DNA from: Halorubrum salsamenti
GTDB taxonomy: Archaea > Halobacteriota > Halobacteria > Halobacteriales > Haloferacaceae
NCBI RefSeq assembly: GCF_007671685.1
Contig: NZ_VCNL01000002.1
Coordinates: 372,001-436,000, forward strand
DNA: 64,000 nucleotides
Reading direction: 5' to 3'
Shown in pieces: positions 1 to 64,000 of the stretch. Each line of letters opens with the position of its first letter. Position 1 is the first letter of the stretch. The notes under the pieces are model-generated. The model was given only the letters and a program-made list of their open reading frames with translations, was not told where the DNA came from and made no database searches. The position numbers were made by a program, and so were the translations under genes.

Positions 1-423
1 TGTAGACTGTTTTTCGTCAGTAGAAGTGGTACTTTTGGTGGGCTGGGGTGTCTCGGTAGTACCAGTCCTATTGGTCCCAGGTGCGTTCAGACCTGAGTTG
101 GAGAGGATACGCCCGATTGTTTGTTTCCGATCGGCGGGGAGTGTTTCACGGACTTCGCTCAGCACCCAGAGTATGCGTTCAACCGTCTCCGCGGGGACCT
201 CAGCTTGTGGTGGGTCCGTGACCGATCGGGCGATTGCTCGGTGGCGCGACGCGTTCCCGCTTACAGGGACAAGTTCCTCAGTCAGTAACCCGATCAAAAC
301 GAGTGATTTCGGGACTTGCCGATCTGGAAGCGAATCGAGCACGACTTGAAAGCGTTCAGAGACTCCGTAATTACTCCCTCCAGAAATTTTGATCTGGCTT
401 TCACCATCATATTGGAGAGACAT
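1..423 (-). CDS. Hypothetical protein, C-terminus beyond the window edge
   Basis: A reading frame stays open from an ATG at 423 to the first base of the window (141 codons, no stop). A stop lies in frame just upstream at 432-430, so the start is well bounded. I recognise no family. The first 90 or so residues look like a small folded domain with a hydrophobic stretch (PKSLVLIGLLTEEL). The visible end is a Thr/Ser/Pro-rich tail. It lies on the same side of the tRNA-Glu remnant as the integrase and probably belongs to the integrated element. Function unknown. Confidence 0.6.
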   Translation of the reverse strand, partial: MSLQYDGESQIKISGGSNYGVSERFQVVLDSLPDRQVPKSLVLIGLLTEELVPVSGNASRHRAIARSVTDPPQAEVPAETVERILWVLSEVRETLPADRKQTIGRILSNSGLNAPGTNRTGTTETPQPTKSTTSTDEKQST

Positions 424-1092
424 CGCCGATTAGGTTTCCCTACGACAGTCAGTTGTATTATCATTTGGGAGGGGTCAGTTCTCAGTGGCGGTGTCTCCAC
501 TCACGATCTTAATTTGGACTAATTAGCATTGGGAACAGGACTGTCAGCTGGTGTTGTTAGGTGTAGATTGGTGGTCTTGTGGGTTTTCGGAGGAGAGCAA
601 CTGTAAAAGAAGGTTTCCCGGTCGTGTGAGTGGGCGTCGTCAAGTGAACCCCTGCTTCAGTCTCAACCTGATGGGAGTGAGAGGCTCTCTGTTGATTCCG
701 TGTCATGGTGGTTTGTCGGGGCCATGCTGATTGCGGGGGGCGTCTCGCACGCGAAGTTCTCACTGGATTTGATCGGTCGAATCGAGCGATTCAGTCGGCT
801 TGTTGTCTCCGCTCTTGCGGAAGCATAACTATTTGTCTGCTTACTGTTCTGCGTGTTCGCGTCGGGTCTGACTGGCACACACCACTATCCTATCAAATTC
901 GTTAGTAAACTTCGCATTTGTTCGCTCTCCGGAAGAAACCCGAACCGATATCCTCGGAATCGACGGACTACGGAGGATTTCGCATTTCTTCTCTTATCGG
1001 AAATCGCACGATGGGGGGCGGGGGTACTTTCCGAACTTTACTACCGATTCGCTGGGTATCCGTGAGTGAACCCGTCAGGGTGTGAAACCATC
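424..1092. other. Intergenic stretch without a convincing gene
   Basis: About 670 bases with lower GC than the core chromosome. Only short open frames without haloarchaeal codon bias are present. A TATA-like run (CTTTACTA, near 1035-1042) precedes the integrase. Confidence 0.6.
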
Positions 1093-2223
1093 ATGCGATT
1101 GAAACCATTAGACAAGGAAGTTCGCGTCTTCATGGCACCTTCCGAACTCCAAACATATCTTCAGTCTTGCCAGCGTCGGATAGCCATCGGTGCCCGAATC
1201 GAAGCACGAACATCGGCGCGGCGAGGCATCGTTGTCGGACTCGAACGTCGGGACTTTTTCATCCCGGATCACCCGGACGTTGACCTCGCGTTCGTACGAC
1301 TGCGGGAGACAAAAGACCCGACCGAGGGAGAGAACGCGCTCAACGGTCAAGTCCGGATCTCTTGGGTTCCCTGGTCGCTGTACGAGGATATTCAACAGTA
1401 CTGCGACGACGAGGGGATCGGTCCGGACGAGGAGATCATAGACATCGGGTACAGGCAATACGGGAACCTCATCGAGGACGCGGCAAAAGACGCGGCCGTT
1501 GCGACGGGCAACTCCGACTACGAACACATCCGCTCGCACGACTTCCGCGCGTTCTATGCGACGCACATGATTCGGAGACTCGGCGTGGATAAACACGTCG
1601 TCATGGAGATGGGCGGGTGGGGTAGTGAGAAGGCGATTGAACCGTATCTCGCCTCGTCGTTACCTAGGGATCTTCAAGATTCGCTGGTCCGTGCTGGTGC
1701 GGTCGAAAAGGATGTCGGGACTCCGCAGCGGCAGGACGCGCTCGGGGAGATTCTCGAACGCTTGACAAAAATAGAGACCGCGTTGGAGTTGGATACGGTC
1801 GTTGACGACGTGGGCGAAATCTCGTTGAGTGAGGTGCGGAAGCTAAAACAGACCGCAGAGGGTCTCGATGAGAACTCGGAAGCGGACGAGACGAAGCCCA
1901 GTTCACTGAACGAGTTCATGGGCGTGATGTCGCCTGCCGGCGTGGCGTGCTACGGAGCACTCATCGGCGCTCACCGGTCGGTGACACGGGCGAGTGTTGA
2001 GCGACGAGCCATGGCGACCGACCCAGTCGCGCTGTCACCGACGCTTGGAGCAGCGGTCTATTCGATGGCGCTACTGCTACTGTTCCTCGCCACGATGACG
2101 GCCTCCGGGTCCGTTGAGTCGATCGATATCGTCGCGGTAGCATTCGGGGCCGTGATCGGATCGGGACAGTTCGACTTCGACACACCGGCAGGTCAGGAGT
2201 TTCAGACGAGATTTAAATCGTAG
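1093..2223 (+). CDS. Tyrosine recombinase / integrase
   Basis: Site-specific recombinase of the phage integrase (XerC/D-like) family, expected to catalyse integration or excision at a tRNA gene. In the 376-residue product the HxxR box is HDFR (149-152), the second conserved aromatic is Trp176 (GGWGS) and the likely nucleophile is Tyr185 in IEPYL. An Arg-rich stretch at 39-44 stands where the first catalytic Arg is expected. After the catalytic domain come a helical segment and a hydrophobic segment near 312-335, a C-terminal extension I associate with haloarchaeal integrases. I chose the ATG at 1093 because MRLKPL resembles other haloarchaeal integrase N-termini; a GTG at 1066 would add nine residues. 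It lies in the element ended by the tRNA-Glu remnant. Confidence 0.88.
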   Translation: MRLKPLDKEVRVFMAPSELQTYLQSCQRRIAIGARIEARTSARRGIVVGLERRDFFIPDHPDVDLAFVRLRETKDPTEGENALNGQVRISWVPWSLYEDIQQYCDDEGIGPDEEIIDIGYRQYGNLIEDAAKDAAVATGNSDYEHIRSHDFRAFYATHMIRRLGVDKHVVMEMGGWGSEKAIEPYLASSLPRDLQDSLVRAGAVEKDVGTPQRQDALGEILERLTKIETALELDTVVDDVGEISLSEVRKLKQTAEGLDENSEADETKPSSLNEFMGVMSPAGVACYGALIGAHRSVTRASVERRAMATDPVALSPTLGAAVYSMALLLLFLATMTASGSVESIDIVAVAFGAVIGSGQFDFDTPAGQEFQTRFKS

Positions 2224-2245
2224 CTGCGGTGGACGGGCGGTCCCG

Positions 2246-2545
2246 TTGAATCATCATACAGATCCGAACCCGAACGATCAGCAGGCGACCCGCACGTCAG
2301 TCAAGAGCGCCGGCGAAGCCGTACGTGATGAACTACCGGGACTCACGCCCGAACAAGGTGTCGTGGCCGGAGACGTGATGAACACGCCGGTCCTGGTGAA
2401 CGTCCCGGAACGTCACACCGAATACGGTGCCGATAGCCCCGAAGTGACCAAAGCGCGGGAACCAGCGTGCGACCGAAGTGAGAGCGAACCAACGAGCGTG
2501 ACGCTCGCATACGATAATAACGACATGAACGAAACCCCGCCGTGA
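2246..2545 (+). pseudogene. C-terminal remnant of a HerA-type ATPase
   Basis: The open frame (99 residues from a TTG) contains, from about residue 18 on, a segment resembling the C-terminus of haloarchaeal HerA/VirB4-like ATPases (GLTPEQGVVAG, then MNTPVLVNVPERHTEYGA). These enzymes end in this way after the nucleotide-binding core. No ATPase domain precedes it: the upstream gene is the integrase, 22 bases away. I read it as a decayed fragment, common in integrated elements. The tail (about 30 residues, low complexity) is not like the family. It could also be expressed as a small orphan protein; no strong start or promoter argues for that. Confidence 0.5.
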
Positions 2546-2654
2546 CTAGCGTACAAACTCGTCGTCTAGGATCATAAGATCAGTTCCGGCCAAAATCAAT
2601 CCACAGCCCTGCAAGACGAAAACTCATGACTTCGGCCGTCGCCACTACTGTCTT

Positions 2655-3272
2655 TTAGATATCAAGCGTTAGAGCGAAATTAGCGAACTTGGCAGCCGTC
2701 CCGGCGGTCGTCGTGAGCTCCACGATGTCAGCGTCATCGTACCCGTGTGCTCGCAGTTCAGCGACATCCGCGTCAGTCACGTCGGCAGGTGATTCGACGC
2801 TTTTACGAGCGAATTCAATTGCGACGCGCTCGTCCTCCGGGAGCTCGTCCTTGCGGGCGTCGAAGTCAGCAGCGATAGCGAAGCGGTCTGCGTCCACGTC
2901 TTCGATGGCGGCACTCGTAGTGTGCCACGCGATACAGATCGCCGCTCCGCGTTCGTGGGCTACAACGGCACCTAAGAGCTCCTTGAATCCACGACTGAGA
3001 TTCCCGCCTTCGAACACTTGGCCTTCTTCAGCCCACCAGTTCTTGAACGTCTCGGGATGCTGTGCAAGCACCCCCGTGAACGCGAATCCCCACTCGCCCT
3101 CCGTGTCGTACTTCTCAGGAACGTCGTTCTCGTCTAACGCACCCAGGATCGCCTCGGCACGCTCCATATTTGCCTGCGCGGCATCCGGTGCGTCCTTGAG
3201 TATTTCTTGGACGGTTTCTGGTGGTTTCGGCGTGACGCGGGGTCCGACTTCGTCAACTGTTTCTGAACTCAT
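2655..3272 (-). CDS. AhpD-like (carboxymuconolactone decarboxylase family) protein
   Basis: A 205-residue, mainly helical protein with the AhpD-like fold. The family includes alkylhydroperoxidases that use a CxxC pair and a His four residues later. Here the box at 108-117 reads RGAAICIAWH: the second Cys (Cys113) and the His (His117) are present, but the first Cys is Ala110. Peroxidase chemistry by the usual two-Cys disulfide is therefore unlikely without a partner thiol. The frame could extend to 3329, but the ATG at 3272 (MSSETVDEVG) gives a typical hydrophilic N-terminus. It stands alone within the integrated element. Confidence 0.75.
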   Translation of the reverse strand: MSSETVDEVGPRVTPKPPETVQEILKDAPDAAQANMERAEAILGALDENDVPEKYDTEGEWGFAFTGVLAQHPETFKNWWAEEGQVFEGGNLSRGFKELLGAVVAHERGAAICIAWHTTSAAIEDVDADRFAIAADFDARKDELPEDERVAIEFARKSVESPADVTDADVAELRAHGYDDADIVELTTTAGTAAKFANFALTLDI

Positions 3273-3479
3273 CACCGGATATAACGCGGTAACAGTAACT
3301 ACCGTTCCGGCCACGCCAACAGTTCTCACTACCTATTAGATACTCACGCATCGGAATTCGACGGAGCCGGCCTAGAGACACGCTAAGCAACGAGAACACC
3401 TGATATCTCATGCATGAAATTGCAGCAATATTTTCAATAGAGCCTTTACCGCGGAACTGTCACAATCAGAGCACATTCG

Positions 3480-4844
3480 ATGCCCGTCCTGGATGATCTC
3501 TCCGGATTCGAGTTCGAGGACGTGATGGAGGACGTCTTCCGGAATCTCGGGTACGAGAACGTTCGGCAGGCGGAACGGACGGCCGACGAGGGGCGCGACG
3601 TCCTGATGGAAGAGGTCGTTGACGGGACTCGGCGCGGTGTCGTCGTCGAGTGTAAGCACACGGGAACCGTCGGGCGGCCGGTCGTGCAGAAACTGCACTC
3701 GGCGATTGCGACGTTCGAGTTCGACGGGCCGAAACGCGGGATGGTGGCGACGACCGGTCGGTTCACCGGTCCGGCTATCGAGTACGCCGAGCGGCTGCAG
3801 CGGAACGACGACCCGTATCCGATCGAGCTGATCGACGGTGCGGACCTGCGCGAGATCGCCGACGAGATCGGACTGGACCTGTACAACGGCCGGATCGAAA
3901 TCCTGTGCGACGAAACGCTCCGACCGTACGATCCGGCGACGTCGGTGGCGGCACCCGTCGAGGAAGCGTTCCACGACATCGACAACATCGAGTCGGCGGA
4001 CCTTCCCGCACCGCATTCCCACGTTACATTCCGACCGGTGGTCGCCGTGACGGCGGACACGAACGCGGTCTTCGAGACGTCGGTCGGCGTGATTCACCGG
4101 GTCAACGATCGGTCCCGGTTCGTCGTTCACGCCGAACGTGGCCAACCTAGAACCGCGTCCGGTGACGTCTCGAACCTCGTGGTGGAGAACCTTCACGCGA
4201 CCGTCGATCTCGAAGCGGATCGGTTCGAAGATCAGTTCGATGTAGTCGAAGAGCGGCGGTTCGGGCAGACGCAGACCGAGTACAAAGACTGGGCCGTAGA
4301 CCGGATCAGAAAACGCCACACGACGACGGTCTCCTACACGGGAGACAACAACGTCACGTACACGAAAACGTGCGAACCGAAGCGCTCCGACGTCTCAGTA
4401 CAGTCGATCGAACCGGTGTACCTCCCGCAGGTACGGCAAACGACTGAACTGCAGGAATACGCGTACCCGTACGAGTACTTCGCAGCCGGACCGTCACGCG
4501 TCACGACCGAAGACGGAATCCATCAGTGCGTTCACTGCGATACAGCTGGGGACGACACGACTTACACGTACTGCGCGAACTGCGGGAGTATCAACTGCGA
4601 CTCGCATATCAAGACCGAGCGGTTGGAGGGCACTCCCGTCTGTACCGGCTGCGCGGTGACCGAGCGGTTCGCGTTCAAAACGAAGTACTTCTACGACGCG
4701 GAGAACCGGGACGCGTTCCGCGAGGAGTACGCATCGATGCCGTTCTACGAGAAAGCGATGGAAAACACGCCGCTCGCCCTCGGCACAGTCGTTCTAACCG
4801 TGCTCGTCTTACTCGGACTGTTCGCTAGCGGCGGCGGCATCTAA
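3480..4844 (+). CDS. Mrr-type restriction endonuclease-like protein with zinc ribbon and membrane anchor
   Basis: A 454-residue protein. Residues 1-125 match the Mrr/type IV restriction fold: GY (24-25), Asp40 in GRD, and the E-x-K pair Glu57/Lys59 in VVECKH, followed by VVQKL. These are the catalytic PD-(D/E)xK residues of the family, which cuts modified or foreign DNA. The middle region (150-340) is not recognised. Near 347-400 there are clustered cysteine pairs (CVHC, CANC, CDSH, CTGC) that should bind zinc. A single hydrophobic segment near 431-449 would anchor it in the membrane with the nuclease inside the cell. Its place in an integrated element fits a defence or exclusion role; the substrate is unknown. 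Confidence 0.75.
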   Translation: MPVLDDLSGFEFEDVMEDVFRNLGYENVRQAERTADEGRDVLMEEVVDGTRRGVVVECKHTGTVGRPVVQKLHSAIATFEFDGPKRGMVATTGRFTGPAIEYAERLQRNDDPYPIELIDGADLREIADEIGLDLYNGRIEILCDETLRPYDPATSVAAPVEEAFHDIDNIESADLPAPHSHVTFRPVVAVTADTNAVFETSVGVIHRVNDRSRFVVHAERGQPRTASGDVSNLVVENLHATVDLEADRFEDQFDVVEERRFGQTQTEYKDWAVDRIRKRHTTTVSYTGDNNVTYTKTCEPKRSDVSVQSIEPVYLPQVRQTTELQEYAYPYEYFAAGPSRVTTEDGIHQCVHCDTAGDDTTYTYCANCGSINCDSHIKTERLEGTPVCTGCAVTERFAFKTKYFYDAENRDAFREEYASMPFYEKAMENTPLALGTVVLTVLVLLGLFASGGGI

Positions 4845-5031
4845 CGCTATCCTAGACACGATCGCTGCTGACTCTCAATCTTCCCAATTGCGACCGCTGG
4901 AGTGTGTCACGCCTCTTTGTTCCGATCCGGTAGATTCGGTATCACTACCAACACCAGTTTCGGCCACTGAACAACGAGCTCCTGACAACAACTACAGTTA
5001 TACGACCTTCCCTCACTACTGACGCCACCCC

Positions 5032-5457
5032 ATGGAGGAGTGTAAATACTGCAGTAGGAGACAGGTGGTCCCCGTGCTTGACGAGGAGACAGAACAGCTG
5101 TCCCGGCCCGGGAACAAATTCCGTAGATTCTGTCTTGCCTGCGGGCGTTGGCTACCGATGTGTTCCGCGAAATACTTTCGAAGCCATCCCGATCCCCATG
5201 TTCTCCCGATCGGAGAAACTGAGATAATTCCGATCTCTGAATCGGAAGAAACGGAACCCCATCCAGTATTGGATCTTCCCGATAGAGATGCCGACAGTAG
5301 TGATACGTCCCGACTGGCTGATGGTGGACACAGAGCAGCTCAGGACCGTGAGTTACGGAACGAGATACTCCTCGAATGTGTTTTTGATCTGGTTCTTGAG
5401 GGAATTGTAGACAGAGAGCCAGCGATCCGGTACCTGTCTCAGCAGTTCAGAGAGTAG
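5032..5457 (+). CDS. Small zinc-binding protein, unknown function
   Basis: A 141-residue frame starting at a clear ATG. Two CxxC pairs (CKYC at 4-7, CLAC at 34-37) about 27 residues apart predict one zinc site. A Cys at 44 and two His follow. The middle is acidic and probably disordered. The last 40 residues form a predicted helix (ELRNEILLECVFDLVLEG). Base composition is lower in GC than the core genes, like its neighbours. I do not recognise a named family. It could be a DNA-binding or adaptor protein of the integrated element. Confidence 0.55.
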   Translation: MEECKYCSRRQVVPVLDEETEQLSRPGNKFRRFCLACGRWLPMCSAKYFRSHPDPHVLPIGETEIIPISESEETEPHPVLDLPDRDADSSDTSRLADGGHRAAQDRELRNEILLECVFDLVLEGIVDREPAIRYLSQQFRE

Positions 5458-5793
5458 ATCGAGAGCCGTTCTTCGATAGCGGCTGATCTCATCGTTTCAC
5501 ATCTGGAGTCGATTCCCGCAGTGTGTTCGTGTACTGGCCTCTGACCGGTCGTGGCCTCGATTTTGGAGCGGCTGTGCTGTATCCGCGATCGATCTCACAG
5601 ACACTCGTCGCTATCTCCTCTCGATCCGGCATACCGACCCATGGAATCCTTCGAACCGCACTTGCCCAAAGGACAATCATCTGGGTATTTTATATACATA
5701 TAGCCGTAATAGGGTATCTGAAGCAGGCGAAATCACGGTTTCGGCGGTGGTTAGTTGGGATGATCTCGGAGAGCGCCCGGCGGAACATTGAGG

Positions 5794-5835
5794 CCTCTCA
5801 CGGCAATGACCTGGGTTCGAATCCCAGCCGGAGCA
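5794..5835 (+). other. 3' half of a tRNA-Glu gene, probable attachment site
   Basis: The stretch reads as anticodon loop CTCTCAC (5795-5801, anticodon CTC), 3' anticodon stem GGCAA, a perfect T arm (CTGGG, TTCGAAT loop, CCCAG at 5811-5827) and acceptor strand CCGGAGC plus A. That matches the 3' half of haloarchaeal tRNA-Glu. The 5' anticodon stem (GAGGC) no longer pairs and no D arm or 5' acceptor (GCTCCGG) is found upstream, so it is not a working tRNA. Such 3' copies mark the far end of elements integrated into tRNA genes. Confidence 0.6.
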
Positions 5836-6508
5836 TCTCACTTCGACGCTTTCTCCCGGCTTTTCATCGCGAGTAGGACCTGAAAGCGTCAGGTCCGATA
5901 TCGTCCTGTCACGCGAACGCGTAGAGCCGTCGAGAGGGGTTCGATCGGCTCGTAGTTCCGCCGTGGTCGATCAGCCCTGTGGCCGCAAGCGACGAGTGCC
6001 ACGTAACCGTCTGCGTCGATCGTCGTCTGAACAAATATCAATTTCAAATATAAAGAAGTATTTTTATAATTTGGGCCAACAGAGGAATCCAGACCGTCCA
6101 ACGACGAGACACAGCAGTGATCTGCGGCCGTACACGGGAGATGGTGTCGACGACGAAGCAGAATATAAAGTATATAAATGAACTAGATTTGTTAATTTTA
6201 AGTATGAACTATACGGTCAGTGTCTTAAATACATAAATAAAGTACCATGGACAGCGTACCCGTAGATCGTGGAGTATACCCAGAACGCGCAGAAGTATAT
6301 CTGAGCAGATAACATACAGAAATGCACAGATATAGTATGTTTTTGGAGTCGATGAAATCTCGCCGTTCAACCGACGCCGGCTGATCGCTTCCCGGCAGTG
6401 ACCTGATCAGCGCCCGGTCCGCTGCCGTCGCCGCGAGTGCGAGGAGTTCCACCCCGGCAGCGGTCTGAAACCACGTCGTCCCGATCCGCGGGTGACGCTC
6501 ATCGGCGC
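5836..6508. other. AT-rich intergenic spacer
   Basis: It contains long A/T runs (for example 6035-6075 and 6160-6245) and no frame with coding bias on either strand. It separates the tRNA remnant from the first core gene. No recognisable RNA gene. Confidence 0.6.
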
Positions 6509-7726
6509 TCAGTCCGCGTCGCCCTCGGAGCCGAACACGCCCTCCCTCGCGAGTTCGTCGATCTCCTCCTCGGAGTAGCCGAGCTCACGGAACACGTCGC
6601 GGTTGTGCTCGCCCAGCGTCGGCGGCGCGCGGTCGAACCCGCTCTCCGCGCCCTCGTAGCGCAGCGGGTGTTCGATCACCGGGATCTCGCCGAGCTCCGG
6701 GTGTTCGATCTCGGTCACGGTCCCGCGCGCGTCGATCTGCGGGTTGTGCAGCGCCTCCTCGACCTCGTACACCGGCCCCGCGGGGACGCCGGCGTCCTCG
6801 GCGATGATCTCGATCCACTCGTCGGTCGTGTGTTCAGCGAGCGTCTCCTCGATCTCGGCCTCCAGCTCGTCGAGGTGCTCGACCCGGTCGGCGTTCATCT
6901 CGAACCGGTCGTCCTCGGGGAGGTCAGGCCGATCGAGCGCCTCGCACAGCTCGCCCCACAGCTTCTCGTTGAGGATGCAGACGTTGATGAACCCGTCTTT
7001 CGTCTCGAACGTCTGATACGGGGCGAGGACGGGGTCTTTCGTCCCCATGCGTTTGGTCTCCTCGCCGGCGAACACCATTCCGGCCTGCTTGGTGAGCCAC
7101 GGCAACGTCGCTTCGAGCATCCCGAGATCGATGTACTCGCCTTCGCCCGTCCGCTCTCGGCGGTACAGCGCCGTCATCGTCCCGAACGCGGCCCACATGG
7201 CCGTGATGAGGTCCGTCATCGGCAATCCGACTTTGACCGGCTGGCGGCCCTCCTCTCCGGTGACACTCATGATCCCGCTCATCCCCTGAATCAGGAGATC
7301 GTACCCCGAGCGCTCGCGCCACGGTCCGGTCTGGCCGAACGCGGAGATCGCGAGGTACACCAGGTCGTCGTTGTACTCGGCGAGCGTCTCGTGGTCGACG
7401 TCGAGCCGCTCGGCGGTTCCGGGGCGGAAGTTCTGGATAAACACGTCTGTCTCCTCGACGAGCTCGTACAGCGCCTCCTTGGCCTCCGGATTCTTCAGGT
7501 CGAGTTCGAGGCTCTTCTTCCCGTAGTTCAGCGACCAGTAGTACGGCGATTCGCCCTTGATGAACGGGGGTCCGGAGTGACGAACGGCGTCACCGTAGCC
7601 CGGTTGTTCGATCTTGACGACCTCCGCGCCCTGGTTCGCGAGCATCGCCGAACAGAAGCCGCCGGTGACGAACGTGGAAAGGTCCAAGACGGTCACTCCG
7701 TCGAGTATCTTTCCGGTGTCAGTCAT
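6509..7726 (-). CDS. Family III CoA-transferase (CaiB/BaiF type)
   Basis: A 405-residue enzyme of the formyl-CoA transferase / carnitine CoA-transferase family, which moves CoA between carboxylic acids through an aspartyl-CoA intermediate. The N-terminal Rossmann-like part (LDLSTFVTGGFCSAML, GAEVVKIEQPG) and the box GYDLLIQGMSGIMSVTG are typical. The Asp in GYDLL corresponds to the catalytic residue. Length is normal for the family. The acyl donor and acceptor cannot be read from sequence. It is followed downstream by non-coding AT-rich DNA and stands as a single gene. Confidence 0.9.
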   Translation of the reverse strand: MTDTGKILDGVTVLDLSTFVTGGFCSAMLANQGAEVVKIEQPGYGDAVRHSGPPFIKGESPYYWSLNYGKKSLELDLKNPEAKEALYELVEETDVFIQNFRPGTAERLDVDHETLAEYNDDLVYLAISAFGQTGPWRERSGYDLLIQGMSGIMSVTGEEGRQPVKVGLPMTDLITAMWAAFGTMTALYRRERTGEGEYIDLGMLEATLPWLTKQAGMVFAGEETKRMGTKDPVLAPYQTFETKDGFINVCILNEKLWGELCEALDRPDLPEDDRFEMNADRVEHLDELEAEIEETLAEHTTDEWIEIIAEDAGVPAGPVYEVEEALHNPQIDARGTVTEIEHPELGEIPVIEHPLRYEGAESGFDRAPPTLGEHNRDVFRELGYSEEEIDELAREGVFGSEGDAD

Positions 7727-8033
7727 GCTCGGCTCCCCGTAACGATCGCGTGTGTCGCGTATTCCTGTATCATGAACTTCGTGGACGCCCGCAGATCCGG
7801 ATGGCCGTCGGTCGCGGAACCGGAGCCACGGTCTGTCGTGTCGTCGCCCGTGCGACGCACGTTGTCTTACCAGATAGTAAAACTACCGGCGAGCGTAGCC
7901 GGCGATCCGCTGGTTCGTTGCCAAAACATCAGATCCGGATATTGTTTCCGTATTTGGTAGTTATCGGATGTACGGGAGAGAGTGACGCACTCGCGAAACG
8001 CGCCGAGCGTCCGTGGATCGACGTGGCCCCGAC
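7727..8033. other. Intergenic spacer between the CoA-transferase and rdfA
   Basis: About 300 bases with no supported gene. The stretch at 7925-7970 is AT-rich and may hold promoter elements for the CoA-transferase. Confidence 0.5.
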
Positions 8034-8660
8034 TCACTCCTCGCCGTCGGTTTCGGCTTCCACCGTGCAGCCGCAACCGCCTCGCCGGATCAGTTCCCCG
8101 ACCGGCGCGTCGGCCCCGCAGTTCGGGCAGACGGCACGCACATCGACGAGTACGTCGTAATCTCCGCGGTCCAACTCGTCCGCGTTCGCGAGCGACGACA
8201 TGGCGGACTCGGCGACCGCCGACACCCGTCCCTGAAGCTTCTCGATGGTCTCGACCTTCCGATCGGCCATGTCGTCGTCCGCCGCCGGGAGGCTCGCCTC
8301 GCGCTCCTGCGTGAGGTACGTGTGGATCGCCTGGTGGGTGACGAAGTCGCCGGTCAGCTCGTCGACATCGACGCCCTCGCGTTCGAGACGGCGACTCGCC
8401 CGCGTCGACGACGACCCGGACTCGCCGCGGAGGGCCTCGTACGTACTCGATACGTCGACGCTGAGCGACGAGACGCTGGCCTCCCGGAGGGCAGCCTCCA
8501 GTACCGCCTCGTTGAACTCGTCGGCGAGATCCCGCAGGCTCGTCCGCTCGCCCGCCTCGCCGGTCCACGCGGCCTCCAAGTTCGCGCCCATGCCATCGAG
8601 GTCGTACTTCCGGATCACCCGTGCGACCTTCGTGTTCGCTCCACTCGCTTCGGTGGTCAT
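8034..8660 (-). CDS. rdfA: Rod-determining factor RdfA
   Basis: A 208-residue protein with the pattern of the haloarchaeal RdfA family. The N-terminal part reads KVARVIRKYDLDGMGANLEA and then the SLRDLADEFN helix. A middle region RRLEREGVDVDEL leads to DFVTHQAIHTYLT. In Haloferax volcanii RdfA is required for normal rod development; its biochemistry is unknown. Here the C-terminus carries cysteines (CPNCG, then GGCGC) that could bind a metal. It is a single gene transcribed away from pckA. It lies about 10 kb from the tubulin-like island, which may or may not be meaningful. Confidence 0.8.
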   Translation of the reverse strand: MTTEASGANTKVARVIRKYDLDGMGANLEAAWTGEAGERTSLRDLADEFNEAVLEAALREASVSSLSVDVSSTYEALRGESGSSSTRASRRLEREGVDVDELTGDFVTHQAIHTYLTQEREASLPAADDDMADRKVETIEKLQGRVSAVAESAMSSLANADELDRGDYDVLVDVRAVCPNCGADAPVGELIRRGGCGCTVEAETDGEE

Positions 8661-9104
8661 ACCCGGACTTCGACCCCAAGCGTGACAAAAACATCGGTGT
8701 ACCGACCCATCGATCCGGTGTCCCGACCTCGCGGATCTGCGGAGCGCAGTCGACCGAACACCCCCCGGCGAGGGGTGTCCGTCACCGGAGCGGTCCGGGA
8801 GTCACGGTCCCGCAAGGGAACGGTGGACTGCTTGATCACGGCTCACAAATACAACAGAATCCATATAGATCTCACATAAGAATTGTGATGTTTTAGGCGG
8901 AGTGTCCGTTTACTCACCGATCGCGTCCGACGCGCCGCCGCCACACGGCTCCGGACAGACGGAGACACCGATCGTTCGCGGGCTCTCGTACCTGCGTCGG
9001 AGACGATCTCACCGCCGGAGCGGGCGCGTCGACGGGAGGGCCGTCTCTGGATAGTGTTCCACCCTTCAGTACGCTTATTATCCCCTCTCCGAAAGACGAA
9101 CCAC
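8661..9104. other. Divergent promoter region between rdfA and pckA
   Basis: About 440 bases without a supported gene. A TATA-like run (CTTATTA, near 9074-9080) lies about 28 bases before the pckA ATG. Confidence 0.5.
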
Positions 9105-10619
9105 ATGGCTGCTCACGAGGCGATGACGGAGCCTGCAGACTACCCGGACCCAGCGACGACAGATCACGTCACGTACAATCCCTCGTTCGCGGAGCTGCGC
9201 GAGCTGTCGGCGGACGACGAGGTGACGACGGAGTACGAGTCACCGTCGTACGTGAGCGAACACCGGTCGCGGAGCGCAGAGGCGACGGCGAACGCCGTCG
9301 ACGACGACTTCGACGACGCGGATTACGACGTGTTCGCGCGCGGCGTCGAGTGGGTCAACGACTCGGACAACGACGTGGTCTGCGTCGACCGGGTCGTCGG
9401 TCGGCACCCGGAGACCTCGTACGTCTGTCGGCTGTATCTCCCCGCGGAGTACGGTCGGATCGCGCTCTCGTGGGCGAAGCTCCTCGAACCCGCTCACGGC
9501 CGGCCGGCGGACTTCGTCACGGTGCAGTTGCCCGACGCGACAGCCGATCCGCGGATCCGGGTCCACCCGGACGCGGGAATCACGACGGTTCTCGGCAGCG
9601 ACTACACCGGCGAGGCGAAGAAGTCGTTCCTCCGGCTGTTCATGCACCGCGCGAAACGGCAGGGCGGGTTAGGCCTCCACGCGGGAAGCAAGCGCGTCAC
9701 GCTCGCCGGCGGAGACGGCACCCGCGACGTGGGACAGCTCTTCCTCGGGCTCTCCGGGACGGGGAAGTCGACGCTGACCAGCCACGGCCTCTGGCTCGAC
9801 GACCCGGAGGGCGTCGAGATGATCCAAGACGACGTCTGTGCGCTCCTCCCCTCGGGAACGGTCGCCGGGAGCGAGGGCGGCGGCCTCTACGTGAAGACGA
9901 TCGGACTCGACGCGTCGGAACAGCCGGAACTGCACAGCGCCGCGACGGACAAGAGCGCCGTCCTGGAGAACGTCGCCGTCGACGAGGACGGGACGGTCCG
10001 CTTCGACGAGCCCCGCTACGGACGCAACGCGCGTGCGACCATCCGCCGGGACCGACTAGAGAGCTCGGCAGACGACATCGACCTGGATCGCGTCGATCAG
10101 GTGTTCTTTATCACCCGGAACCCGCTCATGCCGCCGATCGCGCGCCTCGACCACGAGCAGGCCGCGGTCGCGTTCATGCTCGGGGAGTCGGTCGAGACGA
10201 GCGCGGGCGACCCCTCGCGGGTGGGCGAGCCGATCCGGGTCGTCGGTACCAACCCGTTCATCGTCGGCTCCGAGGGCGAAGAGGGGAACCGGTTCCGCGA
10301 CCTCATCGCCGACCTCGACGTCGAGAGCTACGTCATCAACACGGGCGCAGTGGGGACCGACGATCCGATCGACGTCGGCGTCGAGGAGACCGTCGCCGTG
10401 CTGGAGGGAGCGGCCCGGGACCGCGTCGAGTGGGAGCGCGACGACGACCTCGGACTGACCGTCCCGAGCGACGTTCCGGGGATCGACATCGACCGGTTCG
10501 CCGTCGCCGACCGCGTCGCCGACTTCGAGACGGCTCGGGACGCGCTCCGCGAGGACCGCCGCGAGTACCTCGACCGGTTCGACGACCTCGACGACGAGAT
10601 CCGCGACGCGATGTACTAG
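9105..10619 (+). CDS. pckA: Phosphoenolpyruvate carboxykinase (ATP)
   Basis: A 504-residue enzyme that converts oxaloacetate and ATP to phosphoenolpyruvate, CO2 and ADP, the entry step of gluconeogenesis. Diagnostic motifs are YTGEAKK (167-173), the kinase-1a P-loop GLSGTGKST (215-223) and the metal-binding DD pair at 242-243, all of the ATP-type family. The ATG at 9105 was chosen because a TATA-like box sits about 28 bases upstream, fitting a leaderless transcript; a longer frame from 9054 has no such support. It is a single gene. Confidence 0.92.
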   Translation: MAAHEAMTEPADYPDPATTDHVTYNPSFAELRELSADDEVTTEYESPSYVSEHRSRSAEATANAVDDDFDDADYDVFARGVEWVNDSDNDVVCVDRVVGRHPETSYVCRLYLPAEYGRIALSWAKLLEPAHGRPADFVTVQLPDATADPRIRVHPDAGITTVLGSDYTGEAKKSFLRLFMHRAKRQGGLGLHAGSKRVTLAGGDGTRDVGQLFLGLSGTGKSTLTSHGLWLDDPEGVEMIQDDVCALLPSGTVAGSEGGGLYVKTIGLDASEQPELHSAATDKSAVLENVAVDEDGTVRFDEPRYGRNARATIRRDRLESSADDIDLDRVDQVFFITRNPLMPPIARLDHEQAAVAFMLGESVETSAGDPSRVGEPIRVVGTNPFIVGSEGEEGNRFRDLIADLDVESYVINTGAVGTDDPIDVGVEETVAVLEGAARDRVEWERDDDLGLTVPSDVPGIDIDRFAVADRVADFETARDALREDRREYLDRFDDLDDEIRDAMY

Positions 10620-10629
10620 CGGGGCGATT

Positions 10630-10674
10630 CGGAGCGAGTCGAGGCGAGTCGGAGCGAGTCGAGGCGAGTCGGAG
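10630..10674. repeat. Tandem repeat, 20-base unit
   Basis: Two copies of a 20-base unit (GGAGCGAGTCGAGGCGAGTC) plus a partial third, directly after the pckA stop codon. The regular GAGTC spacing could come from slippage. It is too short to assign a role. Confidence 0.7.
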
Positions 10675-10707
10675 CCATATCGAGCGCGACGAGGCTCGTC
10701 GCGGGAG

Positions 10708-10809
10708 TCAGTCGGCACCGTGTCGCAGCGTGCGGCCGCAGTTTCGACAGACGAGCGAGCCGTGATCTCTCGCGACCGTCTCTCCGCATCGGGGGCATAT
10801 CGAACGCAT
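10708..10809 (-). CDS. 33-residue zinc-finger microprotein
   Basis: This short frame encodes a protein with two CPxCG-like pairs, CPRCG (5-9) and CRNCG (21-25), separated by about 13 residues. That is enough for one complete zinc ribbon. Haloarchaea carry many such zinc-finger microproteins, some linked to biofilm or stress behaviour. A TATA-like sequence (AGTTATGT on the minus strand, near 10827-10838) lies a little over 20 bases before the ATG, fitting a leaderless mRNA. Codons end mainly in G or C. No partner is evident. Confidence 0.7.
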   Translation of the reverse strand: MRSICPRCGETVARDHGSLVCRNCGRTLRHGAD

Positions 10810-10884
10810 ACGCGGGTAGTGGTTCGACGGACACATAACTCTTGCTCGTCGATCGTCGATTAGCGTCACGCTTACTACGTCTAG

Positions 10885-11162
10885 TCACGACGCGTCGGAC
10901 GACGGGGTCACGGTGAGCACCCGTAGAAAGCACTTCACCTCACCGTCGACGACGCTCCCTCGGCGATCCTCGACGAAACGTTCGACGCGCTCGCGGCCCG
11001 CGACGTGCCGGCGCTCCCCCTCTGGGAGGGACGCCGTCCCGACCGCCGAGCACGCGACGCGGTACTCCGCCGCGTCGAGCGGTCTCGCTCCATGGTCGAG
11101 GCCGCGTCCGGGCGTACAACACGATAGTCGGGCCACGTGATTCCGATTTTTCGTTCTGCCAT
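10885..11162 (-). pseudogene. Possible small gene with a frameshift
   Basis: An ATG at 11162 opens a frame with haloarchaeal codon use for about 26 codons (MAERKIGITWPDYRVV). After that, good codon bias moves to another frame, which continues as DAAEYRVACSAVG to a stop at 10885. Read together, with one base change near 11085, they would give a protein of about 92 residues. I recognise no family. It could be a decayed gene, a sequencing error or chance. Confidence 0.35.
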
Positions 11163-11202
11163 CCAGAACACTTAACACCGATGTGTGTGTTTATCAGTCA
11201 GC

Positions 11203-11958
11203 ATGGACGCCAAACATCCGGTGCGAACCACCGAGAAAACCCTCGCGCTGGTCGAGGAGCTGATGGACCGCGGGCCGTGCGGAGTGACGGAGCTGGCAGA
11301 CGGGCTAGAGATGGGGAAGAGCGCGGTGCACAACCACCTGACGACGCTCCAGAAGCACGGGTACGTGTTGAAGACCGGCGACGAGTATCAGCTCGGTCTG
11401 AAATTCCTCGAGGTCGGCGGCTCCACCCGAAAGTCGATGGAGTTCTATCAGGTGGCCGAGCCGGAGGTGAAGTCGCTCGCGAACGAGACCGGGGAACTCG
11501 CGAACCTGCTCGTCGAGGAGCAGGGGATGGGCGTGTACCTGATGCGATCGAAGGGCGAGGAGGCCGTCGACCTCGACACCTACGCCGGGCTCCGGACCCA
11601 CCTCCACACCACCGCGCTCGGAAAAGCGATCCTCGCGCATCTACCCGAGTCCCGCGTCGAGGAGATCATCGAGCGGCGCGGCTTAGAGCGGAAGACCCCT
11701 CGCAGCGTCGGCTCCCGCGAGGAGCTGTTTGAGGCGCTAGAAGGCGTTCGCGACCGCGGATACGCGATCGACGACGGCGAGCGGCTCGAAGGGCTGCGCT
11801 GTATCGCCGCCCCGGTCAAGGACTCCTCAGACGAGGTCCTCGGCGCGATCAGCGTGTCGGCGCCCGCTAGCCGCGTCAGCGACGAAGACCTCCACGGGAA
11901 ACTCCCCGAACGGGTGCTCAGCGCGGCCAACGTCGTCGAACTGAACATCAACTACTGA
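11203..11958 (+). CDS. xacR: IclR-family regulator of pentose degradation (XacR-like)
   Basis: A 251-residue transcription regulator. Residues 10-60 form the winged helix ([19 protein letters not shown]) and the remainder is the IclR effector-binding domain. In Haloferax volcanii the IclR protein XacR activates the xylose/arabinose genes, and this gene sits beside homologues of that pathway. I therefore assign the name by family plus context. The ATG at 11203 ([13 protein letters not shown]) is preferred over 11185, being the usual IclR N-terminus. It converges with xacF. Confidence 0.82.
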
Positions 11959-12150
11959 CTTCCGTTCCTCTATACAGAACGGCTTTTCTGACGGGACTCG
12001 AGCGTCGATATGAGAGGTATTGCGCTCAATACGCCGTTTTCGACCGAATTAGGTCAGTTCCCGCGATGAGAATCACAGCCATACTTTTGTAATGCGGATC
12101 GACGTCCCCCTCTTCGCTTTCTGTTCTATTTTTCAGAATGTCGAATCCGC

Positions 12151-12188
12151 GCCCCGGAAGTCGCTCGCGCCCCGAAAGTCGCTCGCGG
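12151..12188. repeat. Short direct repeat, about 18-base unit
   Basis: CGCCCCGGAAGTCGCTCG is followed at once by CGCCCCGAAAGTCGCTCG (one mismatch), in the gap between the convergent xacR and xacF genes. It is probably slippage-derived, though a short structured 3' UTR element is possible. Confidence 0.55.
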
Positions 12189-12211
12189 GGCAGACGGGGC
12201 CGGTGACCGGT

Positions 12212-13660
12212 TCAGTAGTTGTCGTAGACGGTCTTCTCGATCGTGTAGAACTCCAGTCCCGCGTCGCCCTGTTCGCGCCAGGTCTCCGACGAGGAGTCCT
12301 TGAATCCGCCGAACGGCACGTGGAGTTCGAGCCCGGTCGTCTTCTCGTTGACCTTCACGACGCCGGCCTCCGACTCGTCGATGAACCGCTTGGCCTCGGT
12401 GTGGTCGTCGGTGACCACGCTGGCCGAGAGCCCGTACTCCACGTCGTTGGCGACGTGAAGCCCCTCCTCGTAGTCGCTCACCTTGATGACGGCGACGACC
12501 GGGCCGAACACCTCCTCACAGGCGATCGTGTCGTCGTTGTCGACGTCGGTCAGGACGGTCGGCTCGACGAAGTGGCCGGTCTCGACCGCGTCGCCGGTCG
12601 GCTTCCCGCCGCCCGCCTCGACTGTCGCCCCCTCGTCGCGGGCGATGTCGATGTACTCGAGCGTCGACTCCAGCTCGTCGGCGCTGACCTGCGGTCCCAT
12701 CTCGTGGTCGAGCCCCGGACCGATGTCGATGGCCTCGGCCGCGTCGACGAGTTCGTCGACGAACTCGTCGTACACGTCCTCGTGGACGACGGCGCGGGAA
12801 CACGCCGTACACGACTGGCCGGTCGTCCCGAAGCCGCCGCTCGCGACGATCTCGGCGGCCTCCGCGGGATCCGCGGAGTCGGTGACCAGCGTGGGGTTCT
12901 TCCCGCCCATCTCGGTCTGGACCCGCTTGCCGGCGTCCGTGGCCTGATCGTAGACCATCTCGCCGACCTTTCCGCTCCCGGTGAAGGAGACCGCGTCCGT
13001 GCCGTCGTTCGTGATGAACTCGTTGCCGACCGAGCTGCCCGGTCCCGTCACGACGTTGAGCACGCCGTTCGGGAGCCCGGCTTCCGCCAACGCCTCCGCG
13101 ATCGCGAGGACGACGCCCGGGGCGGCGCTCGCGGGCTTGATGACCACGGTGTTGCCCGCCGCGAGCGCGGGGGCGAGCTTCCACGCCGGGATGGCGATGG
13201 GGTAGTTCCACGGCGTGATCAGCGCCGCGACGCCGACCGGCTCCTTGCGCGTGTAGAGCGTCGTGTCGGGGCTGCTCGACCCCTTGACCGTCCCGCCGAG
13301 GTCGGACGCCTTCCCGGCGAAGTAGTGGAAGATGTCGATCGCGCGCTGTACCTCACCGGCCGCCTCGGGACGGGCCTTCCCCTCCTCCTCGACGAGCATC
13401 GCGGTGAGCTCGTCTTTCCGATCGGCGAGGACCGACCCCGCCTGCCGGAGGATCCGACCGCGCTCCGGACCGGGCGTGGTCGCCCACTCGTCCTGTGCGT
13501 CGGCCGCCGCCTCGACCGCTTCGGCGGCGTCGGCCGCACTGGACTGCTGGTAGCTCGCTATCGTCTCGTCGGGAGCCGCGGGGTTGTGAACCTCGAACGT
13601 CTCTCCCGTCTCCGAGGAGACCCACTCTCCGCCGACGTAGTTCCGATTGGGCTCTGTCAC
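12212..13660 (-). CDS. xacF: 2-oxoglutarate semialdehyde dehydrogenase (XacF-like)
   Basis: A 482-residue aldehyde dehydrogenase, expected to oxidise 2-oxoglutarate semialdehyde to 2-oxoglutarate, the last step of oxidative pentose degradation. Visible residues of the superfamily are Asn152 (PWNYP), the general base Glu250 (EMGGKNP) and the nucleophile Cys284 (GQSCTACSR). The start is taken as the GTG at 13660: a TATA-like run (AGAATAGTAT on the minus strand) lies about 25-30 bases upstream. The 530-residue alternative would begin with an Arg-rich non-homologous stretch. It diverges from xacA, sharing a promoter region of about 140 bases. Confidence 0.87.
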
Positions 13661-13772
13661 GTGCGCCCGTTCGCGGCCGACCCATACTATTCTTACGGTT
13701 TCAGCGATACGCGAGGAGCGATCGGAACCCGAGAGTGTCGTCCGCCACCCGCCGAACCGCGCCGTCCAATAC

Positions 13773-13779
13773 ACTTTTG
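13773..13779 (+). promoter_or_regulatory. TATA-like box of xacA in the divergent xacF-xacA promoter
   Basis: ACTTTTG is centred about 27 bases before the xacA ATG. The opposite-strand box for xacF is near 13685-13695. Both genes are probably controlled from this 140-base gap by the adjacent IclR regulator. No operator could be defined by eye. Confidence 0.45.
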
Positions 13780-13802
13780 CAGATAGCTGCGAACGTCGAG
13801 CC

Positions 13803-14888
13803 ATGTCAGCCGCCGACTACCTCGAGAGCGTCAGGGACCGGGACTGGGAGCAGTTGGAGTCGGGGACGCTCCGGATCGCGATGATCAGCCTCGGGTGGTG
13901 GACCCGCGAGCAGGCGATCCCCGCGGTCGACGACTCGAAGTTCTGCGAGACCACCGTCCTCGTCAGCCGGAGCCGCGAGAAGGCGTCCGCGGCCGCCGAC
14001 GAGATTCCGACCGTCGACGCCGCGCTCACCTACGAGGAGTTCACGGACGGGGAAGCGACCGACGAGTACGACGCAGTGTACGTCTGCACGCCGAACGCGC
14101 TCCACCTCCCGTACGCGGAGGCCGCCGCCGAACACGGGAAGGCCGTCCTCTGTGAGAAGCCGATGGAGTCGACCCGCGAGCGCGCCGAACGGCTGGTCGA
14201 GGCCACCGAGGAGGTGCCGCTGATGGTCGCCTACCGGATGCAGACCGACCCGCAGGTCCGCCGGATGCGCGAGCTGATCGCGGAGGGCGCCATCGGCGAA
14301 CCCGTGGCCGTCCACGGTAGCATGAGCCAGCGGATGTTGGAGACGGTCTCCGGCGACCCCGACCAGTGGCGACTCGATCCGGATCTCGTCGGGTACGGCG
14401 CGAGCGTGATGGATCTGGGCATCTACCCGCTCAACACCGCGCGGTTCGTCCTCGACGCCGACCCCGTCAGCGCGACCGCTCAGATGCGGTCCGCGGACGA
14501 GGCGTTCCGTGACGTGCCGGACCAGCACGCCGCCTTCACGGTCCGGTTCGACGACGGGACCCAGGCGGCCTGCACGGCGAGCCAACACGCCGCGTACACG
14601 GGCCACTTCCGGGTCGTCGGCACCGACGGCGAGCTCGCTCTCGAACCGACCTTCCTCGGCCAGTCCGAACAGACGCTGACGCTCCACAGGGACGGCCGGC
14701 GCTTAGCGATCGGCGACGACCGGCGGGACGTGACGAAAGACGAGATGACCGAGGAGTTCGACTACTTCGCCGATCGCGTACTCCGAGAGGCGCCGATCCG
14801 CCCCGACGGTGACCACGCCTTGGTCGACATGCGCGCCCTCGAAGCGATCTACGACGCGGCCGAGACCGGGAGCACGGTTTCGGTGTGA
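13803..14888 (+). CDS. xacA: Xylose/aldose dehydrogenase, Gfo/Idh family (XacA-like)
   Basis: A 361-residue NAD(P)-dependent oxidoreductase of the Gfo/Idh/MocA family. It is expected to oxidise D-xylose (and possibly L-arabinose) to the lactone as the first step of the pathway. The N-terminal Rossmann part has IAMISLGWW and the family motif CEKPM in [15 protein letters not shown], where the Lys is catalytic. The substrate domain follows ([10 protein letters not shown]). The ATG at 13803 has a TATA-like box 27 bases upstream; the open frame extends further but without homology. It is followed by xacD after 96 bases with its own promoter. Confidence 0.85.
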
Positions 14889-14951
14889 GACGACTGAAGC
14901 CGACGCCTCGGTCCCGCAGCCGAACTGCGGGGCGGGACCCTATCCACAAGC

Positions 14952-14958
14952 TTTAGTA
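14952..14958 (+). promoter_or_regulatory. TATA-like box of xacD
   Basis: TTTAGTA is centred about 30 bases before the xacD ATG, a typical haloarchaeal spacing for a leaderless or near-leaderless transcript. Confidence 0.5.
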
Positions 14959-14984
14959 TCGGGTTCGGGGATGTACAGACGCCA

Positions 14985-16223
14985 ATGGTCGATCACGACA
15001 AGCTCCGCGACCCGAACGCGGAGTACACCATGCGGGACCTCTCGGCGGAGACGATGGACATCACGAATTCGCGGGGCGGTGTCCGTGACGCCGAGATTAC
15101 GGACGTACAGACGACGATGGTCGACGGCAACTACCCGTGGATCCTCGTCCGCGTCTACACTGACGCGGGCGTCGTCGGCACCGGCGAGTCCTACTGGGGC
15201 GGCGGCGACACCGCCATCATCGAGCGCATGAAGCCGTTCCTCGTCGGGGAGAACCCCCTCGACATCGACCGGCTGTACGAGCACCTCGTCCAGAAGATGT
15301 CGGGCGAGGGCTCGATCTCGGGGAAGGTCATCTCCGCCATCTCCGGCATCGAGATCGCGCTCCACGACGCCGCCGGGAAGCTCCTCGACGTGCCCGCCTA
15401 CCAGCTCGTCGGCGGGAAGTACCGCGACGAGGTCCGCGTGTACTGCGACCTCCACACCGAGAACGAGGCCGACCCGCAGGCCTGCGCCGCCGAGGCCGAA
15501 CGCGTCGTCGAGAACTTCGGCTACGACGCCATCAAGTTCGACCTCGACGTGCCGTCCGGCCACGAGAAGGACCGCGCGAACCGCCACCTCCGTAACCCCG
15601 AGATCGACCACAAGGTCGACATCGTCGAGGCGACCACGGAGGCCGTCGGCGACGAGGCCGACGTGGCCTTCGACTGCCACTGGTCGTTCACCGGCGGCTC
15701 CGCGAAGCGCCTCGCTGAGGCTCTCGAGGAGTACGACGTGTGGTGGCTCGAAGACCCCGTTCCGCCGGAGAACCACGAGGTGCAAGAGGAGGTGACGAAG
15801 TCCACGACGACGCCGATCGCCGTCGGCGAGAACGTCTACCGGAAGCACGGCCAGCGGACCCTCCTCGAACCGCAGGCGGTCGACATCGTCGCGCCGGACC
15901 TTCCGCGCGTCGGCGGGATGCGCGAGACCCGCAAGATCGCGGATCTAGCGGACATGTACTACATCCCGGTGGCGATGCACAACGTCTCCTCGCCGATCGG
16001 CACGATGGCGTCCGCGCACGTCGGCGCGGCCATCCCGAACTCGCTCGCGCTGGAGTACCACTCCTACGAGCTCGGCTGGTGGGAGGACCTGGTCGAAGAG
16101 GACAATCTCATCGAGGAGGGCCGCATGGAGATCCCGGAGGAACCGGGTCTCGGCCTGACGCTGAACCTCGACGCCGTCGAGGAGCACATGGTCGAAGGCG
16201 AGACGTTGTTCGATCCGGCGTAA
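14985..16223 (+). CDS. xacD: Xylonate dehydratase, enolase superfamily (XacD-like)
   Basis: A 412-residue member of the mandelate racemase/muconate lactonising group of enolases, expected to dehydrate xylonate to 2-keto-3-deoxyxylonate. The metal ligands are in DCHW, WWLEDP and VGENV in that order along the barrel. The Lys in KFDLD and the His in AMHNVSSP fit the acid-base residues of the family. Full length. It is second in the xacA-xacD-xacE run, with its own TATA-like box. Confidence 0.87.
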   Translation: MVDHDKLRDPNAEYTMRDLSAETMDITNSRGGVRDAEITDVQTTMVDGNYPWILVRVYTDAGVVGTGESYWGGGDTAIIERMKPFLVGENPLDIDRLYEHLVQKMSGEGSISGKVISAISGIEIALHDAAGKLLDVPAYQLVGGKYRDEVRVYCDLHTENEADPQACAAEAERVVENFGYDAIKFDLDVPSGHEKDRANRHLRNPEIDHKVDIVEATTEAVGDEADVAFDCHWSFTGGSAKRLAEALEEYDVWWLEDPVPPENHEVQEEVTKSTTTPIAVGENVYRKHGQRTLLEPQAVDIVAPDLPRVGGMRETRKIADLADMYYIPVAMHNVSSPIGTMASAHVGAAIPNSLALEYHSYELGWWEDLVEEDNLIEEGRMEIPEEPGLGLTLNLDAVEEHMVEGETLFDPA

Positions 16224-16335
16224 GCCGGAGTTAAGCGCGGAACTCTCCGATTTCCGTAGTTCGACGAAGCGCAGGACGGCGGAACCGAAGGAGTGCGGGG
16301 GGCTCCCCGGTCCGGCAGCCCCGTTGGCGGTACTC

Positions 16336-16341
16336 TTATAA
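16336..16341 (+). promoter_or_regulatory. TATA box of xacE
   Basis: TTATAA is centred 26 bases before the chosen xacE ATG at 16365. It supports that start over the longer frame from 16293. Confidence 0.6.
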
Positions 16342-16364
16342 CGGCGTCTGCGCATCGGTATGAT

Positions 16365-17240
16365 ATGCGGTATTATCAACTCCCCGGCGGAAAGCACAGC
16401 GAGGGGTCCGACTCGCTCGTCGTCGTCGACGACGGCGACGCCTACGACCTGTCGACGGCCTCGGACGACCTCGGATCGTTCACCGAACTCGCTCGCGCCG
16501 CGAACGCGTGCGACGAATCCGTCGACGCCATCGCACGGGGCCGGATCGACGACGCGGAGTCGGTGGATCTCGACCCCGACGACGTGCTCCTGCCGGTGAC
16601 TCCCGACGAGGTGTGGGCCGCGGGGGTCACGTATCAGATCAGCGAACAGGCACGCGAGGCCGAGAGCGGCAAGCCCGAGGTGTACATCGACGTGTACGAC
16701 AGCGAGCGCCCCGAGCTATTCTTAAAGGCGACCCCCTCGCGGACGGTCGGCCCCAACGAGGCCGTCGGGATCCGCGGCGACTCCACGTGGGACGTGCCGG
16801 AGCCGGAACTCGGGGTCGTGCTCCACCGCGAGGAGGTCGTCGGCTACACGATCGGCAACGACGTGTCGAGCCGGTCTATCGAGGGCGAGAACCCCCTGTA
16901 TCTCCCGCAGGCGAAGGTGTACGACCGGTGCTGTTCGGTCGGTCCGTGCGTGGCGACCCCGGAGGTCGTCGACGACCCCCACGACCTCGGGATGACGCTC
17001 ACCATCGAGCGCGACGGCGAGGTCCTCTTCGAGGACTCGACGTCGACGAGCGAGATGGCGACCACCTGCGAGAAGCTCGTCTCGTATCTCCGGCGGCACA
17101 ACGATCTCCCGGAGACCGTCGTCCTGCTGACCGGCACCGCGCTCGTGCCGCCGGAGTCGTTCACGCTCGCCGAGGGCGACCGGATCACGATCGACATCGA
17201 CGAGATCGGACAGCTCGCCAACGACACCGTCGGCGTCTGA
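16365..17240 (+). CDS. xacE: 2-keto-3-deoxyxylonate dehydratase, FAH family (XacE-like)
   Basis: A 291-residue fumarylacetoacetate-hydrolase-fold enzyme, expected to convert 2-keto-3-deoxyxylonate to 2-oxoglutarate semialdehyde for XacF. The metal-binding motif is seen in VPEPELGVVL, followed by GNDVSSR, with a PQAKVYD segment typical of this branch. Position next to xacD makes the assignment firmer than sequence alone. Together the four enzymes feed pentose carbon into the citric acid cycle without aldol cleavage. Confidence 0.84.
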   Translation: MRYYQLPGGKHSEGSDSLVVVDDGDAYDLSTASDDLGSFTELARAANACDESVDAIARGRIDDAESVDLDPDDVLLPVTPDEVWAAGVTYQISEQAREAESGKPEVYIDVYDSERPELFLKATPSRTVGPNEAVGIRGDSTWDVPEPELGVVLHREEVVGYTIGNDVSSRSIEGENPLYLPQAKVYDRCCSVGPCVATPEVVDDPHDLGMTLTIERDGEVLFEDSTSTSEMATTCEKLVSYLRRHNDLPETVVLLTGTALVPPESFTLAEGDRITIDIDEIGQLANDTVGV

Positions 17241-17353
17241 CAACGCTCCGAACCGACACCTGAGTCACGCGTCGTCCGCGACCCGCCCGAACCACGCGTC
17301 GTCCGCGACCCGCGTCTCGGTGAAGCACGTCCGTCCGTTCCCCGGCACCGCGT

Positions 17354-17473
17354 TCACCCCGTCACCTCGAACGCCACGGTGTCGGCGGTCTCCGCGGCGG
17401 AGTGACCGACACGGAACTCGGAAGGACCGGCCTCGACCGCGAGGCCCGCGTTGCGATCGTGGTACGCGTTCAT
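17354..17473 (-). pseudogene. C-terminal remnant of a family 3 beta-glycosidase
   Basis: A 39-codon frame reads MNAYHDRNAGLAVEAG and then PSEFRVGHSAAE, resembling the Fn3-like end of GH3 beta-glucosidases and beta-xylosidases, where the phrase LAVEPGxFxVxVG is common. The rest of such a gene is not found upstream: the frame is closed by a stop shortly before. A lost sugar hydrolase beside a pentose pathway would make sense, but the match rests on a short segment. Confidence 0.4.
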
Positions 17474-18113
17474 CGCGACTCCACGGCCGCCTCGACATCA
17501 GCCGCCGCAACGACACCACAACGATGACGACGCCGGCCGTCACGACGAGTTGGTGCCCGATGCGTTCTCGGTGTCAGAACTCCGGTTTCGATCGTCGATT
17601 CGCAGTGTTCCCGGGAACGGGGGGTTTAAACCGCGTTTCCGGCTCAAAATGGGGAGGATCACGGACGAGGACCCGTGTCGCGGATGGGGTCGGTGTATTC
17701 TGTAATAGAGACCGTCTGAGCGAGGTGGTGACGTGACTCGGCGGAACGGACCAGCACGCGGATCCGCCGCATCATCAGAAGGGAGCCGCTCAGTACGTTA
17801 AAGTAGCGCCGTCGGGAGAACGCTTCGACCAACGAGCGGATCGACCGACCCTCGAACCGTAACGTCCCGGTCAGCGACACATTGACCGCCTACGTGGAGC
17901 CACTCCGGTAGGTCGCCTGGTCGCGCCGACCGTTCGCGTGCGTCGCGCCGACCCTCCATACGGTGACCGATCGCTACCGCACGTTCTGATATTACGAACG
18001 GCTGTCGTTACAAACATATCGTTGTAATAGTCCCGTCTCCTCGGACGTTCTGGCGGAACGGGGAACAGGAACGAGAAGCATTATCTGTGCCCGAGCCCGC
18101 GGCCGGCCATCGA
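17474..18113. other. Intergenic stretch, probably decayed DNA
   Basis: About 640 bases between the GH3 remnant and the SMC-related gene. A 73-codon minus-strand frame (17880-17659) starts with an ATG but has poor codon bias and no recognised family, so I do not call it. It marks the border between metabolic genes and the tubulin-like island. Confidence 0.5.
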
Positions 18114-20048
18114 TCAGTCGATGTTCTCGATGTAGGCGTACTCCTCGGAGAGGGCGGCGGCGTCCTCGGGGAGGAGCGCGGCGACGAGGTAGTCGGCGTG
18201 CGTTCGGAAGTAGTCGACGACGCGCGCGATTCGGTCCGAGTCGATCGCTTCGAGCGAGTCGAGCAGGACGAACGGGACCGTCTCGTGAACGTCGTGGACG
18301 AGGTACCCCGCGAGCGCGAACACGAGCCCCGTCACCTCGCGCTCGCTCTCCGAGAGGTGGTCGACCGTGTCCTCGTAGGCCGTCCCGTCGGGCGACGAGC
18401 GGACGATGTGGAGGTCGAACCGGGTCCGCGTGACCTTGCGGCGACCCTCGCGGACCTCCGTCTCGCGGCGCTCGATCCAGATCCGGTCGAGGTTCTCGTA
18501 CTCCAGAATGTCGAGGACGGTCTCCATGTGTTCGTTGAACCCCTCGACGGCGTTCTCCTCGATGCGGTCGACGCGCGTCCGCAGCTCGGTGAGCCGCTCG
18601 GCCAGCTCCTCGCGTTCCGCTTTCAGGTCCTCGCGGCGCTCGATCGCGGCCTCGCGCTCGTCGATCTCGTCGTCGATTTCGTCGATCTCGTCCTCGATCC
18701 GCTCGATCCGGAGCTCGATCCCGTTCGCCTCGCGATGGAGCTCTAGCGCCTCGTCGTAGCCGTCGACGTCGATCGACTCGGCCTCCTCTTCCAGCTCCTC
18801 GATCTCGTCCGCCTTCGACTCGATCTGCGCTTCTAAGTCGGCGATCCGCGACTCGGTCGATTCGATCTCCTCGTCGACCGCGTCGAGCCGCTCCTCGGTG
18901 CGCTCGATCTCGCGTTTCGCCTCGCGGATCGACGACTGCTGGTCGGTGAGCTCCTGGATCTCCGCGCGGATCTCGTTGCGCTCGTCGAGCTTGTCGGACC
19001 GAAGCTCCCGGAGCCGATCGAGGGTCGCCTCGATCTGGTCGGTCTCGACCTCGGACCCGCAGGTCCAACAGACCGTCTGGTCGCCCGCGGTCAGCGCGGC
19101 GGTCGGGTCGTCGCCGGACGCCCCCTCGTCGACGTCGATATCGATCCCCGAGCCGTCCACCATGTCCTCGTTGAAGCCGATGACGCTGCCGAGCTCGTTG
19201 ATGTCGTCGTCGAGCGAGCGCTTCCGGCGGCGCAGTTCGTCGATGCGACCGGCGAGACGGTCCGCGTTCTCCTCGGGCTCCTCGGCCTCCTCGACCGTCT
19301 CCCGAAGCTCCTCGCGCTCGGCCTTCAGCTCCGAGAGCGTCGAGCGCTCGGTCTCGAGGTCGAACTCGAGGTCGTCAAGCTCGGAGCGGGCGTCGCGCAC
19401 CTGCTGGAACGCCTCTTCCATCTCCTGTTTGCGCGTCCGGCTCTCCTCGACGCCGGCGTCGAGATCGTCGAGCTCCTCGCGGACCGCTTCGAGCTCTTCT
19501 TGCGCTGCTTCCAGCTCCTCGACCTTCTCGCGGCGGTCCGCTTCGAGGTCGGGCAGGTCGCGTTCGAGGCTGTCGAGCTTCTCGATCTCGGACTCCAGAT
19601 CGTCGCGCTCGCGCTTGCACTCTCGGATCTCCGCGTCGATCGAGTCGGTGTCGATCGGGCGCATGATGATCTCTCGGAGGTCGTCGCCGCGCGCCACCGC
19701 TCGGCGCGCCTCGTTGTTCTCCAACAGGAACGCGAACAGGTCGGCCAGTTCCGGGTCGTCGAGGTACGGGTCGCCGCCGAACGCGACGGAGTCGCCGCGG
19801 CGTTGCAGCGTGCGCGTGTACGTCTCGTCGCCGAGTTCGAGGGCCACCTCGCCCTCCTCGGCGTCGCCCTTCAGTGAGCTCTGTCGACTACCGAGTCCGG
19901 CCATCAGCGCCTGCAGGAAGGAGGTCCGGTTCGTCGCGTTCCGTCCGGTCAAAATCGAGACGCCGTCGGGGAGTGTCACCGACGCCTCGTCGATGCCACC
20001 GATGTTCCGGACATCGACGCGGACGACAGGTTTCGAGATTTGAGCCAT
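18114..20048 (-). CDS. Archaea-specific SMC-related protein (Rad50/SMC-like ATPase)
   Basis: A 644-residue ABC-type ATPase of the SMC/Rad50 class, in the archaea-specific subgroup that includes the Halobacterium Sph protein. The N-terminal nucleotide site is degenerate: GRNATNRTS (35-43) replaces GxxGxGKS/T, with Arg in place of the P-loop Lys, as seen in this subgroup. Two long coiled-coil arms flank a zinc-hook-like CWTC (327-330). The signature LSESE begins near 565 and the Walker B region LLDSLEAID near 595. Expected role: chromosome organisation or DNA ends. Expressed as a single gene next to the tubulin-like island; any link is only positional. Confidence 0.85.
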   Translation of the reverse strand: MAQISKPVVRVDVRNIGGIDEASVTLPDGVSILTGRNATNRTSFLQALMAGLGSRQSSLKGDAEEGEVALELGDETYTRTLQRRGDSVAFGGDPYLDDPELADLFAFLLENNEARRAVARGDDLREIIMRPIDTDSIDAEIRECKRERDDLESEIEKLDSLERDLPDLEADRREKVEELEAAQEELEAVREELDDLDAGVEESRTRKQEMEEAFQQVRDARSELDDLEFDLETERSTLSELKAEREELRETVEEAEEPEENADRLAGRIDELRRRKRSLDDDINELGSVIGFNEDMVDGSGIDIDVDEGASGDDPTAALTAGDQTVCWTCGSEVETDQIEATLDRLRELRSDKLDERNEIRAEIQELTDQQSSIREAKREIERTEERLDAVDEEIESTESRIADLEAQIESKADEIEELEEEAESIDVDGYDEALELHREANGIELRIERIEDEIDEIDDEIDEREAAIERREDLKAEREELAERLTELRTRVDRIEENAVEGFNEHMETVLDILEYENLDRIWIERRETEVREGRRKVTRTRFDLHIVRSSPDGTAYEDTVDHLSESEREVTGLVFALAGYLVHDVHETVPFVLLDSLEAIDSDRIARVVDYFRTHADYLVAALLPEDAAALSEEYAYIENID

Positions 20049-20847
20049 CGATATGGTTGCAGAACGATACTCGCGGTGTTAAATCTATCCTTCGCTCAGC
20101 GGTTCAGCGCGGTCTCGAACCGCCCTGACGGTGTCGATACGCCGGATCGACGTCGTCCCGGTCGATCGGCACCGCCAGAGAAAACGTTTCTACTATCAAA
20201 TGGGTCGGATGTCTCCTAAGAGTAGAGAAACATCCGCAGATCGCGGATCAGCGATACCGCGTCGAGCGGTCCGCCGGAGCTCCCCGTTCCAGATTGGATC
20301 GTACGTCCTTATATCTCCGATAAAGATAAATGAACAGGAAAATTCTGTCAAATAAGAACCACAAAACACCAATATATGAAAATATAGTTATAAATAAACT
20401 GTAATAAACTCAGATAACAGTATCTATTAAAAGATAGTCAGTATACGCGATAAGAAGTAGTTACACACGATATCCTCCATTGATCGGTGTTTTGTCGCGA
20501 TAGAGTCGGCGAGTTCCATGCGTCCGATCTCGCGGACCGGGATCGAGCCGGTCCGAGCGAAACAGAACCCATCAAGAAATTTATTAGTGTATATATCTTA
20601 TAAGTGATCGATACGTGACGTTCAGTAGAGATCTGTTATTCTCCCTGATAGAGGAAACGGCGCACGCGCTTTGGACGCGGCCGGTGATGGCAGTCGGACG
20701 GGTCCGGCGATCTCGACTCAACGGAGATCTCGGCTCAAAGACGTACGCAGACGGTGAAGTGAACCACACCAGGAATGCGGGTCACCGGGGGTTCACCGAT
20801 CGTCATGTTCGCAAGGTTTAGTATGGGAGCCTGTCACGCATGTTGTA
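20049..20847. other. AT-rich spacer before the five-gene operon
   Basis: About 800 bases. 20300-20470 is strongly AT-rich with many poly-A/T and ATATAT steps. No frame shows coding bias. It carries the promoter of the operon at its right end. Confidence 0.6.
20817..20823 (+). promoter_or_regulatory. TATA-like box of the five-gene operon
   Basis: TTTAGTA is centred 28 bases before the first ATG at 20848, indicating a leaderless transcript that reads into the AAA+ ATPase operon. Confidence 0.5.
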
Positions 20848-21948
20848 ATGACGATCTTGCCGGTCGATACGGACGTCCTTGAGGACGTCTGTCGAGATAT
20901 CGCCCAAGACAACTACGGGTTCGTGTACGTCACGGATCAGAAGTCGGAGATCAAATCCGGCTACGAGAACGCGGACGTCGGAATGCTGAACGCCGGGTCG
21001 CTCGCCGCGAGCGACATGCGGAAGTCGCTCGCAGAGATGTCGAGCGACGAGTTCGTCGATCTCGAACAGATCCGCGACGGGGTGTACTACGTCGATCCCT
21101 TCGGGGTGAAAGGGAACATGAACATCACGCGGGAACTGACGAACCTCTTCGGCCAGCGGCTCGTCGTCACCGGTGAGACGCTCCGCTCGCGGTTCTCGCT
21201 GGCCATCGACGACCTCGACTTCTTCGTCGACGAACTCACCGAGCGCGACTACCTCCGCCGCATCACCGCGGGTAAGCGCGACTACTACACCATCGGGACG
21301 CAGCTCAAGGAGCACGCCGACGACGTGGGGCTCGACGCGCGGCTCGAACGCGAGGCGTCGAACGGGAAGATCGCTCACAGCGACCTCGAGAGCGTCATCG
21401 ACGTGAACGCCACCTCGGACGTGATCCGCTACCTCGATCGGGAGGGGTACATCGTCGACCTCGACGGCGAGTATCTCGTCGAGGAGGCGATAGACGAGTA
21501 CGCGGAGTTCCTCGCGGACGAGATCGAGGAGGCGATCGAAGGGGAGTTCGAGGAGTCGAACCACGCGTTGCGCGTCGGAGAGTTCGAACAGGTCGTCGAG
21601 AACGCGATCGACTCTCGGTTCGACGTGCTGTCTGTGGCGCGGAGCGTCCGGACGGAAATTCTCAGGGAGACGCGGTCGACGCTCGTCGACCGCCTGGGGC
21701 TTGCGGTGGGACCGGAAGTCGTCACGGTCGAGGAGCCCTTCGACCGACTCGTCGACGAGCGAGCGCGCCGGATACTCGGTGAGGTGAAAGGGGAGTACGA
21801 CGTGTTCGCCTCCCCCTCGGAGTTCACCGAACGCGCCGAAGCGCAGTTCGAGGAACTCCAAGTCGCTCACGACGACCGCGTCAACGAGCACGTCCGCGAG
21901 GCAGTGGTCGACCGGTACGAGACCGTCGTCGCCGACGAGGAGTTCTGA
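20848..21948 (+). CDS. Uncharacterised protein, possibly tandem winged helices
   Basis: 366 residues, soluble, no signal peptide or membrane segment. The sequence looks like successive alpha/beta units that end in short strands (DYLRRITAGKRDYYTIG; EGYIVDLDGEYLVEE), a pattern of repeated winged-helix domains. A long helical C-terminal half follows (AEFLADEIEEAIEGEFEES and later VNEHVREAVVDRY). I do not recognise a named family. It is first in the operon with a coiled-coil protein, a small helical protein, an AAA+ ATPase and a beta-propeller protein. A scaffold or adaptor role is more likely than DNA binding because of its context; this is inference. Confidence 0.7.
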   Translation: MTILPVDTDVLEDVCRDIAQDNYGFVYVTDQKSEIKSGYENADVGMLNAGSLAASDMRKSLAEMSSDEFVDLEQIRDGVYYVDPFGVKGNMNITRELTNLFGQRLVVTGETLRSRFSLAIDDLDFFVDELTERDYLRRITAGKRDYYTIGTQLKEHADDVGLDARLEREASNGKIAHSDLESVIDVNATSDVIRYLDREGYIVDLDGEYLVEEAIDEYAEFLADEIEEAIEGEFEESNHALRVGEFEQVVENAIDSRFDVLSVARSVRTEILRETRSTLVDRLGLAVGPEVVTVEEPFDRLVDERARRILGEVKGEYDVFASPSEFTERAEAQFEELQVAHDDRVNEHVREAVVDRYETVVADEEF

Positions 21949-21977
21949 AAGCCGATGGAATAATGTGGATTGACTGA

Positions 21978-21984
21978 TTTATAC
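21978..21984 (+). promoter_or_regulatory. TATA-like box inside the operon
   Basis: TTTATAC is centred about 22 bases before the ATG at 22003, in the 54-base gap after the first gene. It may drive the last four genes separately. Confidence 0.4.
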
Positions 21985-22002
21985 AGACTCAACGACCATC
22001 GA

Positions 22003-23025
22003 ATGACTCGCAAATATTCCTTCGAAACGAAAACGATCAACGGCCAACAGTTCGTCATCGCGGAGGGGCGCGGTCAGGCCTCCGAACCGATCCGCGTCCG
22101 GGCCGACTGGATCGAAAGCGACGACATGGAGGGGAAATGGGAGGACCTGATCAAACAGATCGTCCAGCCGGAGAACATCGATCAGATCGACATCGACGAG
22201 GGACACGGCGGGATCAGCCGCCGAGAGGCCGTCGAGGCGCTCGCCGGGGCGACCGCCGACGGGGAGACGATCGTGTCGAGCGAGCAACAGGCCGACGTGC
22301 TCGTCGAGTACCTCGCCGAGGAGGACATCGTCGAGATCGAAGGCGAAGAGCTCGTGCTGTTCCGGGACCCCGACGAGGAGAACCTCAACAGCGCGGCGCT
22401 GATGAACTGGGCGGCGCTGATGTCTGCGGTGATCGAGAGCATCGACGAGCATCTCGAACGGGTCGAAGACGCGAAAGAGCGGTTCCAAGAGACCGTCGAT
22501 ACGCTCGAAGTCGAGCAGCAGGACTCCGAGGAGCGTCTCTCGAAGACCGCACAGCGGATACAGAACCTCGGTCCCGGACAGGGAGTGCCCGACCCGGACA
22601 CGCTGAGCGACGAAGAGCGGCAGGAGTACACCCAGCTCAAAGAACACTACCTCTACCTCCAGGACATCGAGAAGGCGAAGTCGGAGAACTTCGTCGAGAA
22701 CGTGAGCGCCGGCGTCGATCAGATCGGAATGGCCATCGAACGCCTCGAGGCCGCGCGCGAGGCGTACGACATGTTCCACAGCAACACCAGAAAGGCGGCG
22801 CTGAAGAGCTCCGTCTTCCCCGAGGAGGCCCTGGAGTTCGTCGACAACGCCGGGAGCCTGATCAACGAACTCGCCGGGCAGGAGGAGAGTCAGGCGGACG
22901 AGGTCGCGGACGACGACTTCGCCGAGATGATCGAAGAGAACCACGGCGAAACCGTTCAAGAACAGGCCGCGGAGACCGCGGACCTCGCCGAGACCGCCGA
23001 GGAGGCAGCGGGGTTCAAACGGTAG
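22003..23025 (+). CDS. Winged-helix plus coiled-coil protein, unknown function
   Basis: 340 residues. The first 45 form a small beta-rich unit. Residues 60-115 look like a winged helix (SRREAVEAL, then EEDIVEIEGEELVLF). 125-290 is a long helical region with coiled-coil heptads (ESIDEHLERVEDAKERF). The C-terminus is a very acidic tail. No signal peptide. The ATG at 22003 is supported by the TATA-like box; 21970 (TTG) is the longer alternative. One base separates its stop from the next ATG. The neighbouring AAA+ ATPase could act on it as a filament or coil substrate, but that is only a suggestion from context. Confidence 0.7.
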   Translation: MTRKYSFETKTINGQQFVIAEGRGQASEPIRVRADWIESDDMEGKWEDLIKQIVQPENIDQIDIDEGHGGISRREAVEALAGATADGETIVSSEQQADVLVEYLAEEDIVEIEGEELVLFRDPDEENLNSAALMNWAALMSAVIESIDEHLERVEDAKERFQETVDTLEVEQQDSEERLSKTAQRIQNLGPGQGVPDPDTLSDEERQEYTQLKEHYLYLQDIEKAKSENFVENVSAGVDQIGMAIERLEAAREAYDMFHSNTRKAALKSSVFPEEALEFVDNAGSLINELAGQEESQADEVADDDFAEMIEENHGETVQEQAAETADLAETAEEAAGFKR

Positions 23026-23026
23026 G

Positions 23027-23662
23027 ATGTACGCCTCATCGTTCATCGAGGCGTTCAAGACCGTTGACGGGGCCATCGAGCGCGCGCTTTCCCTCGATAC
23101 GTATCGCCAAACGGACCGGGTGCGCCGGATCCGGTCGGAGGCGGTGGCGGCGACGGACGACATCGCCGAGCTGTCGACGGTCGCCGTGGCCGGCGTGGAG
23201 CTGTCGGGGTACGAACGATGGGAGACCGACGACATCGTCGAATCGATCGTCGAGGCCCGGATCGCGGACCGCGATGACCCAGATCTGTCCGCCGAGGACA
23301 TCGATCGCGCCGTGAGCGCCGGGCGCATCGTCGAGGAAGCGGGAGCGGTTCTCGTCCCGCTGACCGATGAGCCGGGACCGATTCGGAACTGGTGGCTCCT
23401 CGCGAACGAGCTGTGCGACTGGCTCGCGGATCTGATCGACGACGCGCGTCGAGTGCACCGCCGCGCGTCCGTGGACGGGTCGGCCCTCGTCGAGACCGCG
23501 TTTTGGACGCTGTTGGACCGGCTGGTCGCGCTCCGGGAACTGCTGGACGAGGCCCTGACGATGGGCGATTTCGTGTACCGATCGACTCGACGGGAAACGT
23601 TCGAGATGCTCACCGACATCGGTCGGGTCGCGGGAACGATCACGGAGCGAACCCATGCTTAA
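23027..23662 (+). CDS. Small helical protein, unknown function
   Basis: 211 residues, mostly predicted helix, no signal peptide. It contains a WWLLANELCDWLADL segment that is amphipathic and could contact a partner or the membrane surface. No recognised domain. The stop overlaps the start of the AAA+ ATPase by 8 bases and the start follows the previous stop by one base. It is therefore translationally coupled to both and probably made in fixed ratio with the ATPase. Confidence 0.7.
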   Translation: MYASSFIEAFKTVDGAIERALSLDTYRQTDRVRRIRSEAVAATDDIAELSTVAVAGVELSGYERWETDDIVESIVEARIADRDDPDLSAEDIDRAVSAGRIVEEAGAVLVPLTDEPGPIRNWWLLANELCDWLADLIDDARRVHRRASVDGSALVETAFWTLLDRLVALRELLDEALTMGDFVYRSTRRETFEMLTDIGRVAGTITERTHA

Positions 23663-25388
23663 CATCAAGCCGATAGCCCTGTCGCGACAGCCGACCTCGC
23701 ACGTCAAGATCGGCGACTCGAAGATCAGCGCGGCGACCGACGTCGTACAGCTGAAACACAAGGGGATCGGCGCGTATTTCTACGTCAACACCGTCGACGA
23801 CCTGTTCAACGACATCGGGAACGAGGTCCGCGTCCACGAGAACGTCGAGCGGCTGTTCGGCGGGTTCGACCGGAGCCGGGACTTCCTCGTCGACACCGAC
23901 GTCTCGATCGCGGAGGTCCCCGACTGCACGTCCGTCTCGATCCACGCGGAGACCGACGAGGGCGAGCTGGAGGCGTTCCTCCGCGAGAGCAACTACCTCC
24001 TCCATCCGATCGAGGAGGCGGTCGAACGCGGCGAGCGTCTCGAAACGTTCGATCCGGTCGATCTCGAACCGTCCGGGTACAACACCCTTCGAGTGACCGA
24101 CGAGACCGAGATCGAATTCGTCGATACCGGAGAGTACCGAGAGCGGAAGGCGATGGCGGACTCCCGACCGACGGGGCCGGGCACAGGCGGGCAGGGGCGC
24201 GGCGGACAGGAGGAGGACGACGAGGCGGTCCAGGTGTCGCTCGAACCGAAGAAACCGACGGTCAGCTTCGAGGAGGACGTGGCCGGGCTGCCGGAGGTGA
24301 AACGCACGGCGGAGAACCTGCTGGCGCTGTTCGATCCCGACGTGCGCGACGAGGTCGTCGACCGCTACGGCGACGAGTTCGCCTCGCGCGGCAACAGCAT
24401 GCTGCTGTACGGTCCCCCCGGCTGCGGGAAGACGCTCGTCTCGGAAGCGATCGCCTACGAGGCGAAGTACAACTCGAACATCGAGGAGAGCTACGGCGAG
24501 GTGAAGTTCCTCGAGATCAAGGGCAGCGACGTGCTCTCGAAGTACTCCGGGGAGTCGGAGAAGCGCGTGGAGGCGATCTTCGAGAAGGCACACGGGATCG
24601 CACAGGACGGGTTCGCCGTCCTCTTCTTCGACGAGGTCGACACGCTGATCCCGGACCGCGGCGACGACTCGCTCCAGCGCCACGAGCGCTCGCTGACCAA
24701 CGCGTTCCTCCAGGAGATGAACGAGATCGAGGACAACCTCCTGGTGATCGGCGCGACGAACATGCCGTTCACCATCGATCCGGCCGCGACCCGGCGGTTC
24801 CCGATCCAGCAGTTCATTCCGCAGCCGGAGACGGAGGTGATGGCGCAGGTGTGGCGGAAACACCTCGCGTCGATGAACGGGACCGACGCGCTCGACTACG
24901 ACCGGCTCGGCGAGCTTTCGACTGGATACACCCCCGCGGAGATCGCCGACCGCGTGCTGGGAAGCGAGCTCCAGCGCGAGTTCGTCGAGAGCGTCCACCT
25001 CCCGGACCGGGAGCCGATCGATCCGACGACCGACTACTTCGCGGACCGGCTCGGGGAGACCGAGCCTAAAACGGTCCGGCAGTACGTCGCCAGCGTCCGG
25101 ACCCAGATCGACGACCTCGAAGGGTACCCGGAGCTGCGGCGGTACGTCGAAGAGCAGGCCGAGCGGCTGGACATGCGGCTGGGCAACGAGCCCTCGTCGC
25201 TCGAGCAGTTGTTCGGTGGGGACGGAAACGACGAGGGAGGCCCCGAAGGCGACGGAAGCGGCGGGGGCGGGGACGGCGGAAGCGGCGACGGCAACGGCGG
25301 ACCGACGCCCGGCGGCGAGGCCGCCGAGGGCAAGGGCGCCCCCGGAAGCTCCGCCGAGGCGGAGATCGGAGGTGACCGCCGTGACTGA
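23655..25388 (+). CDS. AAA+ ATPase, CDC48/Vps4-like, with Gly-rich tail
   Basis: 577 residues. The N-terminal 165 residues are a beta-rich domain of unknown type, possibly comparable to the CDC48 N domain. A single AAA module follows: Walker A GPPGCGKT (253-260), pore-loop region SKYSGESE with Tyr297 as the likely substrate-gripping aromatic, Walker B LFFDEVD (323-329), sensor 1 GATN (366-369) and Arg380/Arg381 as arginine fingers. About 60 residues at the C-terminus are Gly/Asp-rich and disordered. The family remodels or unfolds proteins as hexamers. There is no protease domain, so remodelling rather than degradation is expected. The reading frame overlaps the next gene by 8 bases. Confidence 0.87.
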   Translation: MLNIKPIALSRQPTSHVKIGDSKISAATDVVQLKHKGIGAYFYVNTVDDLFNDIGNEVRVHENVERLFGGFDRSRDFLVDTDVSIAEVPDCTSVSIHAETDEGELEAFLRESNYLLHPIEEAVERGERLETFDPVDLEPSGYNTLRVTDETEIEFVDTGEYRERKAMADSRPTGPGTGGQGRGGQEEDDEAVQVSLEPKKPTVSFEEDVAGLPEVKRTAENLLALFDPDVRDEVVDRYGDEFASRGNSMLLYGPPGCGKTLVSEAIAYEAKYNSNIEESYGEVKFLEIKGSDVLSKYSGESEKRVEAIFEKAHGIAQDGFAVLFFDEVDTLIPDRGDDSLQRHERSLTNAFLQEMNEIEDNLLVIGATNMPFTIDPAATRRFPIQQFIPQPETEVMAQVWRKHLASMNGTDALDYDRLGELSTGYTPAEIADRVLGSELQREFVESVHLPDREPIDPTTDYFADRLGETEPKTVRQYVASVRTQIDDLEGYPELRRYVEEQAERLDMRLGNEPSSLEQLFGGDGNDEGGPEGDGSGGGGDGGSGDGNGGPTPGGEAAEGKGAPGSSAEAEIGGDRRD

Positions 25389-28329
25389 CGGCTACCGGCA
25401 GGTCGGCTCCTTCGAGAGCGACGCCCCGTCGGCGGTCGGGGTCGGGAGCGACGTGATCGCGTTCGGCCTCGGCGACCGCGTCACACTGGTCTCCAGCCGA
25501 GAGCGAACCGCGATCGACCACGGCGAGCCGATCGTCGATCTGGCGGTGGGGGACCGCCTGCTCGTCCTCTCGCCGGAGACGCTCACGGCGTACTCGCTCG
25601 ACGGCGACCGGGTGTGGAGCCACGACGCGGGCGACGCCTACGCCGTGGCCGGCGTCGAGTCCCGAGAGTGTTGCGGCGTCCTCGACGCCGACGCCCTCCG
25701 GTTCGTCGAGGTCGCGAGCGGCCGCGAGCGGTTCTCAGCCGACCGGCCCCGACCGGGGACGCCGGACGACGCCTTCCTCGCGACGCCGACCGGTTTCGTG
25801 ATCGCGACGTGGTCGTTCCTCACCGCTGTCGACGGGGACGGCGAGGTCGCCTTCGACCGGGACCTCTCCGCGGTCGTCCGGAGCGTCGGCGCCTGTGACG
25901 GCACGGTGGTCGCGGCGCTCCAGAGCGACCGGCTCGTCGGCCTCGACCGCGGGAACGGCGAGGACCGCTGGCGCACCGAACTGGACGCCCGGCAGGTGGC
26001 GCCGGTCGGCGAGGAGTCGGTGCTCGTCAGCGCGGCCGACGGCGTGCTCGACGTGGGAGCGGACGGGACGACCGAGACGGTTCCCGATCTCCCGACCGGC
26101 GACGTGTACGCGACTGTCGGCGGGGCGGTCGTCTGCTCGGTTCGGGACGGAACCATCGCGACGTACGTCCCCGACCGCGACCGGGTCGGCGTGGAACTGC
26201 TCACCGACTCCGTCGGCGTCGGCGGCACGGTCGACGTCGAGGTCTCGAACCCGACCGAGACGGAGCGGACGGTCGAGCTCGCGGTCGACGTGGACGGCTG
26301 CTCGCTCTCACCCGCCGAGCGCACCGTGACGGTCGACGGCGAGGGCTCCGGCGTCGCCGACTTCCCCGTCGCGTCGGTGCGGCGGGAGGGACGGGCCGAC
26401 GTGACCGTCGCGGTCGACGGCACCGAGGCCGGGAGCGGAACCGTCGAGGTCGAGGACGCGGCGAGCGGCGGGTTGGCGGTCGAAACCGCGCTGCACACGA
26501 CGCGGATCGACGACGGCGTCGCCGAGATCGGGGTGACTGTCGAGAACGTCGGGGGCGTCCCCTTCGACGCGGTCCGGCTGCTGGAGACCGGCACCGAGTC
26601 GACGGACATCGCGCCCGGCGACGCGTGGGAGGGAACGGTCACCCGGCCCTACGAGCCCGACACGCGGGTCTCGGTCGGACTCGAAGTGGCGCGCGGCGAC
26701 CGCCGCCGGGAGTACGCCCCCACGTGTACGCTCCCGTCGCTCCCGACGATCGACGCGTCGGTGGAACGCGACGCGCTGCGAGCGACCGTCACGGTCGCGG
26801 ACGACGTTCCGGTCTCCGATCGGCTCGTGGTGGAGATGCCGGGGGCCGGACGCGTGCGGTCCCCGGTGACGATCGACGGCGACGAACTGCTGCTCCTCGT
26901 CCCGCAGTACGAGTCGGGGGTCGCTCGGATCGCACTCGACGCGCTCGACGCCGAGGAGCGCGTCCGCGTCCCCGGGAACGGGACGTTCACGACGCCCTCG
27001 TCGAACGGCGGTCGCGATCGCGACCGGCCGCGATCCTCCCGCGAGACGGAGCGATCGAACCGGTCGCCGGACTCGACCGAGTCGATGACCGCCGACACGT
27101 CGCCCCCCTCCACGGCGGGGGCGTCCGAGGCCGATCCATCTCCCGCTCGCGGCTCGGATCGGAACCGGTCGAACGAGGCGTCGGAGGACCGGAACCGGTC
27201 GAGTGAGTCACCAAACGACCAGAACCGGCGATCGTCATCGACGACGGAGCGGGAGCGAACGGCTTCGAGCCGGTCAGAGGAGGGGCCGTCGCTCTCGGCG
27301 ACGCGACGCGCCCCGGAGCGTGCGCCCGGAGTCGGCCACGCGGTCCGCGATCGGATCGCCGTCGAGAACGAGGGCGGACCGGTCGAGTCGGTCGAAGTCG
27401 CCCTCGACGACGATGCCCGGGTCGCCCTCGGCCGCCTCGACGGTGGCGAGACCGCGTCGGTCGACCGGTTCGTCGCCGCGGGAGAGAACGCCGAACTCAC
27501 GCTCCCGTCGGCCGCGGTCGAGGCGGACGAGTCGGTCGTCGGCGAGGTCGACGCCGAACGGCTTCCGGTGAACGACGATTCGGTCGGCGTGCTGGCGACG
27601 GTCGATCCGACCGACGGCACGCTCACGGCCACGTTCGAGAACGGAACCGACCGGAGGTGTCGCGTGACAGGCGTCGACCCCGGACCGGACGGCGGCCGGG
27701 CGTCGCTCTCGGCCGCGGTCGACGCCGGCGCGAGCGCGAGCGTCTCAACAGCGGTTGACGAGCGACCGGCGCCCGGCGACGCCGTCCCCGTCTCCTTCTG
27801 GGTCGAATCGGACGGTAAGGAGCGTCGGATCGACGTGTTGGCGGCGGCCGACGACGATGCGGGAGTCGGTGGCACGGCGGGCGGCAGCGCCCGCGACGAG
27901 CCATCACTGCGCCCCGGGATCAGCCCGGACACACAGGTCGCCGGCGAGTACAGCTCCGTCGTGCTCGCGTTCGAGAACGACGGCGGCGCGCCGCTCGCCG
28001 ACGTTTCGGTGGTCGCCGACGGCGACCCGATCGACTCGATGTTCTACTCGCCCGCGCGCCGCGAACTCGTGGAGCCCGGCGACCGGATCGAACACTACGT
28101 CGACCTCGAATCCGGACACGCGGAGCCGAGCTTCGAGGTCACCGTCTCGTACGCGGTCGACGGAACCGAACGGGAGTACGTCGCCCGCGCCTCGGGCCCC
28201 GCCGTCGACGACGAGGCCGCGTGGACCGACGACCACCTCAACGCGTGGTCGCTCGACCGGGTCGGCGCGGCGACCGTATCCCCCGACGTCCCGTCGCAGC
28301 TCTCGACGCCGCTGCGAAGCGAAGACTGA
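25381..28329 (+). CDS. Large beta-propeller and Ig-like repeat protein
   Basis: 982 residues from a GTG that overlaps the AAA+ gene by 8 bases. Residues 1-320 show repeated short strands of a PQQ/WD-like propeller (for example DRLLVLSPETLTAYSLDGDR). 330-590 looks like two or three Ig-type beta sandwiches (VGVGGTVDVEVSNPTETERT). 590-700 is a Ser/Arg-rich low-complexity linker with repeated NRS/DRN words, unusual in this acidic proteome. 700-982 has more beta domains. No signal peptide or membrane segment, so it should be cytoplasmic despite surface-type domains. It is probably an adaptor or scaffold for the ATPase. A GTG at 25372 is also possible. Confidence 0.75.
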   Translation: MTDGYRQVGSFESDAPSAVGVGSDVIAFGLGDRVTLVSSRERTAIDHGEPIVDLAVGDRLLVLSPETLTAYSLDGDRVWSHDAGDAYAVAGVESRECCGVLDADALRFVEVASGRERFSADRPRPGTPDDAFLATPTGFVIATWSFLTAVDGDGEVAFDRDLSAVVRSVGACDGTVVAALQSDRLVGLDRGNGEDRWRTELDARQVAPVGEESVLVSAADGVLDVGADGTTETVPDLPTGDVYATVGGAVVCSVRDGTIATYVPDRDRVGVELLTDSVGVGGTVDVEVSNPTETERTVELAVDVDGCSLSPAERTVTVDGEGSGVADFPVASVRREGRADVTVAVDGTEAGSGTVEVEDAASGGLAVETALHTTRIDDGVAEIGVTVENVGGVPFDAVRLLETGTESTDIAPGDAWEGTVTRPYEPDTRVSVGLEVARGDRRREYAPTCTLPSLPTIDASVERDALRATVTVADDVPVSDRLVVEMPGAGRVRSPVTIDGDELLLLVPQYESGVARIALDALDAEERVRVPGNGTFTTPSSNGGRDRDRPRSSRETERSNRSPDSTESMTADTSPPSTAGASEADPSPARGSDRNRSNEASEDRNRSSESPNDQNRRSSSTTERERTASSRSEEGPSLSATRRAPERAPGVGHAVRDRIAVENEGGPVESVEVALDDDARVALGRLDGGETASVDRFVAAGENAELTLPSAAVEADESVVGEVDAERLPVNDDSVGVLATVDPTDGTLTATFENGTDRRCRVTGVDPGPDGGRASLSAAVDAGASASVSTAVDERPAPGDAVPVSFWVESDGKERRIDVLAAADDDAGVGGTAGGSARDEPSLRPGISPDTQVAGEYSSVVLAFENDGGAPLADVSVVADGDPIDSMFYSPARRELVEPGDRIEHYVDLESGHAEPSFEVTVSYAVDGTEREYVARASGPAVDDEAAWTDDHLNAWSLDRVGAATVSPDVPSQLSTPLRSED

Positions 28330-28359
28330 CGGCGCCACAGACGCAGTCGGAGAAAAAGG

Positions 28360-28391
28360 AAAACGGGTGAATCGGGGTCGTTCCCCGTTTT
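28360..28391. terminator. Inverted repeat between the two convergent operons
   Basis: AAAACGGG at 28360-28367 pairs with CCCGTTTT at 28384-28391. An inner hairpin CGGGG-TCGTT-CCCCG lies at 28373-28387. It sits between the stop codons of two converging operons, with a T-run on the plus strand and, by symmetry, on the minus strand: a likely two-way terminator. Confidence 0.6.
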
Positions 28392-28425
28392 GCGGTCGTT
28401 GTGTCGCCGGCGTTTTCTCCTGAGC

Positions 28426-30705
28426 CTACACGAGGAAGTCGCCGCTCACCGACTCCCGCGTGTCGCGGACGTACCAGAACATCCGCCTCGCGGTCCGGAC
28501 GGTCAGTCCGACTGCGACAAGCGCGTAGACCCCGATCGCGCCGAAAAGCGAGTAGTGGGCGATCCCGAGCGCGGCGGTACGCGACTCGTACTCGGCCGTG
28601 ACCTCCTCGGCGCGCGCGGTCTCACCCGCGCTCTCGAACTCTCCGATCGCCTCCCGATAGGCGGCATCGATCGACTCCGTGCCGGCCACGAACCCGTCGT
28701 AGTTCGCCGGATTCAACAGGAGCGGTTGGCCGAAGAGGACGACGAACTGGTCGTCCTCCATCTGGCTCCACGTGTTCTCGGCGTCCTGAACCGACTGCTC
28801 GCCGGCCGAGACGGAGTCGGAGTAGCTGTTGAACGCTTCCTCCGCGTCGCTTTCGAGTTGGTTCGCGCGCTCCTCGTCGCCCTGCAGCAGTGCGATCCGC
28901 GCGAGTTGGCGCTGCGTGGTCGCCTCCTCGATCAGCGACATCTCGCCCGATTCGAGCCGGTCCTCGTAGTAGGCCTGCTGTTCCTGGATGAGCCGGTCGA
29001 GGTCGCCCTCCGCGTCTGACTGCGCGGTGTTTGCGAGCCCGCGGAGCTCCTCGTCTCCGAGCCGGTCGGCCTGTAGCCCCATCGTGTTGTACGCGGCGGC
29101 GGCACGGATGATAGCGGACTGGGCCTCGGCGTGATTGCCGTTCTCGAGGTTGGTGTCCGCCTCCTCGACCGCTTCGACGTACAGCGTCGCCGCCTCGCCG
29201 AAGGTCAACACGGTGGAGATCTCCTCGTCGCCGCTTTCGCCGCTCCGGAGGCGCTCGTCCATTCTGTCCACGAGTTCGAGGGTGCTGTCGGCGACGGCGG
29301 TGTCGTACCCGGAGAGCTCGTTCCGGATCGGTTCCAGATCGAGCGGGACCGGCGAGGCGGTGACCGTGATGGTCGCGTCGTCGCCGTCGCCGTCGACGTC
29401 GTACTCCCACTGGTAGCTCTCGCCGAGCTCCGCGCTGGTGTCGAACTCCAAGGAGAACGAGGCCTCGCCGCTGCCGCCCGCGCTCACCGAACTCGGCGCG
29501 CTCTCCAACGTGAGCCACTCGTCCGGGCCGTTCGCGAGCGTCGTCTCGACGTTGTTGACGTCGTTGTAGCCGAGCTCCTCGCTGATCGTCACGGTCCGAC
29601 CGTTGGCCTCGCCGATCGCCACGTCGCCGATATCTGCGTCCTCGGCGACGAGGCGTGTCTCGTGGACGATCTCGAAGCTCCCGTCGAGGCTCGCGTCGTC
29701 GCCGTCGTACCCGGGCGTGTCCACGGTCGCGGAGATGTCGTACGCGCCCTCCGGGAGGTCTCGGTCGGCGGTGATCCGCAACGCGACGTCGGCGGTCGAC
29801 TGCCCCTCGATCTCGTCCGGCGTGCTCGACACCGTCACGGAGACGCCCGAGTTGGGCGAGAACGCCGAGACGTCACCGACCTCGATCGGCGTGTCCCCGT
29901 CGTTGGGGACCTCCAAGTCGATCGTCCGGGTCAGCGTGTCACCCTCGTCGCGCGGCTCGTCGAACGCGAACTCGTCGTCGTCGAGTTCCAGTTCGCCGAA
30001 GTACCCGGGATAAATGGCGCGGGCCTCGACATCGACCTCGCGGGTCGCGTCGTACCGCGAGTCGGATATCTCGACGGTCCACTCCAGATCCTCGTGTTGG
30101 GGGGTGTCCGAGGACGGCGTCACCGTCCAGTCGACGGTTCCGCTGCTGCCGGTGACAGAGCGCTCGCCGGAGAAGTCGAGAGTCGCGTCCTGATCGCCGC
30201 TCACTTCGCTGATGTCTACCCCGTCGAGCGACCCGTCGCCGCTGACCTCCTCGACGGTGACCTCGCCCGAAGCGCTCTGGCCGACGAGCACGTCGCCGAG
30301 GTCGAGCGGCTCGTCTTCGAATCCGGCGAGCGGCGGCGTCTCGACCGTCAGGTAGAACTCGAACGGTTCTCCGTTGACGTTCCCGGAGACGGTGCCGCTC
30401 TCGGCGTCGAAGCCGGCGGTGATGTCGAGCGGGACATCGGTCGTCGTCCCCGGCGAGAGGGACGTGTCGTCGCCGGTGACCGACACCCCGGACGGTTCGT
30501 TCGTGATCGTCACGTCGGCGTTCGTCCCGTTCTCGCCGCTGTTAGTCACCTGAATGTCGTGGGTGTCCGTCTGGTTGTCCGTCTGGACGTTCATCGTGTA
30601 GTCGTCCGCCTCCACGTTCGAGACGTTGGCTGCACCGACCGCGGGCGCGGCGAGCAGGCCGACGACGACCGCCACCACGAGGGCGGCGGAGCGCCGCTTA
30701 GACAT
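28426..30705 (-). CDS. Surface protein: signal peptide, Ig-like repeats, helical stalk, C-terminal membrane anchor
   Basis: 759 residues from an ATG that overlaps the preceding gene's stop by 8 bases. The N-terminus is a Sec-type signal (basic start, AALVVAVVVGLLAAPAVGA). Residues 30-450 hold three or four Ig-like domains with the phrasing of alpha-galactosidase NEW3-type modules (TDVPLDITAGF, VPNDGDTPIEVGDV). 460-700 is helical with coiled-coil character. One membrane segment (SLFGAIGVYALVAVGLTV) is near 718-736, followed by an Arg-rich cytoplasmic tail. Last gene of the eight-gene operon that starts at 40556. No enzymatic motif seen. Confidence 0.75.
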   Translation of the reverse strand: MSKRRSAALVVAVVVGLLAAPAVGAANVSNVEADDYTMNVQTDNQTDTHDIQVTNSGENGTNADVTITNEPSGVSVTGDDTSLSPGTTTDVPLDITAGFDAESGTVSGNVNGEPFEFYLTVETPPLAGFEDEPLDLGDVLVGQSASGEVTVEEVSGDGSLDGVDISEVSGDQDATLDFSGERSVTGSSGTVDWTVTPSSDTPQHEDLEWTVEISDSRYDATREVDVEARAIYPGYFGELELDDDEFAFDEPRDEGDTLTRTIDLEVPNDGDTPIEVGDVSAFSPNSGVSVTVSSTPDEIEGQSTADVALRITADRDLPEGAYDISATVDTPGYDGDDASLDGSFEIVHETRLVAEDADIGDVAIGEANGRTVTISEELGYNDVNNVETTLANGPDEWLTLESAPSSVSAGGSGEASFSLEFDTSAELGESYQWEYDVDGDGDDATITVTASPVPLDLEPIRNELSGYDTAVADSTLELVDRMDERLRSGESGDEEISTVLTFGEAATLYVEAVEEADTNLENGNHAEAQSAIIRAAAAYNTMGLQADRLGDEELRGLANTAQSDAEGDLDRLIQEQQAYYEDRLESGEMSLIEEATTQRQLARIALLQGDEERANQLESDAEEAFNSYSDSVSAGEQSVQDAENTWSQMEDDQFVVLFGQPLLLNPANYDGFVAGTESIDAAYREAIGEFESAGETARAEEVTAEYESRTAALGIAHYSLFGAIGVYALVAVGLTVRTARRMFWYVRDTRESVSGDFLV

Positions 30706-31714
30706 CGCCGTCACCCCCGGAGACGATCGACCCGATCTGGGCCATCTCGTAGGTCCGGCGCCAGAGGAAGATCCGGCCGAGCATCGCCGTGCCGATCAGG
30801 CCGACGACGAGCCCGTAGCCGACGAGGATCGAGACGGACGCGACCGCAAGGGAGAGCCGCGCGTCGCCCACGTCGGCGGCGAGTGCGCTCAGCTCCGACG
30901 TGCGCTCGTCGAGCCCGTTGTCGCTCGCGTCGGCCTGCGCCGCCCGCACGTCCGAGAGCGTCTCCTGAGAGTCCTGATACCGCTCGAACGTCCGAACCGG
31001 ATTGGTGCTGCCGCCGACCGCGCCGGCGACGGTGCCGCAGTCGAGGCACTGATCGAGGAAGTCGCCGGCGGTCGCCTCCGCGTCGTCCATCCGCTCCGTC
31101 GCGGCGTTGTACTCGGCGGAAAGCTGTTCGGCTTGGAGGTTGAACTCCGCGGCCTCGTTCGGCCGGTTCGCTCGCTCGTAGGCGGTCGCAGTCATCGAGA
31201 GCAGCTCGATCCGGTCCGGCGTTCGCTCGGTCGACGACGCCTCGTCGCGGAGACCGTCACCGAGGCTCGCATAGAAACGAGTCACCGCGAGATCCGCGAG
31301 CGTCGCTTGGGTCTCCTCGTGCGATTCCAGCTCGTCGATCGCGGCCTCGGCGTCCTCGGCCGCGGACAGGCTCTCCTCGTATTCGCCGGCGCCGGCACGC
31401 TCGTACGCCTGCTCGAACGCCACCATGGCGTCGAGCACCGCGGCGAACTCGGCACGGTCGTCGTCATCGAGCGTCCCCACCTCTTGGGCGCGAGAGACGG
31501 CGAACGTCCGGATCGCCTCGAACTCCTCGTACTCCTGATAGGCTTCGGTCCCCTCCATCGAACGGAACGTCTCGAAGTACTCGTTCGCGGTCTCCGGGTC
31601 CTCCTGTGCGACCGCCGTCCCGGCGCCACCCGCCGCGACCGTCGCGAGGACGAGCAGGCCGGCGAGCGCGCAGGCGACCGCCGTTCGTGTCGTCCGTGTG
31701 CGTATTTCCGTCAT
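30698..31714 (-). CDS. Surface helical protein with C-terminal membrane anchor
   Basis: 338 residues. A signal peptide (CALAGLLVLATVAAGGAGTAVA) is followed by a purely helical, acidic ectodomain that looks like packed helical pairs and contains a CLDC pair near 225. One membrane segment lies close to 295-315 (SILVGYGLVVGLIGTAML). A short Arg/Trp tail follows (FLWRRTYEMA), resembling the tail after the membrane segment of the next gene in the operon (RRMFWYVRD). The two may be distant relatives or partners. One base separates it from the gene before, and it overlaps the next by 8 bases. Confidence 0.72.
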   Translation of the reverse strand: MTEIRTRTTRTAVACALAGLLVLATVAAGGAGTAVAQEDPETANEYFETFRSMEGTEAYQEYEEFEAIRTFAVSRAQEVGTLDDDDRAEFAAVLDAMVAFEQAYERAGAGEYEESLSAAEDAEAAIDELESHEETQATLADLAVTRFYASLGDGLRDEASSTERTPDRIELLSMTATAYERANRPNEAAEFNLQAEQLSAEYNAATERMDDAEATAGDFLDQCLDCGTVAGAVGGSTNPVRTFERYQDSQETLSDVRAAQADASDNGLDERTSELSALAADVGDARLSLAVASVSILVGYGLVVGLIGTAMLGRIFLWRRTYEMAQIGSIVSGGDGDV

Positions 31715-31715
31715 G

Positions 31716-34631
31716 TCAGAACACCGTTCGTGTGAGTCGCTCGCGGAGGGCGTCGTGTTCGAACAGCTCTTCGACCGCGTCGAGCAGCAGCAGGGACGTG
31801 TATCCGATCGCGACCGCCTCGGGACCGCGATCGGCCTCGCGCGTCAGTTCCCACGCGCGCTGTTGCATCTCTCTGGCCGGCGCGATCTCGGAGAGCTCGC
31901 CGCGCCGGTCCTCGATCAGCCCGTCGACCGCCTCGTACCGCTGCTTGACCTCGCGGCGCCGGACGCTCGAGTCGGCTTCGAGCCGATCGAGCAGCTCGGC
32001 AAGCTCGAAGGACCCGCCCCATCGAACGTCCGCGCCAGGCATGTCTGCGCAGGCCGCAAACAGGTCGACGTTGCGCTTCGTCGTCATCGCCTCGGAGACG
32101 GCGTCCGTCGTCCGGTCAGCCGCTTCGAGGATCCCGTCGACGGCCTCGTCCGGACCGACTTCGCGGCCGACAAACTCGTGGCCGGCGTCCGGCACCGACT
32201 CGGCGGCGTCGAGCATCGACTCGACGACAGAGGCGTAGTATCGGGGAATCGTCCCGTCGCGGCCGCCGCCGTCCGAGAGCGACCGAACGTCGCTCCGGAT
32301 CCGGTCGATCCGGTTCCGGTGTTCGTCGTCGAGACGCCACGTGAACCGGGCGTCGATATCCGCCCGAGCGGTTCCCGTCTCGCTCACCGTGACCGTCGTC
32401 TCGGCGTCCTCGTAGGCGCCGTCTCGATCCGCGAGCGTGGCCTCGATCCGGTACTGCCCGATCGGCACCTCTCGCCCGTCGAGCGTCCCGTCGGTGTCGG
32501 TCGTGACGGTCTCGACCTCGAAGCGGTCCGACAGGAACTCGTCGTCGGGGACGATCCGGAGCGGGACGGCTCCCGCGGGCGCGCCGCCGACTTGGGCCGA
32601 CCCACGGAGCCGCCCGGTCCGGCGGTCGAGTTTGACGGTGGGGCTCGCGTTCTGCTGGAAGCGCACGCGTTCGGTCGCGTCCGCGTACCGGTCGTGTGAC
32701 ACCTCGATCTCCGCGTCGGTCGCGTCTTCCGGCGGATCGAGCGTGACCGCACCGTTCCGATCCGTCGCCCCCGAGATGTCCGCCTCGCCGCTGACCGCCG
32801 CGTCCGCGATCGGATCGCCGTCGCTCGCGTCGACCACGGTGAGCGTCGCCTCGACCGGAACTGTCAGCGTCGCGGACGGGTCGCTCGCGTCGATCGTCTC
32901 GACGTTCGAGCGCACGGAGCCGTGGCGCGCGTACACCTCCCAGGTTCCGCTACCGGGCATTTGGATCGTTTCGCGCCCGCCCCGCACCGTCACGGGGTCG
33001 TATCGCTCCCGTTCGCCGGGCTCCCGGTAATGGACGGTGGCGTCGCCTCGGAAGAGGTTCGACCCGTCGGTAACGGTCACCTTGGCGGCGAACGGACCGG
33101 ACGCGGCGTCGGCTCCGCTCCCGCTTAACAGCCGGTGGCCAGCAGCGGTGCTGACCGTTCCGAGGAGGACGCCGGCGTAGCTGACGAGGTTGATTAGTGC
33201 GGCTCCGAACAGCTCAATCTCGAACAGTACCAGCATCCCGACCGCCGCGAGCCCCGCCAGCGCGAAGCCGAGAACGCAGAGAATCGCCGTGTCGACGGGC
33301 TCCGGATCGCTCTGGCTGCGGTGACCGATTACGACGCCGGGAACCGCACCGACGAGAAGCGGAACGAGGAACACGGGGAGTACGGGGATGATCCCGCCGA
33401 GTGCACCGCTCGCACCGGCTCCCACGACGCCACCGCTCCCGCCGCCAGCGTCGAGCGTCACGGCCACGTCGCCGGCGGCGGTCGACAGTAGCAGCGTCTC
33501 CGCGCCACTCAAGTCGACGCCGTCGAGGGCCAAGCGACCGTCGTCGCTGATGGCGCCGTCAACGGCCTCGTACGTCGACCCGTCGCCGGTTCCGACGAGG
33601 GCGCCGTTGACGTCAAGCCCCGCGAGCGCTCGGGCGAAGCTGAGCGTTCCGTCGTCGGCGACGGTTGCGCCGGTCTCGTGCGGTCCCGCGTACGCGATCG
33701 GGTCGTCGTCGGTATAGTTGGCGAACGTGGTCCCGTCGGTGGACGAAACGTGTATCTCGGTCTCGCTCGCCGTCAGCCCCGGTAGTTGGAGGTAGCCGTT
33801 CTCGCTCTCGGCGGCGGCGGCAGTGTACCGAGCCTCCTCGCCAACGGTGCTCGCGTCGACCGCGTACGGCTCGTCAGGCTCGAACAGCGGGTGCCAGAGC
33901 GCGAGACCGTCCCCCCACGAGCGCAGCTCGGGACCGATCGGTGAGTCGTCGCTTACCGGACCGGCGCTCGACGTCACTCGGAGATTGAGCGTTTCTCTCG
34001 AGCCGCCGGCGGCGGCGGTCAGGTCGTCTCGGTCGACAACGAGTTGGGTGCCGTCTCCTCGGACGGTCCCCTCCGCGGTCTCGTCCCTGTCGAGGTCGAG
34101 TTCGACTTCGTCCTGGTTGGCGATCCCAACCGTTCCGGCGGCGTCCAGCGGGACGTAGAGCCCGTCGGTCGCGTTGTCGCCCTCGCCGACGGTGTCGATC
34201 CACGCCGGGCGGTCGTCCGCGAACGCGACCGCGTGAAGGGGCACCGACGTACCGTTCGAGATCGTTGTGACGTTCTCGTCACTCCGTTCGACGGTAACCG
34301 CCACCGTCGCGTTTCGCAGATCGGTTCCGTTGACGGTTCCCTCGTCGGGATCGGTGACGTCGATCGAGACCTCCTCATCACCCGTCGCGTTTTCGCGGTA
34401 GGTGATTCCGGGATCCGACGGCTCCGTCACCTCGACGATGACGGTGTTCGGGTCGTCCACGTCGGAGACGTTGACGACGAGGTCGCTCCCCTGTCGGTCG
34501 AGGGTGTCGGCGGCCGAGGCGAGGCCGGGCGCGAACGCGAGGGCGCCGACGAGGAGCAGCGCGACGAGCGCGGCGGCGGCTCGGCGGTCGGGTCCCCGCT
34601 CCGCGTCACCCGGTGATGCGTGTGGAGCCAT
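31716..34631 (-). CDS. Large membrane protein with beta domains on both sides
   Basis: 971 residues. A signal peptide ends near 41 (LLLVGALAFAPGLASA). An extracellular beta-rich part runs to about 420, with many N-x-S/T sites. Three hydrophobic segments lie between about 425 and 520 (PVLPVFLVPLLVGAVPGVVIG; ILCVLGFALAGLAAVGMLV; ALINLVSYAGVLLG). Then follow two or three Ig-like/carboxypeptidase-regulatory-like sandwiches (540-770) and a helical C-terminal domain of about 180 residues. With three crossings and a cleaved signal, the C-terminal half would be cytoplasmic, where the tubulin-like proteins are. This makes it a candidate membrane tether for filaments. Function unknown. Confidence 0.72.
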   Translation of the reverse strand: MAPHASPGDAERGPDRRAAAALVALLLVGALAFAPGLASAADTLDRQGSDLVVNVSDVDDPNTVIVEVTEPSDPGITYRENATGDEEVSIDVTDPDEGTVNGTDLRNATVAVTVERSDENVTTISNGTSVPLHAVAFADDRPAWIDTVGEGDNATDGLYVPLDAAGTVGIANQDEVELDLDRDETAEGTVRGDGTQLVVDRDDLTAAAGGSRETLNLRVTSSAGPVSDDSPIGPELRSWGDGLALWHPLFEPDEPYAVDASTVGEEARYTAAAAESENGYLQLPGLTASETEIHVSSTDGTTFANYTDDDPIAYAGPHETGATVADDGTLSFARALAGLDVNGALVGTGDGSTYEAVDGAISDDGRLALDGVDLSGAETLLLSTAAGDVAVTLDAGGGSGGVVGAGASGALGGIIPVLPVFLVPLLVGAVPGVVIGHRSQSDPEPVDTAILCVLGFALAGLAAVGMLVLFEIELFGAALINLVSYAGVLLGTVSTAAGHRLLSGSGADAASGPFAAKVTVTDGSNLFRGDATVHYREPGERERYDPVTVRGGRETIQMPGSGTWEVYARHGSVRSNVETIDASDPSATLTVPVEATLTVVDASDGDPIADAAVSGEADISGATDRNGAVTLDPPEDATDAEIEVSHDRYADATERVRFQQNASPTVKLDRRTGRLRGSAQVGGAPAGAVPLRIVPDDEFLSDRFEVETVTTDTDGTLDGREVPIGQYRIEATLADRDGAYEDAETTVTVSETGTARADIDARFTWRLDDEHRNRIDRIRSDVRSLSDGGGRDGTIPRYYASVVESMLDAAESVPDAGHEFVGREVGPDEAVDGILEAADRTTDAVSEAMTTKRNVDLFAACADMPGADVRWGGSFELAELLDRLEADSSVRRREVKQRYEAVDGLIEDRRGELSEIAPAREMQQRAWELTREADRGPEAVAIGYTSLLLLDAVEELFEHDALRERLTRTVF

Positions 34632-34637
34632 GCGCGA

Positions 34638-35867
34638 TCACTCCGCGTTCCGGTCGACGTACGTTTCGAGGTTGTCGACGATCCGATCGAGCTGCGCCTG
34701 CGTCAGCTCGCCGCCGGTCCCGCCGCCGGTCCCCGCGAGGCTGTCTCCGAGCATCTCGAACTCGTCCCACGAGTGGTCGAGCAGCGGGTTCAGGTCGAAC
34801 CCGCCCAACAGCAGGAGCACGTCGACGTCGCTGCCGCGCCCGCGTTTCGGCGTGAGACTCGCCTGCCCGGCCACGTTGATGTCGTGTTTGGTGGTCCAGT
34901 CGCGGAACGCGCCGTACACCTCCGGCTCGCTGATCTCGTCGTCGTCGATCATGCTCTCCGGAGCGCGGACGATGGCGTACGCCGCCGTCGTCGTGCCGAC
35001 GTCCATCGGCACGTACGTGTTCTCGGCCGCCTGATCGAGCATGTACTCGAGCTCGTACACCTGGCCGTTCATCTCGGTCGCGACGGCGGGCGTGAAGTGG
35101 TACGCGTCCATCTGCGACGGGATGGTCACGTAATCTTTCACGTCGATGACGCTGCGCGTCTCGCGGCCGGCGCCGATCATCAGGTCGATCGCCGTGATGA
35201 TCGCGTCGTTGATCGAGTCGTAGTGGCGCCCGTTGCCGTTCTCCTCCTCGTCGAGTTGAGAGTTCGAGGCGAGCAACACCATGTCGGCGTTCTGCGTGTT
35301 GTCTGCGGTGCGGATCAGCCGCGAGAGCCCACACACCGCGTTGAAGTGCCGCTGCGGCTGTTCGTAGTAGTAGGGCCACACTCCGAACGCGGTGTGGATC
35401 ACGCTGTCCATCCAGTCCTCCGTCGCGCCCTCGTCTTCGAGGTCGGCGAGGCCGGTCTTGAACTGCTCTATCGTGTACGGGATCGACCCGTTTCCGGTGC
35501 CGCCGCCGAGCGTCGCGACGTGCATGAACGCGTCTGAGGTCCCGAAGTCCTTGATCCGGGAGACGATTCGGTCGAGGTCCTCCCTCGCGCACGCCTCGCC
35601 GTTCGGGAAGAAGTTACCGGCGCCCTGCTGGGAGCCGAACTCCAGCGCGTGCGACTCCATCGTCTCCTCCTCGCCGCGCTCGTCCCGGAGGGTCCCGCGC
35701 ATCCGGTCGATCGTGTTCCGGAGGTCGGCGCGGTTCGTGTTCATCACCAGTACCCGGTCGTCGATACCGGGGTTCTCCGCCCGGTCGAAGAACTGCGACG
35801 CGATGCGGCCGCCGCCCTCTCCCGACGCGATAACGCTCCATCTCGTAAACGTGTCCGTTTGTGCCAT
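34638..35867 (-). CDS. Divergent tubulin/FtsZ-superfamily GTPase (copy 1)
   Basis: 409 residues. Motifs in family order: nucleotide loop T1 GEGGGR (16-21), NTN (43-45), the tubulin signature GGGTGNG (121-127), an FtsZ-like strand-helix PYYYEQPQRHFNAVCGLSRL (165-184), the T6 region ADMVLLASNSQL (194-205) with the ribose-contacting Asn, and NDAI (220-223). An IDVKDYV box (241-247) offers Asp242 and Asp245 where FtsZ has its T7 catalytic acids. This suggests, without proof, that filaments could hydrolyse GTP. The end is Gly-rich then helical. It is not close to FtsZ1/2 or CetZ. It lies between two membrane-protein genes with 3- and 6-base gaps. Confidence 0.82.
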   Translation of the reverse strand: MAQTDTFTRWSVIASGEGGGRIASQFFDRAENPGIDDRVLVMNTNRADLRNTIDRMRGTLRDERGEEETMESHALEFGSQQGAGNFFPNGEACAREDLDRIVSRIKDFGTSDAFMHVATLGGGTGNGSIPYTIEQFKTGLADLEDEGATEDWMDSVIHTAFGVWPYYYEQPQRHFNAVCGLSRLIRTADNTQNADMVLLASNSQLDEEENGNGRHYDSINDAIITAIDLMIGAGRETRSVIDVKDYVTIPSQMDAYHFTPAVATEMNGQVYELEYMLDQAAENTYVPMDVGTTTAAYAIVRAPESMIDDDEISEPEVYGAFRDWTTKHDINVAGQASLTPKRGRGSDVDVLLLLGGFDLNPLLDHSWDEFEMLGDSLAGTGGGTGGELTQAQLDRIVDNLETYVDRNAE

Positions 35868-35870
35868 TTG

Positions 35871-37967
35871 TCAGTGTTCGTTGATCTCGAGTCCCGTTTC
35901 GGTCATCGTCACGCTGTGCTCGCCGTCGATCGCACCGACCACGTCCCGGACCACGGAGTCCGGGACCGGCGCCGAAAGGAAGTTCCGCCGCAGCTCGGCG
36001 AAGCTCATCCGGTCGCCCGGGTCGACGTTGTACCGCAGCACGTTGGTCAGCTCGCGTTCGATCTGGTCGTCGTCGTACACGACGACCTCACCGTCGCTCC
36101 GACAGATTCCGTGTCCCACCTCGTCGCTCCAGATGGCGAGTAGGCAGGCCGCGTGGGTGTCCTGTACCGGCAGGTCCATCGCCGTCGAGACGTATCCCTC
36201 CTCGGCGAACGACGATTCGAGCCGGGAGCGCATGTCCGGGAGGATCTCAGTCATGTCGACATCGACATCGGCGCAGAGCTGGTCGCGGAGCTCACGTTCG
36301 AGGAACTCCACCGACACCGACGCGTCGCCGTCGATCGTCACGTCGCGCTCGATCGATCCGAACGCGTCGTCGCCGGGATCGGCCGAGAGATCGTGGGTGC
36401 CCGCCGGGACGCTCTCGAACGCCGCCGTGCCGGCGACCCGCGTCTCCACGGTGACGGTCTCGGAGTACCCGCCGCCGTCGAGTTCGATCGTCGCCGTGCG
36501 GGGACGCTCGCTGCCGTGCTCGTAGGCCACTTCCACGGTCAGGTCGTGGGTCTCCACGTCGCCGCGCCGCAGGGCGGGGACGCTCGGGTCGAACTCCAGT
36601 CCCTCGTTCCGGCGGTAGTAGAGCCCGAGGAACTGGTCCGCGTGCCGCATCGGGAGGTCGTCGCCGACGACCTCACCGCGCTCCGCCAGCGCCGTCTCGA
36701 TCGTCTCCGAGACGTCGTCGTACGCGTCGACGACGGCCGCCTTGGTACTGGCTGTCCCGACCGCATCGCGCAGGTCGGTCGCCGCGGTCTCCCACCGCTC
36801 GGTGAACGCCTCTAGGTCCTCGATCTCGTCGAGGTCGGCCGCGAAGCGTTCGTCGCTTGCGGCCGGCTCCGTGTAGTACCCCGGAGGCAAATCGGCCGCC
36901 TGAAGCGTCTCCGCGTGGTCGGAGAGACGACGCTCCATCGTCCGGATCATGTCGAGACAGACCCGCCGGAGGTCGGAGCGGTGGCGGCTCGCCTCCGAGA
37001 GGTCGAGCGCCGAGTCGAGGTCCGACACCGCTGCGTCGATGCGGTCGACCTCGTCGATCGAACTCGCCTCGACGTGCGCGTCGACGTCGGCCCGGTCGAC
37101 CGCGTCGACGAGGTCGCGGATCGCGTCTAACTCCTCGTTGAACGACCCCGAGAACTCGTCGCGGAGCCGGTCACGCGCCTCAAGTACCGATTCGACGGCC
37201 GATGCGAACTCCCCGCGGTCCAACGCCGCCTCGGCGTCGGCGAGGTCCGCCTCGATGGCGCCGCCGTCGTCGGCGCGATGCTGGCCGCGCCGCATCTCGC
37301 GGACGGTCTCGATCGCCGCTTCGATCGTCTCGCTCGTCGCCTCGCGCGAGCCGTCTATCACGTCGCGACACGCGGCGATAGACGCGTTCGCGTCGGGCGC
37401 CGAGAACGACTCGTCCGGGTCGGCGAGATCGACCTCCGCAAGCCGTTCGAGCACGCGCTCGCGCCGGGAGAGATCGGCGGCGACGAACTCCCGAAACGTG
37501 GACTCGACCTCGTCGCTGAGCCGTTCGGTCTCGTTCGAGAGGCGCTCGAACTCCTGCAGATCAGCGGATTTGACCCCGTTTCCGAGGTCGAACGCACCGG
37601 TCTCTCGGTCGACGGTGACGCCCTGCGTCTCGAAGTCTCCGACCGCGGACTCGATCTGCGCGTCGATCCCCGGGTCCCAGTCGGGGTACGCGGTCCGGAG
37701 CTCCTGGATCTGCCGGAGGAGCGCCTGGAACTCCTCGGCGGTCGACCGAGCGCGGGTGCGGACGAACTGCTGTTCGCTCGTCCCGCTGCGTGTGATCACG
37801 CCCCGGACGTACAGCCCGATGCCGGCGACGACGAAAAGCGGGATACCGATGAGGACGAACCACGTCGCCGCCTGCGACCCGGACCAGACGAAGATCCCCG
37901 CGCCGATCGCCGCCGCCAACACGACGAGCGCGCCGATCCCGAGCGCGGTCCGTCGGTTCGCGTTCAT
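35871..37967 (-). CDS. Membrane-anchored coiled-coil protein
   Basis: 698 residues. Two closely spaced membrane helices at the N-terminus (8-30 and 36-55) form a hairpin that leaves the long remainder in the cytoplasm. Residues 65-450 are helical with coiled-coil segments (ERLSNETERLSDEVES). 490-600 is an Ig-like domain. The last 80 residues look like a small winged-helix-type domain (DDQIERELTNVLRYNVD). It overlaps the previous gene by 4 bases (ATGA) and precedes tubulin-like copy 1 by 3 bases. It is probably a cytoplasmic adaptor between membrane and filament. No named family recognised. Confidence 0.73.
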   Translation of the reverse strand: MNANRRTALGIGALVVLAAAIGAGIFVWSGSQAATWFVLIGIPLFVVAGIGLYVRGVITRSGTSEQQFVRTRARSTAEEFQALLRQIQELRTAYPDWDPGIDAQIESAVGDFETQGVTVDRETGAFDLGNGVKSADLQEFERLSNETERLSDEVESTFREFVAADLSRRERVLERLAEVDLADPDESFSAPDANASIAACRDVIDGSREATSETIEAAIETVREMRRGQHRADDGGAIEADLADAEAALDRGEFASAVESVLEARDRLRDEFSGSFNEELDAIRDLVDAVDRADVDAHVEASSIDEVDRIDAAVSDLDSALDLSEASRHRSDLRRVCLDMIRTMERRLSDHAETLQAADLPPGYYTEPAASDERFAADLDEIEDLEAFTERWETAATDLRDAVGTASTKAAVVDAYDDVSETIETALAERGEVVGDDLPMRHADQFLGLYYRRNEGLEFDPSVPALRRGDVETHDLTVEVAYEHGSERPRTATIELDGGGYSETVTVETRVAGTAAFESVPAGTHDLSADPGDDAFGSIERDVTIDGDASVSVEFLERELRDQLCADVDVDMTEILPDMRSRLESSFAEEGYVSTAMDLPVQDTHAACLLAIWSDEVGHGICRSDGEVVVYDDDQIERELTNVLRYNVDPGDRMSFAELRRNFLSAPVPDSVVRDVVGAIDGEHSVTMTETGLEINEH

Positions 37968-39007
37968 GCTATCACCCGGAGCAGCGGGCCAAGCCCAACC
38001 AACACGGCGAGGATAGCCGCCCCGGCGACGACGGCGACGGTCCCGATCAGGATCGGGAGCAGCGCCGTCTTCCGGTCGTAGCTCACGTCCCGGCTCAGCT
38101 TCATCTTCTCTTTGACGCGACGCGCGGCGACCAACGGAACCGCGGCGCCGGCGACGAGGCCGAGCGCCACCCCGGCTCCCAGCGATCCGAGCACCGAGAG
38201 CCGCACCGTCGAACGGGGGCCTTCCGCCTCCGCTCCGATCGCGGTGGTGTACGCGGTCGCCGCCGCCGTCACGTTCGCGTCGCGTTGCCGATACCCCTCG
38301 TCGAGCGCCGCGGCCGTCCCGACGGCGCCGGTGACGTTCCCGCTCTCGCCCGTCAACCTGAGGCGGTCCAGTAGGTCGCCTCGTGCGTCTCTCATGTCCG
38401 TGTAGTTCCTCTCCAAGGAGTGAACCGTTTCGTTTGCCGCGTCGAGGTCGCCCTCGCCGGCTTCGAGCGCGCCCGTCGTCTCGTTCAGCGCCGCCGTCGC
38501 GTTTGCGGTCCGACTCACGGCGTTGCGGTACCGCCGGTACGCGTCACCGACCTCGTCGTCGCCGGCTGCGAGCTCGTCACCGACCGCCTCGGCGCCGCCT
38601 CCGGCGACGTTGACGACAAGCCGGTTCTCGAACGACGGCTGGTCCCCGTCCGCGAGGTGGTCGGCGAAGTCGACGGTCTCGGTCTCGCCGGTGATCGTGA
38701 CGGGGTACGTGTGGCCGTCGCGGTCACCGACCTCGAAGCCGGTGCCGTCGGACAGCCAGTCCCGGTCGGCCGGCTCGCCGAACGAGCAGTAGCCGACGGT
38801 CAGCGTCGACCCGGGGTGGAGCGTGACCTCGTTATCTTCGCCACCGATGTCGTCACCTCCGACGCCGCCGACGATGGCGCTCTCGTTCTCGCCGATCCCC
38901 TCACAGTAGTCTTCCGGGCCCGCGGCCGCCGCACCGCCGGATGCGACGGCGAGCAGGCCGACGCAGAGCAGCGACACCAGCAGGCAGCGTCTCGCTCGTC
39001 CGGTCAT
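37964..39007 (-). CDS. Surface protein with two C-terminal membrane helices
   Basis: 347 residues. A signal peptide (LLVSLLCVGLLAVASGGAAAA) is followed by a small beta domain with two Cys (near 34 and 74) that may form a disulfide. A helical part rich in N-x-T/S sites comes next (NATAALNETTGAL). Two membrane segments close to the C-terminus (GVALGLVAGAAVPLVAA; ILIGTVAVVAGAAILAVLVGL) have a basic loop of about 20 residues between them. Overlaps of 4 bases with both neighbours. Confidence 0.72.
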   Translation of the reverse strand: MTGRARRCLLVSLLCVGLLAVASGGAAAAGPEDYCEGIGENESAIVGGVGGDDIGGEDNEVTLHPGSTLTVGYCSFGEPADRDWLSDGTGFEVGDRDGHTYPVTITGETETVDFADHLADGDQPSFENRLVVNVAGGGAEAVGDELAAGDDEVGDAYRRYRNAVSRTANATAALNETTGALEAGEGDLDAANETVHSLERNYTDMRDARGDLLDRLRLTGESGNVTGAVGTAAALDEGYRQRDANVTAAATAYTTAIGAEAEGPRSTVRLSVLGSLGAGVALGLVAGAAVPLVAARRVKEKMKLSRDVSYDRKTALLPILIGTVAVVAGAAILAVLVGLGPLLRVIA

Positions 39008-39279
39008 TCGAGCCGCCCCCCGATCTGTTTGCTCTGGTACCAGTACGTGGCGCCGCTCGCGATCACGGCGCCGACACCGAGTCCGATCAGCGCGCCGCCG
39101 GCCGCGAGGTACGGGACCTGCCCGGCGAGCGCGGTGGCGGCCGTCGCCGTCGCCGTCGCCTCGACGGCCGACCGGACGGCCTCGACCCCGGCGCCGACGG
39201 CGACGCCGACGAGTCCCACGAGCGCGGCCACCGCGACGAGCGCGACCCTCTCAAGCCGCGGTCTCGTCGTCCGAGTCAT
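39004..39279 (-). CDS. Small two-helix membrane protein
   Basis: 91 residues, ATG at 39279. Both ends use ATGA overlaps: its start overlaps the stop of tubulin-like copy 2 and its stop overlaps the start of the next gene. The coding frame is thus firmly fixed between them. Residues 12-32 (ALVAVAALVGLVGVAVGAGV) and 52-74 (PYLAAGGALIGLGVGAVIASG) are membrane helices with many Gly. The tail YWYQSKQ is probably cytoplasmic. It could be an assembly subunit in contact with the GTPase. It is easily missed because a longer frame runs through it. Confidence 0.75.
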   Translation of the reverse strand: MTRTTRPRLERVALVAVAALVGLVGVAVGAGVEAVRSAVEATATATAATALAGQVPYLAAGGALIGLGVGAVIASGATYWYQSKQIGGRLE

Positions 39280-40556
39280 GCGAACAGCTCCTCCGTCTCC
39301 TGTTCGTAGGCGTCGGCCGCGGCCTCGATCTCGTCGAGGCGGTCGAGGTCCTCGCGGCGGTACGTGAGCAGCGTCACGACCGACGCGAGGTTGCGGCCGC
39401 TGAGCGCGACGCCGAGGTTCACCTCGTTGAGCCGACAGCTCCGTTCGAGGTACTCCTTTATCGTCCCGGTCTCGACGCCGTGCGAGCCCGGCCCGATGTT
39501 CGCGCTGGGCGCGCGGACCAGTGCGATCGCCTTTTGGGCGTCGTTCGGGTCGGCCTTCGCGAGCGACTGCTTCGACGCCGAGAGCCGCGCCAGCGCCGCG
39601 CTGTCGATGTCCCGGCGCCCGACGAACGGGAGCAGGTACCCCGACAGCGACCGCGTCATCGTCACCGATCGCCCGATCGCGCCGTACCCCGGTCGGGACT
39701 CTCCGCCGGCGACGCCGAAGGACAGCGACGTGACGATGTCGCGAACGTCGATGTCCGGGGTGTCGACGCCGTCGACCTCGCTGGCGTCGACGTTGCTCAA
39801 CATCGGCCCGACGACGATGTCGTGGAACGCGGCGGCGACGTACTCGTTGTACTCGCCGAACTCGCCCCCGGCCGAGTCGAGGTACGAGATCCGCTGATTG
39901 TCGACGAGGACGATTCCGTCGACCTCGTCTTCGAGTCGGTCGAGGCCGTACCGGGCGTTCCACGCCTGTCGGCCCGCGCTGACCTCGCCGTCCGTCTCGT
40001 CGTCCTCGACCCCGCCGCGGGTGTTCGGGAGGACCGTCACGGCGACGACCTTCGTCCGGTCGTCGGTGAACTCCTTGATGCCGCGAGCGATGTGCGGGCT
40101 GATCCCGCACCCGGTGCCGCCGCCGAGTCCGACGAACAGGAACGCGAACTGAATGGCGTCCGTGTCGGTCGCCGGTACGTTCTCCTCGTCGTCCGCGGCG
40201 GCGGCCCGTCCCCCGAACTTCGATTGGAGGACCGTCTGGAGCTCGTCGGCGTGGTCCGCCATCACCTCGTCGGCGTCGACCGGATTCCGACCGAACCCGC
40301 CCGTCACCATCTCCTCGAAGCCGGGCTCGATCCCCTGCACGAGCCCGTGCTGCTGTGCGACCCCGTATTGGTCTTCCGCGGGAACGTTCGAGAGGTTCTG
40401 TAAGTCCCGCATCGTCGAGTTGAACACCAGCGGTCGACCCAGCGTCGAGATGTCCGTGGACTCGAACAGCCCGAGCATCGAGTCGTCCGTGTACTCGAAG
40501 ATCGCGTCGACGATCGCTCCCCCCGCTTGTCCCGCGCCGATAAACAGATACGTCAT
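39276..40556 (-). CDS. Divergent tubulin/FtsZ-superfamily GTPase (copy 2)
   Basis: 426 residues. T1 loop GAGQAGG (7-13), tubulin signature GGGTGCG (145-151), VTVLPNTRG (173-181) followed by an AGRQAWNARYGLDRL helix, T6 strand DGIVLVDNQRI (213-223), and IDVRDIV (269-275). The last box is very like that of copy 1 and carries the acids expected in the FtsZ T7 loop. An acidic insertion occupies 117-135. No membrane segment: a cytosolic GTPase expected to polymerise. First gene of the eight-gene operon; it overlaps the small membrane protein by 4 bases. Confidence 0.83.
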   Translation of the reverse strand: MTYLFIGAGQAGGAIVDAIFEYTDDSMLGLFESTDISTLGRPLVFNSTMRDLQNLSNVPAEDQYGVAQQHGLVQGIEPGFEEMVTGGFGRNPVDADEVMADHADELQTVLQSKFGGRAAAADDEENVPATDTDAIQFAFLFVGLGGGTGCGISPHIARGIKEFTDDRTKVVAVTVLPNTRGGVEDDETDGEVSAGRQAWNARYGLDRLEDEVDGIVLVDNQRISYLDSAGGEFGEYNEYVAAAFHDIVVGPMLSNVDASEVDGVDTPDIDVRDIVTSLSFGVAGGESRPGYGAIGRSVTMTRSLSGYLLPFVGRRDIDSAALARLSASKQSLAKADPNDAQKAIALVRAPSANIGPGSHGVETGTIKEYLERSCRLNEVNLGVALSGRNLASVVTLLTYRREDLDRLDEIEAAADAYEQETEELFA

Positions 40557-40589
40557 TTAGCTGGTGGTTCCTTCGTACGCCCGCTCGTG

Positions 40590-40600
40590 AAAATAGTTAT
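40590..40600 (-). promoter_or_regulatory. Possible TATA box of the eight-gene operon
   Basis: On the minus strand the sequence ATAACTATTTT is centred about 39 bases before the ATG at 40556, in an AT-rich gap. It would imply a short leader of about 10 bases. Weak evidence. Confidence 0.3.
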
Positions 40601-40682
40601 CGAACAGTACATGTCTCTACTACAGATATTACTCGAACATCGGATTATAAAGATGGTGGACGTACCAGTATGCGGACAGGCG

Positions 40683-42752
40683 TCAGCCGCGCAGTCGACG
40701 GAGCATTACGCTGTACTCGTTGCGCTCGTACAGCTCCTCGACGTGATCGAGGAGGTCGCTCGCCGCGGCGAGCTGGCCGGCGGCCCGTTGCGGCTGCTCG
40801 TCCCCCATCCGCCGGGCCCGATCACAGAGCGTGTCGGCGAGGTCGAGGAAATGCTTCGGAATAGTGTGGTTGTGGTCCGCGCGGACCGAGACGTACTCCT
40901 CGTTGACCGACGCGATCCGGTCTTCGACGTCGTGCACGCGACGGGCCACGTCGACGCTCTCCGAGGGCCCGTCGGACCGTGAGAGCCGCGGGACGAGCGT
41001 CCGGTCGTAGAAGGTGCATTCCTGGTAGATGGCGTACAGCTGCACTTCGTCGACGTCCGGCTCGTCCGCCATCGCCTCCAGCTCCCGGACCCGATCCGCG
41101 AGGTGGCGATAGACGTTGCCGTCCGCCCGCTGGAGGTCGCGTTCGAGCGACTCGATCCGGCGGCGCACGTCGCTCACCTCGATATCCGCGATCGCGGCCT
41201 GCACCTCGCTGAGTTCGTCGAGCCGCTCAACCGTCGACCGGAGCCGCTCGGCCGCCTCAGCCTCGTCGCCGTCGTCGAGCGCGTCGAGCAACCGTCGCGT
41301 CTCCGACGACCGCGGACGCGCGTCGGCACGCACCCGGTCGGCGAGCGACGACAGAGACGAACTCGGGCGCTCGACGGCGACCTCGCCGCGTTCGATCGCG
41401 TCCGCGAGCGCCGTCGCCCGGTCAGCAACATCTCCAGAGCCGAGGTCGACCGTGCCGTCGGCCGCCCGGCAGAGCCGCTCTGCGGCCTCGCGGTGGCGGT
41501 CGCGCTCCGTCTCGGACCGGTCGCGCTCCTCCGCCAGTTCGATCGCTCTGTCGAACACCGGGAGCAGCCCGGACGCGGCGTCGCCGTCGCTTCGCGCGAC
41601 GCGGCTGCGCGCGGACTCCAACTGACGGGCCGTCGGCGAGTCGTCAAGGCCGGAGACGGCGTCCGTGAGCGCCGCGTCGCTCTCCAGACGCTCGACCGCG
41701 TCGCCGAGGACCGACTCGACGCGGCTTTCGTCCGCGTCGGGATCGGAGAGAACCCGACAGAGCTGCTCTGCGACGTCTGATTCCGGTCTCTTTCGGGTCG
41801 AAACCGTGTCGGCAGCCGAGACGGTGCGGGCCGATTCGGAGTCGCCGGCGTCTGAGCGATCGGGCGGGCTGTCGGTTGCTCCGTCATCCCGATCAGCGGG
41901 CGATCGAGAGCCCGTTGCCGGCCCGGTGTTTTGTGGCGATCGGCTGCCAGCGCTTGACTGGCGGTCCGAATCCGAGGTGTCACGCAGCGGCGACGCGGTC
42001 CCGCACTCGGGACAGAAGCGCATGTCGCGGCCGACATCGGCCCCGCAGTCGGTACAACTCGGAGACACGTCTTCCGCAGTCGTCTCCGGCTCGTTTTCGT
42101 CCGCCAGCGGAGAGGTCTGATCCGGTTCCTCGGTGGATTTTGACGCTGCCTCACGGTCGTCCGCATCGGCGTCGGTCTTCGAGAACGGAGATTCCGTCCC
42201 GCATTCGCGACAGAAATCCACATCTTGGGAGTAGGAGACGCCGCAGTTCCGACAGATTCGGGTCTGACGGTTCTGTCCCCCGTCCGACGTTGCCTCATTC
42301 GTCGTCGACCGAGTCGCACGGTTGTCGGTTGTCACAGTTCCGCTCGACGTGCCCGCTTCCGGGGCGGATCCGGTCGTCCCAGTGACATAACCGCCTAACA
42401 CGCCACCGATGAGACCGAACGCGATAGAGTGAGAAATGATAATGAGTATGATAAGACCGAGACTGCCCGCGAGGATACCGCCGATGACCGGAACATCTGC
42501 CAACGCCTGTCCGAAGAAGACTCCGAGTAGAATCGCGGGCAACGTCATCCCGATACCGTTCAACAATCCGGATTTCACCCCGCCCCACGTGCTTTGGCTG
42601 CCAATGTACGCCGCGGTCGCCCCTCCCAGAATCGGGCCGAACAGGCTCACGACCGGGAGGAGATACGCGAGGGTCGTGACGCCCATCCCGGCGAGGACAC
42701 CTTTCAGCAGCTGCTTTCTGTGTCTCCCGCTGTTACTCGTCGCCGTTCTCAT
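40683..42752 (-). CDS. Membrane protein with two zinc ribbons and a coiled-coil region
   Basis: 689 residues. Residues 15-130 contain about four membrane segments with Gly-rich turns, similar in appearance to the DUF5518 group of small haloarchaeal membrane proteins. Two double-Cys zinc ribbons follow (CRNCG...CRECG near 165-185; CTDCG...CPECG near 233-252). After a low-complexity Ser/Asp linker, about 370 residues of helix and coiled coil run to the end. The long cytoplasmic part suggests an adaptor. It diverges from the small zinc-ribbon membrane protein next door; an AT-rich TATA-like run (TTTTTAATG, minus strand near 42786-42794) fits its promoter. Confidence 0.72.
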   Translation of the reverse strand: MRTATSNSGRHRKQLLKGVLAGMGVTTLAYLLPVVSLFGPILGGATAAYIGSQSTWGGVKSGLLNGIGMTLPAILLGVFFGQALADVPVIGGILAGSLGLIILIIISHSIAFGLIGGVLGGYVTGTTGSAPEAGTSSGTVTTDNRATRSTTNEATSDGGQNRQTRICRNCGVSYSQDVDFCRECGTESPFSKTDADADDREAASKSTEEPDQTSPLADENEPETTAEDVSPSCTDCGADVGRDMRFCPECGTASPLRDTSDSDRQSSAGSRSPQNTGPATGSRSPADRDDGATDSPPDRSDAGDSESARTVSAADTVSTRKRPESDVAEQLCRVLSDPDADESRVESVLGDAVERLESDAALTDAVSGLDDSPTARQLESARSRVARSDGDAASGLLPVFDRAIELAEERDRSETERDRHREAAERLCRAADGTVDLGSGDVADRATALADAIERGEVAVERPSSSLSSLADRVRADARPRSSETRRLLDALDDGDEAEAAERLRSTVERLDELSEVQAAIADIEVSDVRRRIESLERDLQRADGNVYRHLADRVRELEAMADEPDVDEVQLYAIYQECTFYDRTLVPRLSRSDGPSESVDVARRVHDVEDRIASVNEEYVSVRADHNHTIPKHFLDLADTLCDRARRMGDEQPQRAAGQLAAASDLLDHVEELYERNEYSVMLRRLRG

Positions 42753-42844
42753 TAGTCATCCCGGACTCATCTTGTTAACGACACATTAAAAATGTGAGTG
42801 AATATACCACAGCCGATCCAGCGGAGCGGAGCGGCGTCGGGGAT

Positions 42845-42853
42845 ACATTTATG
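42845..42853 (+). promoter_or_regulatory. TATA-like box of the small zinc-ribbon membrane protein
   Basis: ACATTTATG is centred 29 bases before the ATG at 42878 and is the reason for choosing that start. Confidence 0.45.
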
Positions 42854-42877
42854 GTCGACCGACCGCCGCAGAGGGAT

Positions 42878-43294
42878 ATGGCAAAGAGGCAACTAAACCC
42901 GGACGAGATGTTCTGTACCAGTTGTGGTGAGATTATTAAACGGAAAGCCGAGATCTGCCCTGAGTGTGGCGTCCGACACGACGAGGACCCAACCGCGACG
43001 AACGGCGGAGGACCTGCGTCGACGGCCCGGGGGACTGCGTCGACGAACCAGAGAGCCACATCGACGGCCGGGGGAAACGACGTGGGACTCGTGATGGCGT
43101 TCGTGGACCTCTGGAAAGCGAAAAAGGCCGTCCGTCATCTGCTGGATCTCATTCTGATATTCGTCTCGTTCGGGACGTATCTCGCGATATACTTCGTCGA
43201 AGCGTTCGTCCACTACTACTACCTCAAGAAAGGGAAGTACGGCATTTACGACGAGGAGACCGATTCGGAGATCTGGTCGCCGCTGCTCAAGTGA
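42878..43294 (+). CDS. Zinc-ribbon membrane protein
   Basis: 138 residues. An N-terminal zinc ribbon (CTSCG at 13-17, CPECG at 29-33) is followed by a Thr/Ser/Gly linker. Then come one or two hydrophobic segments (HLLDLILIFVSFGTYLAIYFVEAFVHYYYL) and a short acidic tail. A longer frame from a GTG at 42794 is open but lacks promoter support. Divergent to the much larger zinc-ribbon membrane protein; both share the plan of zinc ribbon plus membrane part and may be partners. Function unknown. Confidence 0.7.
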   Translation: MAKRQLNPDEMFCTSCGEIIKRKAEICPECGVRHDEDPTATNGGGPASTARGTASTNQRATSTAGGNDVGLVMAFVDLWKAKKAVRHLLDLILIFVSFGTYLAIYFVEAFVHYYYLKKGKYGIYDEETDSEIWSPLLK

Positions 43295-43354
43295 GTACGT
43301 CGAACGGCGACGGAAAATCTGAACCGCGATCACCCGACGTGGATTCGCGGCCGG

Positions 43355-44983
43355 CTATCCCATGTTCTCGCGGCCGAGACACGAGAACAGCGCCTCGACC
43401 TCGTCCCACACCTCGCGGATATTCTCGGCCTGCTCGGTGTTCCCCTCCTGTTTGAGCGTCAGCGCGTGGTCGTACATCGCCTCGATCGACGGCATCTCCG
43501 GGTTCCACAGCGTTCCCCACAGGTACACGTCGTCGAGGTACGGCGTCACGAGCTGTTTGATGTGGATGTCCACCGACTCGATGCCGGTCGAGCGGCCGGC
43601 GTCGAGGAACTGCTCGTCGCCGATAATGCTCGCGAGGGTACCGTCGCCGATCAGCTCCGACACCTCCCGCATCTTCCCCTCGGGGCCGTACACGAGGAAG
43701 GTCCCGCCCCACGCGGTCGTCGGGTCGAACTCGGCGAGCTTGTTCTGGAACAGCGCGTTCCGGACGAGTAGCTCCAGCTTCGACTCGTCGAACGCGTTCG
43801 CCCGCGAGCGGCCGAGCACCGGTGCGAGCACCACCGCAGGCGAGAAGTCTCGGTCGGGATCACGCTGGTACTTGTCCTGAACCGGCCGGAAGCTGTCCGC
43901 CGGGTCGAACACGTCGCCTTTGATCGACATCGTCGCGTCCCGGTCGAGGAACTGCGGCACCGATGACATCGTGAACGCCTCCAGGAAGGCCACGAGCGGC
44001 TTGTTCACCTCGACGTACTGCGGCGGGTTGTACTCGCCGAGCCGGTCGATCCGCGGGCGGATGTCGGCGCCCACGTCCTCCAGCCGCTTGTTGTCGAACG
44101 GGATGATCGCGTCGACGGTCCGGGAGGTGCGAGCGAGTCCGACGACGCCGTTCACCTTCGCGCGGCCGCCGAACTCCGAGTACTGGGTCCCCTCCGAGGG
44201 GATCACGACGCTGCTGAACAGCGGCTTCGAGACGATTCCGTCGTCGAGCACCTTCTCGCGGAGCTTCTCGGCGAGGACGGGGGTCGCGCCACAGCCCGTT
44301 CCCTTGGTGACGCTGTGGACGAACATCACGGCCTGTGAGTCTTGGAGCCGCTCGCCCTTGAGGTCCCACCGCTCCCGGAAGGGGTCGGCGTCGTCGGCGA
44401 AGTCGGCCTCGATCAGGTCGCGTCCGAGGTCCCACCGGTAGCCGGCGCCGGCGTAGTCGTGTTCGCCGAAGCCGATGATGCAGTTCGGGAGGAGGTCGTT
44501 GCGGCTGTACCCCTTCTCCTCTTGGGCGTAGTAGGTCTGTTCGAGCTCGCTGACGTTGGTGTTCAGCAGGCCGTACCCAGCCAGTCCGCCCTGCCAGATC
44601 CGGGCGCGGCGCTCGTTGTTCTCCTCCAGCGTCGCGCGTCGGAGCAGGATCGCGTCGAGGATGTTGTTGCCCGCGCCGCCAACGCCGACGAGATACCACT
44701 TCTTCCCGTACGCGTCGTCCATCAGGTCGTCGCTCGGCGTCTCGGTCCCCGAGGGCGCCGGCGTCGCCGCCCGCCCGAACTCGTCGGTATCGGTCGGGGT
44801 ACCCGGGTCGCTCGTGTCGTCGGCGGTGGGGTCACCCCCGGACGTCGCCGCCTCCTTGAGATCGGGATACACCTGCTCGACCGATGCGGGCTCGTCCGCG
44901 TGGGCCCGGGCAAGGTGTTCGACGAGCGACCCCCCCGCCCACTTGTTCGAGCGCTGCATACAGATCTTGCAGATGTCGGTCAT
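43355..44983 (-). CDS. C2H2-type zinc finger fused to a divergent FtsZ/tubulin-like GTPase (copy 3)
   Basis: 542 residues. Residues 5-28 form a finger of the pattern C-x2-C-x14-H-x4-H (Cys5, Cys8, His23, His28), followed by a disordered Asp/Thr/Pro linker to 95. The GTPase part has T1 GVGGAGNN (100-107), NTN (141-143), a variant tubulin signature KGTGCGA (227-233; first Gly replaced by Lys), VVIPSEG (259-265) and the T6 strand IIPFDNKRL (293-301). GDVFDPAD (356-363) offers acids at the T7 position. The C-terminus (480-542) is helical. The finger could bind nucleic acid or protein. Single gene; a TATA-like TTTTATG (minus strand, 45022-45016) lies about 36 bases upstream. The ATG at 44983 is preferred over 45025. 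Confidence 0.82.
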   Translation of the reverse strand: MTDICKICMQRSNKWAGGSLVEHLARAHADEPASVEQVYPDLKEAATSGGDPTADDTSDPGTPTDTDEFGRAATPAPSGTETPSDDLMDDAYGKKWYLVGVGGAGNNILDAILLRRATLEENNERRARIWQGGLAGYGLLNTNVSELEQTYYAQEEKGYSRNDLLPNCIIGFGEHDYAGAGYRWDLGRDLIEADFADDADPFRERWDLKGERLQDSQAVMFVHSVTKGTGCGATPVLAEKLREKVLDDGIVSKPLFSSVVIPSEGTQYSEFGGRAKVNGVVGLARTSRTVDAIIPFDNKRLEDVGADIRPRIDRLGEYNPPQYVEVNKPLVAFLEAFTMSSVPQFLDRDATMSIKGDVFDPADSFRPVQDKYQRDPDRDFSPAVVLAPVLGRSRANAFDESKLELLVRNALFQNKLAEFDPTTAWGGTFLVYGPEGKMREVSELIGDGTLASIIGDEQFLDAGRSTGIESVDIHIKQLVTPYLDDVYLWGTLWNPEMPSIEAMYDHALTLKQEGNTEQAENIREVWDEVEALFSCLGRENMG

Positions 44984-45096
44984 GTTTGGATACGGTATCG
45001 GGGGTGGCGGAGACACATAAAACATTACGGACGCGACCGGTCGCGTCCGATTCCGTTACCGAGTCCTGATAGGAATTCATCCGCGTTCCCTACCGC

Positions 45097-46725
45097 CTAT
45101 CCCCCATGTCGCTCCGTGAATCGCTCCCGAAGCGCGTCGAGACCGGCAGACACAGTGGTTCCTCCGCTGAACTCGATCTCGAAGAAGCCGGGCGGGGCGT
45201 TCTCCTGCAGCGTCACCGACGCGACGAGGTCCGTCTGTCGCCGGCAGAACGTCGTCAGCGGTTCAAGCACCTCACGGCGTCCCACCGCGTCAGGGAGCCG
45301 CTCGGTCTGGCACTCGACGGCGCCGTTCCCCCCCCGGCCGTCGAGCTCCCGAAGCACGAAGAGGATCTCGTCCGCGACCGCGTCCGGCGTGAGCTGTTCG
45401 CGGTCCCCGGTCTCCTCTCGCTCCGTCCCGCTCGCCGATCCGGCCGACGAGGAGACGCCGGACGCTTCGCGGCCGGGACTGGACACCTTCTCGCCGGACC
45501 GCGAGGACCCCTCACCGCCGGACCGCGAGGGACCGCGATCTCCGGACCGGGAGGGACCACCGGTGACGACGAGTTCGTCACCGTCGAGCTCGACACCGAC
45601 GGCGTACTGCCGGTCGAGGATGGGAACGAGGTCGGCGACGAACTCGTCGGCCACGCCGTCCGGAACGCCGACGCGGCCGCTCCCGTGATCGATCGTCCCA
45701 GTGACCCCGCCGAGGAAGTCGACGGCCATCAGCAGGTCGTCGCCGGTCCGCTCGGCGTCGCGGACCGCCCGGTCGGCGTCGTCGAACGCGCAGGCGTGGA
45801 GCGATCGGTCCGCAGCATCGAGTCGACGCTCGATGTCGACGACACCGGGAAGCGCCTCGTGGCGACCGTCGACGACGAACTCCCGCACCCGGTCGGCGAA
45901 GACGCCGTCGAAGCGATCGGTCATCTCTCTGATGTCCGCGAGCGTGCGCTCCGCCTCGCGCCGCTCGTCGAGGTACGACTCCTCTCGGCGGCGAACGTGC
46001 GACTCGACGTCGCGACAGTGGTCGTTGACCGCCGCGACGACCCGAGCGACCTCGTGGAGGTCGCGGTCGTCGAGCGCGTCGCGGACGGTTCCCTCCAAGT
46101 CCGCCACGTGGACCGTCTCGCCCCCGGGCGGGACCGTCAGTTCTCGGAACCGACTCGGCAGGTTCACCACGTCGTAGGCCCCGCCCAGCGACGAGGTCAC
46201 GGTCGGGTCGAACCGCCCCTCGTCGAGGGCGTCTTCGACCGCCTGTCGGAGGTCCCGCTCCATCGCGTCGACCGCGCTCGGCGCCGCGTTCCGATCAAGC
46301 GGGAGCCGGTCGCGGATCCGTCCGACCGCATCCGGCGCGACCGGTTCGAGCCGGTCGAGAGCGCGCTCGCCGATCCGATCGTCGAACGCCGCGCTCGCGC
46401 CGCCCGCGTTCGGTCCGGTTACTCCGTCTTCTGTCGCGCCGCCGACACCGCTCGAGGGGGATGATCCGGGAGAAGGTTCCGACGGCTCGCCGGACGCATC
46501 CCCGTTCCGGCGGCGGTACGCGAGCGCTCCGACCGCAGCGACGAGAAGCACCGCGACGCCGCCGACGGCGAGTAGTAGGGTCGTCCCGAACCCGCCTGCA
46601 ACGCCGACGACGCCCCCGACGCCGTCGAGGGGGACCGCAGTCGCCCCCGGTTCGGCAGCCAGCTCGGTCCGCCCGGCGATCGCCGACCGGACTCCCTCGA
46701 AGCGGTCCACGTCCATACGAGCCAT
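45097..46725 (-). CDS. Single-pass membrane protein with long cytoplasmic helical part
   Basis: 542 residues. One membrane segment (TTLLLAVGGVAVLLVAAVGALAY, near 48-70) is followed by basic residues and a Gly/Ser/Pro linker. A helical region comes next (120-340, for example SYLDERREAERTLADIREM). Then a linker near 395-430 with repeats of the word SRSG, and a compact C-terminal alpha/beta domain. The SRSG repeats recall the Ser/Arg linker of the beta-propeller protein. No known family. It may start at an ATG nine bases further in (46716). It is the last island gene before the methyltransferase, transcribed toward the zinc-finger GTPase. Confidence 0.7.
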   Translation of the reverse strand: MARMDVDRFEGVRSAIAGRTELAAEPGATAVPLDGVGGVVGVAGGFGTTLLLAVGGVAVLLVAAVGALAYRRRNGDASGEPSEPSPGSSPSSGVGGATEDGVTGPNAGGASAAFDDRIGERALDRLEPVAPDAVGRIRDRLPLDRNAAPSAVDAMERDLRQAVEDALDEGRFDPTVTSSLGGAYDVVNLPSRFRELTVPPGGETVHVADLEGTVRDALDDRDLHEVARVVAAVNDHCRDVESHVRRREESYLDERREAERTLADIREMTDRFDGVFADRVREFVVDGRHEALPGVVDIERRLDAADRSLHACAFDDADRAVRDAERTGDDLLMAVDFLGGVTGTIDHGSGRVGVPDGVADEFVADLVPILDRQYAVGVELDGDELVVTGGPSRSGDRGPSRSGGEGSSRSGEKVSSPGREASGVSSSAGSASGTEREETGDREQLTPDAVADEILFVLRELDGRGGNGAVECQTERLPDAVGRREVLEPLTTFCRRQTDLVASVTLQENAPPGFFEIEFSGGTTVSAGLDALRERFTERHGG

Positions 46726-46820
46726 GTGTACCTGACGGGGGTAAAGACCTGTCGTCCGCGCGAGAGGACCGTCGGCGAGCGATCCGAATTGCTACCTTTC
46801 CCCGCGTTCTGCGTCCAGAC

Positions 46821-47414
46821 ATGGACCGTTTCCAGAACACGGGACAGCCGGACTGGGACTGGTGGGGACGGGTGTGGCCGACGCCGGGCGCAACCCTCCG
46901 GCGGCTCGGGCTCCGCCACGGGGACCGCGTCGCCGAGATCGGCAGCGGGAACGGCTACTTCGCGCTGCCCGCGGCGCGGATCGCCGACCCGGCGACGGTG
47001 TACGCCGTCGACGTCGACGGGTCGCTTCTCGCCGAGCTCGACGCGTTCGCGGCGGATCAGGGGATCGGAAACGTCACGACCGTCGAGGGGGACGCGCGAG
47101 CCCTCCCGGATCTCCTCCCTGAGCCCGTCGATTTCGCGCTGCTTGCGAACGCGTTCCACGGTATCGAGGACCGCGCTGCGTTCGTCGAGGCCGTCGCCGC
47201 CGCACTGACCGTCGACGGCCGGTTCGCCGTGGTGAACTGGCGCGACTCGCCGCGCGAGGAGACGACGATCGACGGCGAGCCCCGGGGGCCGCCCACCGCC
47301 CTGCGCCTCTCGCCGGAGGCGACCCGGCGGGCCGTCGAAGACGCGAGCGCTCTGCGCCTCGCGCAGGAGGCCGATCTCCCGCCGTACCACTACGGGCTCG
47401 TCTTCGAGCGCTGA
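46821..47414 (+). CDS. Class I SAM-dependent methyltransferase
   Basis: 197 residues. Motif I VAEIGSGNGYFALPA, followed by the acidic end of strand 2 (YAVDVDGSLLAEL) and GDAR, which bind S-adenosylmethionine. The next block DFALLANAFHGIED is typical of small methyltransferases of the methyltransf_11/25 group. Substrate unknown. The ATG at 46821 gives a family-like N-terminus; the open frame extends far upstream without similarity. It diverges from the membrane protein before it. Confidence 0.85.
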   Translation: MDRFQNTGQPDWDWWGRVWPTPGATLRRLGLRHGDRVAEIGSGNGYFALPAARIADPATVYAVDVDGSLLAELDAFAADQGIGNVTTVEGDARALPDLLPEPVDFALLANAFHGIEDRAAFVEAVAAALTVDGRFAVVNWRDSPREETTIDGEPRGPPTALRLSPEATRRAVEDASALRLAQEADLPPYHYGLVFER

Positions 47415-47424
47415 GGGGGAAGCG

Positions 47425-48099
47425 TCAGTCCAGCGCCGCCAGCGCCTCCGCCGCCTCGCGGGCCGCCTTCAGGTGGTCGCGGGCGCGCCGCGGATCGTTC
47501 GTCTCCTCGGCCGCGCGGGCGAACCGCGCCAGCGTCCGCGTCAGCGACGCGCGGGCGTCGGCGACGGTCCCCGATCCGGCGGGCTCGGTCGACCGGGGCG
47601 TCGTCGGCTCGTCACGCGACCCCTCGGGATTCGACGGTGCCGATCCAGCCGCGTTCTGAACCGTCGCGGTCGGATCTGTCGCGGTCGGATCTGTCGCGGT
47701 CGGATCTGTCGCGTTCTGACTCGCATTTTCGGGAGGGGCCCGTCCCGCGGCCGACGCACGCCGTGTGTCTCCTTGCAGTCGGTTCTCGTCCCCACTCGCG
47801 GCCTGCGCGTCCTCTCGCGGCGTGTTCCGTGCCTCCCCCTGCGCCGCCGTCTCCGCGGCTTCCTGCGAGCCACCCCGTGCCGCGTCTCCCGAACCGGTCG
47901 CCTGACACGTCGGACAGAACTCCTGTCCGTCGTGCCGGAAGATGGGATCGCCGCAGTCGTCGCAGTGGCGGTTCGTCATCGTTGCGCCCTGCAACAGCAG
48001 CTCGGACATCCGCTGGGTGTGTTCGCGCTCCTGTTCGTCCTCCGCGAACTTCTCGCGGAGCTTCTCGCGTTCGGCCTCTTTGTCGAACCCGTCGCTCAT
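47425..48099 (-). CDS. Zinc-ribbon protein of the Sjogren's syndrome/scleroderma autoantigen 1 family
   Basis: 224 residues. The N-terminal helix (EREKLREKFAEDEQERE) leads into a zinc ribbon CDDCGDPIFRHDGQEFCPTC, the hallmark of the family. A long disordered linker follows and a C-terminal helical bundle (ADARASLTRTLARFARAAEE...). The linker has a fivefold-residue repeat ATDPT caused by a 15-base tandem repeat. Role unknown; the family is widespread in archaea. The ATG at 48099 (MSDGFDKEAER) is preferred over 48126. Confidence 0.75.
   Translation of the reverse strand: MSDGFDKEAEREKLREKFAEDEQEREHTQRMSELLLQGATMTNRHCDDCGDPIFRHDGQEFCPTCQATGSGDAARGGSQEAAETAAQGEARNTPREDAQAASGDENRLQGDTRRASAAGRAPPENASQNATDPTATDPTATDPTATVQNAAGSAPSNPEGSRDEPTTPRSTEPAGSGTVADARASLTRTLARFARAAEETNDPRRARDHLKAAREAAEALAALD
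47664..47712. repeat. 15-base tandem repeat inside the zinc-ribbon gene
   Basis: Three copies of a 15-base unit (GATCTGTCGCGGTCG on the plus strand, with a partial fourth) encode repeated ATDPT on the minus strand. Length is a multiple of three, so copy changes keep the frame. Confidence 0.75.
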
Positions 48100-48138
48100 A
48101 CGCGGACGAACGTGACTCACGAGCAAAAGTCCGGTGGG

Positions 48139-48185
48139 CTCGGAACGGGTCGGGTCTGGCGGAGCGGGTCGGGTCTGGCGGAGCC
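48139..48185. repeat. Direct repeat, about 20-base unit
   Basis: GAACGGGTCGGGTCTGGCGGA is followed by GCGGGTCGGGTCTGGCGGA and a third broken copy, in the gap between two minus-strand genes. No role evident. Confidence 0.6.
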
Positions 48186-48207
48186 AGACGGACCGACAGA
48201 GGGGACC

Positions 48208-48639
48208 CTACTCCTCGGTCTTCGTGCGGTCGTCGGGGTCGAGTTCGCCGCGGTGGATCTTCGAGCCGTCCTGCGCGACCTGCCGACCGAGCACCGCGCA
48301 CTTCACGCGCATCGGGGAGATGTCGACGCCGAGCATCTCGGTGACGTCATCGGTGTCGAGTTCGTCGAGCTCCTCGATCGACATCCCGTGGAGCCGCTCG
48401 GAGAGCATGCTCGCCGAGGCCATCGAGATCGCGCAGCCGTCGCCGGTGAACCGCACCGCGTCGATCGTCTCGCCCGCGTCGTCGAGGGCGACCTGCATCC
48501 GGATCGTGTCGCCGCAGGAGGGGTTCTCGCCGACGTGGGTGAAGTCGGGGTCCTCGAGTTCCCCGTAGTTGCGCGGGTTCTTGTAGTGGTCGAGGATCTG
48601 CTGCCGGTACATATCCGAGCCCAGTCCCATATCGGTCAT
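48208..48639 (-). CDS. NifU/SufU-type Fe-S cluster scaffold
   Basis: 143 residues. The N-terminus LGSDMYRQQILDHYKNPRNYG is typical of the IscU/SufU scaffold. The three cluster-binding cysteines are in NPSCGD, DGCAIS and VKCAVLG. It assembles Fe-S clusters from sulfur delivered by a cysteine desulfurase; a SufS gene lies 950 bases further on the same strand. The start may be 48639 or, nine bases later, 48630; a further ATG-like extension to 48660 is less likely. Confidence 0.9.
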   Translation of the reverse strand: MTDMGLGSDMYRQQILDHYKNPRNYGELEDPDFTHVGENPSCGDTIRMQVALDDAGETIDAVRFTGDGCAISMASASMLSERLHGMSIEELDELDTDDVTEMLGVDISPMRVKCAVLGRQVAQDGSKIHRGELDPDDRTKTEE

Positions 48640-48691
48640 CGATAGGCCCGTGCGAGTCAAAAGGGTTCCGTCGCTCGGAGGAGCGGAGCCG

Positions 48692-48753
48692 TTTCAGGGC
48701 GGAGACGAGGGACATCTCAGGGCGGAGACGGGGGACATCTCAGGACGGAAACG
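48692..48753. repeat. 23-base tandem repeat
   Basis: CAGGGCGGAGACGAGGGACATCT and CAGGGCGGAGACGGGGGACATCT are followed by a partial third copy (CAGGACGGAAACG). It lies between the Fe-S scaffold gene and the receiver-domain gene. Confidence 0.7.
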
Positions 48754-48756
48754 ACG

Positions 48757-49359
48757 TCACTCCTCCGATCGGACCGGCTTTCGGACGCCTGGCGAGTCGT
48801 CGACAGACACCGACTCTTCGGGTCCCGAGCGCCGGGAGTCGCGCTCAGCGACGAGCGTTCGGACCCGGTCGAGGATACGCTCGTATTGGCCCCGCACCGG
48901 CCGCTTCTCGAAGTACGAGTCCGCGCCGACGCCGAACGCTCGCGCCTCGATCCCCTCCTCGTGGCAGGTGGTGTGGAACACGACGGGGCGGTCCTCGCCG
49001 TCGCGGCGGAGCCGCTCGACGAGCCCCACGCCCGACCCGTCCGGCAGTCGCTGTTCGGTCACGACGCAGTCGGTGTCGTCGACCGCCGCCAGCGCCGCCT
49101 CGGCCCCGTTCACCGACCGGACCGACAGCCCGTCCGTGAAGTGCGCCGCGAACGCCGCCAGAAGCTCCGCCGACCGCGGATCGGGCTCGACGTGGAGCAC
49201 GTCGATAGCGGGGGTCCCGTCGGTCGCGGAGTTCTCGCCGATCGAGCCGGTGGCGGTCGACGCGGAGCCGGGTGGCGCGGGTCCGGTCGCGGCGGCGGGG
49301 TCGGTCGACGAGTTCGATTCGAAGATTTCGGACGAAGCGGACGGGTTGTGGTCGGTCAT
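48757..49359 (-). CDS. Response-regulator receiver-like protein lacking the phosphoacceptor Asp
   Basis: 200 residues. After a disordered Ser/Thr/Ala N-terminus (1-50), residues 52-165 have the CheY fold: VLHVEPDP with the acidic pair, a conserved LPDGSG turn (105-110), and Lys152 in FEKRPV. The residue that should be the phosphorylated Asp is Glu102 in VVTEQRLPDGSG. Glu can mimic the phosphorylated state, so the protein may be constitutively active or a non-phosphorylated switch. No output domain. The ATG at 49359 is preferred over 49419. No partner kinase nearby. Confidence 0.78.
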   Translation of the reverse strand: MTDHNPSASSEIFESNSSTDPAAATGPAPPGSASTATGSIGENSATDGTPAIDVLHVEPDPRSAELLAAFAAHFTDGLSVRSVNGAEAALAAVDDTDCVVTEQRLPDGSGVGLVERLRRDGEDRPVVFHTTCHEEGIEARAFGVGADSYFEKRPVRGQYERILDRVRTLVAERDSRRSGPEESVSVDDSPGVRKPVRSEE

Positions 49360-49585
49360 GGTGGGAGACGAACAACGACTCGTCGGCGGAGTACAACTTG
49401 CGTTGTTATTCTTCTTCAAAACGAATATTTACTCGTGATAGTAATAATAATTGTGCGATTACCGTTGTCACGACTCACGTCGGACGACCCCACTAATGAA
49501 CAGCAGCCAGCAACACCGCAACACCGCAACACACCTGATCACGCGGAGAGACAACTGCGCCACTCCGTCACCGACACAAGCACGT
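49360..49585. other. Short intergenic spacer
   Basis: AT-rich stretch (49405-49460, many AATAAT steps), presumably the promoter of the receiver gene. Nothing else is seen. Confidence 0.5.
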
Positions 49586-50863
49586 CTACGCGAACAGGTC
49601 GCGGGCCTCGCCGACGGCCTCGACCAGGGCGTCGATCTCCTCGACGGTGTTGTAGAGGTAGAAGGAGGCGCGCGCGGAGGCGGCGACCCCCATCTCGTCG
49701 TGGAGCGGCTGGGTGCAGTGGTCGCCGGCGCGGATGGCGACGCCGTAGTCGTTGAGGATGCTGGAGAGGTCGTGGGCGTGGACGCCCTCGACGTTGAACG
49801 CGACGAGGCCGCCGCGGTCGTGGCCCGGCGGGCCGTAGATCTCCACGCCGCCGAGGTCGGTCAGCTCGTCGTACGCGTACTCCGCCAGCAGGTCCTCGTG
49901 AGCCTGCACGTTGTCCATGCCGATCTCCTCCAGATACTCGATCGCGGCCGCGAAGGCGATCCCCTGCGCGATCGACGGCGTGCCGGCTTCGAACTTCCAC
50001 GGCAGGTCCTCCCACGTTGAGTCCTCGAAGGAGACGCGCCGGATCATGTCGCCGCCGTAGAGGTACGGTCCCATCTCGTCGAGGATCTCCTCGCGGCCGT
50101 ACAGCGCCCCGATACCGGTCGGGCCGCACATCTTGTGGCCGGAGAAGGCGAGGAAGTCGACGCCCAGATCCCCGACGTCGACCGGGCGGGTCGGGACCGA
50201 CTGCGCGCCGTCGGCGAAGACGTACGCGTCGTGGTCGTGGGCCATCGCCGAGATCTCCGGGATCGGGTTGACGGTGCCCAGCGTGTTCGAGACGTGGACG
50301 ACCGACACCATCTGCGTGTCGTCGTCGATCAGGCTTGCGGCGTGCTCCATGTCGAGCCGGCCCTCGTCGGTCACCTCGATGAACCGCACGTCTGCGCCGG
50401 TGCGCTTGCCGATCTGCTGCCACGTCACCAGCGACGAGTGGTGCTCCATCTGCGAGAGGACGACGTTGTCGCCCGGCCCGAGCTCCTCGAGCCCCCACGC
50501 GTACGCGACGAGGTTCATCGCCTCGGTGGTGTTTTTCGTGAAGACGATCTCCTCGCGGCCCGACGCGCCGACGAAGTCGGCGACGGTGTCGTGCGCCTGC
50601 TCGTAGGCGACGGAGGCCTCCTGGCTCAGCTGGTGGATCCCGCGGTGGACGTTGGCGTTGTAACCGCGGTAGTAGTCCGCGATCGTGTCGACGACGGGGT
50701 CCGGCGTGTGCGAGGTCGCCGCGCTGTCGAGGTAGACGAGCGGGGTGTCGTCGCCCGGACCTTCGCCCGGCGACTCCGGATCGCCGCCGACCTTCCGATC
50801 GAGGATCGGGAAGTCGGCGCGGACGGCCTCGACGTCGAACGGGTACTGTTCCTGAACTCCCAT
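49586..50863 (-). CDS. sufS: Cysteine desulfurase SufS
   Basis: 425 residues, a PLP enzyme that takes sulfur from cysteine for Fe-S clusters. Landmarks are YLDSAATSHTP and NVHRGIHQLS at the N-terminus, the PLP Lys in FSGHKMCGP, and the catalytic Cys in RAGDHCTQPL near the C-terminus. A Gly/Asp/Pro insertion (GGDPESPGEGPGDD) occurs early and is probably a flexible loop. The ATG at 50863 was chosen by family N-terminus (YPFDVEAVRADFPIL). It pairs functionally with the NifU-type scaffold about 950 bases downstream. Confidence 0.93.
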   Translation of the reverse strand: MGVQEQYPFDVEAVRADFPILDRKVGGDPESPGEGPGDDTPLVYLDSAATSHTPDPVVDTIADYYRGYNANVHRGIHQLSQEASVAYEQAHDTVADFVGASGREEIVFTKNTTEAMNLVAYAWGLEELGPGDNVVLSQMEHHSSLVTWQQIGKRTGADVRFIEVTDEGRLDMEHAASLIDDDTQMVSVVHVSNTLGTVNPIPEISAMAHDHDAYVFADGAQSVPTRPVDVGDLGVDFLAFSGHKMCGPTGIGALYGREEILDEMGPYLYGGDMIRRVSFEDSTWEDLPWKFEAGTPSIAQGIAFAAAIEYLEEIGMDNVQAHEDLLAEYAYDELTDLGGVEIYGPPGHDRGGLVAFNVEGVHAHDLSSILNDYGVAIRAGDHCTQPLHDEMGVAASARASFYLYNTVEEIDALVEAVGEARDLFA

Positions 50864-50978
50864 TACCCGGATCTGGGCCCCGAACACTAACACACCTTCG
50901 GTCCGGTACGTGTTGCCAGTGTCTCTGATCCGGACGATCGCGTACGACGTGTTTCTGCGACGGCGTGGCGAACACTCA

Positions 50979-51103
50979 CAAAGCCCCAGCCTCGTCGGCC
51001 GGCCGGAGCAACGCGGAGGCCGGTCGACTCCCTCGCGCGGTGCCGTTCGCGGCCGCCTCGGCGACCGCTCACGGGCACGCGCCATCGCCGTTCTTTATAA
51101 GCA
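50979..51103 (-). repeat. Dispersed repeat, short copy
   Basis: Read on the minus strand it starts with GCTTATAAA, has GGCGCGTGCCCGTGAGCGG, then GCGCGAGGGAGTCG, and ends with GGCCGACGAGGCTGGGGCTTTG. The same words in the same order occur at 56986-57258 in the opposite direction, with a longer inside. No coding potential. It lies between sufS and hemC. Confidence 0.65.
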
Positions 51104-51191
51104 TACACGGTCCCGATCCCGCGTTTCGCCGGTGCGCCACCGTCACGGCCGAACTAGTGCGCTTTTGAACGCGGGGGGCCTCGATCCGGGT

Positions 51192-52415
51192 ATGACCGAT
51201 ACGCTCAGGCTCGCCACGCGCGGCTCGGACCTGGCCCTCCGGCAGGCCGGAACCGTCCGCGACGCCCTGTCGAGCCGCCGCCGCGACGTGGAGATCCGGC
51301 GCGTCGAGACCCGCGGCGACCAGATCCCCGACGAGCTGATCCACCGCCTCGGCAAGACGGGCGCCTTCGTCCGCGCGCTCGACGAGGAGGTGCTCGACGG
51401 CGACGCCGACCTCGCCGTCCACTCGCTGAAGGACGTGCCCACCGAGGGGATGGACGACGTGGTCATCGCCGGCGTCCCCGAGCGCGCTCCCTCCGGCGAC
51501 GTGGTCGTCCACCCCGACGGCCTCGGCATCGAGGACCTCCCGTCGGGCTCCGTCGTCGGGACCGGATCGCTCCGCCGGACCGCCCAGATCAAGGCCGCGC
51601 GGCCGGACCTGGTGGTCGAGCCCCTCCGCGGCAACGTCGACACCCGGATCGAGAAGCTGCTCGCGCCGGGTCTGCAGGCGGAACACGAGCGGCGGCTGAT
51701 CGCCTCGGGCGAGGCGCGCGCGGCGACCGCCGACGAGGGCGGCGAGGAGAGCGACGGCGAGGGCGGCGAGAACGGAGCCGACGAGCCGAACTGGGACGCG
51801 CTCAGCGACGACGAGGGCGACACCGGAGAAGGTGACGAGGTCGACGATGAGTTCGACCGGACCGTCGAGGAGTGGTTCGACTCGCTCTCGGACCTCGAGC
51901 GGTCGGCGATGGAGCGGAAAGTCGAGACGGAGTACGACGCCATCGTACTCGCGGAGGCCGGGCTCCGGCGCTCGGAGCTGTTCTACGAGGTGCCCACGAC
52001 CCGGCTCCCCCGCGAGGAGTTCGTCCCCGCGGCCGGGCAGGGCGCCATCGCCGTCACCGCGACCGACCCGGACGTGATCGAGGACGTGCGCTCCGCGGTC
52101 GACCACCCGCGGACCCGGGTGGCCGTCACCGTCGAGCGGACGATCCTCGGCGAACTCAACGGGGGCTGTGTCGCCCCGATCGGCGTCTCGGCGCTCGTGC
52201 AGGGCGAGCACGTCCACACCCGCGTCCGCGTGCTCTCGACCGACGGCACGGAGGAGGTGGCCGACACCCGCGACCTCCCGATCCGATCGCACGCGAAGGC
52301 CGCCGAGGAGTTCGCGGCCGACTTGGCGGATCGAGGCGCCGCCGACCTGATCGAGGCGGCGCGAGAGGAGACCGAGGCCGACGAGGGGACCCGAGAAGAG
52401 GCGGACGATGAGTGA
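51192..52415 (+). CDS. hemC: Hydroxymethylbilane synthase (porphobilinogen deaminase)
   Basis: 407 residues. Joins four porphobilinogens to hydroxymethylbilane in tetrapyrrole synthesis. Motifs are LATRGSDLALRQAG, VHSLKDVPT, GTGSLRRTAQI, LRGNVDTR and the dipyrromethane-cofactor Cys in LNGGCVAPIG. An acidic insertion of about 65 residues (165-235) makes it longer than the roughly 310-residue bacterial enzyme; such insertions are usual in haloarchaea. It overlaps the next gene by 8 bases. Confidence 0.95.
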   Translation: MTDTLRLATRGSDLALRQAGTVRDALSSRRRDVEIRRVETRGDQIPDELIHRLGKTGAFVRALDEEVLDGDADLAVHSLKDVPTEGMDDVVIAGVPERAPSGDVVVHPDGLGIEDLPSGSVVGTGSLRRTAQIKAARPDLVVEPLRGNVDTRIEKLLAPGLQAEHERRLIASGEARAATADEGGEESDGEGGENGADEPNWDALSDDEGDTGEGDEVDDEFDRTVEEWFDSLSDLERSAMERKVETEYDAIVLAEAGLRRSELFYEVPTTRLPREEFVPAAGQGAIAVTATDPDVIEDVRSAVDHPRTRVAVTVERTILGELNGGCVAPIGVSALVQGEHVHTRVRVLSTDGTEEVADTRDLPIRSHAKAAEEFAADLADRGAADLIEAAREETEADEGTREEADDE

Positions 52416-53208
52416 GGCGGACGGCGCGTCGGAGGACGACGCGGGCACCGTCTACCTCGTCGGCTCCGGCCCGGGCGACCCGGACCTCATGACGGTGAGG
52501 GCCGCCGAGCTGATCGAGTCGGCCGACGTGGTGCTCCACGACAAGCTCCCCGGCCCGGAGATCCTCGGGCGGATCCCCGAGGAGAAACGCGAGGACGTGG
52601 GGAAGCGCGCCGGCGGCGAGTGGACCCCGCAGGAGTACACGAACCGGCGCCTCGTCGAACTGGCGCGGGAGGGGAAGTCGGTCGTCCGCCTGAAGGGCGG
52701 CGACCCGTTCGTCTTCGGGCGCGGCGGCGAGGAGGCCGAACACCTCGCCGAAGAGGGAATTCCCTTCGAGGTCGTCCCCGGCGTCACCTCCGCGATCGCG
52801 GGCCCCGCGGTCGCCGGGATCCCGGTGACCCACCGCGACCACGCCTCCTCCGTCTCCTTCGTCACGGGCCACGAGGACCCGACGAAGGCGGAGTCGGCGA
52901 TCGACTGGGACGCGCTCGCCGCGACCGGCGGCACCATCGTCGTGCTGATGGGAGTCGGGAAGCTCCCAGCGTACACCGCCGAACTCCGCGACGCCGGGCT
53001 GGGCGGCGACACCCCGGTCGCGCTGGTCGAGCGCGCGACGTGGCCCGACATGCGCGTCGCCACCGGCACCCTCGACACCATCGTCGACGCGCGCGACGAG
53101 GCGGGGATCGAGCCGCCCGCGATCACCGTGATCGGCGACGTGGCCGCGACGCGCGACCGAGTCGTCGAGTTCCTCCGGAACGACGGCGAGCGAGGTGACG
53201 AGGCATGA
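52408..53208 (+). CDS. cobA: Uroporphyrinogen-III C-methyltransferase
   Basis: 266 residues. Methylates uroporphyrinogen III twice to precorrin-2, the branch to siroheme and cobalamin. The motifs VGSGPGDPDL (near 18-27) and LKGGDPFVFGRGGEE (SAM-binding) are typical, as is the VPGVTSAIAGPAVAGIPVTHR segment. Placed between hemC and hemD and overlapping both, so the three enzymes are co-translated and act in sequence. Confidence 0.93.
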   Translation: MSEADGASEDDAGTVYLVGSGPGDPDLMTVRAAELIESADVVLHDKLPGPEILGRIPEEKREDVGKRAGGEWTPQEYTNRRLVELAREGKSVVRLKGGDPFVFGRGGEEAEHLAEEGIPFEVVPGVTSAIAGPAVAGIPVTHRDHASSVSFVTGHEDPTKAESAIDWDALAATGGTIVVLMGVGKLPAYTAELRDAGLGGDTPVALVERATWPDMRVATGTLDTIVDARDEAGIEPPAITVIGDVAATRDRVVEFLRNDGERGDEA

Positions 53209-54041
53209 GCGACGAATCCGTCAGCGCGACCGACGGCCCCGACGGTGCGACCGACGACCCCGACGCCCCCCGCGTCGCCGTCTTCCGCCCCGCCGACGAG
53301 CGGATCGATGACGCGGAGGAACTGTTGGCGTCGCTCGGCGCCGACCCGGTCGCCGACCCGATGCTCGCGGTCGACGCGACGGGTGCGACCCCCGAGTCGG
53401 CGCCGTACGTCGTCCTCACGAGCAAGACGGGCGTCGAACTCGCCGCCGAGGCGGGTTGGGCGCCGGGCGACGCGACCCTCGTCGCCATCGGCCCCGCGAC
53501 CGCCGACGCGGCCCGCGAGGCGGGCTGGACCGTCGACCTCGTCCCGGACGAGTACACCTCAACCGGGCTGGTGGCGGCGCTGGAAGGCCGCGTCGACGGC
53601 GAGCGCGTCGAGGTGGCGCGCTCGGACCACGGCAGCGACGTGCTTTTGGAGGGGCTCCGCGAGGCCGACGCGACCGTGACCGAGACGGTGTTGTACCGGC
53701 TGACGCGCCCGAAAGGGGCCGGGAAGTCCGCGGAGTTGGCCGCCGCGGGCGACCTCGACGCCGCCGCGTTCACCTCGTCGCTCACGGTGACCCACTTCCT
53801 CGACGCCGCGGCGGATCGGGGGATCCGCGAGGCGGCGATCGCGGGGCTGAACGACGCGGTCGTGGGCGCGATCGGACCGCCGACCGCGGAGACGGCCGCC
53901 GAACACGGGATCGACGTCGACGTGGTCCCCGACGACGCCGACTTCGAAGCGCTCGCGCGGGCCGTGGCCGAGGCGACCGACGGAGACCGGGACGCCGGCC
54001 ACGGCGAAGCCAAGGATGGGGCGGCGGAGCGCCGTCGATAG
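53205..54041 (+). CDS. hemD: Uroporphyrinogen-III synthase
   Basis: 278 residues. Cyclises hydroxymethylbilane to uroporphyrinogen III. The family is poorly conserved; visible features are the VVLTSKTGVEL strand, IGPATADAAREAGW, VARSDHGSDVLLEGL, FTSSLTVTHFL and AIGPPTAETAAEHGI. Overlaps cobA by 4 bases and ends the hemC-cobA-hemD operon, which makes the assignment firm. Confidence 0.92.
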   Translation: MSDESVSATDGPDGATDDPDAPRVAVFRPADERIDDAEELLASLGADPVADPMLAVDATGATPESAPYVVLTSKTGVELAAEAGWAPGDATLVAIGPATADAAREAGWTVDLVPDEYTSTGLVAALEGRVDGERVEVARSDHGSDVLLEGLREADATVTETVLYRLTRPKGAGKSAELAAAGDLDAAAFTSSLTVTHFLDAAADRGIREAAIAGLNDAVVGAIGPPTAETAAEHGIDVDVVPDDADFEALARAVAEATDGDRDAGHGEAKDGAAERRR

Positions 54042-54318
54042 CGACTGGTACTTATAAACGGACGCCGGGCGCTGGCGGGCGGCGACGGACGGAAGAGCGG
54101 CGATCGGGCAGCCGGATCGTCGAGCGCGTCTCGGTACGACGGTAGGTCTCACGACCGATACCGCGGCGGAGTTTGAGTATCGGAGCGGAGGATGAGACGA
54201 GCAGCCCGCGTTTGAGGAGAGTTTGCGCACGATCCGAGATACACCTGAATCCTCGGAGATTATCATATGAGATATTTCACCCCGTGCATTTATCAGCCGA
54301 CAGGTGAGAAGAGATAGC

Positions 54319-54717
54319 ATGGGACCGAGCGAGCGATGGTCGATCCGGGTCGACGACGAGGTACTCGTCGTCGAGTTCCCGCATGGGACGGGGCTCTCCC
54401 CGTCGGACGGCGAGGCGCTCCTCGACCGATGGCAGGCGCTCATGACCGAACGACGGGTGGACGCCGTCGTGCTCATCGTGCGGACGACGCGCCCCTGCTC
54501 GGATGCCGGCCGGCAGACGCTCCGGCTCGCGGCGCGGGCCGCGGCCGACCGCGGCGTATCGCGGTTCGCTGTGGTCGCAGAGCGCCCCAAACGGCAGTAC
54601 CTCGAACGGACGATGGACGTGGACGGGATCGACGCCGAGCCGTTCAACGACGCCGCGACCGCGATGCGGTGGGCGAAGTGCCCGTCGGAGCCGGCGGCGT
54701 CCGTCGCCACCGAGTGA
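54319..54717 (+). CDS. STAS-like single-domain protein
   Basis: 132 residues. The sequence alternates strands and helices like the STAS/SpoIIAA fold (VLVVEFPHGTGLS; VDAVVLIVRTTRPCSDAGRQTLRLAARAAADRGVSRFAVVAE). I see no certain phosphorylation Ser in the usual loop, though CSDAG occupies that place. A TATA-like box (CATTTATC, 54286-54293) is about 28 bases before the ATG at 54319, arguing for that start over 54304. Function not known; family members bind partner proteins in switches. Confidence 0.6.
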   Translation: MGPSERWSIRVDDEVLVVEFPHGTGLSPSDGEALLDRWQALMTERRVDAVVLIVRTTRPCSDAGRQTLRLAARAAADRGVSRFAVVAERPKRQYLERTMDVDGIDAEPFNDAATAMRWAKCPSEPAASVATE

Positions 54718-54774
54718 GCGCGGCGGCGCCGTCGCTGGCGTTCGCGTATGTTCTCGACGTAACTGCGGCCGCCG

Positions 54775-56139
54775 TTACCGCCCGCTCTCGACCGCGACGT
54801 ACATGTCCGTCGCGAGCCGCTCGGCGCGGTCGGCGTCGGCCGACTCGGCGTAGACGCGGATCTTCGGCTCGGTGCCGGAGGGGCGCACGAGCACCCACGC
54901 GTCCCCGTAGTCGAGCCGGTAACCGTCGGTGGTGTTCGGCTCCGCGTCCGCGGTCTCGACGTAGGCACGCGCAGCCGACAGCATCTCGTCGCGCTCGTCG
55001 TCGTCCGCGTACTCGACGTTTCGCCGCACGAAGTGGTAGTCGGTGTACGGTGCGACGACCTCGCTGACGGGCGTCCCGTCCGCGTCCGCGAGCAGTTCGA
55101 GGAAGCGCGCGCCGATGTAGGCGCCGTCCCGCGAGAGCCGGTACGGCGGGAAGAACAACCCGCCGTTCCCCTCGCCGGCGATGGGGACGTTCGTCCCCTC
55201 CTCGTGGAGTTCGCGGGTCCGCGTGATGATGTTGGTCGCCCCGATGGGAGTGAGTTCGAGGTCGGCGTCGTTGGCGTCGCAGACGTCGACGAGCCGCTGT
55301 GAGACGTTCACCGCGCTGACGACGGCGTCACCGGGTTCGAGGCAGGCGTCTGCCATCGCCGCGAACGAGGTGTCGCCGTCGACGAACGCGCCGTTCTCGT
55401 CGACGAACACCGCCCGGTCAGCGTCGCCGTCGTGGGCGATCCCCACGTCGGCATCGGTGGTCGCGACGAGCCGTTGGAGATCGCCGAGGTTCTCCGGGAC
55501 GGGCTCCGAGTCCCGTCCGGGGAAGTGGCCGTCGGGCGTCGCGTTCACGGTCAGCACCTCGCAGCCGAGCTCGCGGTAGATCCGCGGCGACGACACCGAC
55601 GCGGCGCCGTGGCCGGGATCGACCGCGACCGTGAGGTCCGCGTCGGCGATCGCCTCGCGGTCGACCGCGTCGATCAGCTGGTCGACGTAGTCGTCGACCG
55701 CGCCCTCGGCCCGGGTCGTGGCGCCCGCGTTCCGCCAGTCCGCGTGGTCGTAGTCGTCGTCGAGGACGCGGCGCTCGACCCGTTCGAGCACGTCGACCGA
55801 CAGCTCAACGCCGTCGGCGCCGACGAGCTTGATCCCGTTGAACTCCGGCGGGTTGTGCGAGGCGGTGACGAGCACGCAGGGGACGCCGGCCGACTCGCAG
55901 TAGTTGCCGACCGCGGGCGTCGGAACGACGCCGAGTCGGTCGACGTCGCAGCCGACCGCGGCGAGCCCGCTCGCGGCGGCGTTGGCGAACAGCTCGCCGG
56001 TGGTGCGGGTGTCGCGAGCGACGGCGACCCGGTCGGCGTCCCAGGTCGTGCCGGCGGCCTTCGCGATGTCGAGGACGAGCTCCGGCGTGAGGTACCGGAG
56101 CGCGACTCCGCGAATGCCGCTGGATCCGAACAGCTCCAT
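54775..56139 (-). CDS. glmM: Phosphohexomutase (phosphoglucosamine mutase type)
   Basis: 454 residues of the alpha-D-phosphohexomutase family. The catalytic phosphoserine is in VTASHNPPEFNGIK, the metal loop is GIAHDGDADRAVF, the sugar-binding loop is GEGNGG and the phosphate-binding loop is RPSGTEPKIRVYAES. Archaeal members interconvert glucosamine-6-P and -1-P or other hexose phosphates; glmM is the most likely specificity but not proven. The ATG at 56139 (MELFGSSGIRGV) is the standard start. Confidence 0.87.
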   Translation of the reverse strand: MELFGSSGIRGVALRYLTPELVLDIAKAAGTTWDADRVAVARDTRTTGELFANAAASGLAAVGCDVDRLGVVPTPAVGNYCESAGVPCVLVTASHNPPEFNGIKLVGADGVELSVDVLERVERRVLDDDYDHADWRNAGATTRAEGAVDDYVDQLIDAVDREAIADADLTVAVDPGHGAASVSSPRIYRELGCEVLTVNATPDGHFPGRDSEPVPENLGDLQRLVATTDADVGIAHDGDADRAVFVDENGAFVDGDTSFAAMADACLEPGDAVVSAVNVSQRLVDVCDANDADLELTPIGATNIITRTRELHEEGTNVPIAGEGNGGLFFPPYRLSRDGAYIGARFLELLADADGTPVSEVVAPYTDYHFVRRNVEYADDDERDEMLSAARAYVETADAEPNTTDGYRLDYGDAWVLVRPSGTEPKIRVYAESADADRAERLATDMYVAVESGR

Positions 56140-56256
56140 GGCGGTTATGCGCCGGCCGACGGGAAAGCGGTTCCGAACCGGGGCGGAAGCGAGACGGGCT
56201 GACACGGTCGTCGCCGACGCGTGCGGTTCAAGCCGGCCGCGCTCCAACAGACCGAC

Positions 56257-56859
56257 ATGGAGCGCACGCGACGCGATCTGTTGGCGACGAGCGCGGCGAC
56301 CCTCACCGCCGCCGGAGGAGTCGGCGTCGCCGGGTGTCTCGACTTCGCCGCGGGCGACGGCCCGCAGGGTCCCGAGGGAGTCCCGGAGACGCTGACCTGC
56401 GAGGACGACGCGTTCGTCCGGCTGACGGCCCCCTTCGACGAGCCGGTCGAGGGGACCATCGTCGACGCCGCGGGGACGCGGTTCGAGCTGGCGACGGAGG
56501 GTAACGCCGAGACGTACGGTCAGTCGATGCGGCTCGTGTTCCGTAACACCGGCGATGAGCCGGCGACGGTCCTCGGCAAGCACGCCTACTCGTTCCAGCG
56601 CGAGACCGGGGAGGGATGGCTCGACGTCCGCGGGTCGGCCGCGGGCGAGACGGTCGAACTCCCCAGAGCCGAGGAGACGCTCGACCCGAGCGGCGCGTAC
56701 ATCTGGTCGATCGACCTCGAGGAGACGGCGATCGCGTCGGCCGTTCCCGACCGAGATCTGGCGGTGTGCCCGCCGCTCGGGGACGGCACGTATCGGTTCG
56801 TCTACTGGGGGATCCCGGACGGCCCGCCGCTGGGCGCCGAGTTCGAGCTAGTAGGGTGA
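56257..56859 (+). CDS. Tat-exported lipoprotein, unknown function
   Basis: 200 residues. A twin-arginine signal (RTRRDLLATSAATL) runs into a lipobox ending in GVAGC, so it should be anchored as a lipoprotein outside the membrane. The mature part is a small beta-sandwich type domain (VRLTAPFDEPVEGTIVDAAG, VFRNTGDEPATVLG). No named family. A single gene after the divergent phosphohexomutase. Confidence 0.75.
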   Translation: MERTRRDLLATSAATLTAAGGVGVAGCLDFAAGDGPQGPEGVPETLTCEDDAFVRLTAPFDEPVEGTIVDAAGTRFELATEGNAETYGQSMRLVFRNTGDEPATVLGKHAYSFQRETGEGWLDVRGSAAGETVELPRAEETLDPSGAYIWSIDLEETAIASAVPDRDLAVCPPLGDGTYRFVYWGIPDGPPLGAEFELVG

Positions 56860-56985
56860 TCAGGGGAAGTAGTCCGATCCGGGTGTAGTCAGTACGGACA
56901 CGACGGCGATCGATAGCGGGAGTGAGTGTTGCAGATCGGTGGCGGTGATGACGTATTTAAACGACTGTGAGCGACAGCGACGATC

Positions 56986-57258
56986 GCTTATAAATGGGTC
57001 TGCGGTGGCGCGCGCCCGTGAGCGGCCGACAGGCCGCGAACGGCGCCGCGCGAGGGAGTCGGCCGGCGCTTATAAGTGCCGGCCGACGAGGCTGGGGAGG
57101 CGTGAGGCTGCGGTTGCGGTGCGGGAGGACTCAAAGGGGCAGTCGCGAGGGCGAAGCACGCCGCAGTAAGCACCGCAGCGAGGGAGCGCTAGCGACTGAG
57201 CGAGGAGCACAACAAGGCGCGCGAGCCCTCGCGGCTGGGGCTTTGGAGACCCTCACCG
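56986..57258 (+). repeat. Dispersed repeat, long copy, with several TATA-like boxes
   Basis: Non-coding, GC-rich. It starts GCTTATAAATGGG, shares the words listed for the copy at 50979-51103, and ends in GCGGCTGGGGCTTTGG. A second CTTATAA is inside (57070-57076), others follow at 57273 and 57309. The 14-base word CGATCGCTTATAAA occurs at both sides (56981-56994 and 57268-57281). It could be transcribed as a structured RNA or be a small mobile repeat. Confidence 0.6.
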
Positions 57259-57281
57259 CAAAGCCGTCGATCGCTTATAAA

Positions 57282-57473
57282 CAGCCGACAGCAACACCGT
57301 GACCCGACTTATAAACGACCAATCAACTGCACCGATATACGTACTCCCGTTATCGATCAAGAAGCAAGCCTCAGCGACGGGTATTTCGGACGAAAAGCCG
57401 TCCAAAGGATCGGATTTCAACGAGGCCAAAAAGCGGAAACGGAAATCGACGACGAGACGTCGCTACGGGAGGG
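57282..57473. other. Spacer after the repeat
   Basis: Nothing with coding bias. The stretch 57310-57460 is of mixed composition and lies downstream of the substrate-binding protein gene. Confidence 0.5.
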
Positions 57474-58874
57474 CTACTGGTTCAGCACGCTCGACCACTG
57501 GCTGGTGTACGTCGCCTGCGCCGGCTCGAAGGAGACGCGCTCCGTGATCGTCCCGTCGTTGTCCTCGAAGGCGGCCACGTACTGCTCCTCGAGCGACTGG
57601 CCGTAGGCGTCGTTGAGGTACAGCGTCCCCGAGGACTCGGCGCCGACCGTGTCGCCCATCGCGAGCTCGGCCATCGCCGGGCCCTGCAGGAGGTCGGACG
57701 GCGCGGTCCGGAAGACGTAGCCGTTGTCGTCCAGGTCGGTCACGTCCGGGCTGGTCGAGGACGGCGAGATGCCGACGACGCCGTTCGGGATGTACACCTG
57801 GTCGGCCACCTGAAGGTTCACGTTCGAGGAGGCCGGTCCGACGACGGCGCCGTAGCCGGCGTCGACGAGCGCGTTCGCGCCCGAGATCCCCGCCTGCGGG
57901 TCGGTCTGGGTGTCCTCGACGCGGGTGTCGACCGTGACGTTCAGGCCGGCGTCGTTGACTTGAGTCGCCGCGAGCAGCGCGCCGTCGCGAATCGGGCCAC
58001 CGAGCGGGCCGAGGTCACCGGTCTCGGGCATCAGCACGCCGATCTTCGCCTCGAACTCGTCGACGCCGACGGGGTCCGCCGCCGTCGCGTTCAGGTCCTC
58101 GTCCGAGAGCTCGTTGCCGAACTCCAGGGTGTCGAGCGTGACGATCTCGCCGTCCTGGAAGTCTTGGACGTCGTACGCCGCGGTGGCGATGTCGCCGTTG
58201 ACGTCGAAGTTGACGCTCGACGACGCCCCGACGTAGTGGACGGGATCGCCGGCGGCGACGGCCTCGACCGCCTCGGGGAGGTTCTCCGGCCCGAACTCGT
58301 CGCCGCCGGGGTTCGCGACGGTCCGGACGCGGTCGCGGATTGCCTCGCCGTTGTTCTCGCCCGCGGCGGTCGCCGCGAGGATCTCGACCGCCATCGCGTC
58401 GTACGCCTGGGCGGTGAACACGCCCGGCGCGGTGTCGTACTCCTCCTCGTACAGGCCGGTGAAGAACTCCGCGCCCGGACCGCCCGCGGACGGCGCGGTC
58501 CCGATGACGTTGTTCATGTCGTTGTCGACCTCGCCGGGGAGATCGGAGTCGATCAGCCCGTCGGGGACGACGATGTCGAGGTCGGGCACGTCGCTGGCGA
58601 AGTTGGAGTAGAAGTCGCGGAACAACTGGATGCCGGACTCCGGGAAGCCGACGACCATCACGGCGTCCGGGACCTCGCCGCCGTCGCTTCCGTCGGAGCC
58701 GTCGCTCCCGTCGGAGCCGTCACTGCCGTCGGAGCCATCGCTTCCGTCGGACCCGTCGGAGCTGTCCTCGCCGTCGCCGCCGTCGCCGCTCTCGGTCGAG
58801 CAGCCGGCGAGTGCCGCGACGCCGGCCACTCCGGCGCCTTTGAGTACGTCGCGTCGCTGTATCCTTCGTGTCAT
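57474..58874 (-). CDS. ABC-transporter substrate-binding lipoprotein with permuted lobe order
   Basis: 466 residues. A Tat signal (RRIQRRDVLK) and lipobox ending in LAGC are followed by about 25 residues of SDG repeats. Then come two halves of a branched-chain amino-acid type binding protein (Peripla_BP_6) in reversed order. The usual C-terminal half is first (PDAVMVVGFPESGIQLFRDF ... DTLEF), then the usual N-terminal half (IGVLMPETGDLGPLGGPIRD ... YTSQWSSVLNQ). The usual family order is the opposite, and the join normally lies between SVLNQ and PDAVMVV. A TATA box (ACTTATAAAC, minus strand near 58908-58899) supports the ATG at 58874. No permease genes nearby. Confidence 0.85.
   Translation of the reverse strand: MTRRIQRRDVLKGAGVAGVAALAGCSTESGDGGDGEDSSDGSDGSDGSDGSDGSDGSDGSDGSDGGEVPDAVMVVGFPESGIQLFRDFYSNFASDVPDLDIVVPDGLIDSDLPGEVDNDMNNVIGTAPSAGGPGAEFFTGLYEEEYDTAPGVFTAQAYDAMAVEILAATAAGENNGEAIRDRVRTVANPGGDEFGPENLPEAVEAVAAGDPVHYVGASSSVNFDVNGDIATAAYDVQDFQDGEIVTLDTLEFGNELSDEDLNATAADPVGVDEFEAKIGVLMPETGDLGPLGGPIRDGALLAATQVNDAGLNVTVDTRVEDTQTDPQAGISGANALVDAGYGAVVGPASSNVNLQVADQVYIPNGVVGISPSSTSPDVTDLDDNGYVFRTAPSDLLQGPAMAELAMGDTVGAESSGTLYLNDAYGQSLEEQYVAAFEDNDGTITERVSFEPAQATYTSQWSSVLNQ
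58682..58760. repeat. Ser-Asp-Gly coding repeat
   Basis: 9-base unit repeated about eight times within the substrate-binding protein gene, coding for SDG. It acts as a flexible tether between the lipid-anchored Cys and the binding domain. Confidence 0.8.
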
Positions 58875-58898
58875 TCTGTTACGCAATACCATACGTGA

Positions 58899-58908
58899 GT
58901 TTATAAGT
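58899..58908 (-). promoter_or_regulatory. TATA box of the substrate-binding protein gene
   Basis: Minus-strand ACTTATAAAC, about 29 bases before the ATG at 58874. Confidence 0.6.
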
Positions 58909-59069
58909 GTATCCACGCCCACAAAAACCACAGCACTCAGGTCGACGACGACTTCGGGGAGCGTAACCCGTTCGAGACGCCGCGTGTCGGCGTCTGCGTC
59001 GATCGACGGTCGCGACGAAATCGCCGTTAATCATCGATATCAGTCATGTCTCGCGGGCGGGTGTGAGAG

Positions 59070-60698
59070 CTAGTACCCCTGCGCGTTCCCGTCCTTCCGC
59101 GGCTCGGTCGCCGCCGAGAGGACGCCGTCCCGAGCCCGCGCGATCTGGGCGCCGCCGAACACGGTCGGCGGGAGGGTTCGCACGTCGTGGCCCTTCCGGG
59201 AGAGTTTCGCGGCGATCGACCCGTCAGTCTGGGGTTCGAGCGCCAACTCCCCGCTCTCACGGTAGCGCCACCGCGGCTCGTCGAGCGCGCGCTGGAGCGG
59301 CATCCCGTAGTCGACGAGGTTCGAGACCACCTGCACGTGCCCCTGCGGCTGCATGTACCCGCCCATCACGCCGAACGCGGCCCAGTCGTCCTCGTCGAAC
59401 CGGATGAGCCCGGGAATCAGGGTGTGGAACGGACGCTTTCCCGGTTCGAGATGGTTCGGGTGGTCCGGGTCGAGCGAGAACGACGCGCCGCGGTTCTGGA
59501 GGGCGATCCCCGTCTCGCCCGCGACGAGCCCGGAGCCGAACCCGGCGAACCGCGAGTTGATGTACGAGACGACGTTCCCCTCGTCGTCGGCGACCGTCAG
59601 CAGGACGGTGTCGGCGTCCTCCGCGTTGGCGTCGGAGACGCCGAAGCTCACGTCGTGGTTGGCCGTCTCGCCGACCTCGGTCGCCCGGCGCTCCGCCCAG
59701 TCCGCGGACGCGAGCGGCGGGACCTCCTCGTAGGCCGGATCGGTGATGTAGCGATGGCCGTCGTGGAACGCCACCTTCAGCGCCTCCGCGAAGTAGTGGA
59801 CGCGTTCGGTGGACTCGTACTCGTACTCGCCGGCCCCGACCTCGGCCGCGACGTTGAGCGCCTCCAACGCGATGAGCCCCTGGTTGTTCGGCGGGAGTTC
59901 GTACACCTCGACGCCGTTGTACGTCGTCGAGACCGGCTCCGGCCACTCCACCTCGAAGCCCGCCAAGTCGTCGACCGTCATGAACCCGCCCGCCGCCTGT
60001 ACCTCCGCGGCGATGGCCTCGGCGATCTCGCCCTCGTAGACGGCGTCCGCCCCCTCCTCGGCGATCAGCTCCAGTGACTCGCCGAGCCGGGGAAGCGTCA
60101 CCCGCTGACCGACCGCGGGCGACCCGCCGTCGAAGAGGTACGCCTCGCGGGCGTGATCGCTCTCGAACAGGTCCTCGCCCTGGGTCCACGCGTCCGCGAT
60201 CACCTCGCTGACGGGGTACCCCTCGGTCGCGTAGCGGATCGCCGGCTGCAGGAGCCGGGCGAGATCGAACTCGCCGAACCGCTCGGCGGTCGCCTCCCAC
60301 CCGCGTGCGGTCCCCGGAACCGTCACCGTCTGCGCCCCCGTCGTCGGCATCTCGACCGCGCTCGGGTCGGTCTCCTCGACGTCGTCGTCGGCCGCGATCG
60401 CCTCTCGGGCGTTCTCGATCGTCGCGTCCACGGGCGCGCCGCCGCAGGCGCGCATGGCGCCGACCTCGCCGTCGGCGGTGCGGTACAGCGCGAACACGTC
60501 GCCGCCCAGCCCCGTCGACGTCGGCTCGACGACGTTGAGCGCGGCGGCGGTCGCCACCGCGGCGTCGAACGCGTTCCCGCCGTCGCGTAACACCTCGATC
60601 CCCGCCTCGCTCGCGAGCGGCTGACTCGTGGCGACCACGCCGCGCTGCCCGTACACCGTCGACCGCCGAGAACCGAACCGGTCCACGTCTGGGTCCAT
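59070..60698 (-). CDS. ggt: Gamma-glutamyltransferase family protein
   Basis: 542 residues of the Ntn-hydrolase gamma-glutamyltransferase family. The N-terminal part has ATSQPLASEAGIEVLRDGGNAFDAA and the block GLGGDVFAL. The self-cleavage/nucleophile Thr is expected at DTVLLTVAD, followed by the family's INSRFAGFGSG, LQNRGASFSLDP and PGKRPFHTLIP segments. No signal peptide is seen, so a cytoplasmic enzyme. The true substrate may be glutathione-like gamma-Glu-Cys, which haloarchaea make, or another gamma-glutamyl compound. The ATG at 60698 is preferred over the GTG at 60704. Confidence 0.88.
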   Translation of the reverse strand: MDPDVDRFGSRRSTVYGQRGVVATSQPLASEAGIEVLRDGGNAFDAAVATAAALNVVEPTSTGLGGDVFALYRTADGEVGAMRACGGAPVDATIENAREAIAADDDVEETDPSAVEMPTTGAQTVTVPGTARGWEATAERFGEFDLARLLQPAIRYATEGYPVSEVIADAWTQGEDLFESDHAREAYLFDGGSPAVGQRVTLPRLGESLELIAEEGADAVYEGEIAEAIAAEVQAAGGFMTVDDLAGFEVEWPEPVSTTYNGVEVYELPPNNQGLIALEALNVAAEVGAGEYEYESTERVHYFAEALKVAFHDGHRYITDPAYEEVPPLASADWAERRATEVGETANHDVSFGVSDANAEDADTVLLTVADDEGNVVSYINSRFAGFGSGLVAGETGIALQNRGASFSLDPDHPNHLEPGKRPFHTLIPGLIRFDEDDWAAFGVMGGYMQPQGHVQVVSNLVDYGMPLQRALDEPRWRYRESGELALEPQTDGSIAAKLSRKGHDVRTLPPTVFGGAQIARARDGVLSAATEPRKDGNAQGY

Positions 60699-61414
60699 GG
60701 CCACACGTTCGCCGGCACCGAGTTAAACGTCACCCGAACGGCGGGGTTTCGGAAGCAGTATTCGATGATCGGTACCGCTTAACACAGCCGGGTCCTCGGT
60801 ACGCGAGACTCGCCAGACCCGCGGCAGCGGCGTCGCCGGCGCGTGGTACGTCTCGCGGCCGGGTCGGCCGCCGCCGAGAACGGCGAGGAGCGGGCGATCG
60901 ACGACCGGCTTTCTGCGCCGACTTCGTCGCTGTGGGACGTCCGGAATGCGTTCGGGAGCGACGACCAGGCGAGATGCGCGACACTGCGGTGAAGGAAATC
61001 CGCAGCGCTCGCCGGAATCGAGCGCGCGAACGCCGCCATCGACGCCCCGCTGTGAGCAGCGGAATCCGCTGACGCCGTGCGATTCACCCGAGCGACGGCG
61101 CGTTCGGCGGGAGCCGACTGCCCGGCCTCCCCGACGGTCGTCGCTCAGGTCGTTCAACCACCCGTATCGCACTGATAAATCAACAGCCGCGATATCAATT
61201 GCAGATCGGGCGTCGTCACCGCTCCGTATCGCTCCGGCACCGGTCCGGGAGGCCGGAGTTCCGCGCCCTCTCTTTCCGGTGTGATACCGCTCGGTGCTCG
61301 TCGTCGAGAGCCCTGCAATCGGGGTCGTCCGCGTCGCGTGCAAGCGGAGAAATAAGCCGGCCTTACTGCTTTGGGAGCCTTCATAACTAATCGAACGGCA
61401 CCGTCACTTCCGAT
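60699..61414. other. Intergenic stretch, possible short remnant on the plus strand
   Basis: About 700 bases. A 49-codon plus-strand frame (60843-60992, GTG start) has haloarchaeal codon bias but no recognised family and no promoter, so it may be a decayed gene. Nothing else is seen. Confidence 0.4.
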
Positions 61415-61645
61415 ATGGATAGTACCAGCATACCGTCGGTCGATCAGCAGCTGTTGTCGGGGATCGAAACCTCGGTGCCGCTACAGTTCTCGGGCGACTT
61501 TCTCGAACTGGCGGTGTTGTTCTTCGTCATCGCGATCGTCGCAGCGGTCCTCGGCGCGCGCGGCGTCGCCGGCCTCTCGATGACCGTCGCGAAGTGGCTC
61601 GTCATCGTCTTCCTCGTGCTGGCAGTCATCTCGATCCTGCTCTGA
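61415..61645 (+). CDS. Small membrane protein, DUF1328-like
   Basis: 76 residues with two membrane helices ([23 protein letters not shown] and [18 protein letters not shown]). The pattern of a GARGVAG turn between two helices resembles the DUF1328/YtjA group of small membrane proteins seen across prokaryotes, whose role is unknown. Preceded by a spacer, alone on its strand. Confidence 0.72.
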
Positions 61646-61900
61646 ACGGTCGTTCTCCGTTTCTGACGGGCACATGACGAGGGCGGATCGATCGCCGACG
61701 GTTTCCGCCGGACCGGAGACGCCGGTCGCGTGACCCGCTAGTCGGGACTCCGGAGCGGAGAAACGCGTTTCTCGGTGAAAACGGCCTCGGCACTCATAGG
61801 GCTCGTCATCGCTGGTGCCGAGGCAGCTCGGAGCGGTGCATCGTCATCGGCCGGTCGCCCGTAGTCGGCTCGTCGCCTAAAAGGGTCGGGACCGCCGCCG

Positions 61901-62362
61901 TCAGTACCCGAGCTCTTCGTAGTCCTGCGGCTCCTCGTCCGGTCCGAGCCGGAGGAACCGGAGTTCGCGGACCCCCCGAACCGTCCGTCCGGCGTCGACC
62001 GGGGCGACGAACCGCGGCCGGCGGGCCGGCGGGAGGGGCTCGCCCTCGCGTTCGACGGCGAGCACGCCGTCAAGCGCGGTCCGGATCGGCACGCAGACGG
62101 CGTACCCGTCGGCGCCGACGCGGACATGGGTCGCCTCCGGGTCGACGTCCACGTCCGGCCGGTCGAGCAGCGCCGCCACGGGGACGCCGCGCCAGACGCC
62201 GCCCCAGCGCTCGCCGCTGGCGCACAGGAATTCCTCTTCGACGCGTTCAAGCGCGCGGTCGTCGAGCGCGTCGCAGACCACCGTTCCGTCCGCGAGCCCG
62301 CACAGCCGGACCGCGGTCCGCGCGGTCGCGTCCGGATCCCTCTCGCGTTCGCGTGGGCGCAT
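61901..62362 (-). CDS. Small molybdopterin-oxidoreductase-fold protein
   Basis: 153 residues. The sequence resembles part of the sulfite-oxidase type molybdopterin-binding domain: an FLCASGERWGGVWRGVPVAALLD segment, where the family reads C-x-SG...W-x-GVPL-x-LL, and later YAVCVPIRTAL. The domain is shorter than a full sulfite oxidase (about 250 or more residues), so cofactor binding is uncertain. The ATG at 62362 (MRPRERERDPD) is preferred over 62422. Confidence 0.7.
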   Translation of the reverse strand: MRPRERERDPDATARTAVRLCGLADGTVVCDALDDRALERVEEEFLCASGERWGGVWRGVPVAALLDRPDVDVDPEATHVRVGADGYAVCVPIRTALDGVLAVEREGEPLPPARRPRFVAPVDAGRTVRGVRELRFLRLGPDEEPQDYEELGY

Positions 62363-62510
62363 ACCCGGCGGTAGGGGGTCCGGCCTTACAAACCGGCCGC
62401 ACCGTTTTCGCGAACTGGGCATCCGGAGCCGACTTCAGGGGAGCGACAGCGGTCCGGACGCACCGCTCCGGATATGACGCTCGCCGGTCGAAAAATCGGG
62501 GTGCGGCCGG
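62363..62510. other. Short spacer
   Basis: No gene or structure recognised. Confidence 0.4.
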
Positions 62511-62804
62511 TCACTCGCCGCCGTGACACGACCCCGCGTACGCGTTCCATCGGCCGGTTCCGTTCGGAATCCGCCCCGTGTCCGTCGCGTCGAACGTCGC
62601 CGCGGAGCGCGCGACCGCCTCGGCCGCGGTCGGTAGGTCGTCGCTCGCCTCGCGATCGACCGGATCTCCGCCGGTCGACGCCGTCGTTTCCGTCTCGATG
62701 CTCGTCTCGCACGTGCTCGGACCCTCGGGACCGACCGCCGCCTCCGATTCCGAGCCTGGGTCAGCCGTGTACTACGGGTGGCACGTCTCCCCCGAGGGGC
62801 GCAT
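62511..62804 (-). pseudogene. Small gene interrupted by an in-frame TAG
   Basis: From an ATG at 62804 the frame reads MRPSGETCHP, then TAG (62774-62772), then 86 codons with strong haloarchaeal GC3 bias (YTADPGSESEAAVGPEGPST ... WNAYAGSCHGGE) to a TGA at 62511. The part after the TAG has no start codon of its own, so the two parts probably belong to one gene. The Cys in ETCHP, STCET and GSCHGGE could bind a metal. Either a nonsense mutation, a sequencing error or real read-through. No family recognised. Confidence 0.5.
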
Positions 62805-62863
62805 CCTTAATAATTGTTCATGTTTGTTCGGGCGCTGCGGGGCGGCAGGCTCGAACCGCTCGC

Positions 62864-64000
62864 CTACTCGAACGACTCGGGCTCGATACCGGAGAGCCGC
62901 ATCGCGTTGCCGGTGACGCCGAGGCTCATTCCCATGTCGCCGACGACGACCGCGACCGCGACGCTCACCAGTCCCAGCGGCACGCCGAGCGCGAGCAGGA
63001 ACTTCACGCCGAGGCTCGCCCAGACGTTCTGGCGGATAACGCCGTTGGCGGTGTGCGAGAGCGCGTACAGGTACGGGAGCTTTCCCACGTCGTCGCCCAT
63101 CAATGCGATGTCGGCGGTCTCCAAGGCCGTGTCCGTCCCCGCCGCGCCCATCGCGACGCCGACCTCGGCGGTCGCCAGGGCGGGGGCGTCGTTGATCCCG
63201 TCGCCGACCATCGCCACTTCGCCGTACTCGGCCTGCAGCGACTCGACCGCGTCCACTTTCTCCTCGGGCAGGAGGTCGGACCGGTACTCGTCGACCCCCG
63301 CCTGTTCGGCGATCGCCCGCGCGGTCCCCTCGTTGTCGCCGGTCAACATCACGACGCGCTCCACGCCGAGTTCCCGGAGGCGCTCGACCGCGCGCTTCGA
63401 GTCGCGGCGAACCTCGTCGGCGACGGCGACGGCCCCGGTCAGCTCCGTCGCCGTTCCCACGAGCACCACCGTCTTCCCCTCGCGTTCCAGCGCGGCGAGG
63501 GCCCCGTCGGCGAACTCACCGGGAGCGGTGTCGGCGGCTTCCGGACCCCCCTCGGCGACGACCCCGCCGTCGGTCTCCGCCCGCGCCCGAGACAGGTCGA
63601 ACCCGAGCTCCTCGAACAGCGCGGGCTTCCCGGCGTAGTACGTCTCGCCGTCGATCTCGGCGCGTATTCCCTTTCCGGTCAGGCTCTCGAACTCCGTCGG
63701 CTCGGGGAGGTCGTTCACGCCGGCCCGGTCGGCGCGGTCGAGGACCGCAGTCGCGATCGGGTGCTCGCTCCGCCGCTCCAGCGCGGCGGCCAGCCGGAGC
63801 AGCGTTCCTTCGTCGGCGTCGCCCAGCGGGAGCAGGTCCGTGACGGCCAGCTCGCCCTTCGTGAGCGTCCCGGTCTTGTCGAGGGCGACGGCGTCGACGT
63901 CGCCCATCGCTTCGAGGTGATTGCCGCCCTTGATCAGGACGCCGTTCTTCGCCGCGCTCGTGATCCCGGAGACGACGGAGACCGGCGTCGAGATGACGAA
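62864..64000 (-). CDS. Heavy-metal translocating P-type ATPase, C-terminal part
   Basis: 378 residues visible; the N-terminus lies beyond the right edge. The sequence starts within the segment after the CPC metal site (STPVSVVSGITSAAKNGVLIKGG), then the phosphorylation site DKTGTLTKGE, the nucleotide domain (SEHPIATAVLDRA, with the HP motif of P1B pumps), TGDN, and the hinge MVGDGINDAPALATA. Membrane helices follow at the C-terminus. The STPVSVVSGI wording is closest to Zn/Cd/Pb exporters (ZntA/CadA), but without the CPx site and N-terminal domain the metal is not certain. Confidence 0.9.
   Translation of the reverse strand, partial: FVISTPVSVVSGITSAAKNGVLIKGGNHLEAMGDVDAVALDKTGTLTKGELAVTDLLPLGDADEGTLLRLAAALERRSEHPIATAVLDRADRAGVNDLPEPTEFESLTGKGIRAEIDGETYYAGKPALFEELGFDLSRARAETDGGVVAEGGPEAADTAPGEFADGALAALEREGKTVVLVGTATELTGAVAVADEVRRDSKRAVERLRELGVERVVMLTGDNEGTARAIAEQAGVDEYRSDLLPEEKVDAVESLQAEYGEVAMVGDGINDAPALATAEVGVAMGAAGTDTALETADIALMGDDVGKLPYLYALSHTANGVIRQNVWASLGVKFLLALGVPLGLVSVAVAVVVGDMGMSLGVTGNAMRLSGIEPESFE

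Follow-up and report, generated by a model that had tools for sequence, protein, structure and literature searches.

A 26.7-kb island of 16 genes (20099–46765) in the 64-kb stretch of DNA analysed here (the window) moves between species as one piece. The genes named in an earlier, first-pass annotation are genuine open reading frames at the positions given there. The two convergent operons of the island encode three tubulin-superfamily GTPases and eight membrane proteins along with an AAA+ ATPase. Our best reading is that a membrane-anchored two-tubulin machine has gained an ESCRT-like module and, with it, a third tubulin. Filaments of tubulin and of ESCRT proteins are both major polymer systems for shaping membranes. 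A compact, transferable set that keeps them together, in hosts that are culturable halophiles and in some cases perhaps genetically tractable, would permit a direct test of their cooperation.

The extent of the island was ascertained by blastn against the window. A close relative (G171) showed synteny up to position 20098 and again from 46766, with 689 bases between, and this clean empty site defines the 26.7-kb unit as the island. In genome G038 the island alone aligned and the flanks differed. The empty site and the different flanks together indicate transfer as a unit. The first-pass annotation had placed the island at 18114–46725. The co-location of its genes holds, but the left boundary is at 20099, because the ASRP gene (18114–20048) belongs to the flank in the relative without the island; this gene was therefore rejected as a part of the machine. 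No tRNA gene was detected in the 64-kb window. No direct repeat of at least 12 bases was found between the two island end regions, where the sole match was a 14-base inverted one. Overlapping stops and starts, also reported earlier, were observed at several gene junctions, with overlaps of 4–17 bases.

TubA (34638–35867), TubB (39276–40556), and TubC (43355–44983), all on the minus strand, scored 37.3, 54.1, and 46.9 bits, respectively, with PF00091, and all passed its curated cut-off of 33 bits. The T1, T4, and T7 (D-x-x-D) motifs were kept in 50/50, 32/33, and 13/13 of the aligned TubA, TubB, and TubC orthologs, respectively; in TubA, the T4 GGGTGNG and the T7 DxxD were invariant across the 50 sequences. 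As judged from their sequences, the three proteins are tubulin-superfamily members with intact GTPase motifs, as the first reading of this DNA had claimed of three divergent GTPases. TubC carried a C-x2-C...H-x4-H motif at its N-terminus. Its structural model had a pLDDT of only 53, and with this low-confidence model the 50 matches listed by Foldseek were all FtsZ or CetZ (best, to FtsZ, 2.4e-12, probability 1.0, with a high rmsd). The structural comparison from the same model (pLDDT 53) gave a Z of 11.1.

In the superfamily tree TubA, TubB, and TubC formed separate clades, and TubB was placed beside the genome's own three CetZ proteins with a support of 0.84. CetZ, likewise of the archaeal tubulin superfamily, is thus the nearest relative of TubB. 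With the TubB profile the genome's own CetZ scored about 39 bits or less, compared with 155–167 bits for the ANME-2 TubB. The tree and the profile scores exclude the three proteins from the CetZ clade. Assignment as the FtsZ cell-division protein was also rejected, as the island tubulins reached 17–37 bits against the TIGR00065 equivalog cut-off of 295 bits. With PF13809 (Tubulin_2, cut-off 27 bits) TubB scored 14.2 bits, below the cut-off, and no match was listed for TubA and TubC.

Signal or transmembrane (TM) segments were predicted in eight conserved window proteins, in agreement with the initial count of at least eight membrane or surface proteins. The genes described in this paragraph are all on the minus strand. 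P7 (28426–30714), of the old core, is predicted to be exported, with Ig/ASH-type repeats, a helical domain, and a C-terminal TM anchor; its profile gave no match among PDB sequences. P8 (30698–31714), also of the old core, has a predicted signal peptide, a helical ectodomain, and a C-terminal TM segment. P9 (31716–34631) combines a signal peptide, an ectodomain, and a TM region with a cytoplasmic part that is Ig-like (CarboxypepD_reg-type) and helical. P11 (35871–37967), encoded between TubB and TubA, is a candidate tether with two N-terminal TM helices and a long cytoplasmic part. P12 (37964–39007) has a signal peptide, an ectodomain, and two C-terminal TM helices, and a small two-TM protein is encoded at 39004–39279. 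P15 (40683–42752) contains zinc ribbons and a cytoplasmic helical part, and TM helices were predicted in several of its orthologs, the window protein included. P17 (45097–46725), adjoining TubC, has one or more N-terminal TM helices and a cytoplasmic helical part.

The AAA gene lies in the second, convergent operon (20848–28329, plus strand). The AAA+ ATPase (23655–25388) is of the Vps4/Cdc48 type (PF00004, 6.5e-32), so the first-pass assignment was correct, and its Walker A/B and Arg residues are invariant. In the PDB search it was closer to Cdc48/VAT (2e-49) than to Vps4 (3e-27). Pfam detected no MIT domain in its N-terminal part, which could be aligned with Cdc48 N-domains (127 columns, hhalign probability 58%). 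The first gene of the operon encodes P2 (20848–21948), by its alignment a probable tandem winged-helix protein of the cytoplasm. P2 gave a weak SelB match (E 0.17) in the profile search against the PDB, and a G6PDH match at 1.6e-4 in that search was judged spurious. P3 (21970–23025, with the start at 21970 or 22003) has a winged helix and a long helical hairpin in its AlphaFold2 model (pLDDT 72), where the winged-helix-like order of helices and strands lies at about residues 43–120. The model matched the CdvB2 filament subunit 9s98_B with a Z of 9.7 and an rmsd of 1.8 over 110 residues, a kind of match that helical hairpins obtain easily; it makes P3 a candidate ESCRT-III-like polymer. The P3 profile retrieved no ESCRT-III among PDB sequences, the matches being artificial helical proteins, and a similarity of P3 to PspA was not reproduced (hhalign probability 3%). 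P4 (23027–23662), directly upstream of the AAA gene and at a conserved position in full loci, is a fast-evolving cytoplasmic protein with an invariant N-W. The 982-residue protein P6 (25381–28329) had been described as a beta-propeller/Ig protein. Its reading frame is sound, but the similarity is weak, to the PQQ propeller BamB (3e-4) and to designed Ig folds (1e-3). No TM segment was predicted in the window P6, which is taken as a cytoplasmic, 'adaptin-like' protein.

Among the 145 Halobacteria genomes sampled, the identical 16-gene order was found in 10, so the gene set does recur, as the first-pass annotation had proposed to check. Natrinema versiforme and Halorubrum are among the hosts of the island. 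Most of the other named loci also showed this order over the length that they cover; in two loci with a GC of about 50% or less the genes were placed by tblastn. This collinear recurrence indicates that the gene set is not due to chance. TubA and TubB orthologs occurred in exactly the same 15 of the 145 genomes, and a single subset of 13 of these also had TubC, the N-terminal part of the AAA protein, and P2. TubC orthologs were found only alongside the ESCRT-like operon. Two further distant TubC matches lay at other loci, and the genes of G031 and G081 were rejected as TubC orthologs, being distant variants with other partners. Besides the 10 genomes with the full order, three from a single genus (Halopenitus, to which two were assigned by matching contigs) had the AAA operon unlinked yet retained. 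The two operons converge, and core-only genomes lack the AAA operon, as would be expected of two unrelated operons that are neighbours by chance in this genome; this explanation is extremely improbable, and for Halobacteria the co-occurrence data refute it, since the order is shared by the 10 genomes and the AAA operon is kept when unlinked.

The tubulin core was found without the AAA operon in two Halobacteria and in distant archaea, whereas none of the 145 genomes was found to have the AAA operon but lack the core. The first-pass annotation had named separate occurrence of the operons as evidence against a single machine, and such separation is seen in this one direction. This asymmetry indicates that the core came first and that the AAA part was added to it. 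TubA was found at 58 loci in archaeal genomes, and outside the Halobacteria all 14 of the TubA genomes tested for it also had a TubB (ANME-2, Hydrothermarchaeota, Altiarchaeota, and Micrarchaeota). In ten of these 14 the ESCRT part was sought as well and was not detected. The core TubB-P11-TubA with P7, P8, and P9 occurred also in Methanoperedens, Hydrothermarchaeota, and others. Two core loci of Halobacteria that lack TubC and the ESCRT part have a Tubulin_2 gene of about 1150 amino acids adjoining the TubA/TubB core.

The shared gene order, the exact co-occurrence (even when unlinked), and the movement of the island give good support to a single machine linking cytoplasmic GTPase filaments to the envelope. 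The first reading had proposed one machine from filaments to surface; these data sustain it, except that the core also exists without the AAA operon. We give about even credence to the fuller reading, one envelope-spanning machine of two modules, whose role at the envelope would probably be budding or sorting. In the first module, the old core, TubA and TubB would polymerise as active tubulin-type GTPases at the cytoplasmic membrane, with the two-TM P11, together with P12 and the small TM protein, as their tether; P7, P8, and P9 would connect them to extracellular Ig-like and helical domains, and P6 may serve as a cytoplasmic propeller/Ig adaptor. The second module would comprise TubC, its membrane partners P17 and P15, and the ESCRT-like set of P2, P3, P4, and the AAA+ ATPase. 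GTP-driven TubA/TubB filaments could bend and organise an envelope patch and collect its surface proteins. TubC/P17 would then recruit P2, P3, and P4, a P3 polymer would form at the neck, and its disassembly by the AAA+ ATPase would free the bud or sorted domain. Counted against this explanation are the ANME-2 loci, in which TubA and TubB lie apart, and the absence of the module from about 90% of the sampled Halobacteria.

Lasting membrane-bound tubulin filaments might instead position surface proteins as a shape or surface scaffold, with the AAA+ ATPase just recycling subunits and no budding. In favour of this reading, CetZ, to which TubB is most closely related, has been linked to shape and motility (PMC9856176), the partners are mostly ectodomain-bearing membrane proteins, and the core occurs without any ESCRT part. 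We consider such a scaffold rather unlikely, as it gives no reason for the joint retention of TubC and the four-gene ESCRT-like operon in one set of 13 genomes, including those in which they are unlinked. A conflict system, that is, a patchy and transferable membrane NTPase machine directed in defence or antagonism against viruses or neighbouring cells, appears improbable. The patchy distribution, the island transfer, and the resemblance of the AAA+ ATPase to anti-phage IetA models would suit it, but that similarity is confined to the generic AAA domain, Pfam detected no effector domain such as a nuclease or toxin and PADLOC no tubulin match, and the core is old and spread across distant archaea.

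The AAA operon matches the Halo_adaptin ESCRT system published by Makarova et al. 2024 (PMC10936438), for which vesicle formation or sorting was predicted, and the island is in this respect only partly new. As described in the main text of that article, Halo_adaptin has a Vps4-like ATPase in which a VAT/Cdc48-type N-terminal domain replaces MIT, an ESCRT-III/PspA-like gene and winged-helix genes (two such proteins) upstream of the ATPase, a propeller/Ig 'adaptin-like' protein, and Ig and membrane proteins. The island has the AAA domain and Ig and membrane proteins too, and the N-terminal part of its ATPase, P3, P2, and P6 are candidate counterparts of the remaining components. The CetZ-like protein of the Halo_adaptin locus has its island counterpart in TubB. 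That text gives one CetZ-like and two propeller proteins, whereas the island has three tubulins and one propeller; relative to it, the three tubulins, the full gene set with eight conserved membrane proteins, the transfer as a unit, and the modularity, in that the core also occurs where the ESCRT part is lacking, are new. The first-pass annotation had cited Makarova and Koonin 2010 (PMC2875224), who proposed membrane remodelling for the FtsZl1/Tubulin_2 system of a divergent FtsZ-like GTPase and membrane proteins. Halo_adaptin is the closer match, and identity of the island with the FtsZl1/vWA system was rejected, as Pfam found no von Willebrand A (as the annotation had noted) or OmpA protein in the island and the tubulins fall under the PF13809 cut-off. 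The likeness to FtsZl1 lies in the combination of divergent FtsZ-like GTPases with membrane proteins, and in the two core loci with an adjoining Tubulin_2 gene.

Santana-Molina et al. 2023 (PMC9871819) described Halo.Tub and Altiarchaeota CetZ-like groups, with several quasi-tandem Halobacterota paralogs among unknown coiled-coil genes. By description these groups are probably part of the TubA, TubB, and TubC families; the sections consulted mention neither a conserved set of genes nor a link to ESCRT nor a pairing of TubA with TubB. Haloarchaea use the small GTPase ArvA for making vesicles, and in Haloferax volcanii the vesicle output was unchanged in knockouts of CetZ (PMC10927574); both points are counted against the explanation proposed here.

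Two tubulins with membrane partners in very distant archaea suggest an old, barely studied membrane-shaping machine. Tentatively, and with slightly less than even confidence, we propose that an old paired-tubulin membrane machine (TubA, TubB, P7, P8, P9, and P11) is common to Hydrothermarchaeota, Altiarchaeota, Micrarchaeota, ANME-2, and Halobacteria, and that different third-tubulin modules were plugged into it, either TubC with the ESCRT-like set or Tubulin_2; the haloarchaeal form would then join tubulin-type and ESCRT-type polymers in one transferable machine. Its core in distant archaea, methane oxidisers included, would be a candidate cytoskeletal system for the prehistory of the eukaryotic cell. 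Haloquadratum walsbyi is named as a Halo_adaptin carrier in PMC10936438, and the J07HQW1 locus of this species (L134) showed the order P17-TubC-P15-TubB-smTM-P12-P11-TubA-P9-P8-P7 followed by part of P6, with the AAA operon beyond the locus.

Two convergent operons occupied 20848-46725 of the window, whose source is a haloarchaeal genome of 3.67 Mb. The rightward, ESCRT-like operon carried P2, P3, P4, the AAA+ ATPase (AAA, 23655-25388, + strand), and P6, in that order. The leftward operon ran from P17 through TubC (43355-44983, −), P15, TubB (39276-40556, −), a small transmembrane (TM) protein, P12, P11, TubA (34638-35867, −), P9, and P8 to P7. Most genes within each operon overlapped or lay close together (spacing −17 to +126 bases); the one larger gap, 602 bases, separated TubC from P15. 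The left end at 18114, proposed in the first-pass annotation, was abandoned, as it falls in the gene of the archaea-specific SMC-related protein ASRP (NF045487, 686 bits). This gene (18114-20048, −) adjoins the island and is also kept in an island-less relative. Inside the leftward operon, a zinc-ribbon membrane protein gene was observed on the opposite strand (42794-43294, +). GC was lower in this stretch (0.59-0.63), no counterpart was seen in the other loci, and the gene is perhaps a later insertion.

TubA and TubB orthologs were found in an identical set of 15 genomes among 145 sampled from the class Halobacteria. The N-terminal part of AAA and P2 shared an identical 13 of these 15, and TubC was present in the same 13, with two additional distant matches at other loci. 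Recurrence of the gene set in other Halobacteria, the check proposed at first pass, was confirmed by a single locus with a single order in 10/145 genomes. One low-GC locus among the ten showed neither P12 nor the small TM protein, and another showed no small TM protein. The P2-P3-P4-AAA-P6 operon was unlinked from the tubulin operon in three genomes, all of one genus. There it lay about 65 to 250 kb off on the same contig, or on a different contig, but each of the three had it, with its internal order unchanged. Pairwise distances of AAA correlated with those of every other member (Spearman 0.49-0.90), to which common genome ancestry contributes. The two operons almost certainly form one functional unit.

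The close relative G171 had both flanks and no island; similarity ended at 20098 and restarted at 46766, and 689 unrelated bases lay between the flanks. Within the sample, only one other genome of the genus, G038, bore the island. Its DNA was 76-88% identical to the window island over most of the island's length, but its flanks did not align. From this empty site and the different flanks, it is clear that the island is gained or lost whole. The window TubA was 98% identical to TubA of Halorubrum persicum and H. amylolyticum. Its identity to proteins of other families (84-87%; G085, G105, and G141) exceeded that to several members of its own (about 57%), a further sign of transfer. The window contained no tRNA, and none of the island genes showed an integrase domain. 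A 14-base inverted match (CGCGGACGACAGGT) at 20018-20031 and 46747-46760, close to both island ends, may be chance or an insertion trace.

The three proposed tubulin-superfamily GTPases held up, TubA, TubB, and TubC each scoring over the PF00091 cut-off. Profiles compared with PDB sequences matched CetZ/FtsZ for TubA (3e-13) and TubB (8e-12), and gave weak tubulin/FtsZ matches for TubC (3e-3). All Foldseek matches listed for the low-confidence TubC model (pLDDT 53) were FtsZ or CetZ, the best at 2.4e-12. Aligned orthologs of all three retained the T1 and T4 loops, and the T7 D-x-x-D was present in 50/50 TubA, 32/33 TubB, and 13/13 TubC sequences; distant archaea are represented among those of TubA and TubB. 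In tubulins and FtsZ, the T7 loop of each subunit works on the GTP held by the following one; the conserved loop therefore suggests that the island tubulins hydrolyse GTP in a filament-dependent manner. The TubC N-terminus showed a C-x2-C...H-x4-H motif with two invariant His and nearly invariant Cys in the alignment. In the tree, the three proteins formed separate groups; CetZ of the same genome adjoined TubB (0.84), and TubA and TubC stood apart. Besides the island tubulins, the genome encodes six more PF00091 proteins. Tree position and T4 motif suggest that five of them are two FtsZ and three CetZ. A PF00091 protein of this genome other than these five (G000:C1:86217-86630, L006; 384-aa frame, 48.5 bits) was missed by the motif search.

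A hydropathy scan predicted P7 and P8 to be exported with a C-terminal anchor, and P9 and P12 to be exported with later TM segments. For P11 it predicted a large cytoplasmic part in addition to two N-terminal TM helices, for P17 one to five N-terminal TM helices, and for P15 TM helices in only some orthologs. The same scan gave no TM segment in TubA, TubB, TubC, AAA, P2, or P3, and at most one marginal segment, in few orthologs, in P4 and P6. P11, P15, and P17 have a helical region in common, and P9 shares domains with P11 and P7.

The ATPase had been described as CDC48/Vps4-like; its AAA assignment was clear, and a PDB search placed it closer to Cdc48 than to Vps4. Its N-terminal part resembled Cdc48 N-domains (hhalign, 58% probability). 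The P3 model (pLDDT 72) combined a wH-like region with a long hairpin. By rmsd the model was closest to CdvB2, a protein of ESCRT-III filaments (Z 9.7, rmsd 1.8 over 110 residues), although Z values of this size are common for helical models, and Foldseek returned no E under 0.001 for it. A PspA-like similarity of P3 was not reproduced by profile comparison. Makarova et al. 2024 describe the ‘Halo_adaptin’ ESCRT system, which includes a single CetZ-like protein, and suggest that it acts in forming vesicles and in sorting (PMC10936438). Its layout there resembles P2-P3-P4-AAA-P6, and the ESCRT-like part matches the description only moderately.

The chance that the island encodes a machine that remodels or sorts at the envelope is about even. 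That the proteins form a static scaffold is distinctly less probable, and a conflict system is improbable. The case for vesicle release as its only role is weaker, because haloarchaeal vesicles are driven by ArvA and vesicle output was unaffected by CetZ knockouts (PMC10927574).

The TubA alignment was scanned against about 85,000 genomes and gave 58 loci, many of them non-halobacterial (Methanoperedens, ANME-2, Hydrothermarchaeota, Altiarchaeota, and Micrarchaeota). Methanoperedens and Hydrothermarchaeota neighbourhoods retained TubB-P11-TubA with P7, P8, and P9, those of Methanoperedens additionally P6 or the small TM protein. In ANME-2, TubA was separate and TubB adjoined P8/P7 in several genomes. 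A TubB match was obtained in 14/14 tested non-halobacterial TubA genomes; those checked scored at least 155 bits, against about 39 bits or less for the window genome's own CetZ. Ten non-halobacterial TubA genomes and two Halobellus genomes yielded no P2, and AAA had no match inside the fetched non-halobacterial loci. The expectation that neither operon occurs without the other thus failed for the tubulin core: G042 and G048 have it without TubC and the ESCRT-like part, and no ESCRT-like part was found with it in the ten distant genomes tested. It stood for AAA and P2, confined in the 145-genome sample to 13 of the 15 TubA/TubB genomes. The core is accordingly read as the older unit. Beside the core, G042 and G048 both encode a Tubulin_2 (PF13809) protein of some 1150 aa. 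Variant loci in G031 (L116) and G081 (L115) carry distant TubC, P17, P15, and P6 relatives, partnered by a double-AAA ATPase and a CarboxypepD_reg-kinase fusion in L116 and by a Tubulin_2-related protein in L115. From the core without ESCRT, Tubulin_2 beside the core, and these variant loci, it is clear that the system is modular.

Parts of the system were already known, as Halo_adaptin (PMC10936438) and, probably, Halo.Tub (PMC9871819). As far as could be found, supplements aside, there is no description of the gene set with three tubulins or of its movement as one unit, nor of the pairing of TubA with TubB across archaea or of a third-tubulin module that can be exchanged. G048 also encodes a second, divergent TubA-like protein (L114:10250-11440, about 27% identity) with different neighbours. 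In many ANME-2 loci (13 by clustering; L151 and L144 are examples), tubA adjoins a gene family identified in L151 as cdhC, the CO dehydrogenase/acetyl-CoA synthase beta subunit.
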